Positions 1 through 64,000 of a stretch of 64,000 nt of DNA are shown in pieces. Within the stretch, counting starts at the first letter, position 1; each line of letters starts with the position of its first letter. This DNA is from an uncultured Mycobacteriaceae bacterium (GTDB taxonomy: Bacteria; Actinomycetota; Actinomycetes; Mycobacteriales; Mycobacteriaceae), in the NCBI GenBank assembly GCA_902826815.1, contig CADEGF010000022.1, positions 29,561 to 93,560 of the forward strand, written 5' to 3'. The translations under genes were made by a program, and so were the position numbers. The notes below the pieces were generated by a model. The model saw nothing but the letters and a program-made list of their open reading frames with translations, did no database searches and was not told the DNA's origin.

Positions 1-717
1 GGCTGCGTCGGTGGTGTTCGAGCACACCAGCGTCGAGCCGGCAACCAGCGTGGCCAGCAGACCGAAGGCGAATCCGCCGATCCAGAAGAAGGGCGAGTTG
101 CAGAACAGTTTGTCCTCGGCGGTCAGTCCCCGGATCGCGTTGAGATTGCGCTGATGTCCGAGTAGGGCGGCGTGAGTGTGCACAACGCCCTTTGGCGCAC
201 CTGTCGAACCCGAGGTGTAGACGATCGCCAACGTGTCCGATCCGTCGACGTCGGCTTCCAGCGCAGCGAGCGGTGCCGCGTCGGCTGTGGCTTCCGGATA
301 GCTGTCGATCAGCACGTGACGCAGCAGCGGAGCCGAGCCCCGGATCTCGGCAATGCGGACATCGAAGTCGTTGCCGCGATAGGACGATGCGGCCAGCAGA
401 ATCGCCACATCGCTGTGGGTCAGCTGGTGCAGAAGCTCCTGCGCCGTGGCGAAGGTGGTGAACGGGACGACAACCGCCCCGATCCTTGCGGCCGCCAACA
501 TACCGACCACGAAGTCGGACCCGTTCGGGTGCAGCAGGCCGACGTGCGCGCCTTTTCCGGCGCCGATGGCGACGAGGCCGCGGGCGAGTTCTGCCGAGCG
601 GCGCTCGGCATCGGCGTAGGAGAGCCGGTCTGCGTCACAGACCAGCAGCGGGTGCGATCCCCGCGCCTCTGCTTGGCGTCGCAGCGTGTGTGCGACGGTG
701 TCGGGTTCAGCTGCCAC
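1..717 (-). CDS. Acyl-CoA synthetase (AMP-binding), partial at window edge
   Basis: N-terminal 239 residues of a class I adenylate-forming enzyme; the rest lies beyond the left edge. The GTG at 717-715 overlaps the upstream ligase gene by 11 bases in another frame, as expected for coupled translation. The ATP-binding loop YTSGSTGAPKG is at residues 167-177 and is followed by FFWIGGFAFG, a typical start of the acyl pocket region. The family makes acyl-AMP and then acyl-CoA from a carboxylic acid. It is the last visible gene of a five-gene minus-strand operon with another ligase and three crotonases. Substrate unknown. Confidence 0.85.
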   Translation of the reverse strand, partial: MAAEPDTVAHTLRRQAEARGSHPLLVCDADRLSYADAERRSAELARGLVAIGAGKGAHVGLLHPNGSDFVVGMLAAARIGAVVVPFTTFATAQELLHQLTHSDVAILLAASSYRGNDFDVRIAEIRGSAPLLRHVLIDSYPEATADAAPLAALEADVDGSDTLAIVYTSGSTGAPKGVVHTHAALLGHQRNLNAIRGLTAEDKLFCNSPFFWIGGFAFGLLATLVAGSTLVCSNTTDAA

Positions 718-2149
718 GGATGGCGCTCAGATCGGGCTTGCCGGACGGGGTGCGGGGGATGGCGTCGACGATGGCGATCTCGGTGGGGATCTCATAGCGT
801 GCCAGCCGTTTCTCCAAGAACTCCATCAGCTCCGCGGCATCGGTCGATGCGGCCTTTCGCAGCTCGACCACCGCGACGGGGGTTTCGCCGAGGCGTTCGT
901 CGGGCCGCCCCACCACGGCGGCGCCCAGCACGGCGGGGTGGCTCTCCAGCGCGGCCCTGACATCGTCGGGCATCACCTTGAAGCCGCCTCGGATGATCGC
1001 CTGGTCGGCACGGCCGAGGATCCACAGGAAGCCGTCTTCGTCGATGCGGGCCATATCGGTGGTCCGCATCCAGTCCGCCGACGGCCCGAGCTGCCCGGGC
1101 TTGACCTCGAGCAGGCCCGCCTGATCCGGCCCGAGCGGACTGCCGTCGTCGTCGACCACCCGCAGTTGCGCGCCGGGGTTGGCACGTCCGACACTGCCCC
1201 GCTTGGCCTGCCAGTGCTTCTGGTGATCGGCCAGCGACCAGCCGGCAACGCCGCCGCCGAACTCTGTTGCGGCATAGGACGTCAGCACTGGGATCCCGAA
1301 CTTGTCTGCGAATGCGTCGGCGTCCTCGGCAGACAGCGGCGCGGTGCCGGACGTGACGACACGGATGCTGTCGAGATCTTCGCGGCGCACTGCGGAGTGC
1401 AGCACCATCCGCAGTGCGGCGGGCACAAGGGATACCGCGCGGGGTCGGTGCCTGCGCACAGCGTCGGCCCACTTGTCGAGGTCGAATCTTTCCAACAGCG
1501 CGAAAGGCCTTGCCTCGGCGAGGCATTGCAGCACCCGGAATACGCCGCCGATGTGCACAAGGGGCGCGTTGACGATCGCGACGCCGCCGCGAACCTCCGC
1601 CGGGGAGGGAGAGTTCTCCGGTTCCGGGCCCATCACGCTGTGCGCCAGCATGTCGTAGGTCAGGTCGATCCGCTTCGGCGGTCCGGTCGTGCCGCTTGTC
1701 AGCATTCGCACCGCGACCCCGGGTCGGGCGTCGTCGTGACCGTCGCCGGTCTCAAGGACTCGCGGCTCGGCGTCGAGCGTCGAGATCGAAACCAGCGTCG
1801 ATCCGGATTCCTTGTCGACGAGCTTCGCCAGATCGTCTGTGTCGCCGATGATCACCGGCAGCCCAAGTGCGGCGATATCGCCCTTGGTTCGGTCGTCGCC
1901 GCGCGACGGGTTGATGACGACGACCGACCCGCCGGCAAGCAGCACTCCGAGGAAAGCGGCGATGTGGGACGGCCGGTTGCGCAACAGCATGCCGACCTGG
2001 CCGCGGCCGTCGACCATCGCTTCGATTCGCCGGGCCAACGTGGCGAGACCGCCGTAGGTGAACCAGTCGCTGTCGTGTTCGATCGCGGACGCATCGGGTG
2101 CCAGGTCGAGCACGGTGGCAATCCGTTGGCGCAGAGGGTGTCCGGTCAT
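707..2149 (-). CDS. Acyl-CoA synthetase (AMP-binding, FadD-like), 480 aa
   Basis: Complete ATP-dependent acyl-CoA ligase. The ATP loop TSGTTGPPKR is at residues 151-160, with Arg where most members have Gly. A5-like SYAATEFGGG, the hinge region GRADQAIIRGGFKV and the C-terminal lysine motif PSGKPD are all present, so both domains look intact. The ATG is chosen because it forms a TGATG junction with the crotonase stop at 2149; an in-frame upstream extension would read into that gene. Two adjacent, non-identical ligases suggest activation of two acids in one pathway. Substrate not predictable from sequence. Confidence 0.88.
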   Translation of the reverse strand: MTGHPLRQRIATVLDLAPDASAIEHDSDWFTYGGLATLARRIEAMVDGRGQVGMLLRNRPSHIAAFLGVLLAGGSVVVINPSRGDDRTKGDIAALGLPVIIGDTDDLAKLVDKESGSTLVSISTLDAEPRVLETGDGHDDARPGVAVRMLTSGTTGPPKRIDLTYDMLAHSVMGPEPENSPSPAEVRGGVAIVNAPLVHIGGVFRVLQCLAEARPFALLERFDLDKWADAVRRHRPRAVSLVPAALRMVLHSAVRREDLDSIRVVTSGTAPLSAEDADAFADKFGIPVLTSYAATEFGGGVAGWSLADHQKHWQAKRGSVGRANPGAQLRVVDDDGSPLGPDQAGLLEVKPGQLGPSADWMRTTDMARIDEDGFLWILGRADQAIIRGGFKVMPDDVRAALESHPAVLGAAVVGRPDERLGETPVAVVELRKAASTDAAELMEFLEKRLARYEIPTEIAIVDAIPRTPSGKPDLSAIRGS

Positions 2150-2937
2150 CACCGGATCCGTGGCTCGGATTTCACCGGCCCACCCCGTTCCGCGAGCTCG
2201 GCGGTGCCGATCGGGTTTCCGAGCCGGGTGTAGATCAGGTTCTGCTCGAGCGCGGCCCGGTACGGCTTGTCGAGCGACTCCCAAATCGCCTTCACGGTGC
2301 CCTGGGTCGCCGACGGCGGCTTGGCGGCGATCGTCGCCGCGACAGTATGGGCGCGGTCGGCGAGCTGGTCGCGCGATACGACCTCGGTCACCAGCCCGAT
2401 TCGCAACGCGGTGTCGGCGCCGACCCGTTCGTCGTTACCCATCAGGGCGATTCGCAGCGTCTCGGCAAGGCCGACGCGCCGCATCATGCCGATCGGCTCT
2501 AGCGCGCAGACCAGGCCTGCGGAGACGTGCGAGTCGAAGAACGTGGCATCGTCGCTGCAGATGACGACGTCGGACTCGTTGACGAAGTAGAACGCGCCCG
2601 CGGTGCAGATACCGTGCACGGCGCTCACCACCGGCTTCCACATCTTCTGCCACTTGGGGCTTAACAGCTCTCCTGGGTCTTCGTGGTTCCAGACGTTGTC
2701 GGGTTGGCCGTAGGACGATTTGACGTCAAGGCCCGCGCTGAACGCGCGATCGCCTGCCGCGCGCAGCACCACCGCGTGCACCGAGTCGTCGAGCTTCACG
2801 ATCCGCCAGGCCCGCGCCATCTCCTCGCACATCGTCCGGTTGAACGCGTTGAGCGCGTCGGGCCGGTTCAACGTGATGGTGGCGACATGATCGTCGGCAT
2901 CGACGTCGAGCAGGATGGTCTCGAAGGTCTCGCTCAT
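2149..2937 (-). CDS. Crotonase (enoyl-CoA hydratase/isomerase family), 262 aa
   Basis: Crotonase fold protein. ITLNRPDALNAFNR near the N-terminus and FSAGLDVK (first oxyanion-hole strand) are typical. By eye, the two catalytic glutamates of classical hydratases are replaced: the GICTAGAFYF segment has Tyr at the first position, and FFDSHVSAGL has His at the second. The next gene upstream shares the FFD-HVS-GL block, so both belong to one subfamily, and simple hydration is uncertain. The start at 2937 gives an ATGA overlap with the upstream stop; an ATG six bases earlier is the alternative. Middle gene of the 4577-to-1 operon. Confidence 0.85.
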   Translation of the reverse strand: MSETFETILLDVDADDHVATITLNRPDALNAFNRTMCEEMARAWRIVKLDDSVHAVVLRAAGDRAFSAGLDVKSSYGQPDNVWNHEDPGELLSPKWQKMWKPVVSAVHGICTAGAFYFVNESDVVICSDDATFFDSHVSAGLVCALEPIGMMRRVGLAETLRIALMGNDERVGADTALRIGLVTEVVSRDQLADRAHTVAATIAAKPPSATQGTVKAIWESLDKPYRAALEQNLIYTRLGNPIGTAELAERGGPVKSEPRIR

Positions 2938-3746
2938 CTGCACTGCCAGTTCGGTGTGCGCTTATCGACGAAGGCCCTCGGCCCCTCGAGGGAGTCCTCG
3001 GTATGCAGGTTGCGCTCCCTGAACGCCTCCGCGAGGATCTCGCCCTCGTGCAGTGGCAGGTCAAGCGTCTTGTGGATCGCGAGCCGGGTGCCCCGAACAG
3101 CAAGCGGCGCATTGCTGTTCACCATGTCGGCGATCTCGTTCGCGCGCTCCAGCAGGCGTTCATCTTCGACGACTTCGCTGATCATGCCCAGCTCGTACGC
3201 GCGCTGCGCATCCATCCGCTCGTGCTTACCGGTCAATGCCATCCGCAGCGCGACGTTTCGCGGCAGCACGCGTGCCAGTCGCACCATCTCGCGGCCGGCG
3301 ACCAGTCCGATGCTGACGTGCGGGTCGAAGAAGGTGGCTTTGGCGGACGCGATGACGATGTCGCCGGTGGTGACCCAGTCCAGTCCTGCGCCGCAGCAGA
3401 TTCCGTTGATCGCGGCCAGTACCGGCTTGGCCATCCGGCGGAACGGCGGGGTGCCCTCCTGCGGCGCCTCCCACTGGTCGTAGGAGGACAGGTAGGCGTT
3501 GGCGTTGATGACCTTGCCGTCCTCGGGGATCTGCTTGGCGTCGGCACCCGTGCAGAACGCGCGCCCCGTTCCGGTGACGACGAGAATCCAGACGTTCTCG
3601 TCGTTCTCGGCATCGTCGTAGGCGGCCCGCAGCTCGGTGATCATGTGCGGGCTCAGCGCATTGAGGGCCTCGGGACGGTTAAGCGTGATGATTGCCTTGT
3701 GCCCGTCGACCTCGTAGTTGATGGTGTCGTACGACCTAGCTGCCAT
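2934..3746 (-). CDS. Crotonase (enoyl-CoA hydratase/isomerase family), 270 aa
   Basis: Crotonase fold: ITLNRPEALNALSP at the N-terminus and FCTGADAK for the oxyanion hole. The first classical Glu position reads Asp in GICCGAGLDW, and the second reads His in FFDPHVSIGL, shared with the downstream gene. This suggests a non-hydratase chemistry such as hydrolysis or retro-Claisen cleavage, both known elsewhere in the superfamily; that part is inference. The ATG at 3746 is preceded by GAAGGGAA at a good distance. It overlaps the next gene by four bases. Its transcript probably starts ahead of 4577. Confidence 0.87.
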   Translation of the reverse strand: MAARSYDTINYEVDGHKAIITLNRPEALNALSPHMITELRAAYDDAENDENVWILVVTGTGRAFCTGADAKQIPEDGKVINANAYLSSYDQWEAPQEGTPPFRRMAKPVLAAINGICCGAGLDWVTTGDIVIASAKATFFDPHVSIGLVAGREMVRLARVLPRNVALRMALTGKHERMDAQRAYELGMISEVVEDERLLERANEIADMVNSNAPLAVRGTRLAIHKTLDLPLHEGEILAEAFRERNLHTEDSLEGPRAFVDKRTPNWQCR

Positions 3747-3764
3747 CGGTGTTCCCTTCGTCGG

Positions 3765-4577
3765 TCATCGGCCACCGAACTCCGGCGTGCGTCGCTCATG
3801 GAACGCGGACAGGCCCTCTTTGAAATCCGTTGTCCGGCAGGAGAGCTCCAGGTTGAACAGTTCCTGGTTCATCGTCTGCGACAGGGTCGCGTGCTGGCCG
3901 TAGTGAATCGCCTGCTTGGCAAGACCGACCGCGACCGTGGGTGCGCAGGCAAGCTGGGTGAGGAGCGCGTCGACAGCCTGATCCAGGCCGGACGGATCGA
4001 CGGCCTCGTGGATGACGCCCCACTGCGCAGCGTCGGATCCGGTCACCTTCTCGCCGAGCAGCAGCATCCGCTTCGCTCTGGCCAGACCCACCAATCGGGG
4101 AAGCAGCCACGTCGAGCCGGAGTCCGGGCTGAAGCCACGGATCACGAACGGCTCCCAGAACACCGCGTCGTCGGCGGCAATCGTGAAGTCGGCGGCCAGC
4201 GCGAGGTTGGCGCCGAGGCCGACGGCCCAGCCACGCACGCTGCACACCACGGGCAACTGGATGCTGTGCACGAGTTCGATGAGCCGGTGTGAGGTGTGGG
4301 GGATGCGACGTACGAGGTCGCCGGTGCGTGGCCGCTGTCCGCCTGCATTCGAGGCCACCCAGTCGGCGCCCGCGCAGAAGTCGTCGCCCTCGCCGCGAAC
4401 GTGGATGACCCGCAACGCATCATCAGTTGCGGCCTCGGTCAGTGCGCCGACGAGTGCGTCGACCATCGAGTGGCTCAGTGAGTTCCTTCTCGCGGGACGG
4501 TCGAGCGTGAGCCGCAGTACCTCCCCGTCCCGGTGCGCTATCACCGCACCGTCGGTGGAACCGACCTGTTGACTCAC
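3765..4577 (-). CDS. Crotonase (enoyl-CoA hydratase/isomerase family), 270 aa
   Basis: First gene of the minus-strand operon that ends with the partial ligase at the window edge. LTLDRPARRNSLSHSM and FCAGADWV are crotonase signatures. RGWAVGLGANLAL has Asn at the first classical Glu position and FWEPFVIRGF has Phe at the second, so the catalytic mode is uncertain. The GTG start at 4577 follows AGAAGGGAC. About 25 bases further upstream is a copy of the region-wide palindrome (4602-4620), on the side shared with the divergent thioesterase-like gene. Confidence 0.86.
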   Translation of the reverse strand: MSQQVGSTDGAVIAHRDGEVLRLTLDRPARRNSLSHSMVDALVGALTEAATDDALRVIHVRGEGDDFCAGADWVASNAGGQRPRTGDLVRRIPHTSHRLIELVHSIQLPVVCSVRGWAVGLGANLALAADFTIAADDAVFWEPFVIRGFSPDSGSTWLLPRLVGLARAKRMLLLGEKVTGSDAAQWGVIHEAVDPSGLDQAVDALLTQLACAPTVAVGLAKQAIHYGQHATLSQTMNQELFNLELSCRTTDFKEGLSAFHERRTPEFGGR

Positions 4578-4601
4578 CGCCGGGTCCCTTCTCGAGCCGG
4601 A

Positions 4602-4620
4602 TACGGATACCCATACAGTA
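4602..4620. promoter_or_regulatory. Candidate TetR operator copy 1
   Basis: TACGGATACCCATACAGTA fits the shared 19-base palindrome; the right half is nearly perfect and the left half is degenerate. It lies between the divergent operons starting at 4577 and 4666. TACAGT on the plus strand and TACTGT on the minus strand could serve as -10 elements, so binding would block both directions. Confidence 0.55.
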
Positions 4621-4632
4621 GGCTAAACCATT

Positions 4633-4651
4633 ACTATCCTATACAAGATAG
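4633..4651. promoter_or_regulatory. Short inverted repeat in the divergent promoter region
   Basis: CTATC and GATAG arms separated by eight bases lie directly before the AGAAAGGAAAG ribosome site of the 4666 gene. It does not fit the 19-base TetR-type palindrome, so it may be a site for the nearby GntR-family regulator (5321-6070), or only promoter sequence. Weak evidence. Confidence 0.25.
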
Positions 4652-4665
4652 AAAGGAAAGCCCGG

Positions 4666-5316
4666 ATGGCGGACGGTGACACCCCCCGGTTCGGCGAGCA
4701 ACCGCTGGCCCAGACCGTTGTCGCCGCGAGCGCGCTCCGGCATCTCGCGGGTCAGCTGTTGTCCCTGGAGCATCCGCACCCCGCCGTGGATGCCATGCTC
4801 GAGCAGCTCGGTGAATGGCAGAAGGAACTGGCAGGCGCCGTCGCGCCCGATGCCACCCCGCGGGTCGGCGCCGACGGCGCAGACACCCAGCGGGTGTACC
4901 TCTCCCACGCATTCGACATCGGCGCATTCAACCCGTGCTTTCCCACCTACGAGTTCGATCACATCGACGCGGATAGGGCGGAGGGCACGGTCACGTTCCC
5001 CGTCGTCTACGAAGGCCCGCCTGGACTTGTGCACGGCGGCTTCCTCGCCGTCTTCTTCGACTGCGTGATCCAGCATCAGAACTGCGCGACCGAGCTTTCG
5101 GGGAAGACGCGCTCGCTGAACGTGAAGTTCCGCAGGCCTACGCCCATCCTCACCGAACTGCGCTTCGACATCGTGCGGGAACAAGCCGACCGCGGTGTCA
5201 CGTCGACCGCGCGGCTGTCGCTGGACGACGAGGTGCTGTGCATCGGCGAGGCCACCACGCTCGCCCTGTCTCCGGACAAGCTGACCGGCTTTAACTTCGG
5301 CAAGCGGCGGGCCTGA
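4666..5316 (+). CDS. Hotdog-fold thioesterase-like protein (PaaI type), 216 aa
   Basis: The C-terminal half carries a hotdog domain: GLVHGGFLAVFFDCV (residues 120-134) with Asp132 near the active site, then a strand KTRSLNVKFRRPTP. The first 80 residues are an extra helical segment not needed for the fold. Such proteins hydrolyse acyl-CoA thioesters and may recycle CoA from dead-end intermediates. ATG 4666 follows AGAAAGGAAAG. It is the first gene of a plus-strand operon with a GntR regulator (5 bases downstream) and a crotonase. It resembles the minus-strand hotdog gene at 30273 in its HGG motif but is clearly different. Confidence 0.75.
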   Translation: MADGDTPRFGEQPLAQTVVAASALRHLAGQLLSLEHPHPAVDAMLEQLGEWQKELAGAVAPDATPRVGADGADTQRVYLSHAFDIGAFNPCFPTYEFDHIDADRAEGTVTFPVVYEGPPGLVHGGFLAVFFDCVIQHQNCATELSGKTRSLNVKFRRPTPILTELRFDIVREQADRGVTSTARLSLDDEVLCIGEATTLALSPDKLTGFNFGKRRA

Positions 5317-5320
5317 GCTC

Positions 5321-6070
5321 ATGGAGTTGAACGGAATTCGCCAGCCGCGCGTGGCAGAGATCGTTGCGGCGCGACTGCGCGACGAGATCCTGTCCGGCCG
5401 GCTGAAGGAGCTTCCCTCGCAGGAGAGCCTGTTCCAGCAGTTCGCCGTGAGTCCGCCTGCGATGCGCGAGGCGATCCACATCCTGGAGACCGACGGTCTG
5501 ATCTCGGTGCGGCGCGGCAACGTCGGGGGAGCGGTGGTTCACCTGCCGTCGGCGGCGCGCACCGCGCACATGATCAGCATGGTGCTGCAGACCCGCGACT
5601 CCACCCCGGCAGATGTCAGTGAGGCGCTGCTGCACCTCGAACCGATCTGCGCGGGGATGTGCGCATCGCGCGAAGACCGGATGACCGAGGTCGTTCCGTA
5701 CCTGCAGGCCGAAATCGACCGTCAGACAGAACAGTTCGACGATGTGTCGGCATATGTGCCCAACGCGCGGCGCTTTCACGAAGCGCTGGTGTCCCGGTGC
5801 GGCAACGAACCGATGATCCTGTTGATCGGCTCGCTGGAGTTGATCTGGTCGGCGCATGAGTCGTCGGTGTGGAGCGACGACGATGTGAACCCCAAGACGA
5901 TGCGCGCCGCGCTTCGTGACCACCAGAGGTTGTTGGACGCGATCGGCGACGGCAACGCGTCGCGCGCGGTGAAGTTGGCCCAGGACCATCTCGCCGCGGC
6001 GCGGCGCAACACGTTGGCGGCGGGTGCGGACAAAACCATTGAGGCGAAACTGATTTCGAGGAGCCAGTGA
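5321..6070 (+). CDS. GntR/FadR-family transcriptional regulator, 249 aa
   Basis: N-terminal winged helix (about residues 10-75): RLRDEILSGRL, SQESLFQQFAVSPPAMREAI, and a wing ISVRRGNVGGAVV. A helical FCD domain follows (about 90-235), with RFHEALVSRCGNEPM and DHQRLLDAIGDGNASRA, the usual ligand pocket helices that hold a metal and a carboxylate or acyl effector. It is coupled to the crotonase downstream. It may regulate this operon in addition to the TetR-type palindrome, with the CTATC/GATAG repeat at 4633 as a possible target; this is inference. Confidence 0.88.
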   Translation: MELNGIRQPRVAEIVAARLRDEILSGRLKELPSQESLFQQFAVSPPAMREAIHILETDGLISVRRGNVGGAVVHLPSAARTAHMISMVLQTRDSTPADVSEALLHLEPICAGMCASREDRMTEVVPYLQAEIDRQTEQFDDVSAYVPNARRFHEALVSRCGNEPMILLIGSLELIWSAHESSVWSDDDVNPKTMRAALRDHQRLLDAIGDGNASRAVKLAQDHLAAARRNTLAAGADKTIEAKLISRSQ

Positions 6071-6072
6071 CG

Positions 6073-6945
6073 ATGACTGCGTCAACCGACGACCGCGTGC
6101 TGTTCGAGGTCGACCCCGACAAGCGGATCGCGACGATCACCTTCAACAACCCCAGGCAGCGCAACTCCTACGACGCGGCCATGCGCGAGGCCGTCGCCAG
6201 GTGCCTGGATCACGTCGCAGAGAATGACGACATCACCGTGGTACTGCTACGCGGGGCGGACGGGGTATTCAGCACAGGCGCGGATATGAACAACGCATAC
6301 GGCTGGTATGGGAAGGACGAGCCTGGCAAGAAGAGCAGGCCGAGCCAGCGGCGCCGATTGACGGTGGACCGCAAGTCATTCGGCTTCTACCACAATCTGA
6401 TGGGGTTCCCGAAGGTCACCGTCGGCGAGATCAGTGGATACGCGCTCGGCGGCGGATTCGAGATGGCATTGATGACCGATATCTCCGTCATCGCCCGTGA
6501 CACGAAGATCGGCATGCCTGCCACCCGTTTCCTCGGGCCCGCGCTTGGCAGCCTGCACATGTTCTTCCACCGCCTCGGCCCTGTGCTGTCCCGGCGGCTG
6601 CTGCTGACCGGCGACATCATCGAAGCCGGTGCGGTCGAACACCTCGGCGTCTTCACCGACACGTGCGACCCGGACAAGGTCGCCGCAAGGGCGAGGTACT
6701 GGGCGGAGAAGGCGGCGAAGATGCCTGCCGACGGCGTCGTCATCGCCAAGGAGGCGTTCCGTCTCGTCGAGCAGAGCCAGGCCTATCAGGGTGAGGAAGT
6801 GGCGAGCTATCTGTTCCACGCCTACGGGACGAACCTGCAGTTCGCCGAAGGTGAGTTCAACTTCGTCAAGACGCGGGCGGCGCACGGGGCCAAGGAGGCG
6901 TTCCGCCTGCGTGACGAGCATTTCCACGTGCCCGAGCCGCAGTGA
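6073..6945 (+). CDS. Crotonase (enoyl-CoA hydratase/isomerase family), 290 aa
   Basis: Crotonase with ITFNNPRQRNSYDAAM and FSTGADMN. The first catalytic Glu is kept (SGYALGGGFEMAL), but the second position reads Ala in GMPATRFLG. A 25-residue basic insert (KDEPGKKSRPSQRRRL) lies after the oxyanion segment and makes it longer than most relatives. ATG 6073 is preferred because GAGGAG sits nine bases upstream; an in-frame GTG at 6067 overlapping the regulator stop is the alternative. Last gene of the 4666 operon. Confidence 0.85.
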   Translation: MTASTDDRVLFEVDPDKRIATITFNNPRQRNSYDAAMREAVARCLDHVAENDDITVVLLRGADGVFSTGADMNNAYGWYGKDEPGKKSRPSQRRRLTVDRKSFGFYHNLMGFPKVTVGEISGYALGGGFEMALMTDISVIARDTKIGMPATRFLGPALGSLHMFFHRLGPVLSRRLLLTGDIIEAGAVEHLGVFTDTCDPDKVAARARYWAEKAAKMPADGVVIAKEAFRLVEQSQAYQGEEVASYLFHAYGTNLQFAEGEFNFVKTRAAHGAKEAFRLRDEHFHVPEPQ

Positions 6946-6956
6946 GGCCGGTCACA

Positions 6957-6975
6957 TACTGAACGCTATACATTA
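6957..6975. promoter_or_regulatory. Candidate TetR operator copy 2
   Basis: TACTGAACGCTATACATTA matches the shared palindrome with both halves degenerate. TACATT at 6969-6974 could be the -10 of the thiolase gene at 7026, giving a 5' leader of about 44 bases. Confidence 0.5.
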
Positions 6976-7025
6976 TCTGCTACTTTTGTAACGTCGCTAA
7001 TACCAAAAGCTGAGGTCACGCAATC

Positions 7026-8201
7026 ATGGGCACACCTGTCATCGTCGGCGCCACCAGGACGGCCATCGGCCGCTCCTTCAAGGGCACGCTGGTCAACACA
7101 CCGCCGGAAACCTTGATCACCACGGTGCTTCCCGAGGTCGTCCGCCGGTCCGGTGTCGACCCGGCCGCGTTCGACGACATCATCATCGCCGAATCGCATT
7201 ACGGCGGCGGCGACCTCGCCCGCTATGCCGCAACCGCAACCGGAATGGACGGCGTTCCCGGTCAGTCGGTGAACCGGCACTGCGCGGGCAGCCTGACCGC
7301 CATCGGCAATGCGGCCGCCCAGATCGGCTCAGGTATGGAGCGCGCGTTGGTCGCAGGCGGCGTGCAGTCGCTGTCGATGACCCCGCTGACGAACTGGCGC
7401 ATCCCCGGTCCCGAGCTGAAGTTCGAGGAGCGGTGGATGCCGCCGACGCACGTCGAGACGCCGGATGCGCCGTGCAAGGACATGTCGATCACGGTCGGCT
7501 GGAACACTGCGCAGTCGGTCGGCATCACCCGCGAGGAGATGGATGCGTGGGCGGCGCGGTCGCATCAGCGCGCGATCGCCGCGATCGACGCAGGCAAGTT
7601 CGGAGACGAGATCATCCCGCTGAAGGTGCAGCAGTTCGACGGATCCGTCATCGACTTCAGCGTCGACGAGTTCCCGCGTCGCGACACCACCGTCGAGAAG
7701 CTGGCCGGGCTGAAGGTTCTGCATCCCGAGATCGAGGGCTTCTCCATCACCGCGGGCAACAGCAGCGGCACCAACGACGCCGCGGCCGCGGTGGCACTGG
7801 TCGACAGTGACTACGCCGACGCCGAGAAGCTGACCAAGATGGCGACCGTGAAGGCTTGGGCCTCAGCCGGTGTCGCTCCGCGCGACTGCGGGCTCGGTGC
7901 TGTCAAGGTGATCGGCAAGGTGCTCGACCGCGCGGGCTTGAAGCCGTCGGACGTCGCGCTGTGGGAGATCAACGAAGCTTTCGCCTCGGTGCCGATTGCG
8001 GCGTGTCGCGAACACGGCATCGACGAGGAGCTTGTCAATTTCTCCGGAAGCGGTTGCAGCCTCGGCCATCCCATCGCCGCATCGGGTGCGCGCATGGTGA
8101 CGACGCTGGTTTACGAGTTGCAGCGGCGCGGCGGCGGTATCGGGGTTGCCGCGATGTGCGCAGGCGGCGGCCAGGGCGGCGCCGTCGTCATCGAGGTCTA
8201 G
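7026..8201 (+). CDS. Acetyl-CoA acetyltransferase-type thiolase, 391 aa
   Basis: Complete thiolase. The acyl-accepting cysteine lies in NRHCAGSL (Cys86), NEAFA is present, His348 lies in GHPIAASG, and the second catalytic cysteine is in CAGGGQG (Cys378). These are the residues for thiolytic cleavage of a 3-ketoacyl-CoA, so it likely ends a beta-oxidation round. Its length is standard for the family. Single-gene unit: operator copy 2 lies upstream and the TetR gene converges from the other side with only three bases between stops. Confidence 0.92.
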   Translation: MGTPVIVGATRTAIGRSFKGTLVNTPPETLITTVLPEVVRRSGVDPAAFDDIIIAESHYGGGDLARYAATATGMDGVPGQSVNRHCAGSLTAIGNAAAQIGSGMERALVAGGVQSLSMTPLTNWRIPGPELKFEERWMPPTHVETPDAPCKDMSITVGWNTAQSVGITREEMDAWAARSHQRAIAAIDAGKFGDEIIPLKVQQFDGSVIDFSVDEFPRRDTTVEKLAGLKVLHPEIEGFSITAGNSSGTNDAAAAVALVDSDYADAEKLTKMATVKAWASAGVAPRDCGLGAVKVIGKVLDRAGLKPSDVALWEINEAFASVPIAACREHGIDEELVNFSGSGCSLGHPIAASGARMVTTLVYELQRRGGGIGVAAMCAGGGQGGAVVIEV

Positions 8202-8204
8202 CGA

Positions 8205-8924
8205 TTACTTCTTGCGCGCCGGCTTTTTCGTCGCGGCGATCAATCGCTCGGCGTGCTCGAGAATGCACTCGAGGCCGTAGTCGAAGTTGAAATCGTCTGC
8301 CGCGCCGATGCGGTGGCCCTTGGCGGTCGCCTGCGCGAGCAGCGGTGCGGTTGCCGCGTCGACGACCATCGTCTCCTCGAAGTCGCCCGCCCCGTCGCTC
8401 GCCCTGTTCTTGTCGTAGAGCCGTTGCAGCACAACGGATCCGCGCACATGAACCGACACCGCAGAGTAGGTGTCGAACGCGTCCTCGGGTGAGAGCCCCG
8501 CCTCGGCAAGGCTCTCGATGGCCTTCTCGACTGCGGCCACCCCGAGCTTCGCGGCGCGTGGGCTCAAAGCCGACCGGATCAGGATCAGGTCGCACAGAAT
8601 CGGGTTGGAGAGAAAGGTCTTTCGCATCGTGCGCGCGTGGTTGGCCAGCGTCTCGCGCCAGTCCTTGGCCTCCACGTACGGGGTGGCGAAGACGTACTGC
8701 TTGAGCGCGCGGTCGGTCATCGCGTTGAGCAGGTCGTCCTTCTTGCGGAAGTACCAGTAGATGCTCGTCACGCCGACGCCGAGGTGCTTGCCAAGAAGCG
8801 GCATGCTGAGGTTGTCGATGCCGACGTCCTCGGCGAGCTCGAATGCGCCCTTGATGATGTCGTCTGGATTGATGGACCCGCGTTCGCGCCGCGGACGCTT
8901 TTCCGCGGTTGCCTGCTTGGCCAC
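8205..8924 (-). CDS. TetR-family regulator, proposed master repressor of the cluster, 239 aa
   Basis: TetR family. The N-terminal helix-turn-helix contains SMPLLGKHLGVGVTSIYWYFRKK (about residues 39-61) after a basic tail (KRPRRERG); the rest is an all-helical ligand domain ending in a lysine-rich tail. GTG 8924 is chosen because GGAGG lies eight bases upstream; a TTG at 8939 would put that site inside the gene. Its promoter holds operator copy 3, shared with the divergent 9014 operon. The same palindrome occurs at seven other promoters, so this protein is the best candidate for the regulator, probably released by a CoA ester. Inference from position only. Confidence 0.88.
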   Translation of the reverse strand: MAKQATAEKRPRRERGSINPDDIIKGAFELAEDVGIDNLSMPLLGKHLGVGVTSIYWYFRKKDDLLNAMTDRALKQYVFATPYVEAKDWRETLANHARTMRKTFLSNPILCDLILIRSALSPRAAKLGVAAVEKAIESLAEAGLSPEDAFDTYSAVSVHVRGSVVLQRLYDKNRASDGAGDFEETMVVDAATAPLLAQATAKGHRIGAADDFNFDYGLECILEHAERLIAATKKPARKK

Positions 8925-8953
8925 GAGGGGCACCTCCAATTGTTTCGCTCGAC

Positions 8954-8972
8954 TACTGTAAGACCTATAGTA
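8954..8972. promoter_or_regulatory. Candidate TetR operator copy 3 (tetR / 9014 operon)
   Basis: TACTGTAAGACCTATAGTA. On the minus strand TACAGT is a likely -10 for the TetR gene; on the plus strand TATAGT is a likely -10 for the 9014 operon. This shared site is the main argument that the TetR protein binds the motif and controls its own gene. Confidence 0.65.
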
Positions 8973-9013
8973 AGCTTTTCTAGCAGAATTGGTGTGCAGG
9001 CGAAGGGCTACGT

Positions 9014-9775
9014 GTGTCAGAAGAAGTTCTACGGGAGCGCCGCGGACGCGTACTCGTCATCACCATCAATCGGCCGGACGCGCGTAACGCGGTCAACCTC
9101 GCGGTCAGCCAGGGTCTGGCCGATGCGGTCGATGAACTCGACGACAGCGCCGATCTCTCGGTGGCGGTGATCACCGGCGCGGGCGGAAACTTCTGTTCGG
9201 GTATGGACCTCAAGGCGTTCGCCGCCGGTGAGGTCGTCGCTATTCCCGGCCGCGGTATCGGCTTCACCGAGCGGCCGCCGAGAAAGCCGGTCATCTCCGC
9301 CGTCGAGGGCTATGCGCTGGCCGGCGGCACCGAGGTGGTGCTGGCCACCGACCTGGTGGTGGCGTCGCGGACCGCGAAGTTCGGCATCCCGGAAGCCAAG
9401 CGCGGTCTGGTCGCCGCCGGCGGCGGGCTACTGCGGCTGCCGCGGCGGATCCCGTACCAGAAGGCGCTCGAATTGGCTTTGACCGGAGAGAGTTTCACCG
9501 CCGAGCAGGGTGAGCAGTGGGGTTTCGTCAACACGGTCACCGAACCCGGCGAGGCGCTGGCGGGCGCGATCGAGCTCGCCGAGCGCATCACCGCCAACGG
9601 GCCGCTGGCCGTCGCGACCACCAAGGAGATCATCACGAAGTCCGCGGATTGGTCGGAAGACGAGATGTGGCGCAAGCAGCTCGAATACATCTTGCCGATC
9701 TTCACCTCCAACGACGCAAAGGAAGGCGCGATCGCTTTCGCCGAGAAGCGCGCGCCGAACTGGACCGGCACCTGA
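9014..9775 (+). CDS. Enoyl-CoA hydratase (classical crotonase), 253 aa
   Basis: The only crotonase in the window in which I can see both classical catalytic glutamates: EGYALAGGTEVVLA and FGIPEAKRGL. FCSGMDLKAF marks the oxyanion hole. It should add water to a 2-enoyl-CoA. GTG start at 9014 with GCGAAGGGC upstream. It heads an operon with an SDR (GTG 9786) and an aldolase (10596), together a plausible hydration, oxidation and carbon-carbon cleavage set. Operator copy 3 controls the promoter. Confidence 0.9.
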   Translation: MSEEVLRERRGRVLVITINRPDARNAVNLAVSQGLADAVDELDDSADLSVAVITGAGGNFCSGMDLKAFAAGEVVAIPGRGIGFTERPPRKPVISAVEGYALAGGTEVVLATDLVVASRTAKFGIPEAKRGLVAAGGGLLRLPRRIPYQKALELALTGESFTAEQGEQWGFVNTVTEPGEALAGAIELAERITANGPLAVATTKEIITKSADWSEDEMWRKQLEYILPIFTSNDAKEGAIAFAEKRAPNWTGT

Positions 9776-9785
9776 GGACGGCGCC

Positions 9786-10583
9786 GTGGACCTCGGCCTG
9801 GAGAATGCCACCGCGGTAGTCGTCGGCGGCGGTCGCGGCATGGGACTGGCCGCCGCACGCTGCCTCGCCGACGACGGTGCGCGCATCGCGATCGTCGGGA
9901 GGACCCGGTCGGTTCTCGACGAGGCCGCCGATGAACTGTCGAGCCGTGGCAGCCCCGATGCGGTGGGTCTGGTGGCCGACGTCACCGATACCGAAGCGGC
10001 TCAACAGGTTTTCGACGATGTGAGCGGTCGGTGGGGCGGCGAACTCAACATCCTCGTCAACGTCGCAGGGCCGAGCGCGGTTGGGACCTTCACCGACCTC
10101 ACCGACGAGCAGTGGCGCCAAGCGGTCGACGAAGGCGTGATGGGCATGGTGCACTGCGTCCGGTCTGCACTGCCCATGCTGCGCAAGGCGGAATGGGCGC
10201 GGATCGTGAACTTCTCCGCGCACTCGACGCAACGGCAGAGCGTCATCCTGCCGGCCTATACGGCGGCCAAGGCGATGGTCACCAGCATCTCCAAGAACCT
10301 GTCGCTGTCCCTGGCGCCGGACGAGATCATGGTGAACGTCGTGTCGCCGGGCAGCATTCTGTCCGAATCACTGGCCGGCTGGGCTGATTCCGTCGGTATC
10401 GACGGAAGCGATCCGTATGCAGTGATGGCCGGAATCGACAAGCACTTCGGGCACCCGGCGCATCTGCCGCGCGCAGGCACACCCGACGAGATCGGTCCCG
10501 TCGTCGCCTTCCTCGTCTCGCGCGCCAACTCCTATATGACCGGCGCCAACATCAATGTCGACGGCGGCAGCGACTTCACCTGA
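9786..10583 (+). CDS. Short-chain dehydrogenase/reductase, 265 aa
   Basis: Classical SDR. The nucleotide loop GGGRGMG is at residues 14-20, NVAG at 92-95, and the catalytic YTAAK at 158-162, with the active-site serine in the NFSAHS strand just before. The C-terminal motif TGANINVDGG is standard. It probably oxidises a hydroxyacyl-CoA made by the hydratase upstream. GTG 9786 is preceded by GAGGACGG and lies 10 bases after the hydratase stop. Confidence 0.9.
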   Translation: MDLGLENATAVVVGGGRGMGLAAARCLADDGARIAIVGRTRSVLDEAADELSSRGSPDAVGLVADVTDTEAAQQVFDDVSGRWGGELNILVNVAGPSAVGTFTDLTDEQWRQAVDEGVMGMVHCVRSALPMLRKAEWARIVNFSAHSTQRQSVILPAYTAAKAMVTSISKNLSLSLAPDEIMVNVVSPGSILSESLAGWADSVGIDGSDPYAVMAGIDKHFGHPAHLPRAGTPDEIGPVVAFLVSRANSYMTGANINVDGGSDFT

Positions 10584-10595
10584 TACGGAGGCGAC

Positions 10596-11603
10596 ATGGC
10601 AACGGCCCGCGAAGCCAGGGACTGGGCGCGCACGACATTGCGTGGAATCGGCAACAGCCTCTACACGCCGTTCAGTGGTACCGACGGCGACGACATCGAC
10701 TGGGACGCCTACCGGGCCCTGGTTCGCTACTGCGTAGGGGAGCTCAACCACCCCATGCTCTGGTGCACCAGCGGCATCGCGGAATTCTGGTCGCTGACGA
10801 TCGCCGAACGAAAGCAGTTGCTGGAGGTCGCAATCGAAGAAGGCCGGCGGGCCAATCCCGATGTCCTCGTCCAGGCATGTACGGCGGCCACGGCCGCGAA
10901 GGACTGCCTCGAGCTGACCCGGCACGCGCAAGAGGCGGGCGCCGACATCGTCTACATCCAGACGCCGATGATGGAGGCTCACGGTGGGGAAGGGGTGCTG
11001 AACTTCTTCCGCTACATCGCCGACCGCACCGATATCGCGCTCGGCATGTTCAACTCGCCGTCGTCGGGCTATGTGCTGACGCCTGCGGAGGGTGCCCGCA
11101 TCTACTCGGAGATCCCGGCCGTCTGCGCGACGAAGGAGGGCGCCTTCCGGCCCGCGAGCAGTCGGATTCTGCACGAGCTTGCGCCCGATCTGACGATCTG
11201 GGAGTGCGACCTGACGGTGTACCGCGCGGGCTGGTTGCGGGCGGGGATCGTCGGTCCGGCGCAACTCGGGACGGCGGGCTACCTGTACGAGACGCCGCAG
11301 CAGCCGGTCATCTCCGAGTACTGGGAGCTTGTCTGGGGCGACAAGCTGGTCGAGGCGATGGACCACGCCGAGAAGTCCGGGCTCGATCAGTTCGGTATCG
11401 ACATGGCGTCGTGGTTCACCTGCTACCCCGGTCGGCCGGACTACTTCACGCACTGGGGTGGGGCGTTCAAATACGCGGCGTCGGTGCTCGGTCTGCCGAT
11501 CGGCGACTACCCGCACTCTCGGCCGCCGCAGGCGGTGTTCCCCGCCGAGGGCAAGTCGCAGATCGATGCAGCGTATCGACGGTACGGACTGGTCTTGAGC
11601 TGA
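10596..11603 (+). CDS. DHDPS-fold class I aldolase or hydratase-aldolase, 335 aa
   Basis: Dihydrodipicolinate-synthase superfamily barrel. LYTPFSG at the N-terminus is the usual first strand, and AVCATKEGAF carries the Schiff-base lysine (Lys180). The position of the usual catalytic tyrosine reads Phe in MFNSPSSGY. At 335 residues it is longer than lysine-pathway DapA (about 300) and close to hydratase-aldolases of aromatic degradation (NahE/PhdJ type). A retro-aldol step releasing a pyruvate-like unit fits its place after a hydratase and an SDR; that is inference. Good ribosome site GGAGG before ATG 10596. Confidence 0.8.
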   Translation: MATAREARDWARTTLRGIGNSLYTPFSGTDGDDIDWDAYRALVRYCVGELNHPMLWCTSGIAEFWSLTIAERKQLLEVAIEEGRRANPDVLVQACTAATAAKDCLELTRHAQEAGADIVYIQTPMMEAHGGEGVLNFFRYIADRTDIALGMFNSPSSGYVLTPAEGARIYSEIPAVCATKEGAFRPASSRILHELAPDLTIWECDLTVYRAGWLRAGIVGPAQLGTAGYLYETPQQPVISEYWELVWGDKLVEAMDHAEKSGLDQFGIDMASWFTCYPGRPDYFTHWGGAFKYAASVLGLPIGDYPHSRPPQAVFPAEGKSQIDAAYRRYGLVLS

Positions 11604-11628
11604 GGTATGCGGCAGGTGCGGAAGACGC

Positions 11629-11647
11629 TACCGAAAGGTGTACAGTA
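11629..11647. promoter_or_regulatory. Candidate TetR operator copy 4
   Basis: TACCGAAAGGTGTACAGTA. TACAGT at 11641-11646 ends seven bases before GTG 11654, so the transcript probably starts on the start codon itself (leaderless). The operator would cover the -10 of the longest operon in the window (11654-22614). Confidence 0.6.
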
Positions 11648-11653
11648 AGTGCC

Positions 11654-12469
11654 GTGAGTGCTGACGACCCGGTCCTCTACGAGCTACGCGACACCGGTGT
11701 CGCAGTGCTGACCCTCAACCGGCCAGAGCGGATGAACGGGTGGGGCGGCGGGCTTGCGGCCAGGTTCTACTCGCTGCTCGACGAGGCCGATGCCGACCCG
11801 GACGTGCGCGCGATCGTCGTCACCGGCGCGGGCCGGGCGTTCTGCGCGGGCGCCGATATGGGCGACCTGTCGTCGATCGAGAAGGCCAACACCGACGGCG
11901 ACGCCGATATATCCAAGTTGGTCGGCGAACGGTATCCGCATTTCGTTGCGACGCTGCGCAAGCCGGTCATCGCCGCGATCAACGGCGCGTGCGCAGGCAT
12001 CGGGCTGACCCAGGCGCTGATGTGCGACATCCGGTTCGCTGCAGCGGGGGCGAAGTTCACCACATCCTTCGCGCGCCGCGGCCTCATCGCGGAATACGGC
12101 ATCAGCTGGATCCTCCCGCGCGTCGTCGGCTTGGGCGTGGCGATGGACCTGTTGTTGTCGGGCCGCGTCTTTCTCGCCGAAGAGGCGAAGGCACTCGGAC
12201 TCGTCAACGACGTCGTCGCACCGGACGAGCTGTTACCCCGTGCGATCGGCTACGCCGAGGACATCGCCGCCAACTGCGCGCCGAGTTCTCTGGCGGTGAT
12301 CAAACAACAGGTGTACGCAGACACCATGCGCGACGTGCTCGAGGCCAGCGACCATGCCGAGAAGCTGATGGGTGAATCCATGCAACGCCCCGACTTCATC
12401 GAGGGCATCACCGCATTCTTCGAGAAGCGCACACCGAACTTCCCGCCGCTCAAGGAGGTATCGCTATGA
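11654..12469 (+). CDS. Crotonase (enoyl-CoA hydratase/isomerase family), 271 aa
   Basis: LTLNRPERMNGWGGGL and FCAGADMGDL are crotonase signatures. The two classical Glu positions read Thr (GACAGIGLTQAL) and Ala (TSFARRGLIAEYG); a different acidic residue (AEYG) follows, a pattern common in uncharacterised actinobacterial EchA proteins. GTG 11654 is likely the first transcribed base, seven bases after a TACAGT -10. It is first gene of a ten-gene operon running to 22614 in which nearly every junction overlaps. It ends in an ATGA overlap with the amidohydrolase. Confidence 0.86.
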   Translation: MSADDPVLYELRDTGVAVLTLNRPERMNGWGGGLAARFYSLLDEADADPDVRAIVVTGAGRAFCAGADMGDLSSIEKANTDGDADISKLVGERYPHFVATLRKPVIAAINGACAGIGLTQALMCDIRFAAAGAKFTTSFARRGLIAEYGISWILPRVVGLGVAMDLLLSGRVFLAEEAKALGLVNDVVAPDELLPRAIGYAEDIAANCAPSSLAVIKQQVYADTMRDVLEASDHAEKLMGESMQRPDFIEGITAFFEKRTPNFPPLKEVSL

Positions 12470-13674
12470 CTCCCAAACTGGACTACATGGCCATCGACGT
12501 CGACAACCACTACTACGAGACGATCGATTCGTGCACCCGGCATCTGCCCAAGGAGTTCAGGCGCCGCGGCGTGCAGATGCTCACCGAGGGCAAACGCACG
12601 TTCGCGATCATGGGCGGCGTCGTCAACCAGTTCATCCCGAACCCGACGTTCGACCCGATCATCGAGCCGGGCTGCCTCGACCTGTTGTTCCGCGGCGAGA
12701 TCCCCGAGGGCGTCGACCCCGCGTCGCTGATGAAGGTCGACCGGCTCGCCGACCATCCCGAGTACCAGAACCGCGATGCCCGCGTGAAGATCCTCGACAA
12801 GCAGAACCTCGAAACCGTGTTCATGCTGCCGACATTCGCGTGCGGGGTCGAGGAGGCCCTCAAGCACGACGTCGAGGCGACCATGGCCACGGTCCACGCG
12901 TTCAACCTGTGGCTCGACGAGGACTGGGGCTTCGACCGTCCCGACCACCGGTTCCTCTCGGCGCCGATCATCTCGCTCGCCGACCCCGAAAAGGCCGTCG
13001 AGGAAGTCGATTTCGTGCTGAGCCGCGGCGCCAAGATCGTCTGCGTGCGCCCCGCTCCCGTCCCGGGCGTGGTCAAGCCGCGCTCACTGGGCGATCCCGT
13101 GCACGATCCGGTATGGGCGCGCCTCGCAGAAGCCGGCGTTCCGGTGGTCTTCCACCTCTCCGACAGCGGCTATCTCGCGATCGCCGCGCTGTGGGGCGGG
13201 CAGGCGACGTTCGAGGGGTTCGGCAAGAAGGATCCTCTCGACCAGGTACTGCTCGACGACCGCGCCATTCACGACGCGATGGCGTCGATGATCGTCCACC
13301 AAGTTTTCACCCGGCATCCGAAGCTGAAGGTGGCCAGCATCGAGAACGGCTCCTACTTCGTGTACCGCTTGATCAAGCGGCTGAAGAAGTCCGCGAACAC
13401 CGCGCCGTATCACTACAAGGAGGATCCGGTCGAGCAGCTGCGCAACAACGTCTGGATCGCGCCGTACTACGAGGACGACGTGAAGGTGCTCGCAGAGACC
13501 ATCGGCGTCGACAAGATCCTGTTCGGCTCGGACTGGCCACACGGTGAGGGCCTGGCGGACCCGATGGCGTTCACGGCTGACATCCCGCAATTCCCCGAGT
13601 TCAGCGCGGAGGACACCAGAAAGGTCATGCGGGACAACGCGCTCGAGCTGCTCGGCGTGCACGTTTCCGCCTAG
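12466..13674 (+). CDS. Amidohydrolase-2 family metal-dependent hydrolase/decarboxylase, 402 aa
   Basis: TIM-barrel amidohydrolase of the ACMSD-related group. Likely metal ligands: DVDNHYYE near the N-terminus, His in VVFHLSDSG, and Asp in FGSDWPHGEG near the C-terminus. Members decarboxylate or hydrolyse ring acids without a redox step. AAGGAGG precedes ATG 12466, which overlaps the crotonase stop. It pairs with a second, shorter member at 15319, with a ligase between them. In mycobacteria such genes often sit in FadD/FadE/EchA clusters; their substrates are mostly unknown. Confidence 0.82.
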   Translation: MTPKLDYMAIDVDNHYYETIDSCTRHLPKEFRRRGVQMLTEGKRTFAIMGGVVNQFIPNPTFDPIIEPGCLDLLFRGEIPEGVDPASLMKVDRLADHPEYQNRDARVKILDKQNLETVFMLPTFACGVEEALKHDVEATMATVHAFNLWLDEDWGFDRPDHRFLSAPIISLADPEKAVEEVDFVLSRGAKIVCVRPAPVPGVVKPRSLGDPVHDPVWARLAEAGVPVVFHLSDSGYLAIAALWGGQATFEGFGKKDPLDQVLLDDRAIHDAMASMIVHQVFTRHPKLKVASIENGSYFVYRLIKRLKKSANTAPYHYKEDPVEQLRNNVWIAPYYEDDVKVLAETIGVDKILFGSDWPHGEGLADPMAFTADIPQFPEFSAEDTRKVMRDNALELLGVHVSA

Positions 13675-13702
13675 TCATGTCGCGGACGCGAGGAGCATAA
13701 GG

Positions 13703-15322
13703 GTGTCCGAGTGGACCATCGGCGATGTCGTCGACGCCATCGCTGACGTCATACCGGATCGCACCATGACGGTCTGTGGTGACCGCGTCACGACCTACGG
13801 CGAGATGGCCTCGCGCACACGCCGACTGGCCAACTTCCTCGCGGACAAGGGGTTCGGCGCGCACCGCGACCGCGACGGGCTGGACAACTGGGAGTGCGGC
13901 CAGGACCGCGTCGCGTTGATCATGTTCAACGACCGCTATCCCGAGATGGTGATCGGCTGCCTGAAGGCTCGCACGGTCCCGGTCAACGTCAACCACCACT
14001 ACACCCCGCGCGAGGTCGCCGACCTCCTCGAGTATGTGAAGCCGCGCGCGGTCATCTACCACCGCGCGCACGGCGCGAAGTTCGCCGACGTGCTCTCCTC
14101 GCTCGGTGCCGACCTGCTCATCGCCGTTGACGACGGCAGCGACGTCCCCGACATTGCGGGCGCCGTAGGTCTGGACGATGCTGTGGCACAGGGCGATCCG
14201 GATTGTCGGATTGTCGGGTCGCCGGACGACGTCATCATGTACTGCACAGGGGGCACGACCGGAAGGCCCAAAGGTGTGCTGTGGCGCCAAAGCGACACCT
14301 ACGTGTCGTCGATGGTCGGCGCCGACCATGAATCGCCTGCCGAGATCCACGACAAGGTGAAGCGGAACGTCGGCCCGCCGTGGTTCGCGGTGTCGCCGCT
14401 TATGCACGCGGCCGGTCTGTGGACGGTGTTCTCTGGCACGCTGGCCGGACTGCCCGTTGTGCTGTATGACGACCGAAACAAGTTCGACCCGGCGTTGGTG
14501 CTGCGCACCGCCGAGCGGGAGAAGGCGGGCATGATGACGATGGTGGGAGATGCCTATGCCGCCCCGCTCGTCGAGGAACTCAACCGGGCTGACTATGACT
14601 TGTCGTCGCTGTACGCGATCGGAACGGGCGGCGCCGCAACCAATCCCAAGCACGTGAGTGCCCTGCTGGAGAAGCTGCCTGCGCTGACGATCATCAACGG
14701 CTACGGATCGTCGGAGACCGGAAACATGGGATTCGGACACAACCAGGTCGACTCCCATCGGGAGACCTTCGATTTGCGCGAAGGTGGAACCGTAGTGTCC
14801 GATGACCTGACCAGGTTCGTCGCGGCGGGCGACCCCGACGTCGGCTGGGTGGTACGCACCGGCCGGATACCGCTTGGCTACTTCGACGATGCCGACGCGA
14901 CCCGACGGACCTTCCCCGTGGTGGAGGGACAGCGCGTCGTGGTGTCTGGCGACCGCGCATCACTTGAGGCCGACGGCACGCTGCGCCTGTACGGCCGCGA
15001 CTCCCTGGTCGTCAACACCGGCGGAGAGAAGGTCTTCGTGGAGGAGGTCGAGGCGGTGCTGCGGGCATGCCATGGCGTGGCGGATGCGCTGGTGGTCGGG
15101 CGCGACAGCGAACGGTGGGGTCAGGAGATCGTCGCCCTCGTGCAGACCCAGCCGGACGACAAGGTCGACAGCGAGTCGCTCTACGACTCATGTGTCGAGA
15201 ACCTGGCCCGCTTCAAGGCGCCGAAGGAGTTCATCTTCGTCGACAAGGTCCGCAGGCTCGGCAACGGCAAGGCCGACTACCGGTGGGCGAAAAGCCAAGC
15301 AACGCAACGGGCGCTGACATGA
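13703..15322 (+). CDS. Acyl-CoA synthetase, FadD19-like, 539 aa
   Basis: Full-length adenylate-forming ligase. CTGGTTGRPKGVLWR is the ATP loop, GYGSSETG the A5 motif, and NGKADYRWAK the C-terminal lysine region. The GVLWR and ADYRWAK blocks match the pattern of FadD19-type steroid side-chain ligases as I remember it, and also the ligase at 28598. It likely activates a carboxylic acid on a ring or branched side chain. GTG 13703 follows AGGAG. The stop overlaps the next ATG (ATGA). Confidence 0.88.
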   Translation: MSEWTIGDVVDAIADVIPDRTMTVCGDRVTTYGEMASRTRRLANFLADKGFGAHRDRDGLDNWECGQDRVALIMFNDRYPEMVIGCLKARTVPVNVNHHYTPREVADLLEYVKPRAVIYHRAHGAKFADVLSSLGADLLIAVDDGSDVPDIAGAVGLDDAVAQGDPDCRIVGSPDDVIMYCTGGTTGRPKGVLWRQSDTYVSSMVGADHESPAEIHDKVKRNVGPPWFAVSPLMHAAGLWTVFSGTLAGLPVVLYDDRNKFDPALVLRTAEREKAGMMTMVGDAYAAPLVEELNRADYDLSSLYAIGTGGAATNPKHVSALLEKLPALTIINGYGSSETGNMGFGHNQVDSHRETFDLREGGTVVSDDLTRFVAAGDPDVGWVVRTGRIPLGYFDDADATRRTFPVVEGQRVVVSGDRASLEADGTLRLYGRDSLVVNTGGEKVFVEEVEAVLRACHGVADALVVGRDSERWGQEIVALVQTQPDDKVDSESLYDSCVENLARFKAPKEFIFVDKVRRLGNGKADYRWAKSQATQRALT

Positions 15323-16149
15323 CACACACGGCCATTGACTGCCTCCTCAACGTGCACTTCGGCGAGACCGAACAGCAGCCGAACTGGATGCTCAAGGTGC
15401 GCGACGACTACTTCAAGGGACCCGAGTCGATGTTCGCCCCGGTCGACCTGGCCGAGCTGCTCGACGAGATGGACGAGCAGGGGGTGGCCAAGGCCATCCT
15501 GATGGACAACCTCGCCAAACCGTCGGTCACGGCGCGCAAGTTCGTCGAGTCGAGGCCCGATCGGTTCACGTTGGCGATGGGCGGCGTCAACCTACTCAAG
15601 CCGGTGCCGTCACTGCGCGAGCTCTGCGCGGTCGTCAACGATCTGCCCGTGGCGTATACCGTTGTTGGGCCCAGCTTCTGGGGTGACGGGCAGTATCCGC
15701 CGAGCGATGCGGTCTACTACCCGCTGTACACGAAGTGCGCGGAGATGGAACTGCCGCTGTGCATCAACACCGGGCTACCAGGGCCGCCGATTCCCGGTGA
15801 AGCCCAGAACCCGATCCACCTCGACCGCGTGTGCGTGCGCTTCCCCGAACTGAAGCTGTGCATGATCCACGGCGCCGACCCGTGGTGGGACGTCGCGATC
15901 CGGCTGATGATCAAGTACCAGAACCTGCGGCTGATGACGTCGGCGTGGTCGCCGAAGCGGCTGCCGGAAAGCCTGCTGCACTTCATGCGCACCCGCGGCA
16001 AGAACAAGATCATCTATGCCTCCGACTGGCCGGTGCTGCGGATGCGCCGAGTGGTGCCGGAAGCGCTCGCGCTCGACCTGCCCGCAGATGTGCTCGACAA
16101 CTACCTGTACAACAACGCCGCTGAATTCTTTTTCGGAGAACAGGACTGA
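15319..16149 (+). CDS. Amidohydrolase-2 family protein, 276 aa
   Basis: Shorter relative of the 12466 gene. DCLLNVHFGE at the N-terminus stands where the usual HxH or NxH metal motif occurs, MIHGADPWW gives a histidine, and YASDWPVL gives the late aspartate. The barrel appears complete. It is coupled to the ligase before it and sits two bases before the acyl-CoA dehydrogenase pair. A decarboxylase or C-C hydrolase acting on a CoA-activated ring acid is possible; no direct evidence for substrate. Confidence 0.8.
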   Translation: MTHTAIDCLLNVHFGETEQQPNWMLKVRDDYFKGPESMFAPVDLAELLDEMDEQGVAKAILMDNLAKPSVTARKFVESRPDRFTLAMGGVNLLKPVPSLRELCAVVNDLPVAYTVVGPSFWGDGQYPPSDAVYYPLYTKCAEMELPLCINTGLPGPPIPGEAQNPIHLDRVCVRFPELKLCMIHGADPWWDVAIRLMIKYQNLRLMTSAWSPKRLPESLLHFMRTRGKNKIIYASDWPVLRMRRVVPEALALDLPADVLDNYLYNNAAEFFFGEQD

Positions 16150-16151
16150 CC

Positions 16152-17198
16152 ATGGACCGATACGAACTGCGGAGGCTGGACTACAGCCTTTCGGAGGATC
16201 ACCAGGCGATCCAGGAGGCGTACAAGCAGTTCTTCAAGACGCACTGTCCCATCGAAACCGTTCGCGCCGCAGAAGAATCCGGATTCGACAAGAGCCTGTG
16301 GGAGCGGCTGTGCGCGATGGGCGCGACCACGATGGCGCTGCCGGAGTCGGCGGGCGGCGACGGCGCCACGCTGGTCGACCTGACGCTGGTGGCCGAAGAG
16401 ATCGGCCGGTCGCTGGCGCCGGTGCCGTGGATCGACCATGTCGTCGCAACACGCCTGCTCGCCCGTCTCGGGGCGCTGGATTCCGAACTCGTCACCGGTA
16501 AACAGTTGGCAGCCCTTGACCCGCGGCACGACCCCGTGACGGGGGTGCGATTGATCCCCACCGGCTCGATCGCCGACCGGATCCTGGTGCGGGACGGTCA
16601 CGATGTCGTCGCGCTGACATTCGGGACACGCCCCGTCAAGGTCGACAACATCGGCAAGCTGCCGATGGCCTGGGTCGATCCGGCCGCGGCCGACGGCAGG
16701 ACGGTCGTCGCGAGCGGCGCCGACGCGCTTTCGGAATACCAACGTGCGCTTGATGAGTGGCGGGTGCTGACCGGTGCCGCGCTCGTCGGCCTCGTGGAGG
16801 AGACGATGACGATCGCGGCGGAGTTCGCGAAGAACCGCTACACACTCGGAGTGCCGATCTCCACCCTGCAGGGTATTTCGCATCCGCTCGCCAACATCGC
16901 CATCACGGTTGCGGGTGGCCGCAACCTCGCGCGGCGTGCGGCCTGGTTCCTCGACAACGAACCCGACGAGCGGCGCGAGCTGGCACCGTCGGCGTTCGTG
17001 TTCATGGCCGAGGAGGCGTCGAAAGCCGCGACCATGGCCGTCCAGGTGCAGGGCGGCCTCGGTGTCAGCGCTGAGGCCGCGGCCACCGCGTACCTGGTCC
17101 GAGCCCGCGGATGGGCGTTGGCAGGCGGGGATCCCGGCGCCAGTGCGAAGTACATCGCCGAGATCGTCGCGGCGCGCGAGAGCGAGGGAGCGAAGTAA
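16152..17198 (+). CDS. Acyl-CoA dehydrogenase family subunit (small partner), 348 aa
   Basis: Acyl-CoA dehydrogenase fold with poorly conserved middle domain, shorter than the usual 380-400 residues. VPISTLQGISHPLANIAI and MAVQVQGGLGVS are the recognisable C-terminal helices. It overlaps the next dehydrogenase by one base (TAATG). Adjacent unlike FadE genes in actinobacteria commonly form alpha2-beta2 heterotetramers in steroid degradation, with only one subunit contributing each key residue; I infer the same here. Oxidises acyl-CoA to enoyl-CoA with FAD. Confidence 0.85.
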   Translation: MDRYELRRLDYSLSEDHQAIQEAYKQFFKTHCPIETVRAAEESGFDKSLWERLCAMGATTMALPESAGGDGATLVDLTLVAEEIGRSLAPVPWIDHVVATRLLARLGALDSELVTGKQLAALDPRHDPVTGVRLIPTGSIADRILVRDGHDVVALTFGTRPVKVDNIGKLPMAWVDPAAADGRTVVASGADALSEYQRALDEWRVLTGAALVGLVEETMTIAAEFAKNRYTLGVPISTLQGISHPLANIAITVAGGRNLARRAAWFLDNEPDERRELAPSAFVFMAEEASKAATMAVQVQGGLGVSAEAAATAYLVRARGWALAGGDPGASAKYIAEIVAARESEGAK

Positions 17199-18394
17199 TG
17201 GATTTCTCCCGGGTCGAGCTGTCCGACGAGGACGAGGCGTTCCTGCACGAGTCCCGCGAATATCTGCGCGAGCTGGTCACCGATGACGTTCTTCGGCGTG
17301 ACCGCGAGACCGGCGACAACTTCAACGAGGACGTGCATCTGGCACTCGGCGAAGCCGGATACCTGACGCGCGAATGGAAGCCGCAGTCCGAGGGCGGATT
17401 CAACCGGGTTCGGAACCGCATCTGGCAGCTGGAGAAGCGAAGGGCGCATGTGCCGTGGGTGACGTTCGGCACCACCGCGATGATCGCTCGTTCGGTCGAG
17501 AAGTTCGGCTCGCCGGAACTCAAGACCGAGGTGATGCCGAGGGTGTTCAACGGCCAGGTCCGGCTGTGCCTCGGCTACACCGAGCCCGACGGCGGTTCCG
17601 ATGTTGCCACGTGCAAGACCCGCGCGGTTCGCGACGGCGACTCCTGGGTCATCAACGGCTCCAAGATGTTCACCACCGGCGCGCACAACTGCCAGTACGT
17701 CTTCCTCATCACCAACACCGATCCGGATGCGCCGAAACACAAGAGCCTCACCATGTTCCTGGTTCCGCTCGCCTCGCCGGGCATCGAGATCCAGGGCATT
17801 CGCACCGTCGACGGTGACCGGACCAACATCGTCTACTACAGCGACGTCCGCGTCGACGACAAGTACCGCCTCGGCGAGGTGAACGACGGCTGGACGGTGG
17901 TCCGGGAACCGCTAAACGTCGAGCACGGCGCCGTGGAGGCCGCCCCCGACGGTCTGGCGGATGTGTCGATCATGATGCATCAGGCGGGCTTCATGGCCAC
18001 CGCCGCCGACAAGGCGGCCGCAAAGGTCGCCGAGGAAAGCCCCGACGGCCGCAGGCTCATCGACGACGGCTCGGTGGCATGGCGCCTCGGCCGCAGCATC
18101 GCCAAGATGGAGGCATCGCTCTCGGCGACAAGCATCTTCGGGCGGGTAGCGCTCGCGCAGACCATGCGCGACATCTCGCCGGACCTGATGGACATCCTCG
18201 GTACGGCCGCCGCGTTGCCGATCGGGGCCGACGGTGCCGCCGACGACGGTGCCGCCGAATACGTCTACCGCTTCGCGCCGCTCGTCGGTATCTACGGCGG
18301 GACGCTCGAGGTGTTCCGCAACATGATCGCCCAGTACGTACTGGGGCTCGGCAAGCCCAACTACTCACCCCCGGTACAGAAGAAGGCTTCGTGA
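17198..18394 (+). CDS. Acyl-CoA dehydrogenase family subunit (large partner), 398 aa
   Basis: Acyl-CoA dehydrogenase of normal length. LGYTEPDGGSDVATCKTRA is the FAD-binding beta-domain signature, WVINGSKMFTTGA follows, and YGGTLEVFRNMIAQYVLG is the C-terminal signature. The TAATG start couples it to the 348-residue partner. The pair probably forms one heterotetrameric enzyme for a bulky CoA ester. GTGA overlap leads into the extended SDR. Confidence 0.9.
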   Translation: MDFSRVELSDEDEAFLHESREYLRELVTDDVLRRDRETGDNFNEDVHLALGEAGYLTREWKPQSEGGFNRVRNRIWQLEKRRAHVPWVTFGTTAMIARSVEKFGSPELKTEVMPRVFNGQVRLCLGYTEPDGGSDVATCKTRAVRDGDSWVINGSKMFTTGAHNCQYVFLITNTDPDAPKHKSLTMFLVPLASPGIEIQGIRTVDGDRTNIVYYSDVRVDDKYRLGEVNDGWTVVREPLNVEHGAVEAAPDGLADVSIMMHQAGFMATAADKAAAKVAEESPDGRRLIDDGSVAWRLGRSIAKMEASLSATSIFGRVALAQTMRDISPDLMDILGTAAALPIGADGAADDGAAEYVYRFAPLVGIYGGTLEVFRNMIAQYVLGLGKPNYSPPVQKKAS

Positions 18395-19395
18395 CACCTG
18401 AACCGGCGCAGCGCCGCAAGGTCCTCGTGATGGGCGCAAGCGGTTTCGTCGGTTCACACGTCACCCGCAAGCTCGTCGAGCGGGGTGACGATGTCCGGGT
18501 GTATCTGCGAAAGTCCAGCAATACGGTCGCGATCGACGACCTCGACGTCGAACGCAGCTACGGCGATCTGCGCGATGTGGAAGCGATGCGCGCGGCAATG
18601 TCCGATCGCGACCTGGTGTTCTACTGCGTGGTGGATACCCGTTTCTACCTTCGTGATCCGTCGCCGCTGTTCGAGACAAACGTCGAGAGCCTGCGCCGTG
18701 CGTTGGACGTAGCGCTTGAGGCCGATTTGTTCCGGTTCGTGTTCTGCAGCACGATCGGCACCATCGCGATCGCCGACCGAGGCGAATCCGCAACGGAGGA
18801 CATGCCGTTCAACTGGGACGGTGTCGGCGGGCCATACATCGAGTCGCGCCGCCAGGCCGAGGACTTGGTGCTGGACTATGCGCGCAGCCGCGGCCTGCCT
18901 GCCGTGGCAATGTGCGTGTCCAATCCGTACGGTCCCCGCGATTGGCAGCCCAGCCAGGGGCAGATGATCAAGGCGGCCGCGCTTGGCAAAATACCGATGT
19001 ACGTCAAGGGTGTCTGCACCGAGGTCGTCGGCATCGAAGACGTGGCCGACGCGTTCCTGCTCGCAGGTGAACGCGGACGCATCGGCGAGCGCTACATCAT
19101 CTCCGAAACCTTCATGCCAATGCGCCAGATGCTCGAGACGGCGGCGACGGCGGTGGATGCGAAGCCGCCGCGCTTCGGTGTGCCGCTGGCGATGCTCTAC
19201 GCCGTCGGATGGGCCATGGGAGCGGCGAGCCGGGTGCTTCGGCGCGACATTTCGATGAACGTCACCGGGGTCCGGCTCCTGCACATGATGTCTGCCGCCG
19301 ACCACAGCAAGGCGACACGAGAGCTCGGATGGCAGCCCCGCCCGACCGCCGAGTCGATTCAGCGGGCGGCGCGCTTCTACGTCGAGCACGGGTGA
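18391..19395 (+). CDS. NAD-dependent epimerase/dehydratase (extended SDR), 334 aa
   Basis: Extended SDR. The nucleotide loop GASGFVG is near residues 15-21, and GDLRDVEAM and FCSTIGT are typical. The active-site region reads GGPYIESRRQAE, so the usual YxxxK has Arg in place of Lys, a substitution that needs checking. Relatives include 3-beta-hydroxysteroid dehydrogenases. C-terminal helices (AMLYAVGWAMGAASRVL) look membrane-associated. GTG 18391 overlaps the dehydrogenase stop. Confidence 0.82.
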   Translation: MTPEPAQRRKVLVMGASGFVGSHVTRKLVERGDDVRVYLRKSSNTVAIDDLDVERSYGDLRDVEAMRAAMSDRDLVFYCVVDTRFYLRDPSPLFETNVESLRRALDVALEADLFRFVFCSTIGTIAIADRGESATEDMPFNWDGVGGPYIESRRQAEDLVLDYARSRGLPAVAMCVSNPYGPRDWQPSQGQMIKAAALGKIPMYVKGVCTEVVGIEDVADAFLLAGERGRIGERYIISETFMPMRQMLETAATAVDAKPPRFGVPLAMLYAVGWAMGAASRVLRRDISMNVTGVRLLHMMSAADHSKATRELGWQPRPTAESIQRAARFYVEHG

Positions 19396-19403
19396 CCTGA
19401 AAC

Positions 19404-20450
19404 ATGAGTGCCACGACGGTTATCCAATGGGCGACTGGAACCACTGGAAGCCTGGCACTGCGCGCGGTGATCGCCGCGCCGGACCTCGACCTGGTGGGTG
19501 TACGCGTGTACGAGCCCGCGAAAGTCGGCAGGGACGCCGGTGAACTGGCAGGCGGCGCCCCGATCGGCGTTGCGGCAACGGATGACAGGGATGCGCTCCT
19601 TGCGCTGCGCGCCGACGTGGCGCTCTACATGGGCAGCGTGGAGAAACACCCGGACGAGTGTCTCGCCGACGTCGTCGCTCTGCTGACGTCCGGCACCGAC
19701 GTCATCACCACCGGCAGTTCGTTCATCGACACCTACGCCGTCGACCTGCAGTGGGGGCACGCCATCGAATCGGCATGCCGACAGGGCGCGAGTTCATTTC
19801 TCGGTGTTGGCCTGTTTCCCGGGTTCTGGGGCGAGGCCGTCGCGCCCGTACTGTCTCGGCTCTCCTTCGAGTGCCGCGAAATCGTCGTCCGCGAATCGCT
19901 TTCGTATGCAGGCTATCCCAGCCGGGAGATGATGGTCGACGTGATGGGCTACGGTCAGCCGCCCGATTCCGACGCCGCGTTGCTCAGCGACCCCGCAAGG
20001 GCCGGTGTCGCGTTCGTCGGCACGGCCAGCGTCATCGCCAAGGCGCTCGGCGCGCAGATCCTGTCTACCCAGCCGTTCCGGGAAACCGCCGTCACCGCTG
20101 CCGACCTCCACGTCGCATCCGGCGTCATCCCGGCAGGCACGGTCGGCGCGATGAAGCTGGGAGTGCGGGCCGACTGCGGCGCGTTCGCGATCGTCGTCGA
20201 ACACGTCACCTGGATGGGTCCCGACGTCGCGCCGGGTTGGTCGAGGGCCGAAGGCTACGAGATCGAATTCGACGGCGCACCGAGCCTGAGGTGCAGCCTC
20301 GTGCTCGGCACCCACGGCGAAGACCACACCGAAATGGGCTGCCTGGCAACGGCGATGCACGCCGTGCACGCCATCCCCGCCGTCCGGAGGGCGCCGCCCG
20401 GCGTGCTTGACCTCTCCGATGTGCCGGGCCTCGTTGGGAGCTTTGGATGA
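19404..20450 (+). CDS. DapB-like NAD(P)-dependent oxidoreductase, 348 aa
   Basis: Rossmann-fold protein of the dihydrodipicolinate-reductase N-terminal family: VIQWATGTTGSLALRAVI then LVGVRVYEPAKVGRDAGEL. It shares the whole layout with the 21559 protein (VIQW or VVQW start, glycine loop, VG.YxY..K.G.DAG). Such proteins are frequent in actinobacterial steroid and lipid clusters, but the reaction is unknown. The lysine pathway role is unlikely: the length is about 100 residues above DapB and the context is catabolic. Confidence 0.75.
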   Translation: MSATTVIQWATGTTGSLALRAVIAAPDLDLVGVRVYEPAKVGRDAGELAGGAPIGVAATDDRDALLALRADVALYMGSVEKHPDECLADVVALLTSGTDVITTGSSFIDTYAVDLQWGHAIESACRQGASSFLGVGLFPGFWGEAVAPVLSRLSFECREIVVRESLSYAGYPSREMMVDVMGYGQPPDSDAALLSDPARAGVAFVGTASVIAKALGAQILSTQPFRETAVTAADLHVASGVIPAGTVGAMKLGVRADCGAFAIVVEHVTWMGPDVAPGWSRAEGYEIEFDGAPSLRCSLVLGTHGEDHTEMGCLATAMHAVHAIPAVRRAPPGVLDLSDVPGLVGSFG

Positions 20451-21562
20451 GTGATGTGACACCGGCCCGGATCGGATTGCTCATCGACTACATCGACGAC
20501 GACGGCGGCTTCGACGCGAACATTCTGCCGTCACTGCAGCTGGTCGCCGACGAGTACGTCGAGCAGGGGATTCTCGAGCGCCCGGTGGAGTTCGTCGTGC
20601 GTGCGGTGCAGGGGCTGCCCAACGGCTCCTTCCGCGCGGTCAGGGACGCGTTCTTCGAACTGGTCGAACAGGATTCGCTCGTCATCTTCGGCCCGTGGGT
20701 CTCCGAGAACGGTGCCGCGCTTCGCAGGCACGTCGAGGACCTCGCGGAGGTCGCGTGCATCACCATGGGCGCGACCGAAACCATGCTCGGCGAATGGGTT
20801 TTCGGGCTGCCCGCCGGGTCGATGGAAGAAGAGCCGATCATCATGGCCACCGTGGCCGCGCTGGACGGCTGCCGCACCGTCGGGATCGCGTTCGAGGACT
20901 CGCTCATCGGCACCCAATACCTGCGCACCACCAGGGTGGCCTGTGACGACGCGGGCCTGCGCATCGTCGCCGAGGTGCCGATCCCGCAGGTGCAGTCCGA
21001 GAAGCAGACCGCGATGGCCACGCTGGCCGCGGACAAACCGGACGCCATCATGCACGTCGGGTTCGGCCTCGGCATTCCCGGTATGAACGACGCGCTGCGC
21101 GAGATCGGTTGGATGCCGCCGCGGTACACCACGACGGCGTTCGAGTTCGCGTCCACCAGCCCGTGGTGGCGCGAACAGCTCGCCGGCTGGATCGGGCTGG
21201 ACCAATACGACGAGCGGAACCTGACCGGGCAGCGGTTCCTTGACCGGTTCGAAGCCCGGCACGGCAGGCGGCCGGAGTACTTCTTCCCGGTGTACTGCTA
21301 TGACGTCGGCCGCCTGATGATGACCGCATTGGCCAATGCCCGCCCGTTGACGGGCGTCGGGGTCAAGGAGGCGCTGGAGAAGATCAAGATGCTGCCCGCC
21401 GCGACGGGCGCACCGGGGACGCGCCTTCGGTTCGGCAAGTTCATCCGTCACGGCTGGATGGGCAGCGAGTTCCTGGTGGCCCGCCGCGTGCTGCCCGACG
21501 CCAGCGGCATCGTCCTGCACGGCACCATCGAAGGCCTGCTCGAACCGCCTGCGCTGTCATGA
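20447..21562 (+). CDS. Periplasmic-binding-protein-like domain without signal peptide, 371 aa
   Basis: Type 1 periplasmic binding fold of the amino-acid/amide receptor group (Leu/Ile/Val-binding or AmiC-like): IGLLIDYIDDDGGFDANILPSLQL, VIFGPWVSENGAAL, VGIAFEDSLIGTQYLR and YCYDVGRLMMTAL. Unlike transport receptors it begins directly with the first beta-strand: no signal peptide or lipobox is visible, and no ABC permease lies nearby. It is coupled by ATGA overlaps to DapB-like genes on both sides, which suggests a cytosolic sensor or carrier working with them. Function unknown. Confidence 0.75.
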   Translation: MSDVTPARIGLLIDYIDDDGGFDANILPSLQLVADEYVEQGILERPVEFVVRAVQGLPNGSFRAVRDAFFELVEQDSLVIFGPWVSENGAALRRHVEDLAEVACITMGATETMLGEWVFGLPAGSMEEEPIIMATVAALDGCRTVGIAFEDSLIGTQYLRTTRVACDDAGLRIVAEVPIPQVQSEKQTAMATLAADKPDAIMHVGFGLGIPGMNDALREIGWMPPRYTTTAFEFASTSPWWREQLAGWIGLDQYDERNLTGQRFLDRFEARHGRRPEYFFPVYCYDVGRLMMTALANARPLTGVGVKEALEKIKMLPAATGAPGTRLRFGKFIRHGWMGSEFLVARRVLPDASGIVLHGTIEGLLEPPALS

Positions 21563-22614
21563 CGACTCGCGTCGTTCAGTGGGTCACCGGCGCGGTGGGA
21601 ACGGCGCAACTGCGGGAAGTCATCGACAACCCGGATCTCGAACTCGTCGGCCTCTACGTGTACAGCCCGGGCAAGGCCGGCGTCGACGCGGGCGCCCTCG
21701 TCGGCCGCGGGCCGACCGGGGTGCTCGCCACCAACGATGCATCGGCGATCCTCGGTCTGGACGCCGACGTGGTTCTGCATGCCGCCAGTAAAGCGTTCGG
21801 AGACAACACGAATACCGAGGACATCGTCGCACTCCTCGAATCCGGCAAGAGTGTGATCACGACGACGTCGTACACCCACCTGCCGACCTACGGCGCCGAT
21901 GTCGACGAGCGGATCAATCTCGCGTGTGCGCAGGGCGGAACGCGGTTTCACGCAGCGGGGGAGCATCCCGGCTTCATGTTCGAGCGGCTCGCGACGTCGG
22001 TCACCGCACTGTCGCAACGTGTCGACAAGATCACCGTTGCCGAGTACGTGGATTGTCGAGCGGTGACGGCTCGCGAGATGCTCGTCGACCTGATGGGGAT
22101 GGGTAAACGCCCCGACGAGATCACCGTCGACTCAGCGATGTTCCGGGCGATCTCATCACAGTACGAGCAGTCGCTGGCGGCCACCGCGGATGTCCTCGGG
22201 CTGCGCATCGACGACATACGGCGTGAGATCCGGACGGCGACGGTTCCTCACGACGTCGAGGTGTCCTGCGGCACCTTGCCCGCGGGCTCGGTTGTCGGAC
22301 AGATCCTTTCGTGGACGGCCTACCGGGCTGATCAGCCGGTTCTGGTGGCGGAGGAGTACTGGACGGCCACCCCGGACATTCCGGAGTGGGACATGGCGCT
22401 CGACGGCGAGTTCCTCGTCAGGGTTGTCGTCGACGGCGTTCCGCCGCTGCGAGTGGAGCTCACCATCGGCAACGACCCCGTCGATCTTCCCGGCGTCGCG
22501 GGCGGTCAGGTCGCGGTCGCGATGACGGCCGTGCGCGCCATCCCGTATGTGCTCGCGGCACCGCCCGGCGTCGTCATCCCACCGGTGTTCGGTGCTTATC
22601 GATGGCCGGTCTAG
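21559..22614 (+). CDS. DapB-like NAD(P)-dependent oxidoreductase, 351 aa
   Basis: Second member of the pair: VVQWVTGAVGTAQLREVI and LVGLYVYSPGKAGVDAGAL mirror the 19404 protein. The C-terminal PYVLAAPPGVVIPPVFGAYR is typical of mycobacterial relatives. Two related oxidoreductases around a receptor-like gene may form a complex or act on successive intermediates. Last gene of the 11654 operon; its stop faces the lipid-transfer thiolase with four bases between. Confidence 0.75.
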   Translation: MTTRVVQWVTGAVGTAQLREVIDNPDLELVGLYVYSPGKAGVDAGALVGRGPTGVLATNDASAILGLDADVVLHAASKAFGDNTNTEDIVALLESGKSVITTTSYTHLPTYGADVDERINLACAQGGTRFHAAGEHPGFMFERLATSVTALSQRVDKITVAEYVDCRAVTAREMLVDLMGMGKRPDEITVDSAMFRAISSQYEQSLAATADVLGLRIDDIRREIRTATVPHDVEVSCGTLPAGSVVGQILSWTAYRADQPVLVAEEYWTATPDIPEWDMALDGEFLVRVVVDGVPPLRVELTIGNDPVDLPGVAGGQVAVAMTAVRAIPYVLAAPPGVVIPPVFGAYRWPV

Positions 22615-22618
22615 CGCA

Positions 22619-23764
22619 CTACAGCGTCACAATCGTCGCGGCAGCGGTGCCTGGCGCACCGTAGAGCTGGGCGAACCCGACGCGCGGCTCGCCTGCCACC
22701 TGCCGATCGGCCGCCTCACCGCGCAATTGCCGCACAAGCTCGTGGATCTGGCGCAGTCCCGATGCGCCGATGGGCTCGCCGTTGGCGATCAATCCGCCAT
22801 CGGTGTTGACCGGCATCGGGCCGCCGATCTCGGTGGCGCCGTCGGCCAGCAGCTTCTCCTGGTCGCCGTGCGCGCAGAAGCCGCACTCGGCCATGTGGAT
22901 GACCTCGGCGCCCGCGTCGGTGTCCTGCAGCTGGATCACGTCGACGTCATCCGGTGCCACACCGGCCTTTTCGAAGGCGGCCTTGGCGGCATAGACCGTC
23001 GGCGCGACGTCTTCGTCGACGGGCGCGAACGTCGTGTTCACCTCATAGGCACCGTATTTGCGGGTGCGCACCTCGACCGCGCGCAGATAGACCGGTTTCG
23101 ACGTGTAGCGGTGTGCGATGTCGGCGCGGCACATCACCACCGCGGCGGCGCCCTCGTCGGGCGCGCAGAACATGTACTGGGTGAGTGGGTAGTTGAGCAT
23201 CGCCGAGTTGAGGATGTCCTCCTCGGCGATCGGCTTGCGGCGGAACGCATTCGGGTTCAGCGCGCCGTTGCGGAAGTTCTTGGCGGCCACCTTGGCCAGC
23301 GTCGCCTGGGAGATGCCGTGGTCGTGCAGGTAGCGGTTTGCCTTCATGCCGAAGAACTGGGTGGTGAGGTACTGACCGTTTTCGGCATACCAGCTGGGCA
23401 TGCCGACGAGCGCCGGGTCCTCGGTGAACGCGCCGCGCGGATGTTTGTCCAGCCCGACCGCGATGCCGATGTCGTAGTCGCCGAGCCGGATGCCGTCCGC
23501 GCACGCCTTCGCCGCGCTCGCAGCGGTGGCGCAGGCGTTGAACACATTGGTGAACGGGATGCCCGAGAGCCCGACCATGCCGACGATGGCGTCAGGGTTG
23601 GCCACGGTCCAGCTTCCGCCGGTGGCGAACTGCACGTCGCGCCATTCCACGCCCGCGTCGGCGACCGCGGCGAAGATGGCGTCGACGCCCATCTCCATCG
23701 CGGATTTGCCTTCGAACCGGCCGAACGGATGCAGCCCCACGCCGATGATGGCGACGTCATTCAT
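22619..23764 (-). CDS. Lipid-transfer/SCP-x-type thiolase homologue (possible retro-aldolase), 381 aa
   Basis: Thiolase superfamily, SCP-x/Ltp branch. NACATAASA keeps a cysteine at the nucleophile position, but the later histidine motif reads GEPIGASG instead of GHPxGxTG, and the C-terminal CxG is YGAPG. Members with these changes include Ltp2-like aldolases that shorten steroid side chains without CoA thiolysis. Those usually need a DUF35 partner, and I see none beside it. ATG 23764 lies about 11 bases after the predicted transcript start from operator copy 5. Confidence 0.82.
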   Translation of the reverse strand: MNDVAIIGVGLHPFGRFEGKSAMEMGVDAIFAAVADAGVEWRDVQFATGGSWTVANPDAIVGMVGLSGIPFTNVFNACATAASAAKACADGIRLGDYDIGIAVGLDKHPRGAFTEDPALVGMPSWYAENGQYLTTQFFGMKANRYLHDHGISQATLAKVAAKNFRNGALNPNAFRRKPIAEEDILNSAMLNYPLTQYMFCAPDEGAAAVVMCRADIAHRYTSKPVYLRAVEVRTRKYGAYEVNTTFAPVDEDVAPTVYAAKAAFEKAGVAPDDVDVIQLQDTDAGAEVIHMAECGFCAHGDQEKLLADGATEIGGPMPVNTDGGLIANGEPIGASGLRQIHELVRQLRGEAADRQVAGEPRVGFAQLYGAPGTAAATIVTL

Positions 23765-23780
23765 GGGCCGAGTGTATCGC

Positions 23781-23799
23781 AACTGTAACTCTTACAGTA
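23781..23799. promoter_or_regulatory. Candidate TetR operator copy 5 (perfect 17-base core)
   Basis: ACTGTAA, three bases, TTACAGT: perfect arms at 23782-23798. It sits between the divergent thiolase homologue (start 23764) and the molybdopterin oxidoreductase (start 23811). TACAGT appears as a possible -10 on both strands, so one bound repressor would close both promoters. Confidence 0.72.
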
Positions 23800-23810
23800 T
23801 CGTAGTCCAG

Positions 23811-25970
23811 GTGGCGTCGGTGACCGAGCACACGACGTTCTGCCGGATCTGCGAGCCGTTGTGCGGCATGATCGCGACCGTCGAGGACGGCACGCTGACA
23901 TCGCTGCGCCCGGATAAGGACCACCCGCTGTCGTCGGGTTTCGCGTGTCAGAAGGGCATCGCGTTCACCGAGGTCGTCAATGATCCCGACCGCGTCACCA
24001 CGCCGCTGCGCCGCGGACCGGATGGCTTCACCGAAGTCAGCTGGGACGAGGCGCTGACCGATATCGCCGAGCGGCTCAAGGGCATCCTGCGCCGCGGCGG
24101 CTCAGGCGCGGTCGGCTGGTACATGGGCAATCCCGGCGCGTTCAGCTACGCGCATACGTTCGCGGCGTTGATGTTCATCAAGGGGCTCGGGCGCCGCAGC
24201 CACTACTTCACCGCGTCGTCGCAGGACACCAACAGCAGGCTGATCGCCAGCCAGCTGCTCTATGGAGTGCCGACGTCGGTTCCGATACCGGATATGACGC
24301 GCACCGACCTCCTGGTGATGATGGGCGCCAACCCCGTTGTCTCGCACGGGAGTTTCCTCACGGTGCCGAGGATCAAGGACCACATGCATGACATCGTCAA
24401 GCGTGGTGGGCGCGTGGTGGTGGTCGATCCGCGCCGAACCGAGACGGCCGCCGCATTCGAATGGCTCGGTATCGTCCCCGACACCGACGCGCTCTTCCTG
24501 CTGTCGCTGCTGCAGGTGATGTTCGACGACGACCTCGTCGACGCCGCCCGGATCGGCGAGCAGGCCGACGGGATCGATTGGCTGCGGAACCTGTGCCTGC
24601 CGTTCACCCCCGAGGCGACTTCCGAGCAGACCGGCATCGAGCCCGACAGTGTCCGCTCGCTCGCGCGCGCCCTCGTCGGCACGCAACGGGCCGCCGTCTA
24701 CGGCAGGCTGGGCACCTGCGTCGGCCGGTACGGCACCCTGACCGCGTACCTGATCGACGCGGTGAACCTCGTTGCGGGGAATCTCGATGCGCCAGGCGGC
24801 TCGGTGTTCGGCCTGTTGCACACGGTGGGCCAGCGATGGCAGAACACCGCGATGGGGGTTGCGCTGAGGCGTATGTACCGGCGCAGGACGCGCGTCGGTG
24901 GAATCCCGAACGCCATCGGTTCCGAGCCTGCCGCTCTGATGGCCAAGGAAATCACCACGCCAGGCGATCGCCAGATCAAGGCCATGTTCGTCTCGGCGGG
25001 CAACCCGGTCCTCTCGGTGCCCAACGGCAACGAGCTGGAGGTGGCGTTCGAGACGTTGGACCTGTCGGTGGCGCTCGATCTCTATGTCACCGAGACGACG
25101 TCCCGGTGCGACTACATCCTGCCCGTCACCACGATGTACGAGCGCGACGACTTCCCGTATACGTTCCAGGCGTTTCAGGCCACGCCGTTTCGGCAGGCGA
25201 CCGAGGCCGTCGTCGCACCGATCGGTGAGTCACGGACCGAGTGGGACATCATCGATGATCTATCGGGCCGGCTGGGCGGAGTGCAGGGTGCGGCACGAGA
25301 GGCCTTGGGTGTCTTCGGGTTGACGCTCAAGCCGCAGTTCATCGTCGACGGGCTGATCCGGATGTCGCAGGGCGGCGACCGATTCGGCCTTCGCCGTGGC
25401 GGGTTGTCGCTTCGCAGGCTCGTCGAGCAGCACCCGCACGGCGTTGTCGTCGCACCACACATTCGCACCGGCGTATTGCCAGATGCGGTGGCGTACGTGT
25501 CGCGCCGCATGAAGTTGGTACACGCCGACATTGCCTGCGAGGTCGACAAGCTCACCCGCGGCGGGCATCCCGACGGCTACCCGCTGCGCATGATCGGTAT
25601 GCGGGAACCGCGCTCGGAGAACTCGTGGATGCACAACTCGCCGCTGCTGATGCGCGGTGAGCGAACCCAGCGCGCGCTGATCCATGTCGACGATGCGGCC
25701 GACCTTCACATCTCCGACGGCGACATGGTGCGGGTGTCGTCGCCGTACGGGGAGATCACCGTCGGTGTCACGGCAACGAAGGACCTGATGGCAGGGGTGA
25801 TCGCGGTGCCGCACGGCTGGGGTCACAAAGGCACGGGCACCTGGCGGGTGGCGAACAAGGCGGGCGGCGCCAACGTCAACCAATTGACGTCGAGCGACCC
25901 TGCCGACGTCGAATCCCTGTCCGGGATGGCGTGGCTGACGGGCGTCCCGGTCCGCGTCGAACGCGTCTAG
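23811..25970 (+). CDS. Molybdopterin oxidoreductase (DMSO reductase family) with [4Fe-4S], 719 aa
   Basis: Bis-MGD enzyme. Cys11, Cys14, Cys18 and Cys46 (CRICEPLC and FACQKG) form the N-terminal [4Fe-4S] site. GANPVVSHGS, VDPRRTETA and the C-terminal HGWGHKGTG are cofactor-binding segments. No twin-arginine signal is visible, so it is cytosolic. No electron-transfer partner gene is adjacent. Substrate unknown; formate-dehydrogenase-like annotation would be a default, but its operator and position tie it to the catabolic cluster. GTG 23811 is chosen; GTG 23820 is possible. Confidence 0.85.
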   Translation: MASVTEHTTFCRICEPLCGMIATVEDGTLTSLRPDKDHPLSSGFACQKGIAFTEVVNDPDRVTTPLRRGPDGFTEVSWDEALTDIAERLKGILRRGGSGAVGWYMGNPGAFSYAHTFAALMFIKGLGRRSHYFTASSQDTNSRLIASQLLYGVPTSVPIPDMTRTDLLVMMGANPVVSHGSFLTVPRIKDHMHDIVKRGGRVVVVDPRRTETAAAFEWLGIVPDTDALFLLSLLQVMFDDDLVDAARIGEQADGIDWLRNLCLPFTPEATSEQTGIEPDSVRSLARALVGTQRAAVYGRLGTCVGRYGTLTAYLIDAVNLVAGNLDAPGGSVFGLLHTVGQRWQNTAMGVALRRMYRRRTRVGGIPNAIGSEPAALMAKEITTPGDRQIKAMFVSAGNPVLSVPNGNELEVAFETLDLSVALDLYVTETTSRCDYILPVTTMYERDDFPYTFQAFQATPFRQATEAVVAPIGESRTEWDIIDDLSGRLGGVQGAAREALGVFGLTLKPQFIVDGLIRMSQGGDRFGLRRGGLSLRRLVEQHPHGVVVAPHIRTGVLPDAVAYVSRRMKLVHADIACEVDKLTRGGHPDGYPLRMIGMREPRSENSWMHNSPLLMRGERTQRALIHVDDAADLHISDGDMVRVSSPYGEITVGVTATKDLMAGVIAVPHGWGHKGTGTWRVANKAGGANVNQLTSSDPADVESLSGMAWLTGVPVRVERV

Positions 25971-25972
25971 TT

Positions 25973-26035
25973 CCGCGAAACGACATTCCAGCACCCATGC
26001 ACTCGGACTTTCGGTGCTGGAATATCGTTTCGCGG
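25973..26035. terminator. Long hairpin between convergent genes (bidirectional terminator)
   Basis: Arms 25973-25995 and 26013-26035 are 23 bases each with one mismatch (starting CCGCGAAACGA, ending TCGTTTCGCGG), loop 17 bases. It begins two bases after the oxidoreductase stop and ends 26 bases before the CoA-transferase stop, so it can serve both strands. No T-run, as is usual in mycobacteria. Confidence 0.75.
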
Positions 26036-26060
26036 GGATGTGAGGGTGCGGGAAAAGGAG

Positions 26061-27287
26061 TTACGCGATGGCGCCGGAGTCCTTGAGTTCCTCGATGCGA
26101 TCCCATTCCATTCCGAGTTCCATCAGCACGATCTCGGTGTGCTCGGACGCCTGCGGCGCGCGCGTCGTTTCCAACGGCTCGTGGTTGAACTGAACCGGGC
26201 CGCGGACCACCTTGAACGGTTCGCCGCCGTCGGCCGCGTCCACCTCGACGATCATGTCGTTGGCGATGGCCTGCTGGTCGGTGGCGAGGTCGAGGAAGCT
26301 CTGGAACGGCGCCCACTGGCCCTTCATCGTCTTGAGGTGCTCGCGCCAGTAGTCGAAGGGCAAGCTGGCGATCGACTCGGCGATGAGTTCGGCTGCCGCG
26401 GCGGCATTCTCGATGAGCGGCATCACGTCGGAGAACCGCGGATCGTCGGCGAGCTCGGGCAGACCGAGGTGGGTGAACGCATCGCGGATGTAGCCGGTGG
26501 GGCTGACGATGCACAGGTTGATCGTGCCGCCGTCGGACGTCAGATAATTGCCGAGGAACGGATTCACCGTCGGGCCAACGGAATCCGGCATCAGTGAGCG
26601 CATCGTCTCACCGACCTCCATGCCCTGGGTCATGCTGGCTCCGGCAGACCACCACGCCGTGCTGAGCAGGGATACATCGAGCTCGACGGCCTCGCCGGTA
26701 CGTTCGCGGTGAAACAATGCCGCCGATATTCCACCGGCGATGTTCATCCCGCCGATGGAGTCGCCAAACGCCGGAATGCCCTGCGACAGGGCACCGTTGA
26801 TCTCCTCCGGCGTCAACGCATGGCCGACGCCGCTGCGGGTCCAGAACGCGGTGCCGTCGAACCCGCCGATGTCACGCTCGGGCCCCTTGTCCCCGTATGC
26901 GCTGCCACGGGCATAGATGATGTTCGGGTTGGCCGCGCGGATGTGCTCGACGTCGAACTTGTTCTTCTGGCGCTGCGCGGGCATGTAATTGGTGAGAAAG
27001 ACGTCGGCGGTCTTGGCGATCTCGTAGAGGACTTCCTGCCCGCCGGGTGTCGACACGTCGATGCCGACGCTGCGCTTGCCGCGGTTGGGATGCTCCATCA
27101 GCGGGTGGCGGTCGGCCTGCAGTTGGATACCACCCATGTAGAGGAAGCCGCGCTGAGTGTCACCGCGGACCGGGTGCTCCACCTTGATGACGTCGGCGCC
27201 CCAGTCGGCGAGGATCGCTCCGGCCGCGGGGACGAACGTGAACTGCGCGACCTCGAGGACGCGGACGCCCTCCATCACCTTGATCAT
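26061..27287 (-). CDS. CaiB/BaiF-family CoA-transferase, 408 aa
   Basis: Class III CoA-transferase. GVRVLEVAQFTFVPAAGAIL and ADWGADVIKVEHP start the fold, and the catalytic aspartate is Asp176 in AFGDSIGG. It moves CoA between a donor thioester and a free acid, an ATP-free alternative to the FadD ligases in this cluster, or it may act as a racemase. It is coupled to the P450 gene by an ATGA overlap at 27284, so the two share the promoter at 28530. Distinct from the second CaiB gene at 38054. Confidence 0.88.
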   Translation of the reverse strand: MIKVMEGVRVLEVAQFTFVPAAGAILADWGADVIKVEHPVRGDTQRGFLYMGGIQLQADRHPLMEHPNRGKRSVGIDVSTPGGQEVLYEIAKTADVFLTNYMPAQRQKNKFDVEHIRAANPNIIYARGSAYGDKGPERDIGGFDGTAFWTRSGVGHALTPEEINGALSQGIPAFGDSIGGMNIAGGISAALFHRERTGEAVELDVSLLSTAWWSAGASMTQGMEVGETMRSLMPDSVGPTVNPFLGNYLTSDGGTINLCIVSPTGYIRDAFTHLGLPELADDPRFSDVMPLIENAAAAAELIAESIASLPFDYWREHLKTMKGQWAPFQSFLDLATDQQAIANDMIVEVDAADGGEPFKVVRGPVQFNHEPLETTRAPQASEHTEIVLMELGMEWDRIEELKDSGAIA

Positions 27288-28507
27288 GGGTTAAACGTAA
27301 CCGGAAGCGCCGTCGGCGATCGGAAGGGCTGCCCGTAGATGTAGGTGTCTTCCTCGGTGACCATCTTGATGTCGGTCAATCGGTCGAGCAGGCATTCCAG
27401 CGCGACGCGCGTCTCCATCCTGGCCAGGTGCAATCCGAGGCAGGTGTGTTCGCCCGCGGCAAAAGAGATGTGCGGCACGCGTTTCCGGCGGATGTCGAAC
27501 TCCTCCGAGCGCTCCCACCGGTTTTCGTCCCGGTTCGCCGAGCCGATGCAGACGTCGATCACCGCCCCCTGGGGCAGCGTCACCCCTTCGAGTTCGGTCT
27601 CCTCGGCGGCGTAGCGCTGCACCGTCGTCAGCGGCGTCTCGAAGCGCAGCCCTTCCTCGATCGCCGGGCCGATCAGCTCGCGGTCGGCCTGGACCGCACG
27701 GAACTGGTCGGGGTGGGTGAGCAACAGGAACAGCAGATTGCCCGACGACCGGTACGTGGTCTCGAGCCCCGCGGGCAGCAGCAGCCGCAGGAAGGAGTAG
27801 ATCGCCTCGTCGTCGAGTTTGTCGCCGTCGATCTCCGCGGACACCAGATCGCCGATGATGTCCTCGGTCGGCTTCGACCTGCGCTTCTCGATCTGCTCGC
27901 TGAAGTAGTCCTTCAGTGCGGCCGACGCCTCGAAAGCCCGCTTGTACCTGACGTGATAGCTGATCAGGTCGACCGCGTGCCTGCGAAAGAACGGCAGGTC
28001 TTCCTCGGGCAGTCCGAGCAGCTTGGAGATCACCCTGGTGGGGAACTCCAGGGTGAAGTCCTTGACCAGATCGGCGTTGCCCGCTTCGACGAACTCATCG
28101 ATAAGCGCATTGACCACCGGCCTGACGATCTCGGGCTCCCACCGCTGCAGCGACCGCGTCTTGAACGCCGCGGACACGAGATTGCGGTGCTCCCAATGCT
28201 TCTTACCCTCCATCGCCAGGATGGTCGGTCCCATGAACAGGCCGACGGTGGAGTCGTAGATGTGCGAGTTGAACGCCTTGCTGTCACGGAACACCCGGTT
28301 CACCGCGTCGAAGGACACCGCGGCATAGAGGTTCTCGGGTCGAAAGTCTTCGGAAGCCTTCGTCCAGTCCATGACGCTGCCGAGGAAGACGCCGCTTGTC
28401 TCGTGTCGCCGTCGCTCGAAGATGGGGTAGGGGTTGCGAAGGAGGTCGGCCGCTTCGTCGGCCGTGACGTCGAGCACCGGCGTATCCACGTGAGGAATCT
28501 CCACCAT
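27284..28507 (-). CDS. Cytochrome P450, 407 aa
   Basis: Soluble bacterial P450. I-helix LLPAGLETTYRS (Glu-Thr where many have Asp-Thr), ExxR in EEGLRFE, and heme loop FAAGEHTCLG with the cysteine ligand at residue 356. The long FMGPTILAMEGKKHWEHRN stretch is the C-helix region. It would hydroxylate an unactivated carbon, drawing electrons from a ferredoxin coded elsewhere. First gene of a two-gene operon with the CoA-transferase; operator copy 6 covers its promoter. Confidence 0.92.
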   Translation of the reverse strand: MVEIPHVDTPVLDVTADEAADLLRNPYPIFERRRHETSGVFLGSVMDWTKASEDFRPENLYAAVSFDAVNRVFRDSKAFNSHIYDSTVGLFMGPTILAMEGKKHWEHRNLVSAAFKTRSLQRWEPEIVRPVVNALIDEFVEAGNADLVKDFTLEFPTRVISKLLGLPEEDLPFFRRHAVDLISYHVRYKRAFEASAALKDYFSEQIEKRRSKPTEDIIGDLVSAEIDGDKLDDEAIYSFLRLLLPAGLETTYRSSGNLLFLLLTHPDQFRAVQADRELIGPAIEEGLRFETPLTTVQRYAAEETELEGVTLPQGAVIDVCIGSANRDENRWERSEEFDIRRKRVPHISFAAGEHTCLGLHLARMETRVALECLLDRLTDIKMVTEEDTYIYGQPFRSPTALPVTFNP

Positions 28508-28528
28508 CTTCCGACGGACTGCGATAGG

Positions 28529-28547
28529 TACTGTAAAGATTACAGTA
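28529..28547. promoter_or_regulatory. Candidate TetR operator copy 6 (perfect 19-base palindrome)
   Basis: TACTGTAAAGATTACAGTA: all eight outer bases of each arm are complementary, the best copy in the window. On the minus strand TACAGT would be the -10 of the P450 gene, about 15 bases before its ATG. It lies 51 bases beyond the end of the ligase gene (28598). Confidence 0.75.
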
Positions 28548-28597
28548 TCGGCGTACCGAAGGATACGGCGGAGCGGTTTCGCGCCCGTCAGATCAGG

Positions 28598-30253
28598 TCA
28601 GGCGCCCTCACTGAGCGCCTGCTCGCGGGCCCACCGGTAGTCGGCCTTACCCGCCGGGCTGCGTTCGATGACGGGCCGGAACACCACCGCTTTCGGCAGC
28701 TTGTAGCGCGCGATGACGCCAGCCGCGTGCTCGATGAGTTCCTGCGCGTCGGCCGTCGCGCCGTCGACGAGGGAGACGACCGCGACGACCTCCTGACCCC
28801 ACCGCTCGCTGGGTCGACCGGACACCACCACGTCGCGAACCGCGGGGTGCGACAGCACCGCGCTCTCGACTTCCTCGGCGAAGATCTTCTCGCCGCCGGA
28901 GTTGATGGTCACCGAGTCGCGGCCGAGCAGTTCGATGCCGCCCTCGGCCAGGTGCCGCGCGCGGTCACCAGGGATCGAGTACCGCACGCCGTCGATGACG
29001 GGGAAGGTTTTGGCGGTCTTGGCCGCATCGCCCTTGTAGCCGAGCGGCACGTAGCCACGCTGCGCGAGCCAGCCCATCCCGTCGTGGCCGGGCTCGAGGA
29101 TCGAGTCAAGGTGCTCGCCCGCGACGCTGGTGTCGGGCCCGGCGTTGAACTTTCCGGTCGACACCGCACCCGGCGTCGACATGTGACTCATCTGGATGCC
29201 GGTCTCCGACGATCCGATACCGTCCATGACGATCAGGCCAGGCTTGATGTCGATGAGGCGCTGCTTGGCGGTCGGCGTCAAAAGGGCGCCGCCGTTGGCG
29301 ACGACCGCGAGCGACGACACGTCTGCGGTACCCCGTTCGATGGCATCGGCGATGGGCCTGGCCATCGCGTCGCCGACGACCTGAACGGTGAGAATTTTCT
29401 CCCGCTCGACCGTCGCCACCACCTCGTCGGCGTCGAATTTGCCATGTGTATCAGGGAATACCACCGTCTGGCCGGTCGTGAGTGCGGTCATGACGGCCCA
29501 CTGCGCCGCACCGTGCATGAGCGGCGGAAGCGTGAAGATCTTGGTGCCGGGATTCTCCGCGACGCGCTTCGCGATCTCGTCATACGAGCCTGCGGTCTCG
29601 CCGGTGTACATGTTCCTGCCGCCGAACGACGTCATGAAGATGTCGTGCTGACGCCACAGCACGCCCTTCGGCATCCCGGTCGTTCCCCCTGTGTAGAGCA
29701 CGTACAGGTCGTCGGGCGACGGTTGAACCGGTGGCGGCTCCGACGCGCCAGAGGACACGATCGACTCGTAGTCGACGGCGCCGTGCACCAGGTCGTTGCC
29801 GGAATCGTCGGCGATCTGGATCAGCACCCGCAGGTGCGGCAGGTGGGGGAGCACTTCGCCGACGCGGGGAGCGAAGCTGGCGTGATAGAGCAGCGCGGTC
29901 GCACCGGAGTCCGCGAGCAGGTACTCCAGCTCGTTCTTCACATACCGGTAGTTGACATTGAACGGAGCGACCCGCGCCCGCCACGCGCCGAGCATCCCCT
30001 CGACGTACTCAGGCCCGTTGTAGGCGTAGAGGCCGAGCAGGTCCTGGCCCACCTCGTGACCGGCCAGCTCCGAGCGTTCGGTGTGGCAGCCCAGCCCTCG
30101 TGCGTGTAGGTAGGCCGCGAGCCGGTTCGAGCGCTCGACGACCTGCGCGTAGGTGTAGCGGCGGTCGCCCTGGATGATGAACTCGCGGTCGCCGATGGAG
30201 GAGGCGACGGCCTCGGCGGTGGCGGGGACGGTGAATTGCGTTGTGGCGCTCAT
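28598..30253 (-). CDS. Acyl-CoA synthetase, FadD19-like, 551 aa
   Basis: Adenylate-forming ligase with LYTGGTTGMPKGVLWR (ATP loop), GIGSSETG (A5), GRDSVTINSGGEKIF (hinge) and SPAGKADYRWAR (C-terminal lysine). The GVLWR, GDAMARP and ADYRWAR blocks match FadD19-type steroid side-chain ligases as I remember them. ATG 30253 is chosen over an in-frame TTG 12 bases earlier. It is last in an operon with a Rieske oxygenase, a cysteine-hydrolase-fold protein and a hotdog protein (32517 to 28598). Confidence 0.88.
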   Translation of the reverse strand: MSATTQFTVPATAEAVASSIGDREFIIQGDRRYTYAQVVERSNRLAAYLHARGLGCHTERSELAGHEVGQDLLGLYAYNGPEYVEGMLGAWRARVAPFNVNYRYVKNELEYLLADSGATALLYHASFAPRVGEVLPHLPHLRVLIQIADDSGNDLVHGAVDYESIVSSGASEPPPVQPSPDDLYVLYTGGTTGMPKGVLWRQHDIFMTSFGGRNMYTGETAGSYDEIAKRVAENPGTKIFTLPPLMHGAAQWAVMTALTTGQTVVFPDTHGKFDADEVVATVEREKILTVQVVGDAMARPIADAIERGTADVSSLAVVANGGALLTPTAKQRLIDIKPGLIVMDGIGSSETGIQMSHMSTPGAVSTGKFNAGPDTSVAGEHLDSILEPGHDGMGWLAQRGYVPLGYKGDAAKTAKTFPVIDGVRYSIPGDRARHLAEGGIELLGRDSVTINSGGEKIFAEEVESAVLSHPAVRDVVVSGRPSERWGQEVVAVVSLVDGATADAQELIEHAAGVIARYKLPKAVVFRPVIERSPAGKADYRWAREQALSEGA

Positions 30254-30272
30254 CGAATCTCTCAAGAGCCTT

Positions 30273-30887
30273 TCAGGGCTGGTGCGGCAGCAGCTTGATC
30301 ATCAGGCCGGTTGCTTCGGATAGTACGGTGCCGTCGGCATCGGTCATCGTCGCGGTGATGAACGCCTTGCGCCCCTCGAGCCGGTCGATCCGACCGCGCG
30401 CGACCAGGGGTTCGTCGATCGGGGTGACCTTCTTGTAGTCGACATGAAGGTACGCCGTGCGGCTGATCGGCCGGTCCGCTGCGGACACGATCATCCCAAA
30501 GTGCCAGTCAAAGAACAGCGGTATCACCCCGCCGTGCACGGCGTTGTTGCCTCCGACGTGGAAGCGGCTGAAGTGGCCTTCCATCGTGACGCCGTCGGGT
30601 CCGTACTCGGCGAGGGTCCACGGCGGAACCAGCGGATGGCCGAGGCCGGGCAGATGCGGGGCGCGGCCCGCGGGTGCGACGCCCTGCGGCGCCCTGTGCA
30701 CCTCGAGCTGTTCGCAGAGCTCCTCGATGCGCCGGGCGCCGTCGGTCCACAGTTCGCCGTCGGGTGCGGTGGACACCACGATGTCCTGCAGCCTGCGCAT
30801 CGCCGACATGAATCGGCCCATCTCCGGCGGTGCGTCGATGGGTTCGATCGGCGGAAAGCCGCGGGTCTCGTGGCTGGTTTCGGTCAC
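30273..30887 (-). CDS. Hotdog-fold thioesterase-like protein, 204 aa
   Basis: C-terminal hotdog domain: NNAVHGGVIPLFFDWHFG is the helix with the active-site Asp, and TAYLHVDYKKVTPIDEPL the following strand. Tesmin-like or PaaI-type acyl-CoA thioesterase. The first 85 residues hold a helical region similar in placement to that of the 4666 protein. GTG 30887 forms a four-base overlap with the upstream stop; GTG 30893 is an alternative. The long in-frame extension to 31541 is only antisense read-through of the neighbour in another frame. Confidence 0.75.
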   Translation of the reverse strand: MTETSHETRGFPPIEPIDAPPEMGRFMSAMRRLQDIVVSTAPDGELWTDGARRIEELCEQLEVHRAPQGVAPAGRAPHLPGLGHPLVPPWTLAEYGPDGVTMEGHFSRFHVGGNNAVHGGVIPLFFDWHFGMIVSAADRPISRTAYLHVDYKKVTPIDEPLVARGRIDRLEGRKAFITATMTDADGTVLSEATGLMIKLLPHQP

Positions 30888-31498
30888 GTCCACGCCGCAA
30901 TCAGATCCGACGTGGTAGTCACCGTCGCCAGCAGCGAGATGGTGTGGTCGATGATCGCGTCGGCGTAGTCGGCGGGGATACCGGCGACGGCATCGCGCGG
31001 GACGACGACGCGGTAGCCCTTGTTCACCGCGTCCATCACGAGGTTGGTGATCGCGATGTTCACCGATACGCCGACGGCGACGATCGTCGTCACTCCCAGG
31101 TTTCGAAGAACGGAGTCGAGGTCGGTGCCGCCCATCGGCCCCACGCCGTGCCATCGGTGCAGCTCGACATCGTCTGGCGCAGGGCCGAATTCGGGCATCA
31201 GCGTGGCCCCTTCGCTGCCGGGACTGATGTCGACCTGTTTGGTTCCCATCGCGAAGATCGGCGCGTTGTGGTTGGCGCCGAGACCGTCGGGCCTTCGCTG
31301 CACGAGGCAGTGCACGATCTGCACGCCGGCTTCCCGGGCAACGGGGAGCAGTCGTCCGATGTTGGGCAGCGCCTCGCGTTGCGCCGCCTTGGCGAGAGCG
31401 CCGAGGCCGGCGTTGGGGCCGACGACGGCGCCCTGGAGTTCTTGCGTGACGAGAGCGGTGTGCGCAGGCGCCGCGATGTCGGCGAGGTCGATGGTCAT
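30884..31498 (-). CDS. Isochorismatase/cysteine-hydrolase-fold protein, catalytic residues missing, 204 aa
   Basis: Isochorismatase-like fold: ALVTQELQGAVVG at the N-terminus and IVAVGVSVNIAITNLVMDAVNKGYRVVVPRDAV near the C-terminus. In active members the first block carries a catalytic Asp (DMQ) and the second a Cys (NxCV); here these read QELQ and NIAI, so the usual Cys-Asp-Lys triad appears lost. It may be a binding protein or use another mechanism. Overlaps both neighbours by four bases, so it is a fixed part of the Rieske operon. Confidence 0.75.
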   Translation of the reverse strand: MTIDLADIAAPAHTALVTQELQGAVVGPNAGLGALAKAAQREALPNIGRLLPVAREAGVQIVHCLVQRRPDGLGANHNAPIFAMGTKQVDISPGSEGATLMPEFGPAPDDVELHRWHGVGPMGGTDLDSVLRNLGVTTIVAVGVSVNIAITNLVMDAVNKGYRVVVPRDAVAGIPADYADAIIDHTISLLATVTTTSDLIAAWT

Positions 31499-32517
31499 AC
31501 CGATGCGGGCACCTCGCCGGGTGGGGTGGCGGGAACTTCATAGAACTGCGTGGCCCATTTACGCATGGCCATATAGGGTTTCGCGTCCACCTTCGACAGC
31601 GCGGGGTTTTCGACGTACTCCTGGTAGCGCCAGATGTTGAGATCGTCCCAGACGGTTCCCATGAATTGGCGCTCGACCTTCTCGCGCACCGCGTCGGGCG
31701 GTACGTCGGAGGTGTCGCCGGGCAACCGCGGCCACCAGATCGAATAGAACATGTCGGAGTACCCCTCCTCGACGGGGGTGCAGGCGAAGATCAGCCGGTG
31801 GTTCGACGAACCCTCGAACGCGCTGATCGCAAAGCCAAGCCCGGAGAAGTGGCTGTGGATGTAGAGCGCCATCTTGTCCGGGTCGTCGCCGCGGGCGTCG
31901 GGCCACCCGGTGAGGAAACGCCACTCTTCGTCCACGGCCTCCCAATTGAGGCACACGGGAGTGACGGTCGCGCCGTGCACGTAGTGGAAGTGCGCGCTGT
32001 CTGGGCCGTTCTCCGCGACGATCTGCGGATGTACGGGCTCACGCTCGGCGCGGCTCGAAAACTCCGGATACGGACGGTAATACGCGTCAGGGTCGGTCGG
32101 GAACTGCGGGAACTTGTGAAAGAGGTCCGGCATCTCCCACTGCGGATCCTCGCCGTCGGGTTGATGCCAGACGAACACGCAGCCGTACTGTTCGCGCACC
32201 GGGTAGACCCGCAGTCGCAGCGCTTTGTTGGGGCGGTCGGGCTGGTAGGGGATGTAGCGGTTGGTGCCGTCGGGTCCCCAGCGCCAGCCGTGGAACGGGC
32301 ATTCGACGCAGTCGCCGACCACCTTGCCGCCGTGGCCGATGTGCGCACCGAGGTGGCGGCAGTGTCCCGACATCACGTGAAGTTCGCCTGCCTCGTCGCG
32401 ATAGGCGACCAGGTCCTCACCGAAGTACCGCAGCGGCTTCACCTCACCCGTGGCGATCTCGGCCGACCAGCCGACCATGAACCAGCCGGTGACCTTCCAG
32501 GTGAAGGGGACTTTCAC
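31495..32517 (-). CDS. Rieske [2Fe-2S] oxygenase, KshA-like, 340 aa
   Basis: Terminal oxygenase of a Rieske non-heme iron system. Rieske ligands: Cys53 and His55 (CRHLGAH), Cys73 and His76 (CPFHGW). Mononuclear iron ligands: Asp173, His176 and His181 in NGPDSAHFHYVH. Size and motifs resemble 3-ketosteroid 9-alpha-hydroxylase KshA, which opens ring B; the exact substrate here is not shown. No reductase gene lies nearby. GTG 32517 follows AAGGAGG. First gene of its operon, divergent from the flavin monooxygenase. Confidence 0.88.
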   Translation of the reverse strand: MKVPFTWKVTGWFMVGWSAEIATGEVKPLRYFGEDLVAYRDEAGELHVMSGHCRHLGAHIGHGGKVVGDCVECPFHGWRWGPDGTNRYIPYQPDRPNKALRLRVYPVREQYGCVFVWHQPDGEDPQWEMPDLFHKFPQFPTDPDAYYRPYPEFSSRAEREPVHPQIVAENGPDSAHFHYVHGATVTPVCLNWEAVDEEWRFLTGWPDARGDDPDKMALYIHSHFSGLGFAISAFEGSSNHRLIFACTPVEEGYSDMFYSIWWPRLPGDTSDVPPDAVREKVERQFMGTVWDDLNIWRYQEYVENPALSKVDAKPYMAMRKWATQFYEVPATPPGEVPASV

Positions 32518-32546
32518 GCGGGCCTCCTTCGGCGCCGAAGCTATCC

Positions 32547-32565
32547 AACGGAAGATATTACAGTA
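32547..32565. promoter_or_regulatory. Candidate TetR operator copy 7
   Basis: AACGGAAGATATTACAGTA: the right half is perfect, the left half degenerate. It lies between the divergent Rieske operon (32517) and the flavin monooxygenase operon (32613). TACAGT at 32559-32564 is a likely plus-strand -10, with transcript start near 32572. Confidence 0.55.
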
Positions 32566-32612
32566 TAGTTTTCGGCAGTTTGGACCCAGCGACAGCGCAA
32601 GGAGGCGTGGCG

Positions 32613-34229
32613 ATGTCAGGTGGTCGCTTCGACGCGATCGTCATCGGTGCCGGGTTCTCCGGTCTCTACGCGCTGCACCGGCTTCGAAGTCTCGGGCTGC
32701 GGGCCATCGTCGTCGAGCGGGCCGACAAGGTCGGCGGCACATGGCTGTTCAACCGCTACCCGGGTGCGCGCTGCGATATCGAGAGCATCGAGTACTCCTA
32801 CAGCTTCTCCGACGAGATCCAGCAGGAGTGGGTGTGGACCGAGACGATGCCAGCCCAGCCCGAGATCGAGAGGTACCTCAACTTCGTCGCCGACCGGTTG
32901 GACCTGCGCCGCGACATCGTCTTCGACACAGGCGTGGTCGCGATGACATTCGACGAACCGACCGCGACGTGGACGGTGGAAACCGAAGGGGGAGAGGCGT
33001 TCACCGCTAAGTTCGTGGTAGCCGCGGCGGGGATACTCTCCGCGCCGCTCGAGCCCGACATCGCGGGGATGGACACGTTCGCGGGCACCTCGTTGTTCAC
33101 CAGCCGCTGGCCACGGGACGACGTCGATCTCAGCGGTAAGCGAGTCGGCGTGATCGGCACCGGCTCGACGGGTGTGCAGCTGATCCCGGTCGTCGCCAGG
33201 CAGGCGGAGAAACTCACAGTGTTCCAGCGCTCGCCTGCCTACACGCTGCCGTGGAATATCCGCGCCTTCGAGCCCGGTGAGCTGGACCAGATGAAGGCCC
33301 GCTACAACGAGATCCGCGCCGCGCAGCGTGCGCACATGATCGGGGCGGCGCGCCTGTCGGCGTTCTCGGTGATGTTCGAGATGATGGCCAACCCGCCGCT
33401 GAAGACCGCGTCACGGGAGGACCAACTGCGCGCGATCGAGGACAACGGTGTGATGGGCGCGCTCAGTTGGGGCGACGTGTTCTTCGATATCGAGTCCAGT
33501 CAGATGGCCGCCAAGCTCTATGGCGAGGCGGTCGCACGTATCGTTGCCGACCCCGACACCGCGGCATCGCTGACACCGACCCATCCGTTCGGCTGCAAGC
33601 GCCCGATCATCGATCAGGGCTACTACCAGACATTCAACCGCGACAACGTCTCTCTTGTCGATCTGCGCAAGGCGCCGATCCGCGCGGTCACGCCGACGGG
33701 TATCGCCACCGAACAGGGTCCTCACGAGCTCGACGTGATCATCTACGCGACCGGCTTCGACGCGATGACCGGCGCGCTCAGCCGCATCGACATCCGCGGA
33801 CGCGACGGGGTGTCGGTGAAGGACTTCTGGGCCGGTGAGGGTCCGCTCAGTTATCTGGGACTCGCTGTCGCGGGATTTCCGAATCTCTTCATCGTGCAGG
33901 GTCCCGGGAGTCCCGCGCCTGCAAGTAATTTCGTCGCAGCGCTGGAACAGCACATCGAGTGGATCGGCGACTGCATCACCTACCTGCACGCTAACGAGTA
34001 CCGCACGATAGAGGCGCAGCCCGAAGCACAACAGGACTGGATCGAGCACATCACATCGCTGGTCGCGCCGACGGTGCTCGTCCACTCCAGCTGCAACTCC
34101 TGGTACAACGGCGGCAACGTCCCTGGAAAGAAGCAGATGTACATGGGCTACACCGGCGGGATACCCGAGTACCGGAGGCGGTGCGACGAGGTCGCCGCGG
34201 CCGGCTACAGCGGATTCAAGCTTGCATAG
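32613..34229 (+). CDS. Flavin-dependent monooxygenase (Baeyer-Villiger-like), 538 aa
   Basis: Class B flavoprotein monooxygenase. FAD loop GAGFSG is at residues 12-17 and the second Rossmann loop is GTGSTG. GGTWLFNRYPGARCDIES is a typical BVMO segment. The BVMO fingerprint FxGxxxHxxxWP reads FAGTSLFTSRWP, with Phe in place of His, so Baeyer-Villiger activity is likely but not assured. ATG 32613 is chosen for the AAGGAGG upstream; an in-frame ATG at 32580 lacks one. Coupled to a hydrolase four bases downstream. Confidence 0.88.
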   Translation: MSGGRFDAIVIGAGFSGLYALHRLRSLGLRAIVVERADKVGGTWLFNRYPGARCDIESIEYSYSFSDEIQQEWVWTETMPAQPEIERYLNFVADRLDLRRDIVFDTGVVAMTFDEPTATWTVETEGGEAFTAKFVVAAAGILSAPLEPDIAGMDTFAGTSLFTSRWPRDDVDLSGKRVGVIGTGSTGVQLIPVVARQAEKLTVFQRSPAYTLPWNIRAFEPGELDQMKARYNEIRAAQRAHMIGAARLSAFSVMFEMMANPPLKTASREDQLRAIEDNGVMGALSWGDVFFDIESSQMAAKLYGEAVARIVADPDTAASLTPTHPFGCKRPIIDQGYYQTFNRDNVSLVDLRKAPIRAVTPTGIATEQGPHELDVIIYATGFDAMTGALSRIDIRGRDGVSVKDFWAGEGPLSYLGLAVAGFPNLFIVQGPGSPAPASNFVAALEQHIEWIGDCITYLHANEYRTIEAQPEAQQDWIEHITSLVAPTVLVHSSCNSWYNGGNVPGKKQMYMGYTGGIPEYRRRCDEVAAAGYSGFKLA

Positions 34230-34232
34230 CCG

Positions 34233-35360
34233 ATGAAGACCTCGCAGCGGGCCTATCGGATGGGTCGGGATTTCGCGGGTGTGCTGCCGCGCGCACATGC
34301 TGCGCTGAGAACCTCCGGTGACTGGAAACCGTTGTCGCCGACGGGTGCACGCCAGCTCGGCGAGGTGGTGCTCGACGAACTCGCGCTGTCGGGGATGACA
34401 CTGACGGCGCCGCCGCCGAAACTGGAACGCACCTTGGCCTCGTGCGAGGCCGCGGCTGAAGAGCTGTCCGCACTGGGCGTCGAGGGGGCACACGCCAGCC
34501 CGGAACCCCTGGCGGTGCAAGCGCTTCGCCGCCGTCGCCTCGGCAGGCTGACCTACGAGAAGCTGAAGTTCACTCACGATCCGACGCTGCCGAATTCGTT
34601 GACGGCAGTCGGTTTCGGCGGGCCCGCGACCGCGGTGGCACACCTGTGCAGAACCATTGACGAGGCGCGGCCGTGGCTGGTGTGGGTGCACGGCGCAGGC
34701 CAGGGCCAACCGATCGACCTTCTGTTTTCGCGGGCCAGGCGCATCAGGGATGAGCTCGGCTTCAATATCGCGCTACCGATCCAGCCGGGCCACGGTTCGC
34801 GGCGCAATGCGTGGCCGCCGTATCCGAACATGGATCCCCTGAGCAATGTGGCGGGAATGATGCGCGTCGTCTCGGAGGTCCGCGCCCTCGTGCGGTGGCT
34901 GAGGCCGCAGTCGACCGTGATGGCGGTGTCCGGGGTTTCCATGGGAAGTCCGGTGGCAGCGCTGGTTTCGCATTTCGAGCAGGTCGACGGTGTGGCCGTG
35001 TACACGCCGATCCTCGGGTTGAACGCAATGATCTCCCAGCATCTCGGCCGTTGGGGCCCATCGGTCGACGACACGATCGCGCTCCTCGGGTCGGACACTG
35101 TGGCCGCGGTGGCATCCGCGGTCGATCACACGGCAGTCGAGCCGACGGCGCCGCCGCGTGGACGCCTCGTCGTGGGCGCCTGGCACGACCGGATGGCCAT
35201 GCGTGAGCCCGCCATTGCGCTGCACGACCGTTGGGGCGGTGAGTTGTTCTGGCACAGGGGAAGCCACGTAGGACATCTCTTCGCGGGCGGTGTGCATGGT
35301 GCCTCAGAGAAGTTCCTGCGCACACTCAGTGCGGGAGACGGCCGCCGATCGTCCGGGTGA
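34233..35360 (+). CDS. Alpha/beta hydrolase, 375 aa
   Basis: Alpha/beta-hydrolase fold. LVWVHGAGQG gives the oxyanion-loop HG motif, the nucleophile elbow is GVSMGS with Ser236, and HVGHL near the C-terminus can supply the catalytic histidine. Following a Baeyer-Villiger-like enzyme, it is a natural candidate to open an ester or lactone. Its end overlaps the convergent IclR gene by 35 bases. The first 100 residues are helical and not typical of small esterases. Confidence 0.82.
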   Translation: MKTSQRAYRMGRDFAGVLPRAHAALRTSGDWKPLSPTGARQLGEVVLDELALSGMTLTAPPPKLERTLASCEAAAEELSALGVEGAHASPEPLAVQALRRRRLGRLTYEKLKFTHDPTLPNSLTAVGFGGPATAVAHLCRTIDEARPWLVWVHGAGQGQPIDLLFSRARRIRDELGFNIALPIQPGHGSRRNAWPPYPNMDPLSNVAGMMRVVSEVRALVRWLRPQSTVMAVSGVSMGSPVAALVSHFEQVDGVAVYTPILGLNAMISQHLGRWGPSVDDTIALLGSDTVAAVASAVDHTAVEPTAPPRGRLVVGAWHDRMAMREPAIALHDRWGGELFWHRGSHVGHLFAGGVHGASEKFLRTLSAGDGRRSSG

Positions 35361-36114
35361 CCTGTTCGGCATAGCCGACCGCCAGGTCGACCCACGCCTC
35401 GCATTGCGCATGGGGCATGCGGATCGTCGGTCCGCTGATCGTGATCGCGCCAAGGATGTCGCCCGCCGCGTCGAACACCGGCGCCGACAATCCCGACGCC
35501 GAGTCCTCGCGTTCGCCCGCGGTGATCGCGTAGCCGTCGGCCTTCGCTTGCGTGATGAGCCCGCGCAGATCCTCTGGGCTGGTGACCGTGAAGTCTGTCA
35601 TCGGCTGCAGGGGCGCGGACAGGACCTGTTCGGCGAGATCGGGGCTCCACGCCAGCAGCACCCGTGAGGCGGAGCCGACGTGCAGCGGGATGACCTTGCC
35701 CACGTACATGTCTCGGCGCAGCGCATGGTGAGTTTCGGCAACCGCGACGCAGACCCGGTAGTTCTGCTCGACCTTGAAGAAGCACGCCGTCTCGCCGGTC
35801 TTGTCGCGGATCTCCTTGAGTACCGAATTCACGACCGCAAGCACGTCGAGATCCTTCAGCGCTGTCGCCGCCCAGTACGACATCCGGACACCGACGCGGA
35901 TCCGATCTTCTTTTCGATCGAGCAGGCCCTGAGCGACCATGTTGCTCACCAGTCGCTGGACGGTTGATGTGGGCAGGCCGGTCGCCTGCTGGATCTCACC
36001 GAGGGTCATATCGGGGCGGGTCAGCGAGAACGCATCGAGGATTTCGGTGATCTTGCCGAGCACAAGCAGCGGCTGCTGTTTCGACGACGCCGCGGGCTCC
36101 TCAGCCTCGGTCAT
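35326..36114 (-). CDS. IclR-family transcriptional regulator, 262 aa
   Basis: N-terminal winged helix: LGEIQQATGLPTSTVQRLVSNM is the recognition region (about residues 37-58). The C-terminal effector domain carries VGKVIPLHVGSASRVLLAW and a closing ITISGPT. IclR proteins bind small acids such as pyruvate or glyoxylate. It is the last gene of the 40712-35326 operon, overlapping the dehydrogenase gene by 14 bases, and probably regulates that operon through the palindrome at 40750. Confidence 0.9.
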   Translation of the reverse strand: MTEAEEPAASSKQQPLLVLGKITEILDAFSLTRPDMTLGEIQQATGLPTSTVQRLVSNMVAQGLLDRKEDRIRVGVRMSYWAATALKDLDVLAVVNSVLKEIRDKTGETACFFKVEQNYRVCVAVAETHHALRRDMYVGKVIPLHVGSASRVLLAWSPDLAEQVLSAPLQPMTDFTVTSPEDLRGLITQAKADGYAITAGEREDSASGLSAPVFDAAGDILGAITISGPTIRMPHAQCEAWVDLAVGYAEQVTRTIGGRLPH

Positions 36115-37108
36115 CTCTCACCGCCTCCGGGTTCACACAGTGCGGAGGGACCTGCCCATGCGCGATGGCAACGGCGTTGCCTGCGCACAGTTCTGCCATC
36201 CGGGCCCGCACCTTCGTGGTCGCGCTTCCGAGGTGCGGCAGCAGCACGACGTTGGGCAGATCGGCGAGGCCGGGGGCGAGGAGTGGCTCTTGTTCGTACA
36301 CGTCGAGTCCTGCGCCTGCGAGGTGGCCGCTGCGCAGCGTGGCGACGAGGGCGTTCTCGTCGACGATCGGACCGCGTGCGGTATTGACGAGAATCGCGGT
36401 CGGCTTCATCGCCGCAAGGGCGCTGGCGTCGATCAGATGCCTGGTGGACGGGGCGAGCGGAACGTGGACCGACAGGAAGTCGCTGCGTTCGACGAGTTCC
36501 TGCCAGCCGACCTGGCGGACCGGGTAGGGCAGGTCGGCCAGTTCGGCATCGGCGACGGTCCGCCCCGCGGGCGGATGCGAGCAGAACGTCACCTCCATGC
36601 CGAACGCGGCAGCGCGCGCCGCGGTGGCACGCGCTATCCGCCCGAACCCGGCGAGGCCGAGCGTTGCCCCGGAAACATCGTGGCCGAGAAGCAGTTCGGG
36701 CTTCCACCCGGTGAACTGTCCCGACCGGGTGAAATGGTCGGCTTCGATCGCACGCCGCGCGGTGGCGAGGATCAGCAGCATCGCCAGATCGGCGGTCGCA
36801 TCGGTGAGCACACCCGGAGTGTTGCCGACCAGGACGCCGTTGCCGGTCGCGGCGGGCACGTCGATGTTGTCGTAGCCGACCGCGTAGTTCGAGATTCCGG
36901 CCAGCTTCGCCACGCCGAGCAGGTCGGCGTCGAACCGGTCGGACAGTTGGGCGACCACGACATCGAAGTCGCCGGACGCGCAGGCGTTGCGCAGTTCCTC
37001 GGCGGATGGCGGTTGCGCGGGGAGGTGCACCCGGCCCGAATCGCGCAGCAATCCCATCCCCGGTTCGGGGATGGGATAGGTGACGAAGAAGTTGGGGCTA
37101 TCCGTCAC
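36101..37108 (-). CDS. D-2-hydroxyacid dehydrogenase (NAD-dependent), 335 aa
   Basis: D-isomer-specific 2-hydroxyacid dehydrogenase. Typical marks: NYAVGYDNID, the NAD loop GLAGFGRIARATAARAAAFG, RGPIVDENAL, and the catalytic histidine in LLPHLGSAT. It interconverts a 2-ketoacid and a D-2-hydroxyacid. The start is uncertain: GTG 37108 or GTG 37123 both overlap the HMG-CoA-lyase-like gene. The reading frame stays open further upstream but only as antisense of that gene. Fits a pathway that makes or uses glyoxylate or pyruvate-like acids. Confidence 0.87.
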   Translation of the reverse strand: MTDSPNFFVTYPIPEPGMGLLRDSGRVHLPAQPPSAEELRNACASGDFDVVVAQLSDRFDADLLGVAKLAGISNYAVGYDNIDVPAATGNGVLVGNTPGVLTDATADLAMLLILATARRAIEADHFTRSGQFTGWKPELLLGHDVSGATLGLAGFGRIARATAARAAAFGMEVTFCSHPPAGRTVADAELADLPYPVRQVGWQELVERSDFLSVHVPLAPSTRHLIDASALAAMKPTAILVNTARGPIVDENALVATLRSGHLAGAGLDVYEQEPLLAPGLADLPNVVLLPHLGSATTKVRARMAELCAGNAVAIAHGQVPPHCVNPEAVRDDRG

Positions 37109-38057
37109 CGCATGCCTGCTCACCGCCGCCGATGACCCACTCGAAGGCCGACGATTTTGACCGCGCGCCCTGTGCGGCCCGGGAGCGGTTCGGCTCACCC
37201 AGTTCCGCGAGCAGCTTGTCGGTGATCTCGACCATCGACGCCAGCGTAGACGGCGTGAACCAGTTCGGTCGGGTGGCGAACAACAGATCCTCGGTCGACG
37301 TGTTGCCGCTGGCGCCCGGGGCGAAGGGGCAGCCGCCGAGGCCGCCGAGTGACCCGTCGACCATCCTTGCGCCCGCCTCGATCGCGGCAAGAGTGTTCGC
37401 CACCCCGAGTCCCCAGGTGTCGTGACCGTGGAAGACTATGCGGCGCTGTGGTGTCCGTTCGCGGATGCCGTGGATCAGGTCGGTGACCTGGGTCGGAATC
37501 GCCTGCCCGATGGTGTCGCAGACGACGATGTCGGCGGCTCCGTCGGTGCGCGGGTCGGCGGCAATGGCGATGACGCGCTCCGGATCGGTCACTCCCTCGA
37601 AGGGGCAGGTGAAGGCGGTCGCGATGCACAGCTGGATCGCGCCGCCGACTTCCTCGCTGATCCGGACGGCATCGGGCATCGCCGCGACGCTGTCCTCGGT
37701 GGTTCTACCGATGTTGGCCTTGTTGTGGGAGTCCGACGCGGAGAAGCAGTATTGGAAGTTGCGTGCGCCCGCGGCCGCCGCCTTTTCGATGTGCCTCGGG
37801 GTGGCCACCCAGATCCAGCACCGGGCCAGTTCGTCGGGTTCCAGCGCGGCGACGACGTCGAGTGTGTCGGCCAGCGGGGGTACGAGATCCGGCCGCGCCA
37901 TCGAACCGATCTCCAGCGCGGGCACGCCGAGCGCCAGCAGCTCGCGGACGATCTGCACCTTGCGGTCGGTGGGCAGGCTCTTCGACGTGAGTTGCAGCCC
38001 GTCGCGCAGCGTCACATCGCGCAGTTCTGCTCGCGGGGTGAATGGCCGAGAGGTCAT
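37098..38057 (-). CDS. HMG-CoA-lyase-like enzyme, 319 aa
   Basis: DRE-TIM metallolyase. LRDVTLRDGLQ starts the barrel, HGHDTWGLGVANT gives metal-binding histidines, and GGLGGCPFAPGASGN is the HMG-CoA lyase signature with its catalytic cysteine. It cleaves 3-hydroxy-3-methylglutaryl-CoA or a similar 3-hydroxyacyl-CoA. It is coupled by ATGA overlap to a CoA-transferase that could supply the thioester, which points to use of a free hydroxy-dicarboxylic acid rather than leucine breakdown. Confidence 0.9.
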   Translation of the reverse strand: MTSRPFTPRAELRDVTLRDGLQLTSKSLPTDRKVQIVRELLALGVPALEIGSMARPDLVPPLADTLDVVAALEPDELARCWIWVATPRHIEKAAAAGARNFQYCFSASDSHNKANIGRTTEDSVAAMPDAVRISEEVGGAIQLCIATAFTCPFEGVTDPERVIAIAADPRTDGAADIVVCDTIGQAIPTQVTDLIHGIRERTPQRRIVFHGHDTWGLGVANTLAAIEAGARMVDGSLGGLGGCPFAPGASGNTSTEDLLFATRPNWFTPSTLASMVEITDKLLAELGEPNRSRAAQGARSKSSAFEWVIGGGEQACGDG

Positions 38058-39262
38058 GTCAGCGCTCCTATCTCGTCGTCGCGCAGGCCCAGAAGCGAGG
38101 ACAGAACCTCGCGAGTGTGCTCGCCGAGATCGGGTCCCACGCTGCGAATGGGTACCGACGCCGCTCCGATGACCGGGACGATGCCGGGGAATCCGACCGT
38201 GCGCTTTTCGGTTTCGCCGGTGTCGACCTCGAAGTCCTGGATCATGTTGCGCGCCTCATACTGCTCGTCGGCGCAGATGTCGGCAGCGCTGTAGATGGGC
38301 CCGGACGGGACGCCTGCCTCGTCGAGCAGCTTCAACGCGTCGTCGCGGCTGTGTCGGGTGGTCCACTGGCCGATCGCTGCGTCGAGTTCCTCACGCCGCG
38401 CCCATCGGCCCGCATTGGTCGAAAGACCGGGATCCGAAGCGAGATCAGGTCTGCCGATCAACTGCATGTAGCGCTGGAAGATCGCGTCCCCGTTGCCTGC
38501 GATGATGATGCTCGGGCCGTCGGCGCACGGATAGGCGTTGCTCGGCGCGATGCCCTCCATGCGGCCGCCGACGCGTTCGCGGGTGACGCCGTAGGCCAGG
38601 TAATCCGGCACCAGTGACTCCATCACCGACAGCACTGACTCGTTGAGGGCGACGTCGATGACGCGCTGCGGCAGCGGCACTTTCACGTGTTCGCGCTGGA
38701 ACAGCGCCATCACGGTGCCGAACGCCGCGTAGATTCCCGCGATCGAGTCGCCGATCGACACGCCGGTGCGCACCGGCGGCCGATCGGGGTCACCGACAAG
38801 CTCACGCAATCCGCCGAACGCCTCTGCGACGGCCGCGAAGCCGGGTCGTGCGGCCATCGGGCCCGTCTGCCCGAATGCGGAGATCCGGGTGATGACGAGG
38901 TCGGGGTTCACCTTGTCGAGGTCCTCTGGCCCGAGTCCCCACTTCTCCAGGGTGCCGGGCCGGAAGTTCTCCAGCAGCACATCGCAGTGGCCGACGAGAT
39001 CGAGGATGATCTCCCTGCCTCGTTCCGTTTTCAGGTCGACCACGATCGACTTCTTGTTGCGGTTGATCGTCCGGTACAGCATCGACGTGTCCCCGGAGTA
39101 CAGCCGCCAGTTGCGCAGCTCGTCCCCGGTGACCGGGCGCTCGACCTTGATGACCTCGGCGCCGAAGTCGGCAAGCATGCGGCCCGCCGTCGGCGCGGCG
39201 ATGTAGTTGCCGAGTTCCAGGACGCGTACCCCGTCGAGTGGGCGAATGTCGTTGGTGGTCAC
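38054..39262 (-). CDS. CaiB/BaiF-family CoA-transferase, 402 aa
   Basis: Class III CoA-transferase: GVRVLELGNYIAAPTAGRML, ADFGAEVIKVERP, LLENFRPGTLEKWGL, and catalytic Asp172 in SIGDSIAG. The NFRPG block is stronger here than in the 26061 protein, and the two are separate lineages. Likely forms the CoA ester cleaved by the lyase downstream. GTG 39262 follows AAGGAA, 25 bases after the transporter stop. Confidence 0.9.
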   Translation of the reverse strand: MTTNDIRPLDGVRVLELGNYIAAPTAGRMLADFGAEVIKVERPVTGDELRNWRLYSGDTSMLYRTINRNKKSIVVDLKTERGREIILDLVGHCDVLLENFRPGTLEKWGLGPEDLDKVNPDLVITRISAFGQTGPMAARPGFAAVAEAFGGLRELVGDPDRPPVRTGVSIGDSIAGIYAAFGTVMALFQREHVKVPLPQRVIDVALNESVLSVMESLVPDYLAYGVTRERVGGRMEGIAPSNAYPCADGPSIIIAGNGDAIFQRYMQLIGRPDLASDPGLSTNAGRWARREELDAAIGQWTTRHSRDDALKLLDEAGVPSGPIYSAADICADEQYEARNMIQDFEVDTGETEKRTVGFPGIVPVIGAASVPIRSVGPDLGEHTREVLSSLLGLRDDEIGALT

Positions 39263-39287
39263 TGTCGTTCCTTAATCATGAAGTCGG

Positions 39288-40712
39288 TCAGAACAAGAGG
39301 CTCATCGGCAGGATGAGGAGGATGGCGACCACCGATGCGACAGATACGCCGACGGTGACGGTCTTGAGCGTCCCTCGTGTCGACTGGCCGAGAAGCGACT
39401 GCAGCAGCCAGAAGGTGTTGCTCGTGACGTGCACCGCGAACAGCGAGCCTGCGCCTGCGGCCAACGCGATCAGTACCGGGTCGAGACCGATGATCGGGGC
39501 GACCGGTGCGAGGATGCCCGCCGACGTGATCGCCGAGATGGTCACCGAGCCGACGGCGACGTGCAGCGCGGCTGCGATCACCCAGACGACGAGCAACGGG
39601 GCTGCGGTGCTCGCGGTGAAGTACTCACCGAGGATGTCGCCGAGGCCGGCCGCCTTGATGGTGGCGGCGAGTGAGCCGCCGACCCCGGTCAGGATGAGGA
39701 TCTGTCCGCTTTCCTTGAAGCCGGTGGCGATCGCCTTCTCGATCTGCTCGGCGCCCAGCGTGTAGCGGCCGACGAAGCTGGTCCCGATGAGCCCTATCAG
39801 CAGGGCGATGACGGGGGAGGAGACGAACTTCACGATCGGGTTGTGGATATCGGCGGCGTCGAGAATCGCACCGGTGGCGATCAGGACGAGCGACAGCAGC
39901 ATCGGCGCGAACAGCACGATCAGTGGTGTCTGCGCCTTGGTCGCCATCGCCGTCTTGGTGGCGACACCGCCGCCATCCACATCGTCTTCGGAAGGCTCGG
40001 AAGACGCAGTGGGACCGGTGATCTCGCGGTCCTCGTCGTCAAGCGGGTCGGGGTCGGCGCCGAGGAATTCCTGCTCGTCGCGCTCCGGGTTCCACCAGCC
40101 GTGGTTGAACAGGAACGACATGATCGCGACGGAGATCGCCACGGTTGGGATCACCAGCATCACGCCGAACAGCAGCATCTTGCCGAGGGGGACGCCGAGC
40201 AGGCCGGCAAGCGCCAGCGCGCCGACACCGGGAACGGTGAGCACGATCCCGCATTCGAGACCGATCGCCATGGCGGCCGCCATCCGCGCGGTGCCGTTGC
40301 GGCCGATCTTCTTGGCGAGGTTGCGCGCCAGAGGCGCCGAGATGACGAGCAGGACGTCGAGGAAGATCGACTGGAGTGCGGTGGCGATCGTCAAAGACAT
40401 CGCATAGGGCATTCGCTTGGCGCCGAACACCTTCAGCAGCGTCTGCACCAAACGCTGGATTGCGCCGGTCTGTTGCAGGATGGCGCCCATCAGCACGCCG
40501 AAGGCGATCAGCAGGCCGACCTCGGCCATGATGTCGCCGAAGCCTGTCATGATCGCGTCGATGGTCTCCTGGACGCCGAGCCCGACCGCGAGGCCGAGGT
40601 AGGCGGATCCCACCACCAGCGATACGACCGGGTTGAACTTGAACCGCACGATCATCACGACCACCCCGATGATCGCGACCGCCGTGTTGATGACGATTGC
40701 GGTATGTGACAT
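39288..40712 (-). CDS. GntP-type carboxylate/gluconate:H+ symporter, 474 aa
   Basis: Integral membrane protein with about twelve hydrophobic segments, the first starting at IVINTAVAIIGVVVMIV, and a polar acidic loop around residues 225-260 (DPDPLDDEDREITG). Overall pattern fits the GntP/citrate-type anion symporters. It heads the operon, so it probably imports the acid that the CoA-transferase and lyase consume. ATG 40712 follows AGAGGGG. The longer in-frame start at 40754 would cover the operator. Confidence 0.83.
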   Translation of the reverse strand: MSHTAIVINTAVAIIGVVVMIVRFKFNPVVSLVVGSAYLGLAVGLGVQETIDAIMTGFGDIMAEVGLLIAFGVLMGAILQQTGAIQRLVQTLLKVFGAKRMPYAMSLTIATALQSIFLDVLLVISAPLARNLAKKIGRNGTARMAAAMAIGLECGIVLTVPGVGALALAGLLGVPLGKMLLFGVMLVIPTVAISVAIMSFLFNHGWWNPERDEQEFLGADPDPLDDEDREITGPTASSEPSEDDVDGGGVATKTAMATKAQTPLIVLFAPMLLSLVLIATGAILDAADIHNPIVKFVSSPVIALLIGLIGTSFVGRYTLGAEQIEKAIATGFKESGQILILTGVGGSLAATIKAAGLGDILGEYFTASTAAPLLVVWVIAAALHVAVGSVTISAITSAGILAPVAPIIGLDPVLIALAAGAGSLFAVHVTSNTFWLLQSLLGQSTRGTLKTVTVGVSVASVVAILLILPMSLLF

Positions 40713-40749
40713 GGGCAAAACCCCTCTATGAGATGTGACGTGCGCCGCA

Positions 40750-40762
40750 TTCATATTATGAA
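40750..40762. promoter_or_regulatory. Candidate operator of the transporter operon (13-base palindrome)
   Basis: TTCATATTATGAA is a perfect palindrome with one central base, 38 bases before the transporter ATG. Its short AT-rich form fits IclR-family sites, and the operon ends in an IclR gene. No other copy was noticed. Confidence 0.5.
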
Positions 40763-40849
40763 CATAAACTCACGATACAAGCAAGAAGATGGACACGAGC
40801 CGGGCTGAACTGGGGGTTTGCTTCGAATCTGAAGGGCCAGACGGATTGG

Positions 40850-41473
40850 TCAGCACGCCGACACGGCGCCGTAGTCCGTAATGAGCCGGGCCCGGACGTA
40901 GGCGATCTCGGTGGCCATGTCGATCGGATAGGCCGCCATGATCCAAAGGTATGCGGTGCCGAGCACGGTCGCGCCGAAGTCGTTGATCGCACGGTCGACG
41001 TCGATGTCGCGGCGGACGGACCCGTCGGCGATCCCGTTGCGCAGCCCCGCGCCGACGGTGTCGGCAGCCCGCTTCAGCCACATCCGGATGTAGGGATGGG
41101 CCTGCGACGTCGATTTGGCCGCCTCGAAGGTCAGCACGAATATCGCCCGGCACAGGGCGGGGTCGTCGGAGTGTAGTTCGGTGATCCGGTCGACGTGGGC
41201 GAGTGCCTGCGCGAGGCCCGTCGAATCGGGGTCGGCGACGGGGCTGAGCTTCTTCTCGTACTCGGTCGAGAACAGCGCGTCGAGGATGGCGTCCTTGCTG
41301 CCGTAGCGGGCATGGACCATCGCGCGGCTGTAACCGGCGCGCCTGCCGATCTCAGCGGCTGACGTTGCCTCCCAGCCCTTTTCGGCGATCAGCTCGACCG
41401 CGGCCTCGCGGAGCCTGCGGCCCGATATCTCGAGTCGCTGTGGTTGGGTGAGGCCCCGGGCGGGGGAAGGCAC
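40850..41473 (-). CDS. TetR-family transcriptional regulator, 207 aa
   Basis: TetR family: RLREAAVELIAEKGWEATSAAEIGRR and SRAMVHARYGSKDAIL give the helix-turn-helix. GTG 41473 lies six bases after TAATAT on the minus strand, so it is probably translated from a leaderless transcript. It is divergent from the kinase-fold/SnoaL/luciferase-like operon with a perfect 15-base palindrome between them, its likely target. Not closely similar to the TetR protein at 8205. Confidence 0.9.
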   Translation of the reverse strand: MPSPARGLTQPQRLEISGRRLREAAVELIAEKGWEATSAAEIGRRAGYSRAMVHARYGSKDAILDALFSTEYEKKLSPVADPDSTGLAQALAHVDRITELHSDDPALCRAIFVLTFEAAKSTSQAHPYIRMWLKRAADTVGAGLRNGIADGSVRRDIDVDRAINDFGATVLGTAYLWIMAAYPIDMATEIAYVRARLITDYGAVSAC

Positions 41474-41494
41474 TCTTGCATATTAGACGCCCGA

Positions 41495-41509
41495 CAACTA
41501 ACTTAGTTG
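41495..41509. promoter_or_regulatory. Candidate operator between tetR (41473) and 41541 operon
   Basis: CAACTAACTTAGTTG: seven-base arms around one central base, perfect. It lies about ten bases upstream of the TetR gene's TAATAT -10 and 32 bases before ATG 41541, so it can control both directions. Confidence 0.65.
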
Positions 41510-41540
41510 CTCTGCGTCAAATATCTTTCCCGGGAGGTCG

Positions 41541-42578
41541 ATGGTGCCCGCCGTGCCGTCCGGCATCGATGGTGTGACGCCACAGTGGCTCAGCGAGGTG
41601 GTGGGCGGCCGGGTCGCTGATGTCCGGGTCGAGCAGATCGCGCTGGACAGCGGCTTCTCGTCCTGGTTGTACCGCGCGCATCTGACCGGGGAGTCGGTGC
41701 CCGACAGCGTGATCGTCAAGCTGCCCGCCCAGTCCGAAGCCGGGCGGGCGATGGTGGCGATGGGTGGCTACGCGCGCGAGGTGGCTTTCTATCGCGACGT
41801 CGCAGGCCGCGCACCCTTGGGCACTCCCTACGTCCACCTCGCTGCGATGGCCGAAAACCAAGCCGACTTCGCGATCGTGCTCGAGGACATGGCGCACTGG
41901 GACAACGCCGACCATTTGGCCGGCTTGTCGATGGATCGCGCCCGGTTGGCGATCGCCCAGCTGGCCGGGTTGCACGCGTGGTCGACGAGCGCCGGTGTCC
42001 TCGAAGCGTTTCCGAGCATCAACACCCCGGTCACACACGACATGCTGCCCGCGGTGTTTGAATTGGGTTGGGCGGTCTACCAAGACAAGACGACCACCCC
42101 GATCCCGCCCGCGGTCGCGGACTATGCAGCGAGATTCGCCAAGCTGGCGCCGCGGGCCATCGAGGCCCTCGCGCAGCGCCGGATGCTGCTGCACGGCGAC
42201 ATCAGGGCGGACAACATGTTCTTCTCGGGCGAGCAGCTCAAGGTTGTCGATTTCCAGATGGCGGCGTGGGGCGGCGGCGCACTGGACATCGGTTACCTGG
42301 TCAGCCAAGGGATTTCGACCGAGGTGCGATCCGGGCACGACGAGACATTGCTACGTGAGTACCTCGAGGGTATGGCGGCCTACGGCGTCGACGACTACTC
42401 GTTCGACGAGGCATGGCGGCACTACCGATTCGCTGTCGCCTACTACGTTGTCCTGCCCGCGATGCCGCTGCTGAGCTGGGACACCCTGCCGGAGCGGTCG
42501 CGGCAGCTGTGCATGCGGCTGGTGGACCGTGCGGTGGCGACCATCGACGAGATCGGCGCACTGGAGGTGTTCGCGTGA
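41541..42578 (+). CDS. Aminoglycoside-phosphotransferase-like kinase-fold protein, 345 aa
   Basis: Phosphotransferase (APH) fold: LLHGDIRADNMFF is the catalytic loop (HGDxRxxN, near residue 217) and VVDFQM the metal-binding aspartate. Many such mycobacterial proteins stand in lipid clusters and are thought to act on hydroxyacyl or alcohol substrates rather than antibiotics; their activity is unproven. GGGAGG precedes the ATG. Coupled by GTGA overlap to the SnoaL-like gene. Confidence 0.8.
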   Translation: MVPAVPSGIDGVTPQWLSEVVGGRVADVRVEQIALDSGFSSWLYRAHLTGESVPDSVIVKLPAQSEAGRAMVAMGGYAREVAFYRDVAGRAPLGTPYVHLAAMAENQADFAIVLEDMAHWDNADHLAGLSMDRARLAIAQLAGLHAWSTSAGVLEAFPSINTPVTHDMLPAVFELGWAVYQDKTTTPIPPAVADYAARFAKLAPRAIEALAQRRMLLHGDIRADNMFFSGEQLKVVDFQMAAWGGGALDIGYLVSQGISTEVRSGHDETLLREYLEGMAAYGVDDYSFDEAWRHYRFAVAYYVVLPAMPLLSWDTLPERSRQLCMRLVDRAVATIDEIGALEVFA

Positions 42579-42949
42579 CCCGTTCCGCTCGTGAAGTGGT
42601 GGAGCTGTACAACCTGGTGGTCTGGAACAAACGCGACTTCGCGCTGGCCGAGGAGTTGATGGGCGACACCGTGATCCGCCACGAGGTGGGGGAGGCGACG
42701 ACGTTGACGCACGAACAGGCCGTCGCGCGAATCGTCGACCACTGCGACATGTTCACAACGATCCGCTTCGACCTGAACCTTGTCGTGGCAGGCGACGACG
42801 GCGAACACGTCGCGATCGTGTACCAGTCGCCGATGGAACTGAAGGACGGCACGAAGACCGACGTCGGCAGCATGGAGATCTTCCGGGTCGTTGACGGCAG
42901 AATCACCGAAGTCTGGAATTGCGGCTACAAGCAGGGGATCTGGCAATGA
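42575..42949 (+). CDS. SnoaL-like/NTF2-fold protein, 124 aa
   Basis: Small alpha+beta barrel of the SnoaL/NTF2 superfamily: an N-terminal helix (VVELYNLVVWNKRDFALAEEL), then MEIFRVVDGRITEVWNCG near the end. Members are isomerases, cyclases, hydratases or binding proteins, so function cannot be assigned. Start and stop overlap both neighbours by four bases, so it is made in step with the kinase-fold protein and the luciferase-like enzyme. Confidence 0.78.
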   Translation: MTRSAREVVELYNLVVWNKRDFALAEELMGDTVIRHEVGEATTLTHEQAVARIVDHCDMFTTIRFDLNLVVAGDDGEHVAIVYQSPMELKDGTKTDVGSMEIFRVVDGRITEVWNCGYKQGIWQ

Positions 42950-43992
42950 CTGAACGTGTGCTCGACGAACTCGGCTACTACCTACTCGCCGGCGCCGGTG
43001 GAGAGGGGCCGGCCACGCTGACGACGGAGGCACGCCGCGGCGAGGAGATGGGCTTCGGCACCGGGTTCATCTCCGAGCGGTGGAACGTCAAGGAGGCGTC
43101 CTCGCTCGTGGGCGCTGCGCTCGCGGTCACCGACAGGATGCAGATCGCCACCGCCGCAACCAATCACAACACGCGGCACCCGTTGATAACCGGATCGTGG
43201 GCGACCACGATGCATCGGCTGTCCGGTGGCCGGTTCACGCTCGGCCTCGGGCGTGGTGTCGCGGCGATGTATGCGGCCTTCGGCATCCCGTCGGTGACGA
43301 CCGCCCAGATGGAGGACTTCGCCCAGGTCATGCGGCGGCTGTGGAACGGCGAGGTCATCTTCAACCACGACGGTCCCATCGGGAAGTATCAGGTGCTGTT
43401 CCTCGACCCGGATTTCAAGGAGGACATCCGGCTGGCGCTGGTCGCCTTCGGCCCCAACACTCTTGCGCTCGGCGGCCGTGTCTTCGACGACGTCATCCTG
43501 CATACCTACTTCACCCCCGACACCCTGCGGCGCTGCGTGAAGACGGTGAAGGACGCCGCGGAGCAGGCAGGCCGCGACCCCGAAAGCGTTCGGGTGTGGT
43601 CGTGCTTCGCGACCGTCGGTGACCACCTTCCCGAAGAGCTGCGGCTGAAGAAGACCGTCGCCCGGCTGGCCACCTACCTACAGGGCTATGGCAACCTGCT
43701 GGTCACCACCAATGACTGGGATCCCGCAGTGCTGCAACGCTTCCGCGAGGACTCCGTTGTCACGTCGATACCCGGCGGAATCGATCACAAGGCCACCGCG
43801 GAGCAGATCGAGCACATCGCGACGCTGATCCCTGACGAGTGGCTGGAACCGGCGGCAACCGGCACGGCGCAGCAGTGCGTCGAGCGCATTCGCAAGGAGT
43901 TCGACTACGGCGCCGACGCCCTGATCATGCACGGCGCGACGCCCGAGGAGTTGGCGCCAATCGTCACCGCTTATCGCGAGACAGACTGCTAG
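42946..43992 (+). CDS. Luciferase-like (LLM) F420/FMN-dependent oxidoreductase, 348 aa
   Basis: Luciferase-like TIM barrel: EMGFGTGFISERWNVKEASSL, RFTLGLGRGVAAMYAAFGIP and VAFGPNTLALGGRVFDDVIL are family patterns. In mycobacteria most such proteins use coenzyme F420. The hydride acceptor or donor is unknown. ATG 42946 (ATGA overlap) is preferred over an ATG 27 bases earlier. Last gene of its operon; a strong hairpin follows. Confidence 0.85.
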   Translation: MTERVLDELGYYLLAGAGGEGPATLTTEARRGEEMGFGTGFISERWNVKEASSLVGAALAVTDRMQIATAATNHNTRHPLITGSWATTMHRLSGGRFTLGLGRGVAAMYAAFGIPSVTTAQMEDFAQVMRRLWNGEVIFNHDGPIGKYQVLFLDPDFKEDIRLALVAFGPNTLALGGRVFDDVILHTYFTPDTLRRCVKTVKDAAEQAGRDPESVRVWSCFATVGDHLPEELRLKKTVARLATYLQGYGNLLVTTNDWDPAVLQRFREDSVVTSIPGGIDHKATAEQIEHIATLIPDEWLEPAATGTAQQCVERIRKEFDYGADALIMHGATPEELAPIVTAYRETDC

Positions 43993-44021
43993 CCGGATGT
44001 GCGCGGCTCTAGTTTCCGTCG

Positions 44022-44079
44022 CGAGCAGACGCGAAAACCCCTAATTTCCCGCCGAAATAGGGGTTTTCACGTCTGCTCG
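44022..44079. terminator. Long hairpin between convergent genes (bidirectional terminator)
   Basis: Arms 44022-44043 and 44058-44079 (starting CGAGCAGACG, ending CGTCTGCTCG) pair over 22 bases with one mismatch, and the loop can add a small TTTC/GAAA stem. It lies between the luciferase-like stop at 43992 and the carboxyltransferase stop at 44089. GAGCAGACG-type hairpins like this recur at convergent mycobacterial gene ends, as I recall. Confidence 0.78.
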
Positions 44080-44088
44080 TCGGAGAAG

Positions 44089-45585
44089 TCAGGGTGTGAT
44101 GACGGTGCGGCTCACCGGTTCCGCGGCGGCCTGCCTGCTGTAGATCCCACGCTGAAGCGCCGACAGCAGCGCGTCCCGGGTCTCCTCGGGATGGATCAAA
44201 TCGTCGAAGCCGAGGGTTCCCGCTGACCGGAAGGACGCCTCCACCTCCGCCTTGCGGAGCTTGGCCTCGACGTCCTCCGCGGCGTGCGACGCTTTGCTGA
44301 GGGCGGCGGCGCTCATCGCGCCCATGGTGGCGCCCGGATAGGCGAATGTTGCGCCCTGGTTGTCGAATCCCAACAGCGACATGACCATCGAGCCGAATCC
44401 GTACGCCTTACGCAGGGTCACGTGAAGCTTGATCGTCGTCGCCGCCGTCTGCGCGGCGAACATCCGCGCCCCGCTGCGCAGCACACCGCTCTTCTCGGAC
44501 CGGCTGCCCGGCAGCATTCCCGGGTTGTCGGCCAGGAACACGATCGGCAGGTGAAACGCGTCGGCGACCATGATGAAATGCGCGGCCTTGTCGGCGGCGT
44601 CGGCGTCGATCGAACCGGCAAGCACTTTCGGCTGGTTGGCCACGACCGCGACGGGGTGGCCGCCGAGATGAGCAAGCGCGCAGATGATCGCGGGCCCGAA
44701 CTTCGGCTGCACCTCGAACCAGTCCGCCGTATCGAAGACGATGTCGAGCACCGCGCGAATGTCGTAAACCCGGCGGTTGGTGCGCGGCACGATGTCGAGC
44801 AGTTCGGGTGTCGGCCGCGGCGCACTCGTTTCGTCGGCGGCGCGCTGCGCGGGATACGACCATGCGCTCGCCGGGAAGTACGACAGGTAGCGGCGGATAT
44901 CGTCGAGCACGGCCTCGTCGTCCTCGGCGAGGTTGTGGATCACGCCGCTGGCGAGTGCGACCCCTGGCCCGCCGAGGTCCTCCTTCGAAATGTCCTCGCC
45001 CGTCGACTCTTTGACGACCGGCGGACCCGCGGTGAAGATCGCGCCATGGCGGCTCATGATGGTGAAGTCGCAGACCGGTGCGACAAGGGCGCCGTGGCCT
45101 GCCGACGGGCCGAGCAGGCCTGCCACCGTCGGGACCTTGCCCGAGCACCGCGCCTGGGCGAGCAGATCTGTCGGGGTGCGGCCGTAATGCTCTCCGCTGG
45201 GCCGGAATCCGGCGCCCTCGAGGAGCATCACCAGCGGCACCTTGTCGCGCAGCGCCAGTTCGGCGAGCCGGTAGCGCTTCGCGTTGCCGCCCGGCCCGAT
45301 GCTGCCCGCGAGCGTGGTGAAGTCCTCGGCGCCTACCATCACCGGTGAGCCGTCGATCATCCCTGAGCCCGCGACGATCCCGTCGGCGGCGATGTCACCG
45401 CCGACGAGCGTGCCGAACTCACGGAAGGTGCCCTTGTCGAGCAGGTGCTCCAGCCGCGCGCGGGCGTCGAGTTTGCCCTTGCCGCGGTGTTTGGCCAGCC
45501 GTTCCTCACCGCCCATGGACCGCGAGCGCTGACGCCGAAGGCCAAGGTCTTCGAGAGTTTCCTTCCAGCCCTGCTCATTTGTCAT
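44089..45585 (-). CDS. Acyl-CoA carboxylase carboxyltransferase subunit (AccD-like), 498 aa
   Basis: Carboxyltransferase of the propionyl/methylcrotonyl-CoA type: two crotonase-like halves, with GPSAGHGALVAPVCDF and HGAIFTAGPPVVKESTGED in the first, and NPGMLPGSRSEKSGVLRSGARM then YGFGSMVMSLLG in the second. No biotin carboxylase or biotin carrier gene lies nearby, so it must borrow them or act as a decarboxylase. ATG 45585 follows ACGGGAA. Operator copy 8 lies upstream, divergent from a luciferase-like/P450 operon. Confidence 0.88.
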   Translation of the reverse strand: MTNEQGWKETLEDLGLRRQRSRSMGGEERLAKHRGKGKLDARARLEHLLDKGTFREFGTLVGGDIAADGIVAGSGMIDGSPVMVGAEDFTTLAGSIGPGGNAKRYRLAELALRDKVPLVMLLEGAGFRPSGEHYGRTPTDLLAQARCSGKVPTVAGLLGPSAGHGALVAPVCDFTIMSRHGAIFTAGPPVVKESTGEDISKEDLGGPGVALASGVIHNLAEDDEAVLDDIRRYLSYFPASAWSYPAQRAADETSAPRPTPELLDIVPRTNRRVYDIRAVLDIVFDTADWFEVQPKFGPAIICALAHLGGHPVAVVANQPKVLAGSIDADAADKAAHFIMVADAFHLPIVFLADNPGMLPGSRSEKSGVLRSGARMFAAQTAATTIKLHVTLRKAYGFGSMVMSLLGFDNQGATFAYPGATMGAMSAAALSKASHAAEDVEAKLRKAEVEASFRSAGTLGFDDLIHPEETRDALLSALQRGIYSRQAAAEPVSRTVITP

Positions 45586-45640
45586 GTGCAATTCCCGTCG
45601 TCGGAAGGCGATCGTCGCACCGTCGTGCTCACGTTGACCA

Positions 45641-45659
45641 TACTGAATTGCTTACTGTA
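45641..45659. promoter_or_regulatory. Candidate TetR operator copy 8
   Basis: TACTGAATTGCTTACTGTA: near-symmetric copy of the shared palindrome between the divergent carboxyltransferase (45585) and luciferase-like (45672) genes, about 11 kb from the next copy. TACTGT at 45653-45658 is a likely plus-strand -10. Confidence 0.58.
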
Positions 45660-45671
45660 GCGTCCACGTGT

Positions 45672-46703
45672 ATGCGCGAGAGCGGCGGTCTGAAAGTCGA
45701 CGGCGCCGTCTCGAGCCAACTCGGCGAGGTCGCCGACACGGCGAACCGACTGCAGCGACGCGGCTACGACTGTTGCTGGACCGCGGAGATCAACCAGGAC
45801 CCGTTTCTTCCTCTGGTGTTGGCCGCTGAGCACACCGAGACCATCGAGCTGGGCACCAGCATCGCGGTGGCGTTCGCGCGCACTCCGATGACTGTCGCGA
45901 ACATCGGATGGGATCTGCAGGCGTACTCCGAAGGCCGGTTCATCCTCGGCCTCGGCAGCCAGATTCAGCGCCACATCGAGAACCGGTTCAGCATGCCGTG
46001 GAGCCGACCCGTGCGGCGCATGCGCGAATTCGTTCTGGCGACCCAAGAGATCTGGTCGTGTTGGCAGAACGGTACGAAGCTGTCGTTCGAAGGCGACTTC
46101 TACACCCACAAGCTGATGACGCCGATGTTCACGCCGGAACCGCTGGCGCACGACTTCCCGAAGGTGTTCGTCGCGGCTGTCGGCGAAGCGATGACCGAGA
46201 TGTCCGGTGAGCTGGCCGACGGCTTACTGGCGCATGCCTTTACGACGAAGCGCTATTTCGAAGAGGTGACGACACCCGCGCTCCTGCGAGGCATGGAGCG
46301 GTCCGGGCGCAAGCGCGACGATTTCGAGGTGTCCTGCCCGCTGTTCGTGGTGACGGGCAACGACGACGCCGAGGTGGCCGCCAACGCGGCGGGTACACGC
46401 AAGCAGATCGCGTTCTATGCATCGACGCCCGCCTACCGGAAGGTGCTCGAACTGCACGGCTGGGGAGATCTGCAGACCGACCTTCACGGTCTGTCGCATG
46501 CGGGCGAATGGGATGCGATGGGGTCACTGATCTCCGACGAGATCCTCGACGAGTTCGCCGTCGTCGCACCCGTGCACGATGTCGCGAAGAAGGTTCGCGA
46601 ACGCTGCGACGGCGTGATCGACCGCGTGCTGGTCGGTTTCCCCGCGTCGATCGAAGAGGCCACGGTCGCCGCCGTGGTGCAGGAGATGAGGAGCAATTCG
46701 TGA
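45672..46703 (+). CDS. Luciferase-like (LLM) F420/FMN-dependent oxidoreductase, 343 aa
   Basis: LLM barrel: RRGYDCCWTAEINQDPFLPL, IELGTSIAVAFARTPM and EGRFILGLGSQIQRHIENRF are characteristic of the TIGR03617-like mycobacterial F420 group. ATG 45672 lies close behind the predicted -10 (about 6 bases of leader). Reading frame is open upstream only as antisense of the carboxyltransferase. Coupled to the P450 by GTGA overlap, so reduction or oxidation of a P450 substrate or product is plausible. Confidence 0.86.
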   Translation: MRESGGLKVDGAVSSQLGEVADTANRLQRRGYDCCWTAEINQDPFLPLVLAAEHTETIELGTSIAVAFARTPMTVANIGWDLQAYSEGRFILGLGSQIQRHIENRFSMPWSRPVRRMREFVLATQEIWSCWQNGTKLSFEGDFYTHKLMTPMFTPEPLAHDFPKVFVAAVGEAMTEMSGELADGLLAHAFTTKRYFEEVTTPALLRGMERSGRKRDDFEVSCPLFVVTGNDDAEVAANAAGTRKQIAFYASTPAYRKVLELHGWGDLQTDLHGLSHAGEWDAMGSLISDEILDEFAVVAPVHDVAKKVRERCDGVIDRVLVGFPASIEEATVAAVVQEMRSNS

Positions 46704-47935
46704 GCACCCGCGTCATCGACGAAGCCGCCAAGGTGTTCGCCACCCCGAAGGCCTACACCGATGAGCCGAAGTTCCATGCGGCGCTTGCTCATCTGCGCGC
46801 CAACGCCCCCGTTTTGTGGGTCGAGGTCGACGGCTACCGGCCGTTCTGGGCGATCACCAGGCACGCGGACATCATGGATATCGAACGCGCCAACACGCTT
46901 TTCACCAACTCGCCGCGCCCGGTGCTGGTGACGGCGGAAGCCGACGACCTGCAGGCGGGCATCGGCGTCAGCACGCTGATTCACATGGACGATCCGCAGC
47001 ACCGCGATGTGCGCGCGATCGGCGCCAACTGGTTCCGGCCAAAGGCGATGCGGGCGATGAAGGTTCGCATCGACGAGCTGGCGAAGATCTACGTCGACAG
47101 GATGGTGGAGAAGGGGCCAGAGTGCGACTTCGTCCAGGAGGTCGCGGTCAACTACCCGCTCTATGTGATCCTGTCGCTGCTCGGCATGCCCGAGTCCGAC
47201 TTCCCAATGATGCTTCAGCTCACCCAGGAACTCTTCGGAAGCGACGACGACGAGTTCAAGCGCGGCACATCGGCCGAAGACCAGATGCCCGCGCTTCTCG
47301 AGATGTTCCAGTACTTCACGTCGCTGACCGTGTCGCGGCGGGAGAACCCGACCGAAGACCTGGCGTCAGCCATCGCGAACGCCGTGATCGACGGTGAGCC
47401 GCTTTCGGATATCGACGTGGTGTCCTACTACCTGATCATCGCCGCGGCGGGACACGACACCACCAGCGCGACGATCTCCGGCGGCATGCTGGCATTGACC
47501 GAAAACCCTGACCAGCGTGCGCGATTGGCGGGCGACCTCGGGCTGATGGGCTTGGCCACCGAGGAGATGATCCGGTGGGTCACCCCCGTGAAGGCGTTCA
47601 TGCGCACCGCCACCGAGGACACCACGGTGCGCGGCGTGGCGATCGGCGCGGGCGAATCCGTGCTGTTGTCCTATCCGTCGGCCAACCGCGACGAGGACGT
47701 CTTCGACGACCCGTTCCGCTTCGACGTCGCGCGAGATCCCAACAAGCACATCGCCTTCGGCTACGGCGTGCACTTCTGCCTCGGTGCGGCGCTGGCACGA
47801 ATGGAGGTTGGCAGCTTCTTCTCCGAGCTGCTGCCACGGCTCGAGTCGATCGAGCTGGCGGGCGATCCGCAGCACGTGGCGACGACGTTCGTCGGCGGCC
47901 TCAAACACCTGCCCATCCGCTATTCGCTGCGGTGA
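46700..47935 (+). CDS. Cytochrome P450, 411 aa
   Basis: P450 with I-helix AAAGHDTTSA, ExxR in EEMIRWVTP, and heme loop FGYGVHFCLG with the cysteine at residue 360. HMDDPQHRDVRAIGANWFRP is the C-helix region seen in lipid and steroid hydroxylating mycobacterial P450s (CYP125/142-like pattern, by memory). GTG 46700 overlaps the previous stop. A compact hairpin follows the stop. Confidence 0.92.
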   Translation: MSTRVIDEAAKVFATPKAYTDEPKFHAALAHLRANAPVLWVEVDGYRPFWAITRHADIMDIERANTLFTNSPRPVLVTAEADDLQAGIGVSTLIHMDDPQHRDVRAIGANWFRPKAMRAMKVRIDELAKIYVDRMVEKGPECDFVQEVAVNYPLYVILSLLGMPESDFPMMLQLTQELFGSDDDEFKRGTSAEDQMPALLEMFQYFTSLTVSRRENPTEDLASAIANAVIDGEPLSDIDVVSYYLIIAAAGHDTTSATISGGMLALTENPDQRARLAGDLGLMGLATEEMIRWVTPVKAFMRTATEDTTVRGVAIGAGESVLLSYPSANRDEDVFDDPFRFDVARDPNKHIAFGYGVHFCLGAALARMEVGSFFSELLPRLESIELAGDPQHVATTFVGGLKHLPIRYSLR

Positions 47936-47941
47936 GACGTT

Positions 47942-47974
47942 GACGACCGCCCCGGAGCATCCGAGGCGGCCGTC
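47942..47974. terminator. Hairpin between convergent P450 and secreted-protein genes
   Basis: GACG, CCGCC and CGG pair with CCG, GGCGG and CGTC around the loop AGCAT, with two single mismatches. It begins seven bases after the P450 stop and ends 16 bases before the stop of the convergent gene, so it may end both transcripts. Confidence 0.6.
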
Positions 47975-47989
47975 TCGCCGGTTGGTCTG

Positions 47990-48535
47990 TCAGAACGGAA
48001 GCGGGATCCAAACCCCGAAGAAGTAGAAGCCCCACTGGTTGTAGCCCGGATCCCACACCGGCTGCTCCTGGAAGCCGAAGTAGTCAATGGGCGGCGGCGG
48101 AGGGCCCCACGCGGGCGGTAACGGGCCGTTCCACCTCGGCGGCGGAGGCGCACCCCAGCCCCACGGCGGCAGATTGTCACCCCACGGCGCGCCGTGGAAC
48201 CGGCCGCGCCAGTCGTTGTCGCCGGGACGGTCGAAGACGCCGGGTGGCGGACCGCCGGGACCGCGGAAGTCGGGTGGTGGCCCGCCGGGCCCACGGTCGC
48301 CAGGAGGTCCGCCGGGCCCACGGTCGCCAGGAGGTCCGCCGGGCCCGCGATCACCAGGAGGTCCGCCGGGCCCGCGATCACCAGGGGGACCACCGGGTCC
48401 GCCTCCTTGGCCGCACTGCACCCTGGGCGGGCACTGAGGCGGCGCCGCACTTGCGGTGCCTGCCCCCACGGCGATGCCCGCGGCACCGAGTGAGCAGCCG
48501 ATCGCCGCCGTTGCGACGAGTCGATTTAGGTTCAT
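47990..48535 (-). CDS. Secreted Gly/Pro-rich repeat protein, 181 aa
   Basis: Signal peptide at residues 1-30: MNLNRLVATAAIGCSLGAAG, then AVGAGTASA before APPQCPP, a clear cleavage site. Mature protein: two cysteines near the N-terminus, four GPGGPPGDR repeats (about residues 47-83), then a Trp/Pro-rich part ending YNQWGFYFFGVWIPLPF. Resembles small exported mycobacterial proteins of unknown role, perhaps in the cell wall. ATG 48535 is preferred; the in-frame start 33 bases earlier would extend the signal region. Neighbours give no clue. Confidence 0.8.
   Translation of the reverse strand: MNLNRLVATAAIGCSLGAAGIAVGAGTASAAPPQCPPRVQCGQGGGPGGPPGDRGPGGPPGDRGPGGPPGDRGPGGPPGDRGPGGPPPDFRGPGGPPPGVFDRPGDNDWRGRFHGAPWGDNLPPWGWGAPPPPRWNGPLPPAWGPPPPPIDYFGFQEQPVWDPGYNQWGFYFFGVWIPLPF
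48287..48394. repeat. Four 27-base tandem repeats inside the secreted-protein gene
   Basis: Units at 48287, 48314, 48341 and 48368, each coding GPGGPPGDR on the minus strand. The first two units are identical, the third has a few changes, and the fourth more. Likely to vary in copy number between strains. Confidence 0.85.
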
Positions 48536-48771
48536 TACCAGGCCTTTCCGCGTCGATTGACGCCCCAACCTGCAATCGACGTTAGGAAGGCTTGTTAAGC
48601 GCGAGCTATGTCGTCGTTAGCAATCCGCTGTAGGTCAGCAGCAACGCGACTGCGGATTGCGCTCTGTCGCGGTATGGCGCATCCGCCAATACTCGCGCTC
48701 GGAGATGACCGGTTCGTCGGGATGCGTACGCCTGCGGTGCTCGACGTAGCGCCGGTAGTGGTTGTCGCCCA

Positions 48772-51072
<2,301 letters not shown>

Positions 51073-51158
51073 GATGCCCCCTGGGTGATGGCGAAGTTGT
51101 GCCGCGGGCGAACCCACGGGGGAGTACCCAGATCGACGAGCAGATATACGAAGGCGGT

Positions 51159-52685
51159 CTAGCCGCGATCGTAGAACTCCCTGACGGTGTCGATGGTGTC
51201 GGCCTCACCGGGGCTTTTGTCGTCGCGGTAGCGCAGCACCCGCGCGAACCGCAGCGCCATCCCGCCGGGATAGCGGGACGACGTCTGCACGCCGTCGAAC
51301 GCGATCTCGACGACCTGCTCGGGCCGTACCGTGACCACCCAGCCGTCGGTGGGCCCGTCGGCCAGTTCGGTGAACCGCGCGGTCTGCCAGTCCAGCATCG
51401 CGTCGGTCATGCCCTTGAACGTCTTGCCAAGCATCACGAATTCGCCGGTGGCCGGGTCGCGTGCGCCGAGGTGGATGTTGGACAGCTTGCCGGTGCGCCG
51501 ACCGGAGCCCCATTCGACGCCGAGGACTACGAGATCGAGCGTGTGCACCGGCTTCACCTTCAGCCAGCCCGCACCGCGCCTGCCCGCTTCATACGGTGCG
51601 GCAGGCGATTTCGCCATCACTCCTTCGTGGCCTGCGGAAAGCGTCGCTTCGAGGAACCGCTGGGCCTCGTCGCCGTTGGACGTTCTGCGCCGGTCGACGC
51701 GCTGGTCGGCCGGCACGATCGCGTCCAGCGCCGAAAGCCGGTCGGCTGCGGATTCGTCGAGCAGGTCCACTCCGTCGAGGTGCAGGATGTCGAAGAAGAA
51801 CACCGAAAGCGGTTGGGCGGTTCGGCCGCCGCCACGGCCGAACCGCGACGCGGTGACCTGGAATCGGTGCGGGCGGCCGTCGGGCCGCAGGGCGATCGCC
51901 TCACCATCGGCGATCAGAGCCGTCACCGGCAGCGCGAGCGCCGCCTCGACGACTTCTGGCAGCCGGGCGGTGACATCGTCGAGGCTGCGGGTGTAGATCG
52001 ATACGTCGTCGCCCGCGCGGTGAATCTGGACGCGGGCTCCGTCAAGCTTGGCCTCGAACACCGCTTCGCCGCCGAGCTTTTCGAGGGCCTCGGCCACTCC
52101 CGTCGCGGTTTGCGCGAGCATGGGGCCGACGGGGCGCCCGACCCGCAACGTGAACTCCGAGAGCGCCGCCTCGCCGTCGGTCAGGGCGACCGCTGCGACG
52201 GCGGGCAAGTCACCGCCAAGCATCGCCGCCCGCCGGACGGTGGGGGCGGGGATACCCGCTGCCTTCGCGACGGCGTCGGCCATCACTCCCGCGAGCGCGC
52301 CCTGGCGCAGTTCACCGCCGAGTAGGCGACGCAGGAATGTCTGTTCGGCCTCCGTCGCCGCAGCGAAGAGATCGGTGACCAGGCCCGCCCTGCGCGCCTG
52401 TGAGCCCTTGCCCGCGACCTCACCGATTTCGGAGAACGCGGTGTCGACGGCGGCCACCGTCAGCGTGGGTTCCTGTGCGGGCGCGGGCAGTGATCGCAAG
52501 GCCGCCCATCCGACGCCGATCTGGCGCTGCGGCAGGTCGCCCGACAGCCACGACACGACGACGGCCGTCAGCCGTGCGTCGCCGCCCGCGGACGTCAGCA
52601 GCTCGGCGATCCGGGCGATCTTGGCCAGCCGGGCCGACGAGGCGCCGACGTCAGCCGATGCGGTGGCGACGTCGATCAACTGCAC
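51159..52685 (-). CDS. ligB: ATP-dependent DNA ligase LigB, 508 aa
   Basis: ATP-dependent DNA ligase. Adenylation lysine in [12 protein letters not shown] (motif I, KxDGxR, near residue 211), GEAIAL (motif III region), [18 protein letters not shown] (motif IV), and GAGWLKVKP (motif V), followed by an OB domain with [11 protein letters not shown]. The N-terminal 190 residues form the DNA-binding domain. Sequence order and length agree with mycobacterial LigB (Rv3062 type), a non-essential nick-sealing ligase. Ends 86 bases from cstA. Confidence 0.95.
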
Positions 52686-52706
52686 GTGCCCAGCCTGGCA
52701 CGAGCG

Positions 52707-53087
52707 TCAGACATCTCCCAGCAGGTCGGCCAGCACCGTCGCCTCGGCTCGAAGCATTGCGGCCCTCTCGGCGTGACCGCCCGCGATGAAGCTGTCGGCT
52801 GCGCTGCGCCGCTCGTCGATCTCGGCTTGCACGAGACCGCGGATCTGCTCGTCCGACAACTCCCGGCGTGCCACCTCGGAGGCGGCCAGCCCGGCGACGG
52901 CTCCTGCGATCTCACCGCTCGGCTGTGCCGCGACCGCGACCGCGACGGTGTCGGGTGTCTCAGCGTTGTCGATCGCGGCGAGGATCGACCGCAGCGCCGA
53001 TACCCGGACGGTGTCACGCTGCTTGCGGGCGGTCATCAGGGATCTGCGCAGAAGCGCGCGCCAGATCTCGGCCGGTTGAGTCATCAC
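52707..53087 (-). CDS. GatB/YqeY-domain protein, 126 aa
   Basis: Small helical protein similar to the YqeY/GatB tail domain: SLMTARKQRDTVRVSALRSI is the hallmark helix and QAEIDERRSAADSFIAGG follows. Shorter than usual YqeY (about 150), with a compact middle. ATG 53087 (MTQPAEIW) is chosen; the extension to 53171 runs through the hairpin region. The role of YqeY is not established; a link to tRNA amidation is suggested only by the domain. 21 bases ahead of ligB on the same strand. Confidence 0.75.
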   Translation of the reverse strand: MMTQPAEIWRALLRRSLMTARKQRDTVRVSALRSILAAIDNAETPDTVAVAVAAQPSGEIAGAVAGLAASEVARRELSDEQIRGLVQAEIDERRSAADSFIAGGHAERAAMLRAEATVLADLLGDV

Positions 53088-53103
53088 GGGCCGCCAACGT
53101 ACG

Positions 53104-53173
53104 CGCGAGCGTGCGCAGTTGCACACGATTTTCCAGCGCGTCGCGCACAGACACGCACGCTCGCGGTGCAACT
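53104..53173. terminator. Inverted repeat with possible pseudoknot after the oxidoreductase gene
   Basis: CGCGAGCGTGCG (53104-53115) and CGCACGCTCGCG (53154-53165) are perfect 12-base arms. AGTTGCAC (53117-53124) and GTGCAACT (53166-53173) are a second perfect pair, but in crossed order, so both could form only as a pseudoknot. It lies downstream of the minus-strand gene ending at 53191, so it may terminate it or lie in the leader of the YqeY-like gene. Confidence 0.55.
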
Positions 53174-53190
53174 TGGGGGGCTACGCGGAG

Positions 53191-54738
53191 TTACGAGACG
53201 GTGAAGCTGACCGAGTGCCAGCCGCTGGCGCCGTCGGGCACGGGATCGGCCCACTGCTCGGTCTGCACCGCTCCCGTGTTGTCGGTCGCTCGCACGGTGA
53301 TCGTGTGCGAGCCGGTGCCGTCCGTCTGCCACGGGAAGCTCCACAACCGCCAGGCCTCGTTGGAGTAGGCCGCACCGAGTTGTGCCTGCTGCCAACTGCC
53401 CTGCTTGTTCGGACCGTCGATGCGCACCTCGACGGCTTTGACGCCGCGGTTCTGCGCCCACGCCACGCCGCCGAAGGTGACCGGACCCTGCCGGACGACC
53501 TCGCCGCTGCGCGGCACGTCGACACGGGACTCGGTCTTGATCGGCCCGCGCTCCGACCAGCCCCGCCGCGTCCAGTAGGCCTCGGCCTTGTCGAAGCGTG
53601 TCACTTCAAGGTCCACCACCCATTTGGTCGCCGAGACATAGCCGTACAGCCCCGGCACGACGAGCCGTGCGGGGTAGCCGTGGTCGGTCGGCAGCGGTTG
53701 GCCGTTCATGCCGACGGCGAGCATCGAGTCCCTGTCGTCGGTGAGTGCTTCGATGGGCGTGCCTGCGGTGAACCCGTCGCTGGACTTGGACATCACCATG
53801 TCGGCATCGGCGTGCACGCCCGCGTCGGCCAGCAGGTCGCGCACCCGATAGCCCGTCCACGTCGCATTCGAGATGAGGTCGCCACCAACGGGGTTCGAGA
53901 CGCAGGCCAACGTCACGACCTTCTCGATCGCCTCGAACTTCTCCATATCTTCGAAGCGGTAGGTGATTTCGCGGTCGACCATGCCGTGGATCTTCAGCGC
54001 CCAGTTGGCACGGCTGAGCTGTGGCACGCTCAACGCGGTGTCGATCCGGTAGAAGTCGTCGTTGGCCGTGATGAACGACGGCAGCGCAACACCTTTGGGC
54101 TGCACAGCCGGCGGGATCGGGGGCGCGCCGACATCGACCTTCGGCAATGCGAACGCGTCGCGGTCCCCGGCGACAGATGATCGTGCCCGCGTCAGCACCA
54201 CGCCGAGGACGCCGGTGGCCGCGCCGCCGGCGAGCAGCCCGAGCGTCACCAGCGACAGCCGTCGCCCCGGATCGGGGACGTCGGGCTCGTCGGCCCGGGC
54301 GGCGGGTCCGTCGGCCCACCGTCCCGAGGTGAGCAGGCGCATGACCGCGACACCGCACACGGTGCCGATGACGGTGGGCACGATGTCGCCGATGGACGAG
54401 CCGTCGCGGGACAGCACCGCCGCGCATCCGGCGATTCCGGCGAGGACGATCGCCGCACTGCCGATCGGGGCGCGGCGCGTCTCCATCGAGCCTGCCACCG
54501 CGGCGATGATCGCGATGACCGCAAGCACGAGCACCGTCAGCACCAGCTTGTCGGCCGTGCCGAAGGTGGTGATCGCCCATTCCTTGATCGGAGCCGGCGT
54601 GAGGTCGATGACCGCCGACCCGACTGCGGTGCGGGAATCGGCGCCTTGGCCGAAAAACGCCGACAGCAGCTGGGTGATCCCGAGCGCGACCGCTGCTGCG
54701 GCGATGCCTGCCATCGCCCGTGTGTTGCTCGACGCCAT
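53191..54738 (-). CDS. Membrane-anchored sulfite-oxidase-fold molybdopterin protein, 515 aa
   Basis: N-terminal 190 residues hold about five hydrophobic segments (e.g. LVLTVLVLAVIAIIAAVAGS). The C-terminal part is a sulfite-oxidase/YedY-type molybdenum domain: the Mo-binding cysteine is in VVTLACVSNPVGG, with GYPARLVVPGLYGYVSATKWV and a final Ig-like dimer domain (VEVRIDG, TVRATDNTG). It probably faces the cell exterior. ATG 54738 is preferred to an upstream TTG. Substrate unknown; protein repair of methionine sulfoxide or sulfite oxidation are family possibilities. Confidence 0.88.
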   Translation of the reverse strand: MASSNTRAMAGIAAAAVALGITQLLSAFFGQGADSRTAVGSAVIDLTPAPIKEWAITTFGTADKLVLTVLVLAVIAIIAAVAGSMETRRAPIGSAAIVLAGIAGCAAVLSRDGSSIGDIVPTVIGTVCGVAVMRLLTSGRWADGPAARADEPDVPDPGRRLSLVTLGLLAGGAATGVLGVVLTRARSSVAGDRDAFALPKVDVGAPPIPPAVQPKGVALPSFITANDDFYRIDTALSVPQLSRANWALKIHGMVDREITYRFEDMEKFEAIEKVVTLACVSNPVGGDLISNATWTGYRVRDLLADAGVHADADMVMSKSSDGFTAGTPIEALTDDRDSMLAVGMNGQPLPTDHGYPARLVVPGLYGYVSATKWVVDLEVTRFDKAEAYWTRRGWSERGPIKTESRVDVPRSGEVVRQGPVTFGGVAWAQNRGVKAVEVRIDGPNKQGSWQQAQLGAAYSNEAWRLWSFPWQTDGTGSHTITVRATDNTGAVQTEQWADPVPDGASGWHSVSFTVS

Positions 54739-54837
54739 GCTGGCCAAGCTACCGATCCGGCTACCCGAAATCCTTACCGAACAGTGACATCAGCTAGGTT
54801 GCTTTACGAATCGAGCACTTTTTGGAAAGGGAGCCAG

Positions 54838-55605
54838 ATGGAGATCGCGGGTAAGAAGGCTGTCGTCGTCGGTGGGGCGTCCGGGTTCGGCAAGGCCACC
54901 GCAGAGGCATTGGTCAAGGATGGCGCGAGCGTGGCGATCCTGGACCGGCCGCAGTCCAAGGGTAAAGAAGTCGCCGAAGCCATCGGCGGGACCTTCCACG
55001 AGGTGGACGTCACCGACTTCGAGGGCACCGAGAAGGTCCTCAACGAGGCCATCGAAGCGCTCGGCGGGCTGCACATCGTCGTGACCACGGCGGGCGGCGG
55101 CACAGGCGAGCGCACCATCAGCAAGGAAGGCCCGCACAGCCTTGACTCCTTCCGCAAGAGCGTCGACCTCAACCTCATCGGCACCTTCAACATCAGCAGG
55201 CTGGCCGCCTGGCAGATGAGCAAGAACGATCCGGTCGACGACGAGGCCGAAGAGCGCGGCGTGATCATCAACACCGCGTCGATCGCGGCCTTCGAGGGCC
55301 AGATCGGGCAGGTCGCCTACACGGCCTCCAAGGCCGCGATCGCGGGCATGTGCCTGACGATGGCCCGCGACCTGGGCAGCCTCGGCATCCGGGTGCTGGC
55401 CATCGCGCCGAGCCTGTTCGCCACCGGGTTGACCGAAGGCATCCCCGACGAGTTCGCCAAGGTGCTGACCAAGGACGCCGCATTCCCGAAGCGGCTCGGC
55501 CGCCCGGACGAGTACGCGAAGCTGGCGGTCGCGATCGTCGAGAACGCGATGCTCAACGGGCAGTGCCTGCGACTGGACGGCGGCCAGCGCTTCGCACCCA
55601 AGTAA
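54838..55605 (+). CDS. Short-chain dehydrogenase (17-beta-HSD10-like), 255 aa
   Basis: Classical SDR. VVVGGASGFGKATAEAL is the nucleotide-binding region, TTAGGG the NAG-like motif, NTASIAAFEG the serine strand, and YTASK the catalytic pair. AIAPSLFATGLTEGIPDE and NGQCLRLDGGQRFAPK resemble the type II 3-hydroxyacyl-CoA dehydrogenase group (HSD10-like). ATG 54838 follows GGAAAGGGAG. Probably monocistronic, 25 bases ahead of poxB. Confidence 0.88.
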   Translation: MEIAGKKAVVVGGASGFGKATAEALVKDGASVAILDRPQSKGKEVAEAIGGTFHEVDVTDFEGTEKVLNEAIEALGGLHIVVTTAGGGTGERTISKEGPHSLDSFRKSVDLNLIGTFNISRLAAWQMSKNDPVDDEAEERGVIINTASIAAFEGQIGQVAYTASKAAIAGMCLTMARDLGSLGIRVLAIAPSLFATGLTEGIPDEFAKVLTKDAAFPKRLGRPDEYAKLAVAIVENAMLNGQCLRLDGGQRFAPK

Positions 55606-55630
55606 CAGGCGCATCGCATAGGGTGGCGGC

Positions 55631-57367
55631 GTGTCGACCGTCGCCGATCATGTCATCTCCGCGCTCGCACTCAGCGGTGTCCATCGCATCTACGGCTTGC
55701 CCGGTGACAGCCTCAACGGCTTCACCGATGCGATCCGGCGATCTCCCGAAATATCTTGGGAGCACGTGCGTCACGAGGAGACCGCCGCGTTCGCCGCGGC
55801 CGCAGATGCCGCGCTGACCGGAGGGCTGGCCGTCTGCGCGGGCAGCTGCGGACCTGGCAACCTGCATCTGATCAACGGCCTCTTCGACGCCCAGCGCAGC
55901 CGGGTGCCTGTGCTGGCGATCGCAGCGCACATTCCACGATCCGAGATCGGCTCGCAGTACTTCCAGGAGACCCGCCCGCAGGATCTGTTCCGCGAGTGCA
56001 GCGTCTACTGCGAACTCGTCAGCACCCCCGAGATGACCCCGCGGATCCTCGAGATGGCGATGCGCGCGGCCGTCGAGGAGCGTGGGGTCGCCGTCGTCGT
56101 GATCCCCGGCGAGGTATTCCTGCAGAAGGCCGACGAGCCCGCGTGGACGGCGAGGCCGATCGTCGCGGCCACGTCGGTGGTGCGGCCCGACGACGAGTCG
56201 GTGCAACGGGCGGCAGCGATCCTCAACGACGCCAACGCCGTGACGATTCTCGCCGGGGCCGGTGTCGCAGGGAGTCACGACGCGGTGATCGAGACCGCGA
56301 ACACGTTGAGCGCGCCGATCGTGCACGCGTTGCGCGGCAAGGAGTTCATCGAGTACGACAATCCGTTCGATGTCGGGATGACGGGTCTGCTCGGATTCGC
56401 CTCGGGCTACAAGGCCATCAAGGAAGCCGGCGCCCTGTTGATGCTCGGCACCGATTTTCCGTACCAGCAGTTCTATCCCGATAACGCCAAGATCATTCAG
56501 GTCGACATCCGCGGCCGAAACCTGGGCCGCCGAACGCCGATCGAATTGGGATTGGTCGGCAGCGTGCGCGACACCCTCGCCGCGCTACAACCGTTGCTGC
56601 GGCAGAAACAGCAACGCGACCATCTCGACCGTTCGCTCAACCACTACCGAAAGACCCGCAAGCGTCTGGACGAGTTGGCGGTCAACGACCGTGACCGCAC
56701 GCCGATCCGGCCCGAATACCTTGCCGGACTGGTGAATCAGCTGGCCGCCGATGATGCGGTGTTCACCGTCGATGTTGGATCGCCCGTGGTGTGGGCGGCC
56801 CGCTACCTGAGAATGAACGGCAGGCGGCGCCTCATCGGTTCGTTCAACCACGGAACCATGGCCTGTGCGCTACCGCTCGCGATAGGGGCGCAGACCGCCC
56901 ACCGCGACGGGCAAGTGGTCGCGCTGGCAGGCGACGGCGGGCTGACGATGATGTTCGGGGAGTTGATCTCGCTGACGCAGAATCGGTTGCCGGTCAAGGT
57001 GATCGTGTTCAACAACTCGTCGCTGAACTTCGTCGAGCTGGAGATGAAGGCGGCGGGGATCGTCAACTTCGGCACCGACCTGCACAACCCCAACTTCGCC
57101 GATGTGGCCAATGCGATGGGCATCTACGGTCGCCGCGTCGAACACCCTGCCGAACTGCAGCAGGCCCTCGCCGACGCACTGGCTCACGACGGCCCCGCGC
57201 TCGTCGACGTGGTGACCGCCCGTCAGGAGCTGTCCATTCCACCCGCGATCACCGTCGAACAGGCGAAAGGCTTCTCGCTGTACGCCATTCGGACGATCCT
57301 GGCGGGTCGCGGCGAGGAACTGCTCGACCTCGTCACGACCAACGTCGCGCGGCGCATCCTGGACTGA
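55631..57367 (+). CDS. poxB: Pyruvate oxidase/dehydrogenase (quinone), ThDP-dependent, 578 aa
   Basis: Thiamine-diphosphate enzyme in three domains. The activating glutamate is in VRHEETAAFAA, GAGVAGSHDAVIETA marks the middle FAD domain, and the ThDP motif begins at GDGGLTMMFGELISLTQ and ends in VFNN. FVELEMKAAG and the C-terminal VEQAKGFSLYAIRTILAGRG match the pattern of E. coli PoxB, whose C-terminus binds membrane lipid. Converts pyruvate to acetate and CO2 with quinone as acceptor. GTG 55631. Convergent with the transporter gene, ten bases apart. Confidence 0.9.
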   Translation: MSTVADHVISALALSGVHRIYGLPGDSLNGFTDAIRRSPEISWEHVRHEETAAFAAAADAALTGGLAVCAGSCGPGNLHLINGLFDAQRSRVPVLAIAAHIPRSEIGSQYFQETRPQDLFRECSVYCELVSTPEMTPRILEMAMRAAVEERGVAVVVIPGEVFLQKADEPAWTARPIVAATSVVRPDDESVQRAAAILNDANAVTILAGAGVAGSHDAVIETANTLSAPIVHALRGKEFIEYDNPFDVGMTGLLGFASGYKAIKEAGALLMLGTDFPYQQFYPDNAKIIQVDIRGRNLGRRTPIELGLVGSVRDTLAALQPLLRQKQQRDHLDRSLNHYRKTRKRLDELAVNDRDRTPIRPEYLAGLVNQLAADDAVFTVDVGSPVVWAARYLRMNGRRRLIGSFNHGTMACALPLAIGAQTAHRDGQVVALAGDGGLTMMFGELISLTQNRLPVKVIVFNNSSLNFVELEMKAAGIVNFGTDLHNPNFADVANAMGIYGRRVEHPAELQQALADALAHDGPALVDVVTARQELSIPPAITVEQAKGFSLYAIRTILAGRGEELLDLVTTNVARRILD

Positions 57368-57377
57368 GCGCTCGGCG

Positions 57378-58763
57378 TCAGCCGGGGTGGAGTGCGTCGC
57401 CGAGATGTTCGTCGACGCGGGTGTCCAGCGAGACGTCCTTCGTCTCTCGCATCACGAGCAGTGCGATGAAGCTCAGTGCCCCCGCGATGGCCAGATACAG
57501 GCCCACCCATGCGACGCCGTACGTGGTGGAGATCCACGTGGCGATGAATGGTGCGACCGCGGCGCCGAGGATGCTGGAGACGTTGTAGGAGATCCCCGAC
57601 CCGGTGTAGCGCACATTCGTCGGGAACAGCTCGGGCAGCACCGCACTCATCGGCCCGAACGTAAGGCCCATGATCGTCATTCCGATCGCCAGGAAGATGA
57701 GAACCGTTGTCTTCGTTGCATGTTCGGGCGACAGCATCGGGCCGAACAACGCGCCGTATGCCATCAGAACGGCGGTGACCACAAGCAGCGTTCGGCGGCG
57801 CCCGAACCGGTCGGCGAGACGGCCCGCAATCGGGATCGTCGCGGCGAAGAACAGGATCGTGATCAGCTGTAGCTGAAGGAAGTCCACGTAACGGAAGCCG
57901 AGTCCGCCGCCGTCGGGTGGCCTCTTGGCCGTGCCGAAACTCAGCGCCCACGTCGTGACCACGTAGAAGATCGTGTAGGTCGCGAGCATCACGAACGTGC
58001 CGATGATGAGTTGTCGCCAACTTGTCCGGAATACTTCTGCCAGCGGTGTCTTGACGCGTTCGCCTCGTTCCAGCGCACGGGTGAACACCGGCGTCTCGGT
58101 CAGCCGTAGGCGTACGTACAGCCCGATCGCCACCATGACGAAGCTCAACAGGAACGGGATGCGCCAACCCCACGTGAGGAACGCACCGTCGAGATCGGGT
58201 GCAGTGTTGTTGTGGCTCAGCCACAGCACGATGAGGAGGAACATTCCGTTGGCGATGAAGAACCCGAACGGTGCGCCCAACTGCGGCCACATTGCCGCCC
58301 ACCCGCGCTTACCGGGTTTGGCGGTCTCGGTGGCAAGCAGTGCCGCGCCGCTCCATTCACCGCCGAGCGCCAAACCCTGGCTGAACCGCATCACCGCGAG
58401 CAGCGCAGGCGCGAGCAGACCGACCTGGTGGTAGGTCGGCAGCAGCCCGATCAGGAACGTCGCGATGCCCATCATCAGCAGGGATCCGATGAGGGTGGCC
58501 TTGCGGCCGACGCGATCGCCGAAGTGGCCGAACAGGATCGAGCCAAGGGGTCGTGCGACGAAGGCCAGGCCGAACGTAGCGAGGGAGGCCAGCAGCGCAG
58601 TGGTGGGGTTTCCCTTGGGAAAGAACAGATGGGGGAACACCGCGACAGCGGCCGTGGCGTAGATGTAGAAGTCGTAGAACTCGATCGTGGTGCCGACCAT
58701 GGACGCCACGACGATGCGACTGCGGGGAACGCCGTCGACGAGGTCCGCCTCTGTCGTGCTCAT
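57378..58763 (-). CDS. MFS transporter, metabolite:H+ symporter (MHS) family, 461 aa
   Basis: Twelve-segment MFS protein. TTIEFYDFYIYATAAVAVF is the MHS first helix, FGHFGDRVGRKATL the loop 2-3 signature, and RFSQGLALGGEWSGAALL helix 5. Relatives carry shikimate, proline/betaine, citrate or alpha-ketoglutarate. ATG 58763 (MSTTEAD) is chosen over an in-frame start 51 bases upstream without a ribosome site. Divergent from the kinase-fold gene. Confidence 0.88.
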   Translation of the reverse strand: MSTTEADLVDGVPRSRIVVASMVGTTIEFYDFYIYATAAVAVFPHLFFPKGNPTTALLASLATFGLAFVARPLGSILFGHFGDRVGRKATLIGSLLMMGIATFLIGLLPTYHQVGLLAPALLAVMRFSQGLALGGEWSGAALLATETAKPGKRGWAAMWPQLGAPFGFFIANGMFLLIVLWLSHNNTAPDLDGAFLTWGWRIPFLLSFVMVAIGLYVRLRLTETPVFTRALERGERVKTPLAEVFRTSWRQLIIGTFVMLATYTIFYVVTTWALSFGTAKRPPDGGGLGFRYVDFLQLQLITILFFAATIPIAGRLADRFGRRRTLLVVTAVLMAYGALFGPMLSPEHATKTTVLIFLAIGMTIMGLTFGPMSAVLPELFPTNVRYTGSGISYNVSSILGAAVAPFIATWISTTYGVAWVGLYLAIAGALSFIALLVMRETKDVSLDTRVDEHLGDALHPG

Positions 58764-58886
58764 GCAAGCTCTCTTCCTGGTCTTCGTGGGTTCCTGACCG
58801 CTGGAACAACTCATTGTGGCGGTCGCAGACGGCCGCGGTCGGAAAATGCACCTGATAAGTGATGGGTCCTTGGCGCGGATGACACG
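58764..58886. promoter_or_regulatory. Intergenic region between divergent transporter and kinase-fold genes
   Basis: 123 bases that must hold two promoters. I see no convincing palindrome and no copy of the TetR-type motif. AAGAGAG lies just ahead of the transporter ATG. Confidence 0.3.
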
Positions 58887-59963
58887 ATGTCACCCATGTC
58901 CGATGCCGCGCAGTCCCTGCCCAGCCTGAGCGACGCCGACCAGGCCGCCCTGCAGGAGTGGGTGCGACAGCGGGGCCTCGGTTCGGATGTCACGGACGTC
59001 GAACCGCTCACCGGGGGCACCCAGAACATCGTGGTGCGGGTGCACATCGACGGGCGTCCGATGGTGCTGCGCCGTCCACCCCTTCATCCGCGGCCGACGA
59101 GCGACAAGACGATGCTTCGCGAGATCGCGGCGCTGCGCACGCTCGCGGGCACGGATGTACCGCACCCCGGGTTCATCGCGGGCTGCGAAGACCTGGATGT
59201 GCTCGGGGTCGTCTTCTACCTGATGGAAGAGATCGACGGCTTCAACCCCGGCAGCGAGGTGTCCGAGGCGTACATCCGCGACGAAACGTTGCGGCACGAC
59301 GTCGGCCCGTCGTACGCCGCGAGCCTCGCGCGGCTCGGCAATGCCGAATGGGAAGGCAAGCCGCTCGCCGAGCTGAAGCGGCCGGGATCCTTTGTGGAGC
59401 GCCAGGTTCCGCAGTTTCTCCGGCTACTCGAAAGCTATCGGCACGACCGCTACGATCCAGAATCGCTCGCGGTCACCGACCTCGCGCCGTGGCTGCAGGC
59501 CAACGTACCGCCGGACAGCGAGCCGGGAATCATGCACGGCGATCCGCATATGAGCAATGTGCTTCTGCGCCGCGACAAGCCCGAGTTGGCGGCGTTCGTC
59601 GACTGGGAGATGTGCACCGTCGGCGACCCACTTCTCGATCTCGGCTGGATGCTGATCACGTGGCCGCTGAACACCAGCACGATCACTGCGGGGGGCGCGC
59701 TGGCCGCGTACGGGGGGCTGGCCAGCAGGCGGGAATTGCTCGAGGCCTACTGGAACGCGGGCGGACGCGAGACGCCGAAATTGGACTGGTACATGGCGAT
59801 GGCGTGTTTCAAGCTCGGCGTCGTCATCGAGGGCACCTGGTCGCGCTACCTGATGGGCAAGGCCAGCCGGGATGCGGGCGAGGCACTGCATTTCAATGCG
59901 CAGAACCTCATCGACATCGGCACCCGGGTAGTCAAGGGCGACAACCCCTTCGAGCTGACCTAG
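58887..59963 (+). CDS. APH-like kinase-fold protein (FadE36/ACAD10 N-terminal type), 358 aa
   Basis: Phosphotransferase fold. LTGGTQNIVVRVHIDGRPMV is the nucleotide loop region, MHGDPHMSNVLL the catalytic loop (HGDxHxxN) and FVDWEM the metal aspartate. Similar proteins are annotated as FadE36 in mycobacteria and as the kinase part of ACAD10/11, which phosphorylates 4-hydroxyacyl-CoA; this role is only a family suggestion. It overlaps the TSUP permease by four bases tail to tail. ATG 58896 is an alternative start. Confidence 0.85.
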   Translation: MSPMSDAAQSLPSLSDADQAALQEWVRQRGLGSDVTDVEPLTGGTQNIVVRVHIDGRPMVLRRPPLHPRPTSDKTMLREIAALRTLAGTDVPHPGFIAGCEDLDVLGVVFYLMEEIDGFNPGSEVSEAYIRDETLRHDVGPSYAASLARLGNAEWEGKPLAELKRPGSFVERQVPQFLRLLESYRHDRYDPESLAVTDLAPWLQANVPPDSEPGIMHGDPHMSNVLLRRDKPELAAFVDWEMCTVGDPLLDLGWMLITWPLNTSTITAGGALAAYGGLASRRELLEAYWNAGGRETPKLDWYMAMACFKLGVVIEGTWSRYLMGKASRDAGEALHFNAQNLIDIGTRVVKGDNPFELT

Positions 59964-60724
59964 CCGTATGCGTCGATCCCGAGCTTGACGGCCAGCGCCA
60001 GCCCGGCAGCGCTGATCAAGACCTTGAGGGGACCGGCGGGCGCGTGCCGGACGACCACCGGGCCAAGCCTGGCTCCGACCAGGCAGCCGAGTCCGAGGGC
60101 AAGAACTGCGGGCCAGTGCACCGGGGCGACGACCGAAAAGATCACGGCCGCAACGGTGTTCGCGACACCTGAGATGACGTTCTTGGAGGCGTTGGCGTGC
60201 GCCAGGGTCGCGTGGCCGACGTGCAACAGCAGGGCGATCAACAGCACACCTGCGGCTGCGCCGAAGTAGCCGCCGTAGATGCAGATCAAGAAGATTGCGG
60301 CAGACTCGAGCAGGACCGTGGCGGTGTGCCGCTGATGGCTCGCCGCCCTCGCTGCCCGTCCGCGGCCACGGGGGATGGCGATCGCGATAGATGCACCGCC
60401 CAGCAGGATCGGCACGATCTTCTCGAAGCCCTCTGCGGGCGTGGAGAGCAGCAGCGCCGCACCGATCGCGCCTGCGACAGCGGCGACCGGAAGGATCCGC
60501 CGCAACCAGGGCCCCAGACCCTCCAGCTCGGGCCGGGACCCCCACACGGAGCCGACGGCGGTGAACACCATCGCGACGGTGTTCGTCACATTCGCGGTGA
60601 CCGGTGGTAGCCCCACCACGAGCAGGGCGGGATAGGTGGCGATCGACGCCAGCCCGGCGATGCTTCCGGTCAGCCCTCCTACGACACCGGCCGCGGTGAG
60701 GAAGGCGGCGTCCCACCAAGTCAT
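59960..60724 (-). CDS. TSUP (TauE/SafE) family permease, 254 aa
   Basis: Small permease with about eight hydrophobic segments in two repeats: LTAAGVVGGLTGSIAGLASI in the first and YGGYFGAAAGVLLIALL in the second, both TauE/SafE-type motifs. Members export sulfite, sulfonates or organic acids. ATG 60724. Divergent from the MarR gene, whose operator lies 61 bases away, so shared control is possible. Confidence 0.87.
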   Translation of the reverse strand: MTWWDAAFLTAAGVVGGLTGSIAGLASIATYPALLVVGLPPVTANVTNTVAMVFTAVGSVWGSRPELEGLGPWLRRILPVAAVAGAIGAALLLSTPAEGFEKIVPILLGGASIAIAIPRGRGRAARAASHQRHTATVLLESAAIFLICIYGGYFGAAAGVLLIALLLHVGHATLAHANASKNVISGVANTVAAVIFSVVAPVHWPAVLALGLGCLVGARLGPVVVRHAPAGPLKVLISAAGLALAVKLGIDAYG

Positions 60725-60785
60725 TGACCGTTATGGTGCCCGGCTTCGGTCCTCAAGCGCGCATCGGGGCGGCGGCAGGCAGGAG

Positions 60786-60806
60786 ATACCTCTGAAACAG
60801 AGGTAT
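60786..60806. promoter_or_regulatory. MarR operator upstream of marR-ABC operon
   Basis: ATACCTCTG, AAA, CAGAGGTAT: perfect nine-base arms at 60786-60794 and 60798-60806, ten bases before ATG 60816. Such a site is the usual place for MarR autorepression. Confidence 0.75.
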
Positions 60807-60815
60807 TCTCGTATC

Positions 60816-61280
60816 ATGGCGACCGGCACCGACCTGACGACTGAATTGTTCGAGGTGGTCGGGCGATTCCGGCGACAACTGCGGCGTTCGACCGGCCGTG
60901 GCTTCGGCGCGACCGGGCTGACGCCGTCGCAGGCGGAATTGGTTCGGCTTGTCGGCAGGCAGCCGGGAATTTCGGTGCGGGAGGCGGCGACCGAACTCGC
61001 GCTGGCGGCCAACACCGCATCCACGTTGGTCTCCAGGCTCGCCGCCGCCGGTCTGCTGATTCGGTCGGTCGATAACGATGACCGCAGAGTCGGCCGCCTC
61101 CGGCTGACCGAACCGGCTCAACGCATGGCGGACGAGTCACGTGCGGCGCGGCGGGCAACACTGGCCACGGTGATCAACGAGCTCGACGCCGAACAGGTCG
61201 ACCACCTGGCGAATGGGCTACGTGTACTCGCCGAGATGACCCGAAAGCTGCAAGAGGGGAACGAACGTGACCGGATCTGA
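60816..61280 (+). CDS. MarR-family transcriptional regulator, 154 aa
   Basis: MarR winged helix: LTPSQAELVRLVGRQPGISVREAATELALAANTASTLVSRL, then the wing with DDRRVGRLRLTEPAQRM. The recognition helix is about residues 55-75. It should bind as a dimer to the perfect palindrome just before its ATG and control the ABC exporter it is coupled to (stop overlaps GTG 61267). The track-like extension to 60636 is antisense to the permease. Confidence 0.92.
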   Translation: MATGTDLTTELFEVVGRFRRQLRRSTGRGFGATGLTPSQAELVRLVGRQPGISVREAATELALAANTASTLVSRLAAAGLLIRSVDNDDRRVGRLRLTEPAQRMADESRAARRATLATVINELDAEQVDHLANGLRVLAEMTRKLQEGNERDRI

Positions 61281-62085
61281 ATTGCTCGCGATCGACTGTC
61301 GCCACCTCGTCCACCGTTACGGCGACTTCACCGCCGTCGACGACCTCAGCCTGCAGGTCGAGACCGGCGAGACGATGGGGCTGCTCGGGCCCAACGGCGC
61401 GGGAAAGACAACCGTTGTGCGTGTGTTGACCACACTGACCCCCGTGCGCCGCGGGCAAGTGAAGATCTTCGGGCTCGACTCGCGGCGGAACACCATGGAT
61501 ATCCGGCACAACATCGGCTATGTGCCGCAGCAGCTTTCGATCGAGTCAGCGCTGACGGGCCGACAGAATGTCGAGCTGTTCGCCCGGCTCTACGATGTGC
61601 CGCGGGCCGAACGGGTGAGTCGGGTGACCGACGCGCTGGACGCTATGCACCTCTCCGACGTCGCAGACGACCTTGCCCGCACGTACTCCGGCGGCATGGT
61701 CCGTCGCCTGGAACTGGCCCAGGCTCTGGTGAACCGGCCGTCGCTGCTGATCCTCGACGAACCCACCGTCGGCCTGGATCCGATTGCCCGCGACAGTGTC
61801 TGGGCTCAGGTGCAGCGCATGCAGCAGGACTTCGGCATGACGGTGCTGCTCACCACTCACTACATGCAGGAGGCCGACGCACTCTGCGATCGCGTGGCAC
61901 TCATGCACCACGGCAGGCTGCAGGCGATCGGCACGCCTACGGAATTGAAGCAGACTGTGTCGCCAGACGCGAGCCTGGAGGATGTCTTCCGTCATTACGC
62001 GGGAACCGATTTGGCCGAGGACAACTCTCAAGCCGGGCTCCGGGCCATCCGCTCCACCAGAAGGACGGCGCGCCGTGTCAGTTGA
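61267..62085 (+). CDS. ABC-2 exporter ATP-binding protein (DrrA-like), 272 aa
   Basis: ABC ATPase. Walker A GPNGAGKTT (about residues 40-48), signature YSGGMVRRLELAQAL, Walker B LLILDEPTVGLD, H-loop TTHYMQEAD. The DrrA-type C-terminus is short. GTG 61267 lies inside the MarR end. Works with the permease at 62075, probably to export a drug or lipid under MarR control. Confidence 0.93.
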   Translation: MTGSELLAIDCRHLVHRYGDFTAVDDLSLQVETGETMGLLGPNGAGKTTVVRVLTTLTPVRRGQVKIFGLDSRRNTMDIRHNIGYVPQQLSIESALTGRQNVELFARLYDVPRAERVSRVTDALDAMHLSDVADDLARTYSGGMVRRLELAQALVNRPSLLILDEPTVGLDPIARDSVWAQVQRMQQDFGMTVLLTTHYMQEADALCDRVALMHHGRLQAIGTPTELKQTVSPDASLEDVFRHYAGTDLAEDNSQAGLRAIRSTRRTARRVS

Positions 62086-62896
62086 GTCTCCTACCGAATT
62101 ACGCCTCGTACGTTCGCCACGCGGCTGGCGCAGGGCCCGCGGGCTGGCGGTGCGAATGTACGCCTTCGCGCTGGTCGAACTGCAGAAGCTGCGCCATGAC
62201 CGCACCGAACTGTTCACCCGATTGGTTCAGCCGGCACTGTGGCTACTGATCTTTGGGCAGACCTTCTCGCGGCTGCATGTCATCGACACCGGCGGTGTGC
62301 CGTACCTCGCGTTCCTGGCTCCTGGGATCATCGCGCAGTCGGCCCTGTTCATCTCGATCTTCTACGGCATCCAGATCATCTGGGACCGGGACGCGGGAAT
62401 CCTCGCGAAGCTGATGGTGACGCCAGCGCCCGCGTCTGCGGTGGTGACCGGAAAGGCCTTCGCGGCCGGTGTGCGCTCGGTCGTCCAGGTGATCGGCGTC
62501 GTCGCGCTCGCGTATCTGCTCGGGGTGCACCTGACCGTCAACCCGCTGAAGATCCTTGCCGCGATGGGCGTTGTCGTGCTGGGCTCGGCGTTCTTCGCGT
62601 GTCTTTCCATGACGATGGCAGGTCTGGTGCGCAATCGGGATCGCATGATGGGCATCGGACAGGCCATCACGATGCCGTTGTTCTTTGCCTCCAATGCGCT
62701 CTACCCGGTCGACGTCATGCCCCAGTGGTTGCGCTGGCTGTCGGCCGTCAACCCCCTCAGCTACGAGGTCAATGTGCTGCGCGGGCTGCTCATCGCCACG
62801 CCGACCAACGCGGCCCTCGATGTTGCCGTGCTCGTCGTCGCCGCCGTCGCGGGTATCGCGATGGCGTCCTCGCTGATGCGGCGACTGGTGCGGTAG
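62075..62896 (+). CDS. ABC-2 type permease (DrrB-like), 273 aa
   Basis: Six hydrophobic segments in ABC-2 arrangement; first is FTRLVQPALWLLIFGQTFS. LAPGIIAQSALFISIFYG and NPLSYEVNVLRGLL are family patterns. GTG 62075 is chosen because AGAAGGA lies nine bases before it and it gives an 11-base overlap with the ATPase gene. The reading frame is open further upstream inside that gene. Confidence 0.9.
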   Translation: MSVESPTELRLVRSPRGWRRARGLAVRMYAFALVELQKLRHDRTELFTRLVQPALWLLIFGQTFSRLHVIDTGGVPYLAFLAPGIIAQSALFISIFYGIQIIWDRDAGILAKLMVTPAPASAVVTGKAFAAGVRSVVQVIGVVALAYLLGVHLTVNPLKILAAMGVVVLGSAFFACLSMTMAGLVRNRDRMMGIGQAITMPLFFASNALYPVDVMPQWLRWLSAVNPLSYEVNVLRGLLIATPTNAALDVAVLVVAAVAGIAMASSLMRRLVR

Positions 62897-62956
62897 GTCA
62901 TCGCAGCCTGTCGATGCCGACGTCCGGTTCGCCGGGCGTGTGAAAATATCGGACCC

Positions 62957-63763
62957 GTGTCCGCCCCCGACCGGCTGCCAGCGCCGCTGCGCCGCTGCGT
63001 CGACCAGACGATCGCCGCCGAGGCGCTGGAGGGCTGGCGTCCCACCGGTGACCAGGTCGATGCGTTGGTGGCGCTGCTCGACGGCGAGGTCACCTTCGGC
63101 GACTACCTCGCCACTTATCGATCGCGCTATCCAACAAGGCCTGAGCCGGCGGCGGCGCGACGGTCGAGGCGCGACCCGCCGTATCTGATTCCGGGTACCT
63201 CGCTGCTGTGCAACAAATTCGGCGCTTCAGACCACGAAATGCTCGCCGACCTCGAATTCGTCGCGACCGCGGGCCGGATGGTGGGCTTGCACCGCAGGCT
63301 CGCCGACGGCGACGTCGGAGCCGACGCTCTTGACGTGCGGGCGCTTCACCGGCAGCTGTTCTGCGATGTTTACGAATGGGCGGGCAGCTACCGGATATGC
63401 GAATTGCGTCTCGGCGAAGAGGAGTTCGCGCGGCGGTCATCGGTGCAGCGCAGAATGGCCCGTGTCGAGGCGTCTGCGCGGGCAGTGGCGAAGGATGCGG
63501 CCAGTTCCGAGGACGCGTTCGCCGATCGACTCGCCGCGCTCTACGCCGAATACAACTATGGTCATCCGTTCCGCGAAGGCAATGGGCGAACCGGCACGCT
63601 GATGCTGCACACGGTGGCGACGCTGCGGGGCCGCAGGCTCGACTTCAGTGCGGTCTCGCGTGCGGAGTGGTATTCGGCGTCGCGCGAAAGCATGCCCACT
63701 CGCCGCAACGGCACGGCCGATCACCGGCCGTTCGTCCCGCTATTGGTTCGCGTGCTCCGCTAG
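62957..63763 (+). CDS. Fic-domain protein with N-terminal VbhA-like segment, 268 aa
   Basis: C-terminal Fic domain: DVYEWAGSYR and the active-site HPFREGNGRTG, complete with the catalytic His and the phosphate-binding Arg, so AMP transfer is likely. The N-terminal 60 residues (AAEALEGWRPTGDQVDALVA, then LLDGEVTFGDYL) match the layout of VbhA-type antitoxins (a xxLEG turn, then two helices with a GEx(T/S) break). A toxin with its inhibitor fused is implied. The inhibitory Ser/Thr of the (S/T)xxxE(G/N) motif reads Ala, so inhibition may be weak. GTG 62957. Confidence 0.82.
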   Translation: MSAPDRLPAPLRRCVDQTIAAEALEGWRPTGDQVDALVALLDGEVTFGDYLATYRSRYPTRPEPAAARRSRRDPPYLIPGTSLLCNKFGASDHEMLADLEFVATAGRMVGLHRRLADGDVGADALDVRALHRQLFCDVYEWAGSYRICELRLGEEEFARRSSVQRRMARVEASARAVAKDAASSEDAFADRLAALYAEYNYGHPFREGNGRTGTLMLHTVATLRGRRLDFSAVSRAEWYSASRESMPTRRNGTADHRPFVPLLVRVLR

Positions 63764-63786
63764 AAGTGCGAAAGTCTGGAACTTGA

Positions 63787-63816
63787 TTGCGCCTTTCCGC
63801 GGGGCAGGACTAGTGT
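63787..63816 (+). promoter_or_regulatory. Likely promoter of the leader-peptide transcript
   Basis: TTGCGC (63787-63792) and TAGTGT (63811-63816) with an 18-base spacer. The -10 ends seven bases before GTG 63824, so transcription may begin on the start codon of the leader peptide. Confidence 0.5.
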
Positions 63817-63823
63817 TCGGGTC

Positions 63824-63865
63824 GTGCCGAGACGACTCGTAGTAGCAATCCCCAGCGGGGTCTGA
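63824..63865 (+). CDS. Branched-chain amino acid leader peptide, 13 aa
   Basis: GTG-started reading frame coding MPRRLVVAIPSGV: Leu, two Val, Ile and a final Val in 13 residues. Its 3' part overlaps the first arm of a long hairpin (63842-63899). That is the layout of ribosome-controlled attenuators, in which a ribosome stalled at Leu/Val/Ile codons for lack of charged tRNA changes the RNA fold. Too short for normal gene finding; support is composition and position. Confidence 0.6.
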   Translation: MPRRLVVAIPSGV

Positions 63866-63899
63866 TCCTGACCGACCCCTCGCTGTGGGTCGTTGCTAC
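63842..63899 (+). promoter_or_regulatory. Leader hairpin / attenuator-like RNA structure
   Basis: GTAGCAA (63842-63848) pairs with TTGCTAC (63893-63899); inside, CCC with GGG, then CAGCG (63853-63857) with CGCTG (63881-63885) and GGGT (63858-63861) with ACCC (63875-63878). No T-run follows. Fits the conserved leuA leader (LEU element) reported in Actinobacteria in general design, but homology was not tested. Confidence 0.6.
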
Positions 63900-63937
63900 G
63901 TCGTCGGTCGCTCCTTCTAGCAAGCGAAGACCGGCAC

Positions 63938-64000
63938 ATGACATCTCCACCACAATCCGCAACCATCGCAGCGCCATCGGTGGCTGACTGCTTTCCAGCA
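63938..64000 (+). CDS. Partial gene at right edge, possibly leuA
   Basis: ATG 63938 opens a frame without stop to the window end: 21 residues, beginning MTSPPQSATIAAP. Nothing in these residues identifies the product. The leader peptide and hairpin 40-110 bases upstream suggest a branched-chain amino acid biosynthesis gene, with 2-isopropylmalate synthase (leuA) the best guess. Confidence 0.4.
   Translation, partial: MTSPPQSATIAAPSVADCFPA

Follow-up and report, generated by a model that had tools for sequence, protein, structure and literature searches.

A 19-bp palindrome as the probable operator of a TetR-family repressor in a large mycobacterial catabolic cluster

Judging from sequence comparisons, it is very probable that a 19-bp palindrome, TACTGTAANNNTTACAGTA, which recurs at eight places in a catabolic gene cluster, is where a single TetR-family repressor binds to control an extensive breakdown pathway. 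All eight copies lie in the window, i.e., the whole stretch of 64,000 nucleotides analyzed here, and the gene of the candidate repressor (hereafter TetR8205) is found among them (Table 1). The sites themselves, their position before genes, the association of the motif with this TetR across genomes and the retention of the motif at relocated genes are all supported at the level of sequence.

The palindrome and its copies

A pattern scan of the window recovered the eight copies listed in the initial annotation (8/8), and the positions that it had given as invariant (A2, C3, G5, T13, A14, T18, and A19) are the same in 8/8 aligned sites. The pattern produced 16 strand matches in the window versus 0.05 in shuffles. 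A scoring matrix built from the eight sites scores them at 21.0–32.3, and with the same matrix ten Markov-simulated windows yielded a single match of at least 12 in total. The palindrome is composed of two TACnGTA units with centres 12 bp apart, from which the sites at 4602, 6957, and 32547 deviate by 4 mismatches each; a ninth site at 32559, weak and overlapping, scores 15.5. Of the two copies described as having perfect arms, the one at 28529 does have perfect 8-base arms, whereas the one at 23781 is perfect over the inner 7 bases only, its outermost pair being A…A.

Five sites (4602, 8954, 23781, 32547, and 45641) lie between divergent genes. This previously proposed count is correct only with revised gene calls on the left of 23781 and on the right of 45641, where the flanking genes become a minus-strand thiolase and a plus-strand luciferase-like oxidoreductase, respectively. 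The plus-strand ORF 22547-23788 was rejected as a gene, being a shadow of the minus-strand thiolase. The site at 8954-8972, between tetR and ech5, does occupy the promoter of the gene encoding TetR8205. The tetR ORF begins with TTG, but the likelier start is the GTG at 8924, which is preceded by GGAGG. The sites likely overlap promoters. That most of them lie on the -10 region itself is plausible from their spacing, which fits (about 7–55 bp to the inferred starts) and is what this placement is judged by.

The hexamers TACAGT and TACTGT are similar to TAnnnT, the consensus of the -10 box, which could point to a shared core-promoter element, or else to a dispersed repeat, instead of operators. 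Such a reading is extremely improbable given that the sequences flanking the eight sites are unrelated to each other, that conservation is symmetric across the 19 bp, that strong matches are confined to the cluster in 6.87 Mb, and that 247 of 251 TetR-less genomes are devoid of the motif within 2 mismatches. In the 6.87-Mb genome, two pattern settings revealed five places at most three mismatches away from TACTGTAANNNTTACAGTA, all within the cluster; the reversed control patterns for these settings gave 7 and 6 matches. These patterns miss the weak sites 4602, 6957, and 32547 (3/8), hence sites of similar weakness in the rest of the genome would escape them. A sequence-model scan of the genome with E up to 10 recovered the two best sites and no others, which marks it as insensitive and leaves room for weak sites elsewhere. 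No matrix match of at least 11 was found in the remainder of the contig beyond the window.

Table 1. Predicted operators and genes of the cluster (window coordinates).
Coordinates	Strand	Feature	Basis or remark
707..2284	-	Acyl-CoA ligase (fadD)	Run of site 4602
2149..4577	-	Three enoyl-CoA hydratase family genes	2149-2943, 2934-3746, 3765-4577
4602..4620		Predicted operator, ech3 (-) / 4666 gene (+)	Pattern; same gene pair carries sites in other loci
4666..5316	+	216 aa protein	No Pfam match at 1e-5
5321..6070	+	GntR/FCD regulator	Pfam
6067..6945	+	Enoyl-CoA hydratase family	
6957..6975		Predicted operator upstream of thiolase 7026 (+)	Pattern
7026..8201	+	Thiolase	Above TIGR01930 cut-off
8205..8939	-	tetR, TetR-family repressor, 244 aa ORF	PF00440, PF02909; phmmer
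8954..8972		Predicted operator tetR/ech5, putative autoregulation	Pattern; 78/80 loci
9014..9775	+	Enoyl-CoA hydratase family	
9786..10583	+	Short-chain dehydrogenase	
10596..11603	+	DHDPS-superfamily protein	
11629..11647		Predicted operator ~7 bp before the enoyl-CoA hydratase that is the first gene of the 11.65-22.6 kb run	Pattern
11654..12469	+	Enoyl-CoA hydratase	Start inferred
12466..22614	+	Catabolic run: two PF04909 amidohydrolases, PRK07798-type acyl-CoA ligase, two acyl-CoA dehydrogenase-like genes, epimerase/3beta-HSD-like, two Ord/DapB-like dehydrogenases, Peripla_BP_6 protein	
22619..23782	-	Thiolase/SCP2-like protein	ATG at 23764
23781..23799		Predicted operator, thiolase (-) / molybdoenzyme (+)	Identical sequence in L116, L118
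23811..25970	+	Molybdopterin oxidoreductase	Start inferred
26061..28507	-	CoA transferase family III + cytochrome P450	
28529..28547		Predicted operator of P450-CoA transferase operon (-), perfect palindrome	Counterparts L116, L118-L123
28598..30265	-	PRK07798-type acyl-CoA ligase	
30273..31498	-	Thioesterase-like + isochorismatase-like genes	
31495..32517	-	KshA-like Rieske oxygenase	
32547..32565		Predicted operator, Rieske oxygenase (-) / Baeyer-Villiger monooxygenase (+)	Counterparts L120, L121
32559..32577		Predicted weak second site overlapping the first, with part of a third TACnGTA-like unit at 12 bp spacing	Geometry recurs elsewhere
32613..35360	+	Baeyer-Villiger monooxygenase + alpha/beta hydrolase-like protein	Monooxygenase start inferred
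44089..45591	-	Acyl-CoA carboxyltransferase	Likely ATG 45585
45641..45659		Predicted operator, carboxyltransferase (-) / luciferase-like oxidoreductase (+)	Kept at unlinked carboxyltransferase, L134-L136
45672..46703	+	Luciferase-like monooxygenase	Start inferred
46508..47935	+	Cytochrome P450	Closest solved relative P450-terp; ORF probably starts too early

Association of the motif with TetR8205 across genomes

TetR8205 combines an N-terminal DNA-binding domain (TetR_N, PF00440, E 2.9e-13) with a ligand-type domain (TetR_C_1, PF02909, E 6.1e-12), and matches the class A TetR in sequence (5mru; phmmer E 4.2e-17). Of 80 mycobacterial loci, 78 have a site no more than 400 bp upstream of tetR, and the two with no site at tetR are L047 and L052. 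Matrix matches of at least 14 across these 80 loci number 228 versus 2 in Markov controls. Site 6957 is poorly conserved among loci (its counterpart in L009 scores 15.8), and many loci have sites about 1–4 kb beyond tetR as counterparts of site 11629.

In a set of 301 genomes of the family, 46 have both TetR and the motif (scored as present within 2 mismatches), 4 have TetR alone, 4 the motif alone, and 247 neither. Outside TetR8205's own genus, the corresponding figures are 20, 3, 4, and 245. A reversed control pattern, counted by hand, matched 63 genomes of the co-occurrence set, including 8 of the 50 that have TetR. Among 98 genomes sampled from the genus, 59 also contain the palindrome within one mismatch, versus none for the control pattern. 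One genome, G044, was considered as an exception to the link and dismissed, as its TetR is a different one, accompanied by a similar tandem palindrome of its own (L148).

The motif also lies upstream of remote TetR homologues (L125-L127, 37–43% identity), at 75–235 bp when a Rhodococcus plasmid is included. The TetR relative on this plasmid, the one relative found in a plasmid search, shares 49% identity over 68% of the query, and its 40.5-kb stretch contains five matrix matches of at least 14, one of them 75 bp before tetR. The 45% homologue L124 has only a weak site upstream (13.8), its strong one being situated downstream of tetR at a distance of about 1 kb. The helix of the 57% homologue L114 is near-identical, but its 3.3-kb contig carries no site. 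The recognition helix VGVTSIYW is almost invariant among motif-bearing TetRs, down to 37% identity; in L128, a homologue at 35% identity, the helix is altered, and the L128 stretch gave no matrix match of at least 10. Finally, 5 of 15 outlying motif stretches correspond to relocated window-type genes that kept the operator (carboxyltransferase in L134-L136, molybdoenzyme in L137, and epimerase in L140); the other 10 show no clear window-gene counterpart at the site.

The GntR/FCD regulator is encoded inside the cluster, in a site-bearing run downstream of site 4602, and the motif is present in all 15 genomes with a close GntR orthologue, such that it could be seen as the protein binding the palindrome. 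Its distribution led us to reject this very unlikely candidate. Close orthologues (E up to 1e-70) are restricted to 15 of the 301 genomes, all in one genus, whereas the motif occurs in 50, 35 of which have no close orthologue. Likewise, the gene is missing between both flanking genes in 17 of 80 loci, 16 of which keep a site at tetR, and in 14 of 16 genomes checked the best GntR match is at most 49%, the other two having been chosen as positive controls. A similarly slim chance is left for another local regulator, the IclR (35326-36114) or the second TetR (40850-41473), or for an outside regulator: both local candidates are inside the window and the co-occurrence test covered neither, but no matrix match of at least 8 exists at either gene, and it is TetR8205 that tracks the motif across genera. 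The link to TetR8205, a guess in the initial annotation, is backed by gene position, co-occurrence, remote homologues, the nearly constant helix and the lack of GntR in most motif genomes.

Proposed regulation of the cluster

We consider it highly probable that, taken as a whole, the explanation is that TetR8205 binds TACTGTAANNNTTACAGTA at eight promoters and exerts ligand-released repression on the catabolic cluster. A TetR8205 dimer would bind the 19-bp palindrome at the eight promoter regions; in its ligand-free form, it would cover the -10/start regions of about 13 transcripts, that of tetR among them, and block RNA polymerase. Entry of the pathway substrate or of a CoA-thioester intermediate into the C-terminal pocket would make TetR let go, leading to expression of the cluster (about 0.7-35.4 kb plus 44.1-47.9 kb). 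Autoregulation and ligand-released repression are the likely mechanism; dimer binding, repression, ligand release and the class of ligand are proposed from knowledge of the TetR family, and the predicted extent of the regulon from operon layout and conserved operators. The compound degraded is perhaps a cyclic terpenoid or steroid-like, substrate and ligand class being guessed from the enzyme types in the cluster. Among the latter, the product encoded after the Baeyer-Villiger monooxygenase has no Pfam match and looks, by eye, like an alpha/beta hydrolase.

Several relatives carry two tetR copies per cluster, with DNA-binding domains better kept than ligand domains. One regulon could thus integrate two chemical signals. 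We tentatively raise the possibility of a paralogous TetR family with one operator code and different ligands, e.g., a substrate and a CoA intermediate; mixed dimers, together with operators made of three units at 12-bp spacing, would perhaps be the means of such integration.

If true, the proposed regulation would provide the regulator and the operator code for a large catabolic cluster found in mycobacteria and related genera. The operator would help to delimit the gene set of the pathway, also where its genes are dispersed over other parts of the chromosome, and would make the substrate findable via de-repression screening.

Comparison with known systems

No description of the motif or regulon was found in the literature covered, namely open-licence PMC papers. 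KstR2-type operators read CAAGnnCTTG. The present sites fail this pattern, as worded in the initial annotation, which had set the motif apart from both KstR types; the likeness to KstR2 is that of a TetR repressor. According to PMC6593523, KstR2 represses steroid ring catabolism, with a pathway CoA thioester as reported effector. PMC1995591 describes KstR (Rv3574) as a TetR-type repressor that is autoregulated and governs a large lipid-catabolic regulon, with palindromes that lie between divergent genes and overlap a -10 region. Our system resembles it in the putative autoregulation of a TetR, the large predicted catabolic regulon, the palindromes between divergent genes and their likely overlap with -10 regions, but the eight aligned sites do not fit the operator TnnAACnnGTTnnA published there. 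In Mycolicibacterium neoaurum, KstR3 is a TetR-family negative regulator encoded with aldolase and reductase genes in the operon atf1-chsH4-chsE6-kstR3, and seven genes changed in its deletion (PMC10398937). The comparison with KstR3 draws on this description; its operon includes the DUF35 gene chsH4. Among the 29 distinct window ORFs searched, none had a Pfam match to DUF35.

From its gene order, on which the identification rests, we take L133 of this genome to be the putative Rv0767c locus; the similarity of its TetR to TetR8205 is not significant (E 0.45). L133 has no eight-site matrix match above 9.5 and carries GGACAnnTGTCC palindromes instead. As far as this putative locus shows, the present sites may not be of the Rv0767c type. 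The likeness to the Rv0767c orthologue G155_05115, as described in PMC6593523, lies in a TetR, a palindrome ("motif X") at several operons, 14 in that case, and P450 genes.

The tetracycline repressor TetR shares the TetR_N and TetR_C_1 architecture, but the residues of its recognition helix are, in alignment, unlike those of TetR8205. The design of the network is ordinary for such networks, and the network is conserved in many related bacteria.

Sites and the genes behind them

All eight copies of the 19-bp palindrome claimed in the initial annotation are present in the window as described. A pattern search returned 16 strand matches there, whereas 100 shuffles averaged 0.05. A scan of the whole genome (6,871,345 bases, 141 contigs) found TACTGTAANNNTTACAGTA at five places when up to three mismatches were allowed, every one inside the cluster, and TACNGTANNNNNTACNGTA with one mismatch at the same five, with zero matches to either outside it. 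The reversed control pattern matched seven and six times, respectively; chance matches are therefore expected at these settings, and none was found outside the cluster. Sites with four mismatches to the palindrome were detected only by a looser pattern, run within the window. The remaining ~30 kb of the contig holds no match of at least 11 to the scoring matrix built from the eight sites.

Corrected gene calls preserve the five divergent promoters first annotated and leave three one-sided sites. About 13 transcripts would fall under the eight sites, and the runs predicted downstream of them take in every called gene from 707 to 35360 plus the 44.1-47.9 kb group, with operon extents read from the sequence. 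No site appears in the window matrix scan between 35360 and the 44.1-kb group, a stretch encoding another TetR, a kinase-like protein and an F420 oxidoreductase besides the run at 35326-40754, which appears to be a distinct operon for hydroxy-acid utilisation.

Coordinates of sites and genes in the window and of palindromes in two fetched stretches (L133, present genome; L148, a genome without the studied TetR)
Feature	Position	Strand	Remark
Site	4602		divergent; four mismatches
Site	6957		one-sided; four mismatches
Site	8954		divergent
Site	11629		one-sided
Site	23781		divergent
Site	28529		one-sided
Site	32547		divergent; four mismatches
Site	45641		divergent
FCD-type GntR gene	5321-6070	+	
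tetR	8205-8939	-	PF00440 + PF02909
Peripla_BP_6-domain protein	20447-21562		within catabolic run, flanked by two Ord/DapB-like dehydrogenases
CoA transferase/P450 junction	27284-27287		genes abut; no TetR gene there
IclR regulator, D-2-hydroxyacid dehydrogenase, HMG-CoA-lyase-like gene, CoA transferase, GntP permease	35326-40754	-	site-free run
GGACAGCTGTCC palindrome	L133:7772-7783		at TetR gene
GGACATGTGTCC palindrome	L133:7930-7941		at TetR gene
Two tandem TACTGTACGNCGTACAGTA-like palindromes	L148:4083-4123		precede distant TetR with different recognition helix

Candidate binder

The proposed link between this TetR and the palindrome is supported by comparison of relatives. In mycobacterial loci with TetR orthologues (best 80 of 289 relatives; 1.53 Mb), matrix matches of at least 14 numbered 228, with Markov controls giving 2. 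All but L047 and L052 carry such a match within 400 bp upstream of tetR, making 78 of the 80. Of the 301 family genomes surveyed, 50 encode TetR (E up to 1e-30) and 50 contain the palindrome with no more than two mismatches: 46 have both, four TetR alone (G101, G178, G292, G300), four the palindrome alone (G030, G044, G113, G233) and 247 neither. G292 was missed through the threshold only, its tetR site scoring 18.7 (L127). The Fisher value of 1e-44 overstates independence, since genomes share ancestry. Co-occurrence nevertheless recurs within genera: in g23 and g28, the five TetR genomes of each are precisely the five motif genomes. Outside the genus of the source genome the counts are 20 with both, 3 with TetR only, 4 with the motif only and 245 with neither; within it, TetR occurs in 27 of 29 genomes and the motif in 26. 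The reversed control pattern hit 63 of 301 genomes (hand count), 8 being TetR genomes, so that chance matches do not track TetR presence.

Alternatively, the GntR regulator could bind the palindrome. Its close orthologues (E up to 1e-70) are confined to 15 of 301 genomes, against 50 for the palindrome, all in a single genus (15 of its 29 sampled genomes), and it is absent from 17 of 80 loci although both neighbours are present. When 16 genomes were checked for it, the two positive controls had close copies, whereas the other 14 reached at best 49% identity. GntR was thus rejected as the binder and may be a second, dispensable regulator. Among the window's other regulators, this distribution test covered GntR.

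In other genera, the motif stands beside orthologues of these catabolic genes. In L125-L127, whose TetR homologues share 37-43% identity, it lies upstream of the TetR gene; a 45% homologue (L124) has a weak upstream site and a strong one ~1 kb downstream of tetR, and L114 (57%, 3.3-kb contig) and L128 (35%) have no matrix match of at least 10. On plasmid pYLL1 of Rhodococcus sp. YL-1, a match lies 75 bp before tetR, and others precede genes for an enoyl-CoA hydratase, an acyl-CoA dehydrogenase and a thiolase, the last with a pair spaced by 12 bp. The recognition-helix stretch VGVTSIYW is retained across nearly all listed homologues, with variants IGVTSIYW (L110, L113, L114) and SGVTSLYW (L128).

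Site architecture, outlying sites and second TetR copies

The 128 distinct sites of relatives, picked by the window matrix and read on both strands, give the consensus TACtGTA-nnnnn-TACaGTA, with positions 2, 3, 17 and 18 constant at ~99% and positions 5 and 15 at 89%. Each arm therefore forms a TACnGTA unit, with centres 12 bp apart. Among 258 distinct sites, a third unit exactly 12 bp on was found 7 times on one side and 6 on the other (other offsets, mean 0.77); the window pair 32547/32559 is a degenerate case of this arrangement. A TACnGTA-like unit also occurs 12 times at offset -23 among these 258 sites in the fetched loci, perhaps within one promoter family.

Fifteen stretches (L134-L148) surround matches that lie outside the main cluster or belong to a genome lacking the studied TetR. 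The gene adjoining the site is an orthologous carboxyltransferase in three (82-83%), a molybdoenzyme in one (78%) and an epimerase in one (62%); 10 of the 15 show no clear counterpart of a window gene beside the site. In G301, the carboxyltransferase (0.83 Mb) and tetR (4.07 Mb) share a 5.06-Mb contig, at least 1.8 Mb apart even if circular. The simplest reading of sites kept at relocated genes would be selection on the operator itself.

In several relatives the cluster contains a second TetR, for example beside the P450 (~7000-8200) in L116 and L118-L123, from several mycobacteria; the source genome has a single match at E up to 1e-30. Between copies in the 11 two-copy genomes compared, identity is 67-95% in the DNA-binding region and 45-73% in the ligand region. 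This would fit two sensors acting on one operator; ordinary domain constraint would give the same contrast.

Proposed mechanism and known systems

In TetR repressors, a dimer occupies a palindrome and polymerase is blocked until ligand binds. By analogy, the present TetR would act likewise on its sites, which probably overlap -10 boxes and starts, as they lie ~7-55 bp from inferred start codons. We lean towards a terpenoid or steroid-like ligand, a guess at class level, because of the enzyme types encoded: a P450 closest, among solved structures, to P450-terp (E ~1e-103), a Baeyer-Villiger enzyme nearest to phenylacetone and steroid monooxygenases, a KshA-like Rieske oxygenase and two PRK07798-type acyl-CoA ligases, alongside hydratases and thiolases.

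L133, which we tentatively take from its gene order to be the Rv0767c-type locus of the present genome, is organised as P450-SDR-P450, with an aldehyde dehydrogenase gene divergent to it. It carries GGACAnnTGTCC palindromes, those at its TetR gene being perhaps the operator of an Rv0767c-like regulator, and its TetR is without significant similarity to the one studied here. In published work, a motif X is tied to an Rv0767c orthologue (PMC6593523). A search of open-licence PMC papers found no account of the present regulon; Balhana et al. (PMC4482099) present their motifs as images, and the present motif may be among them. KstR3, judged from its description only, concerns a different operon (PMC10398937). 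The published KstR motif differs from our palindrome (PMC1995591), in keeping with the initial annotation, which had set the palindrome apart from the KstR type.
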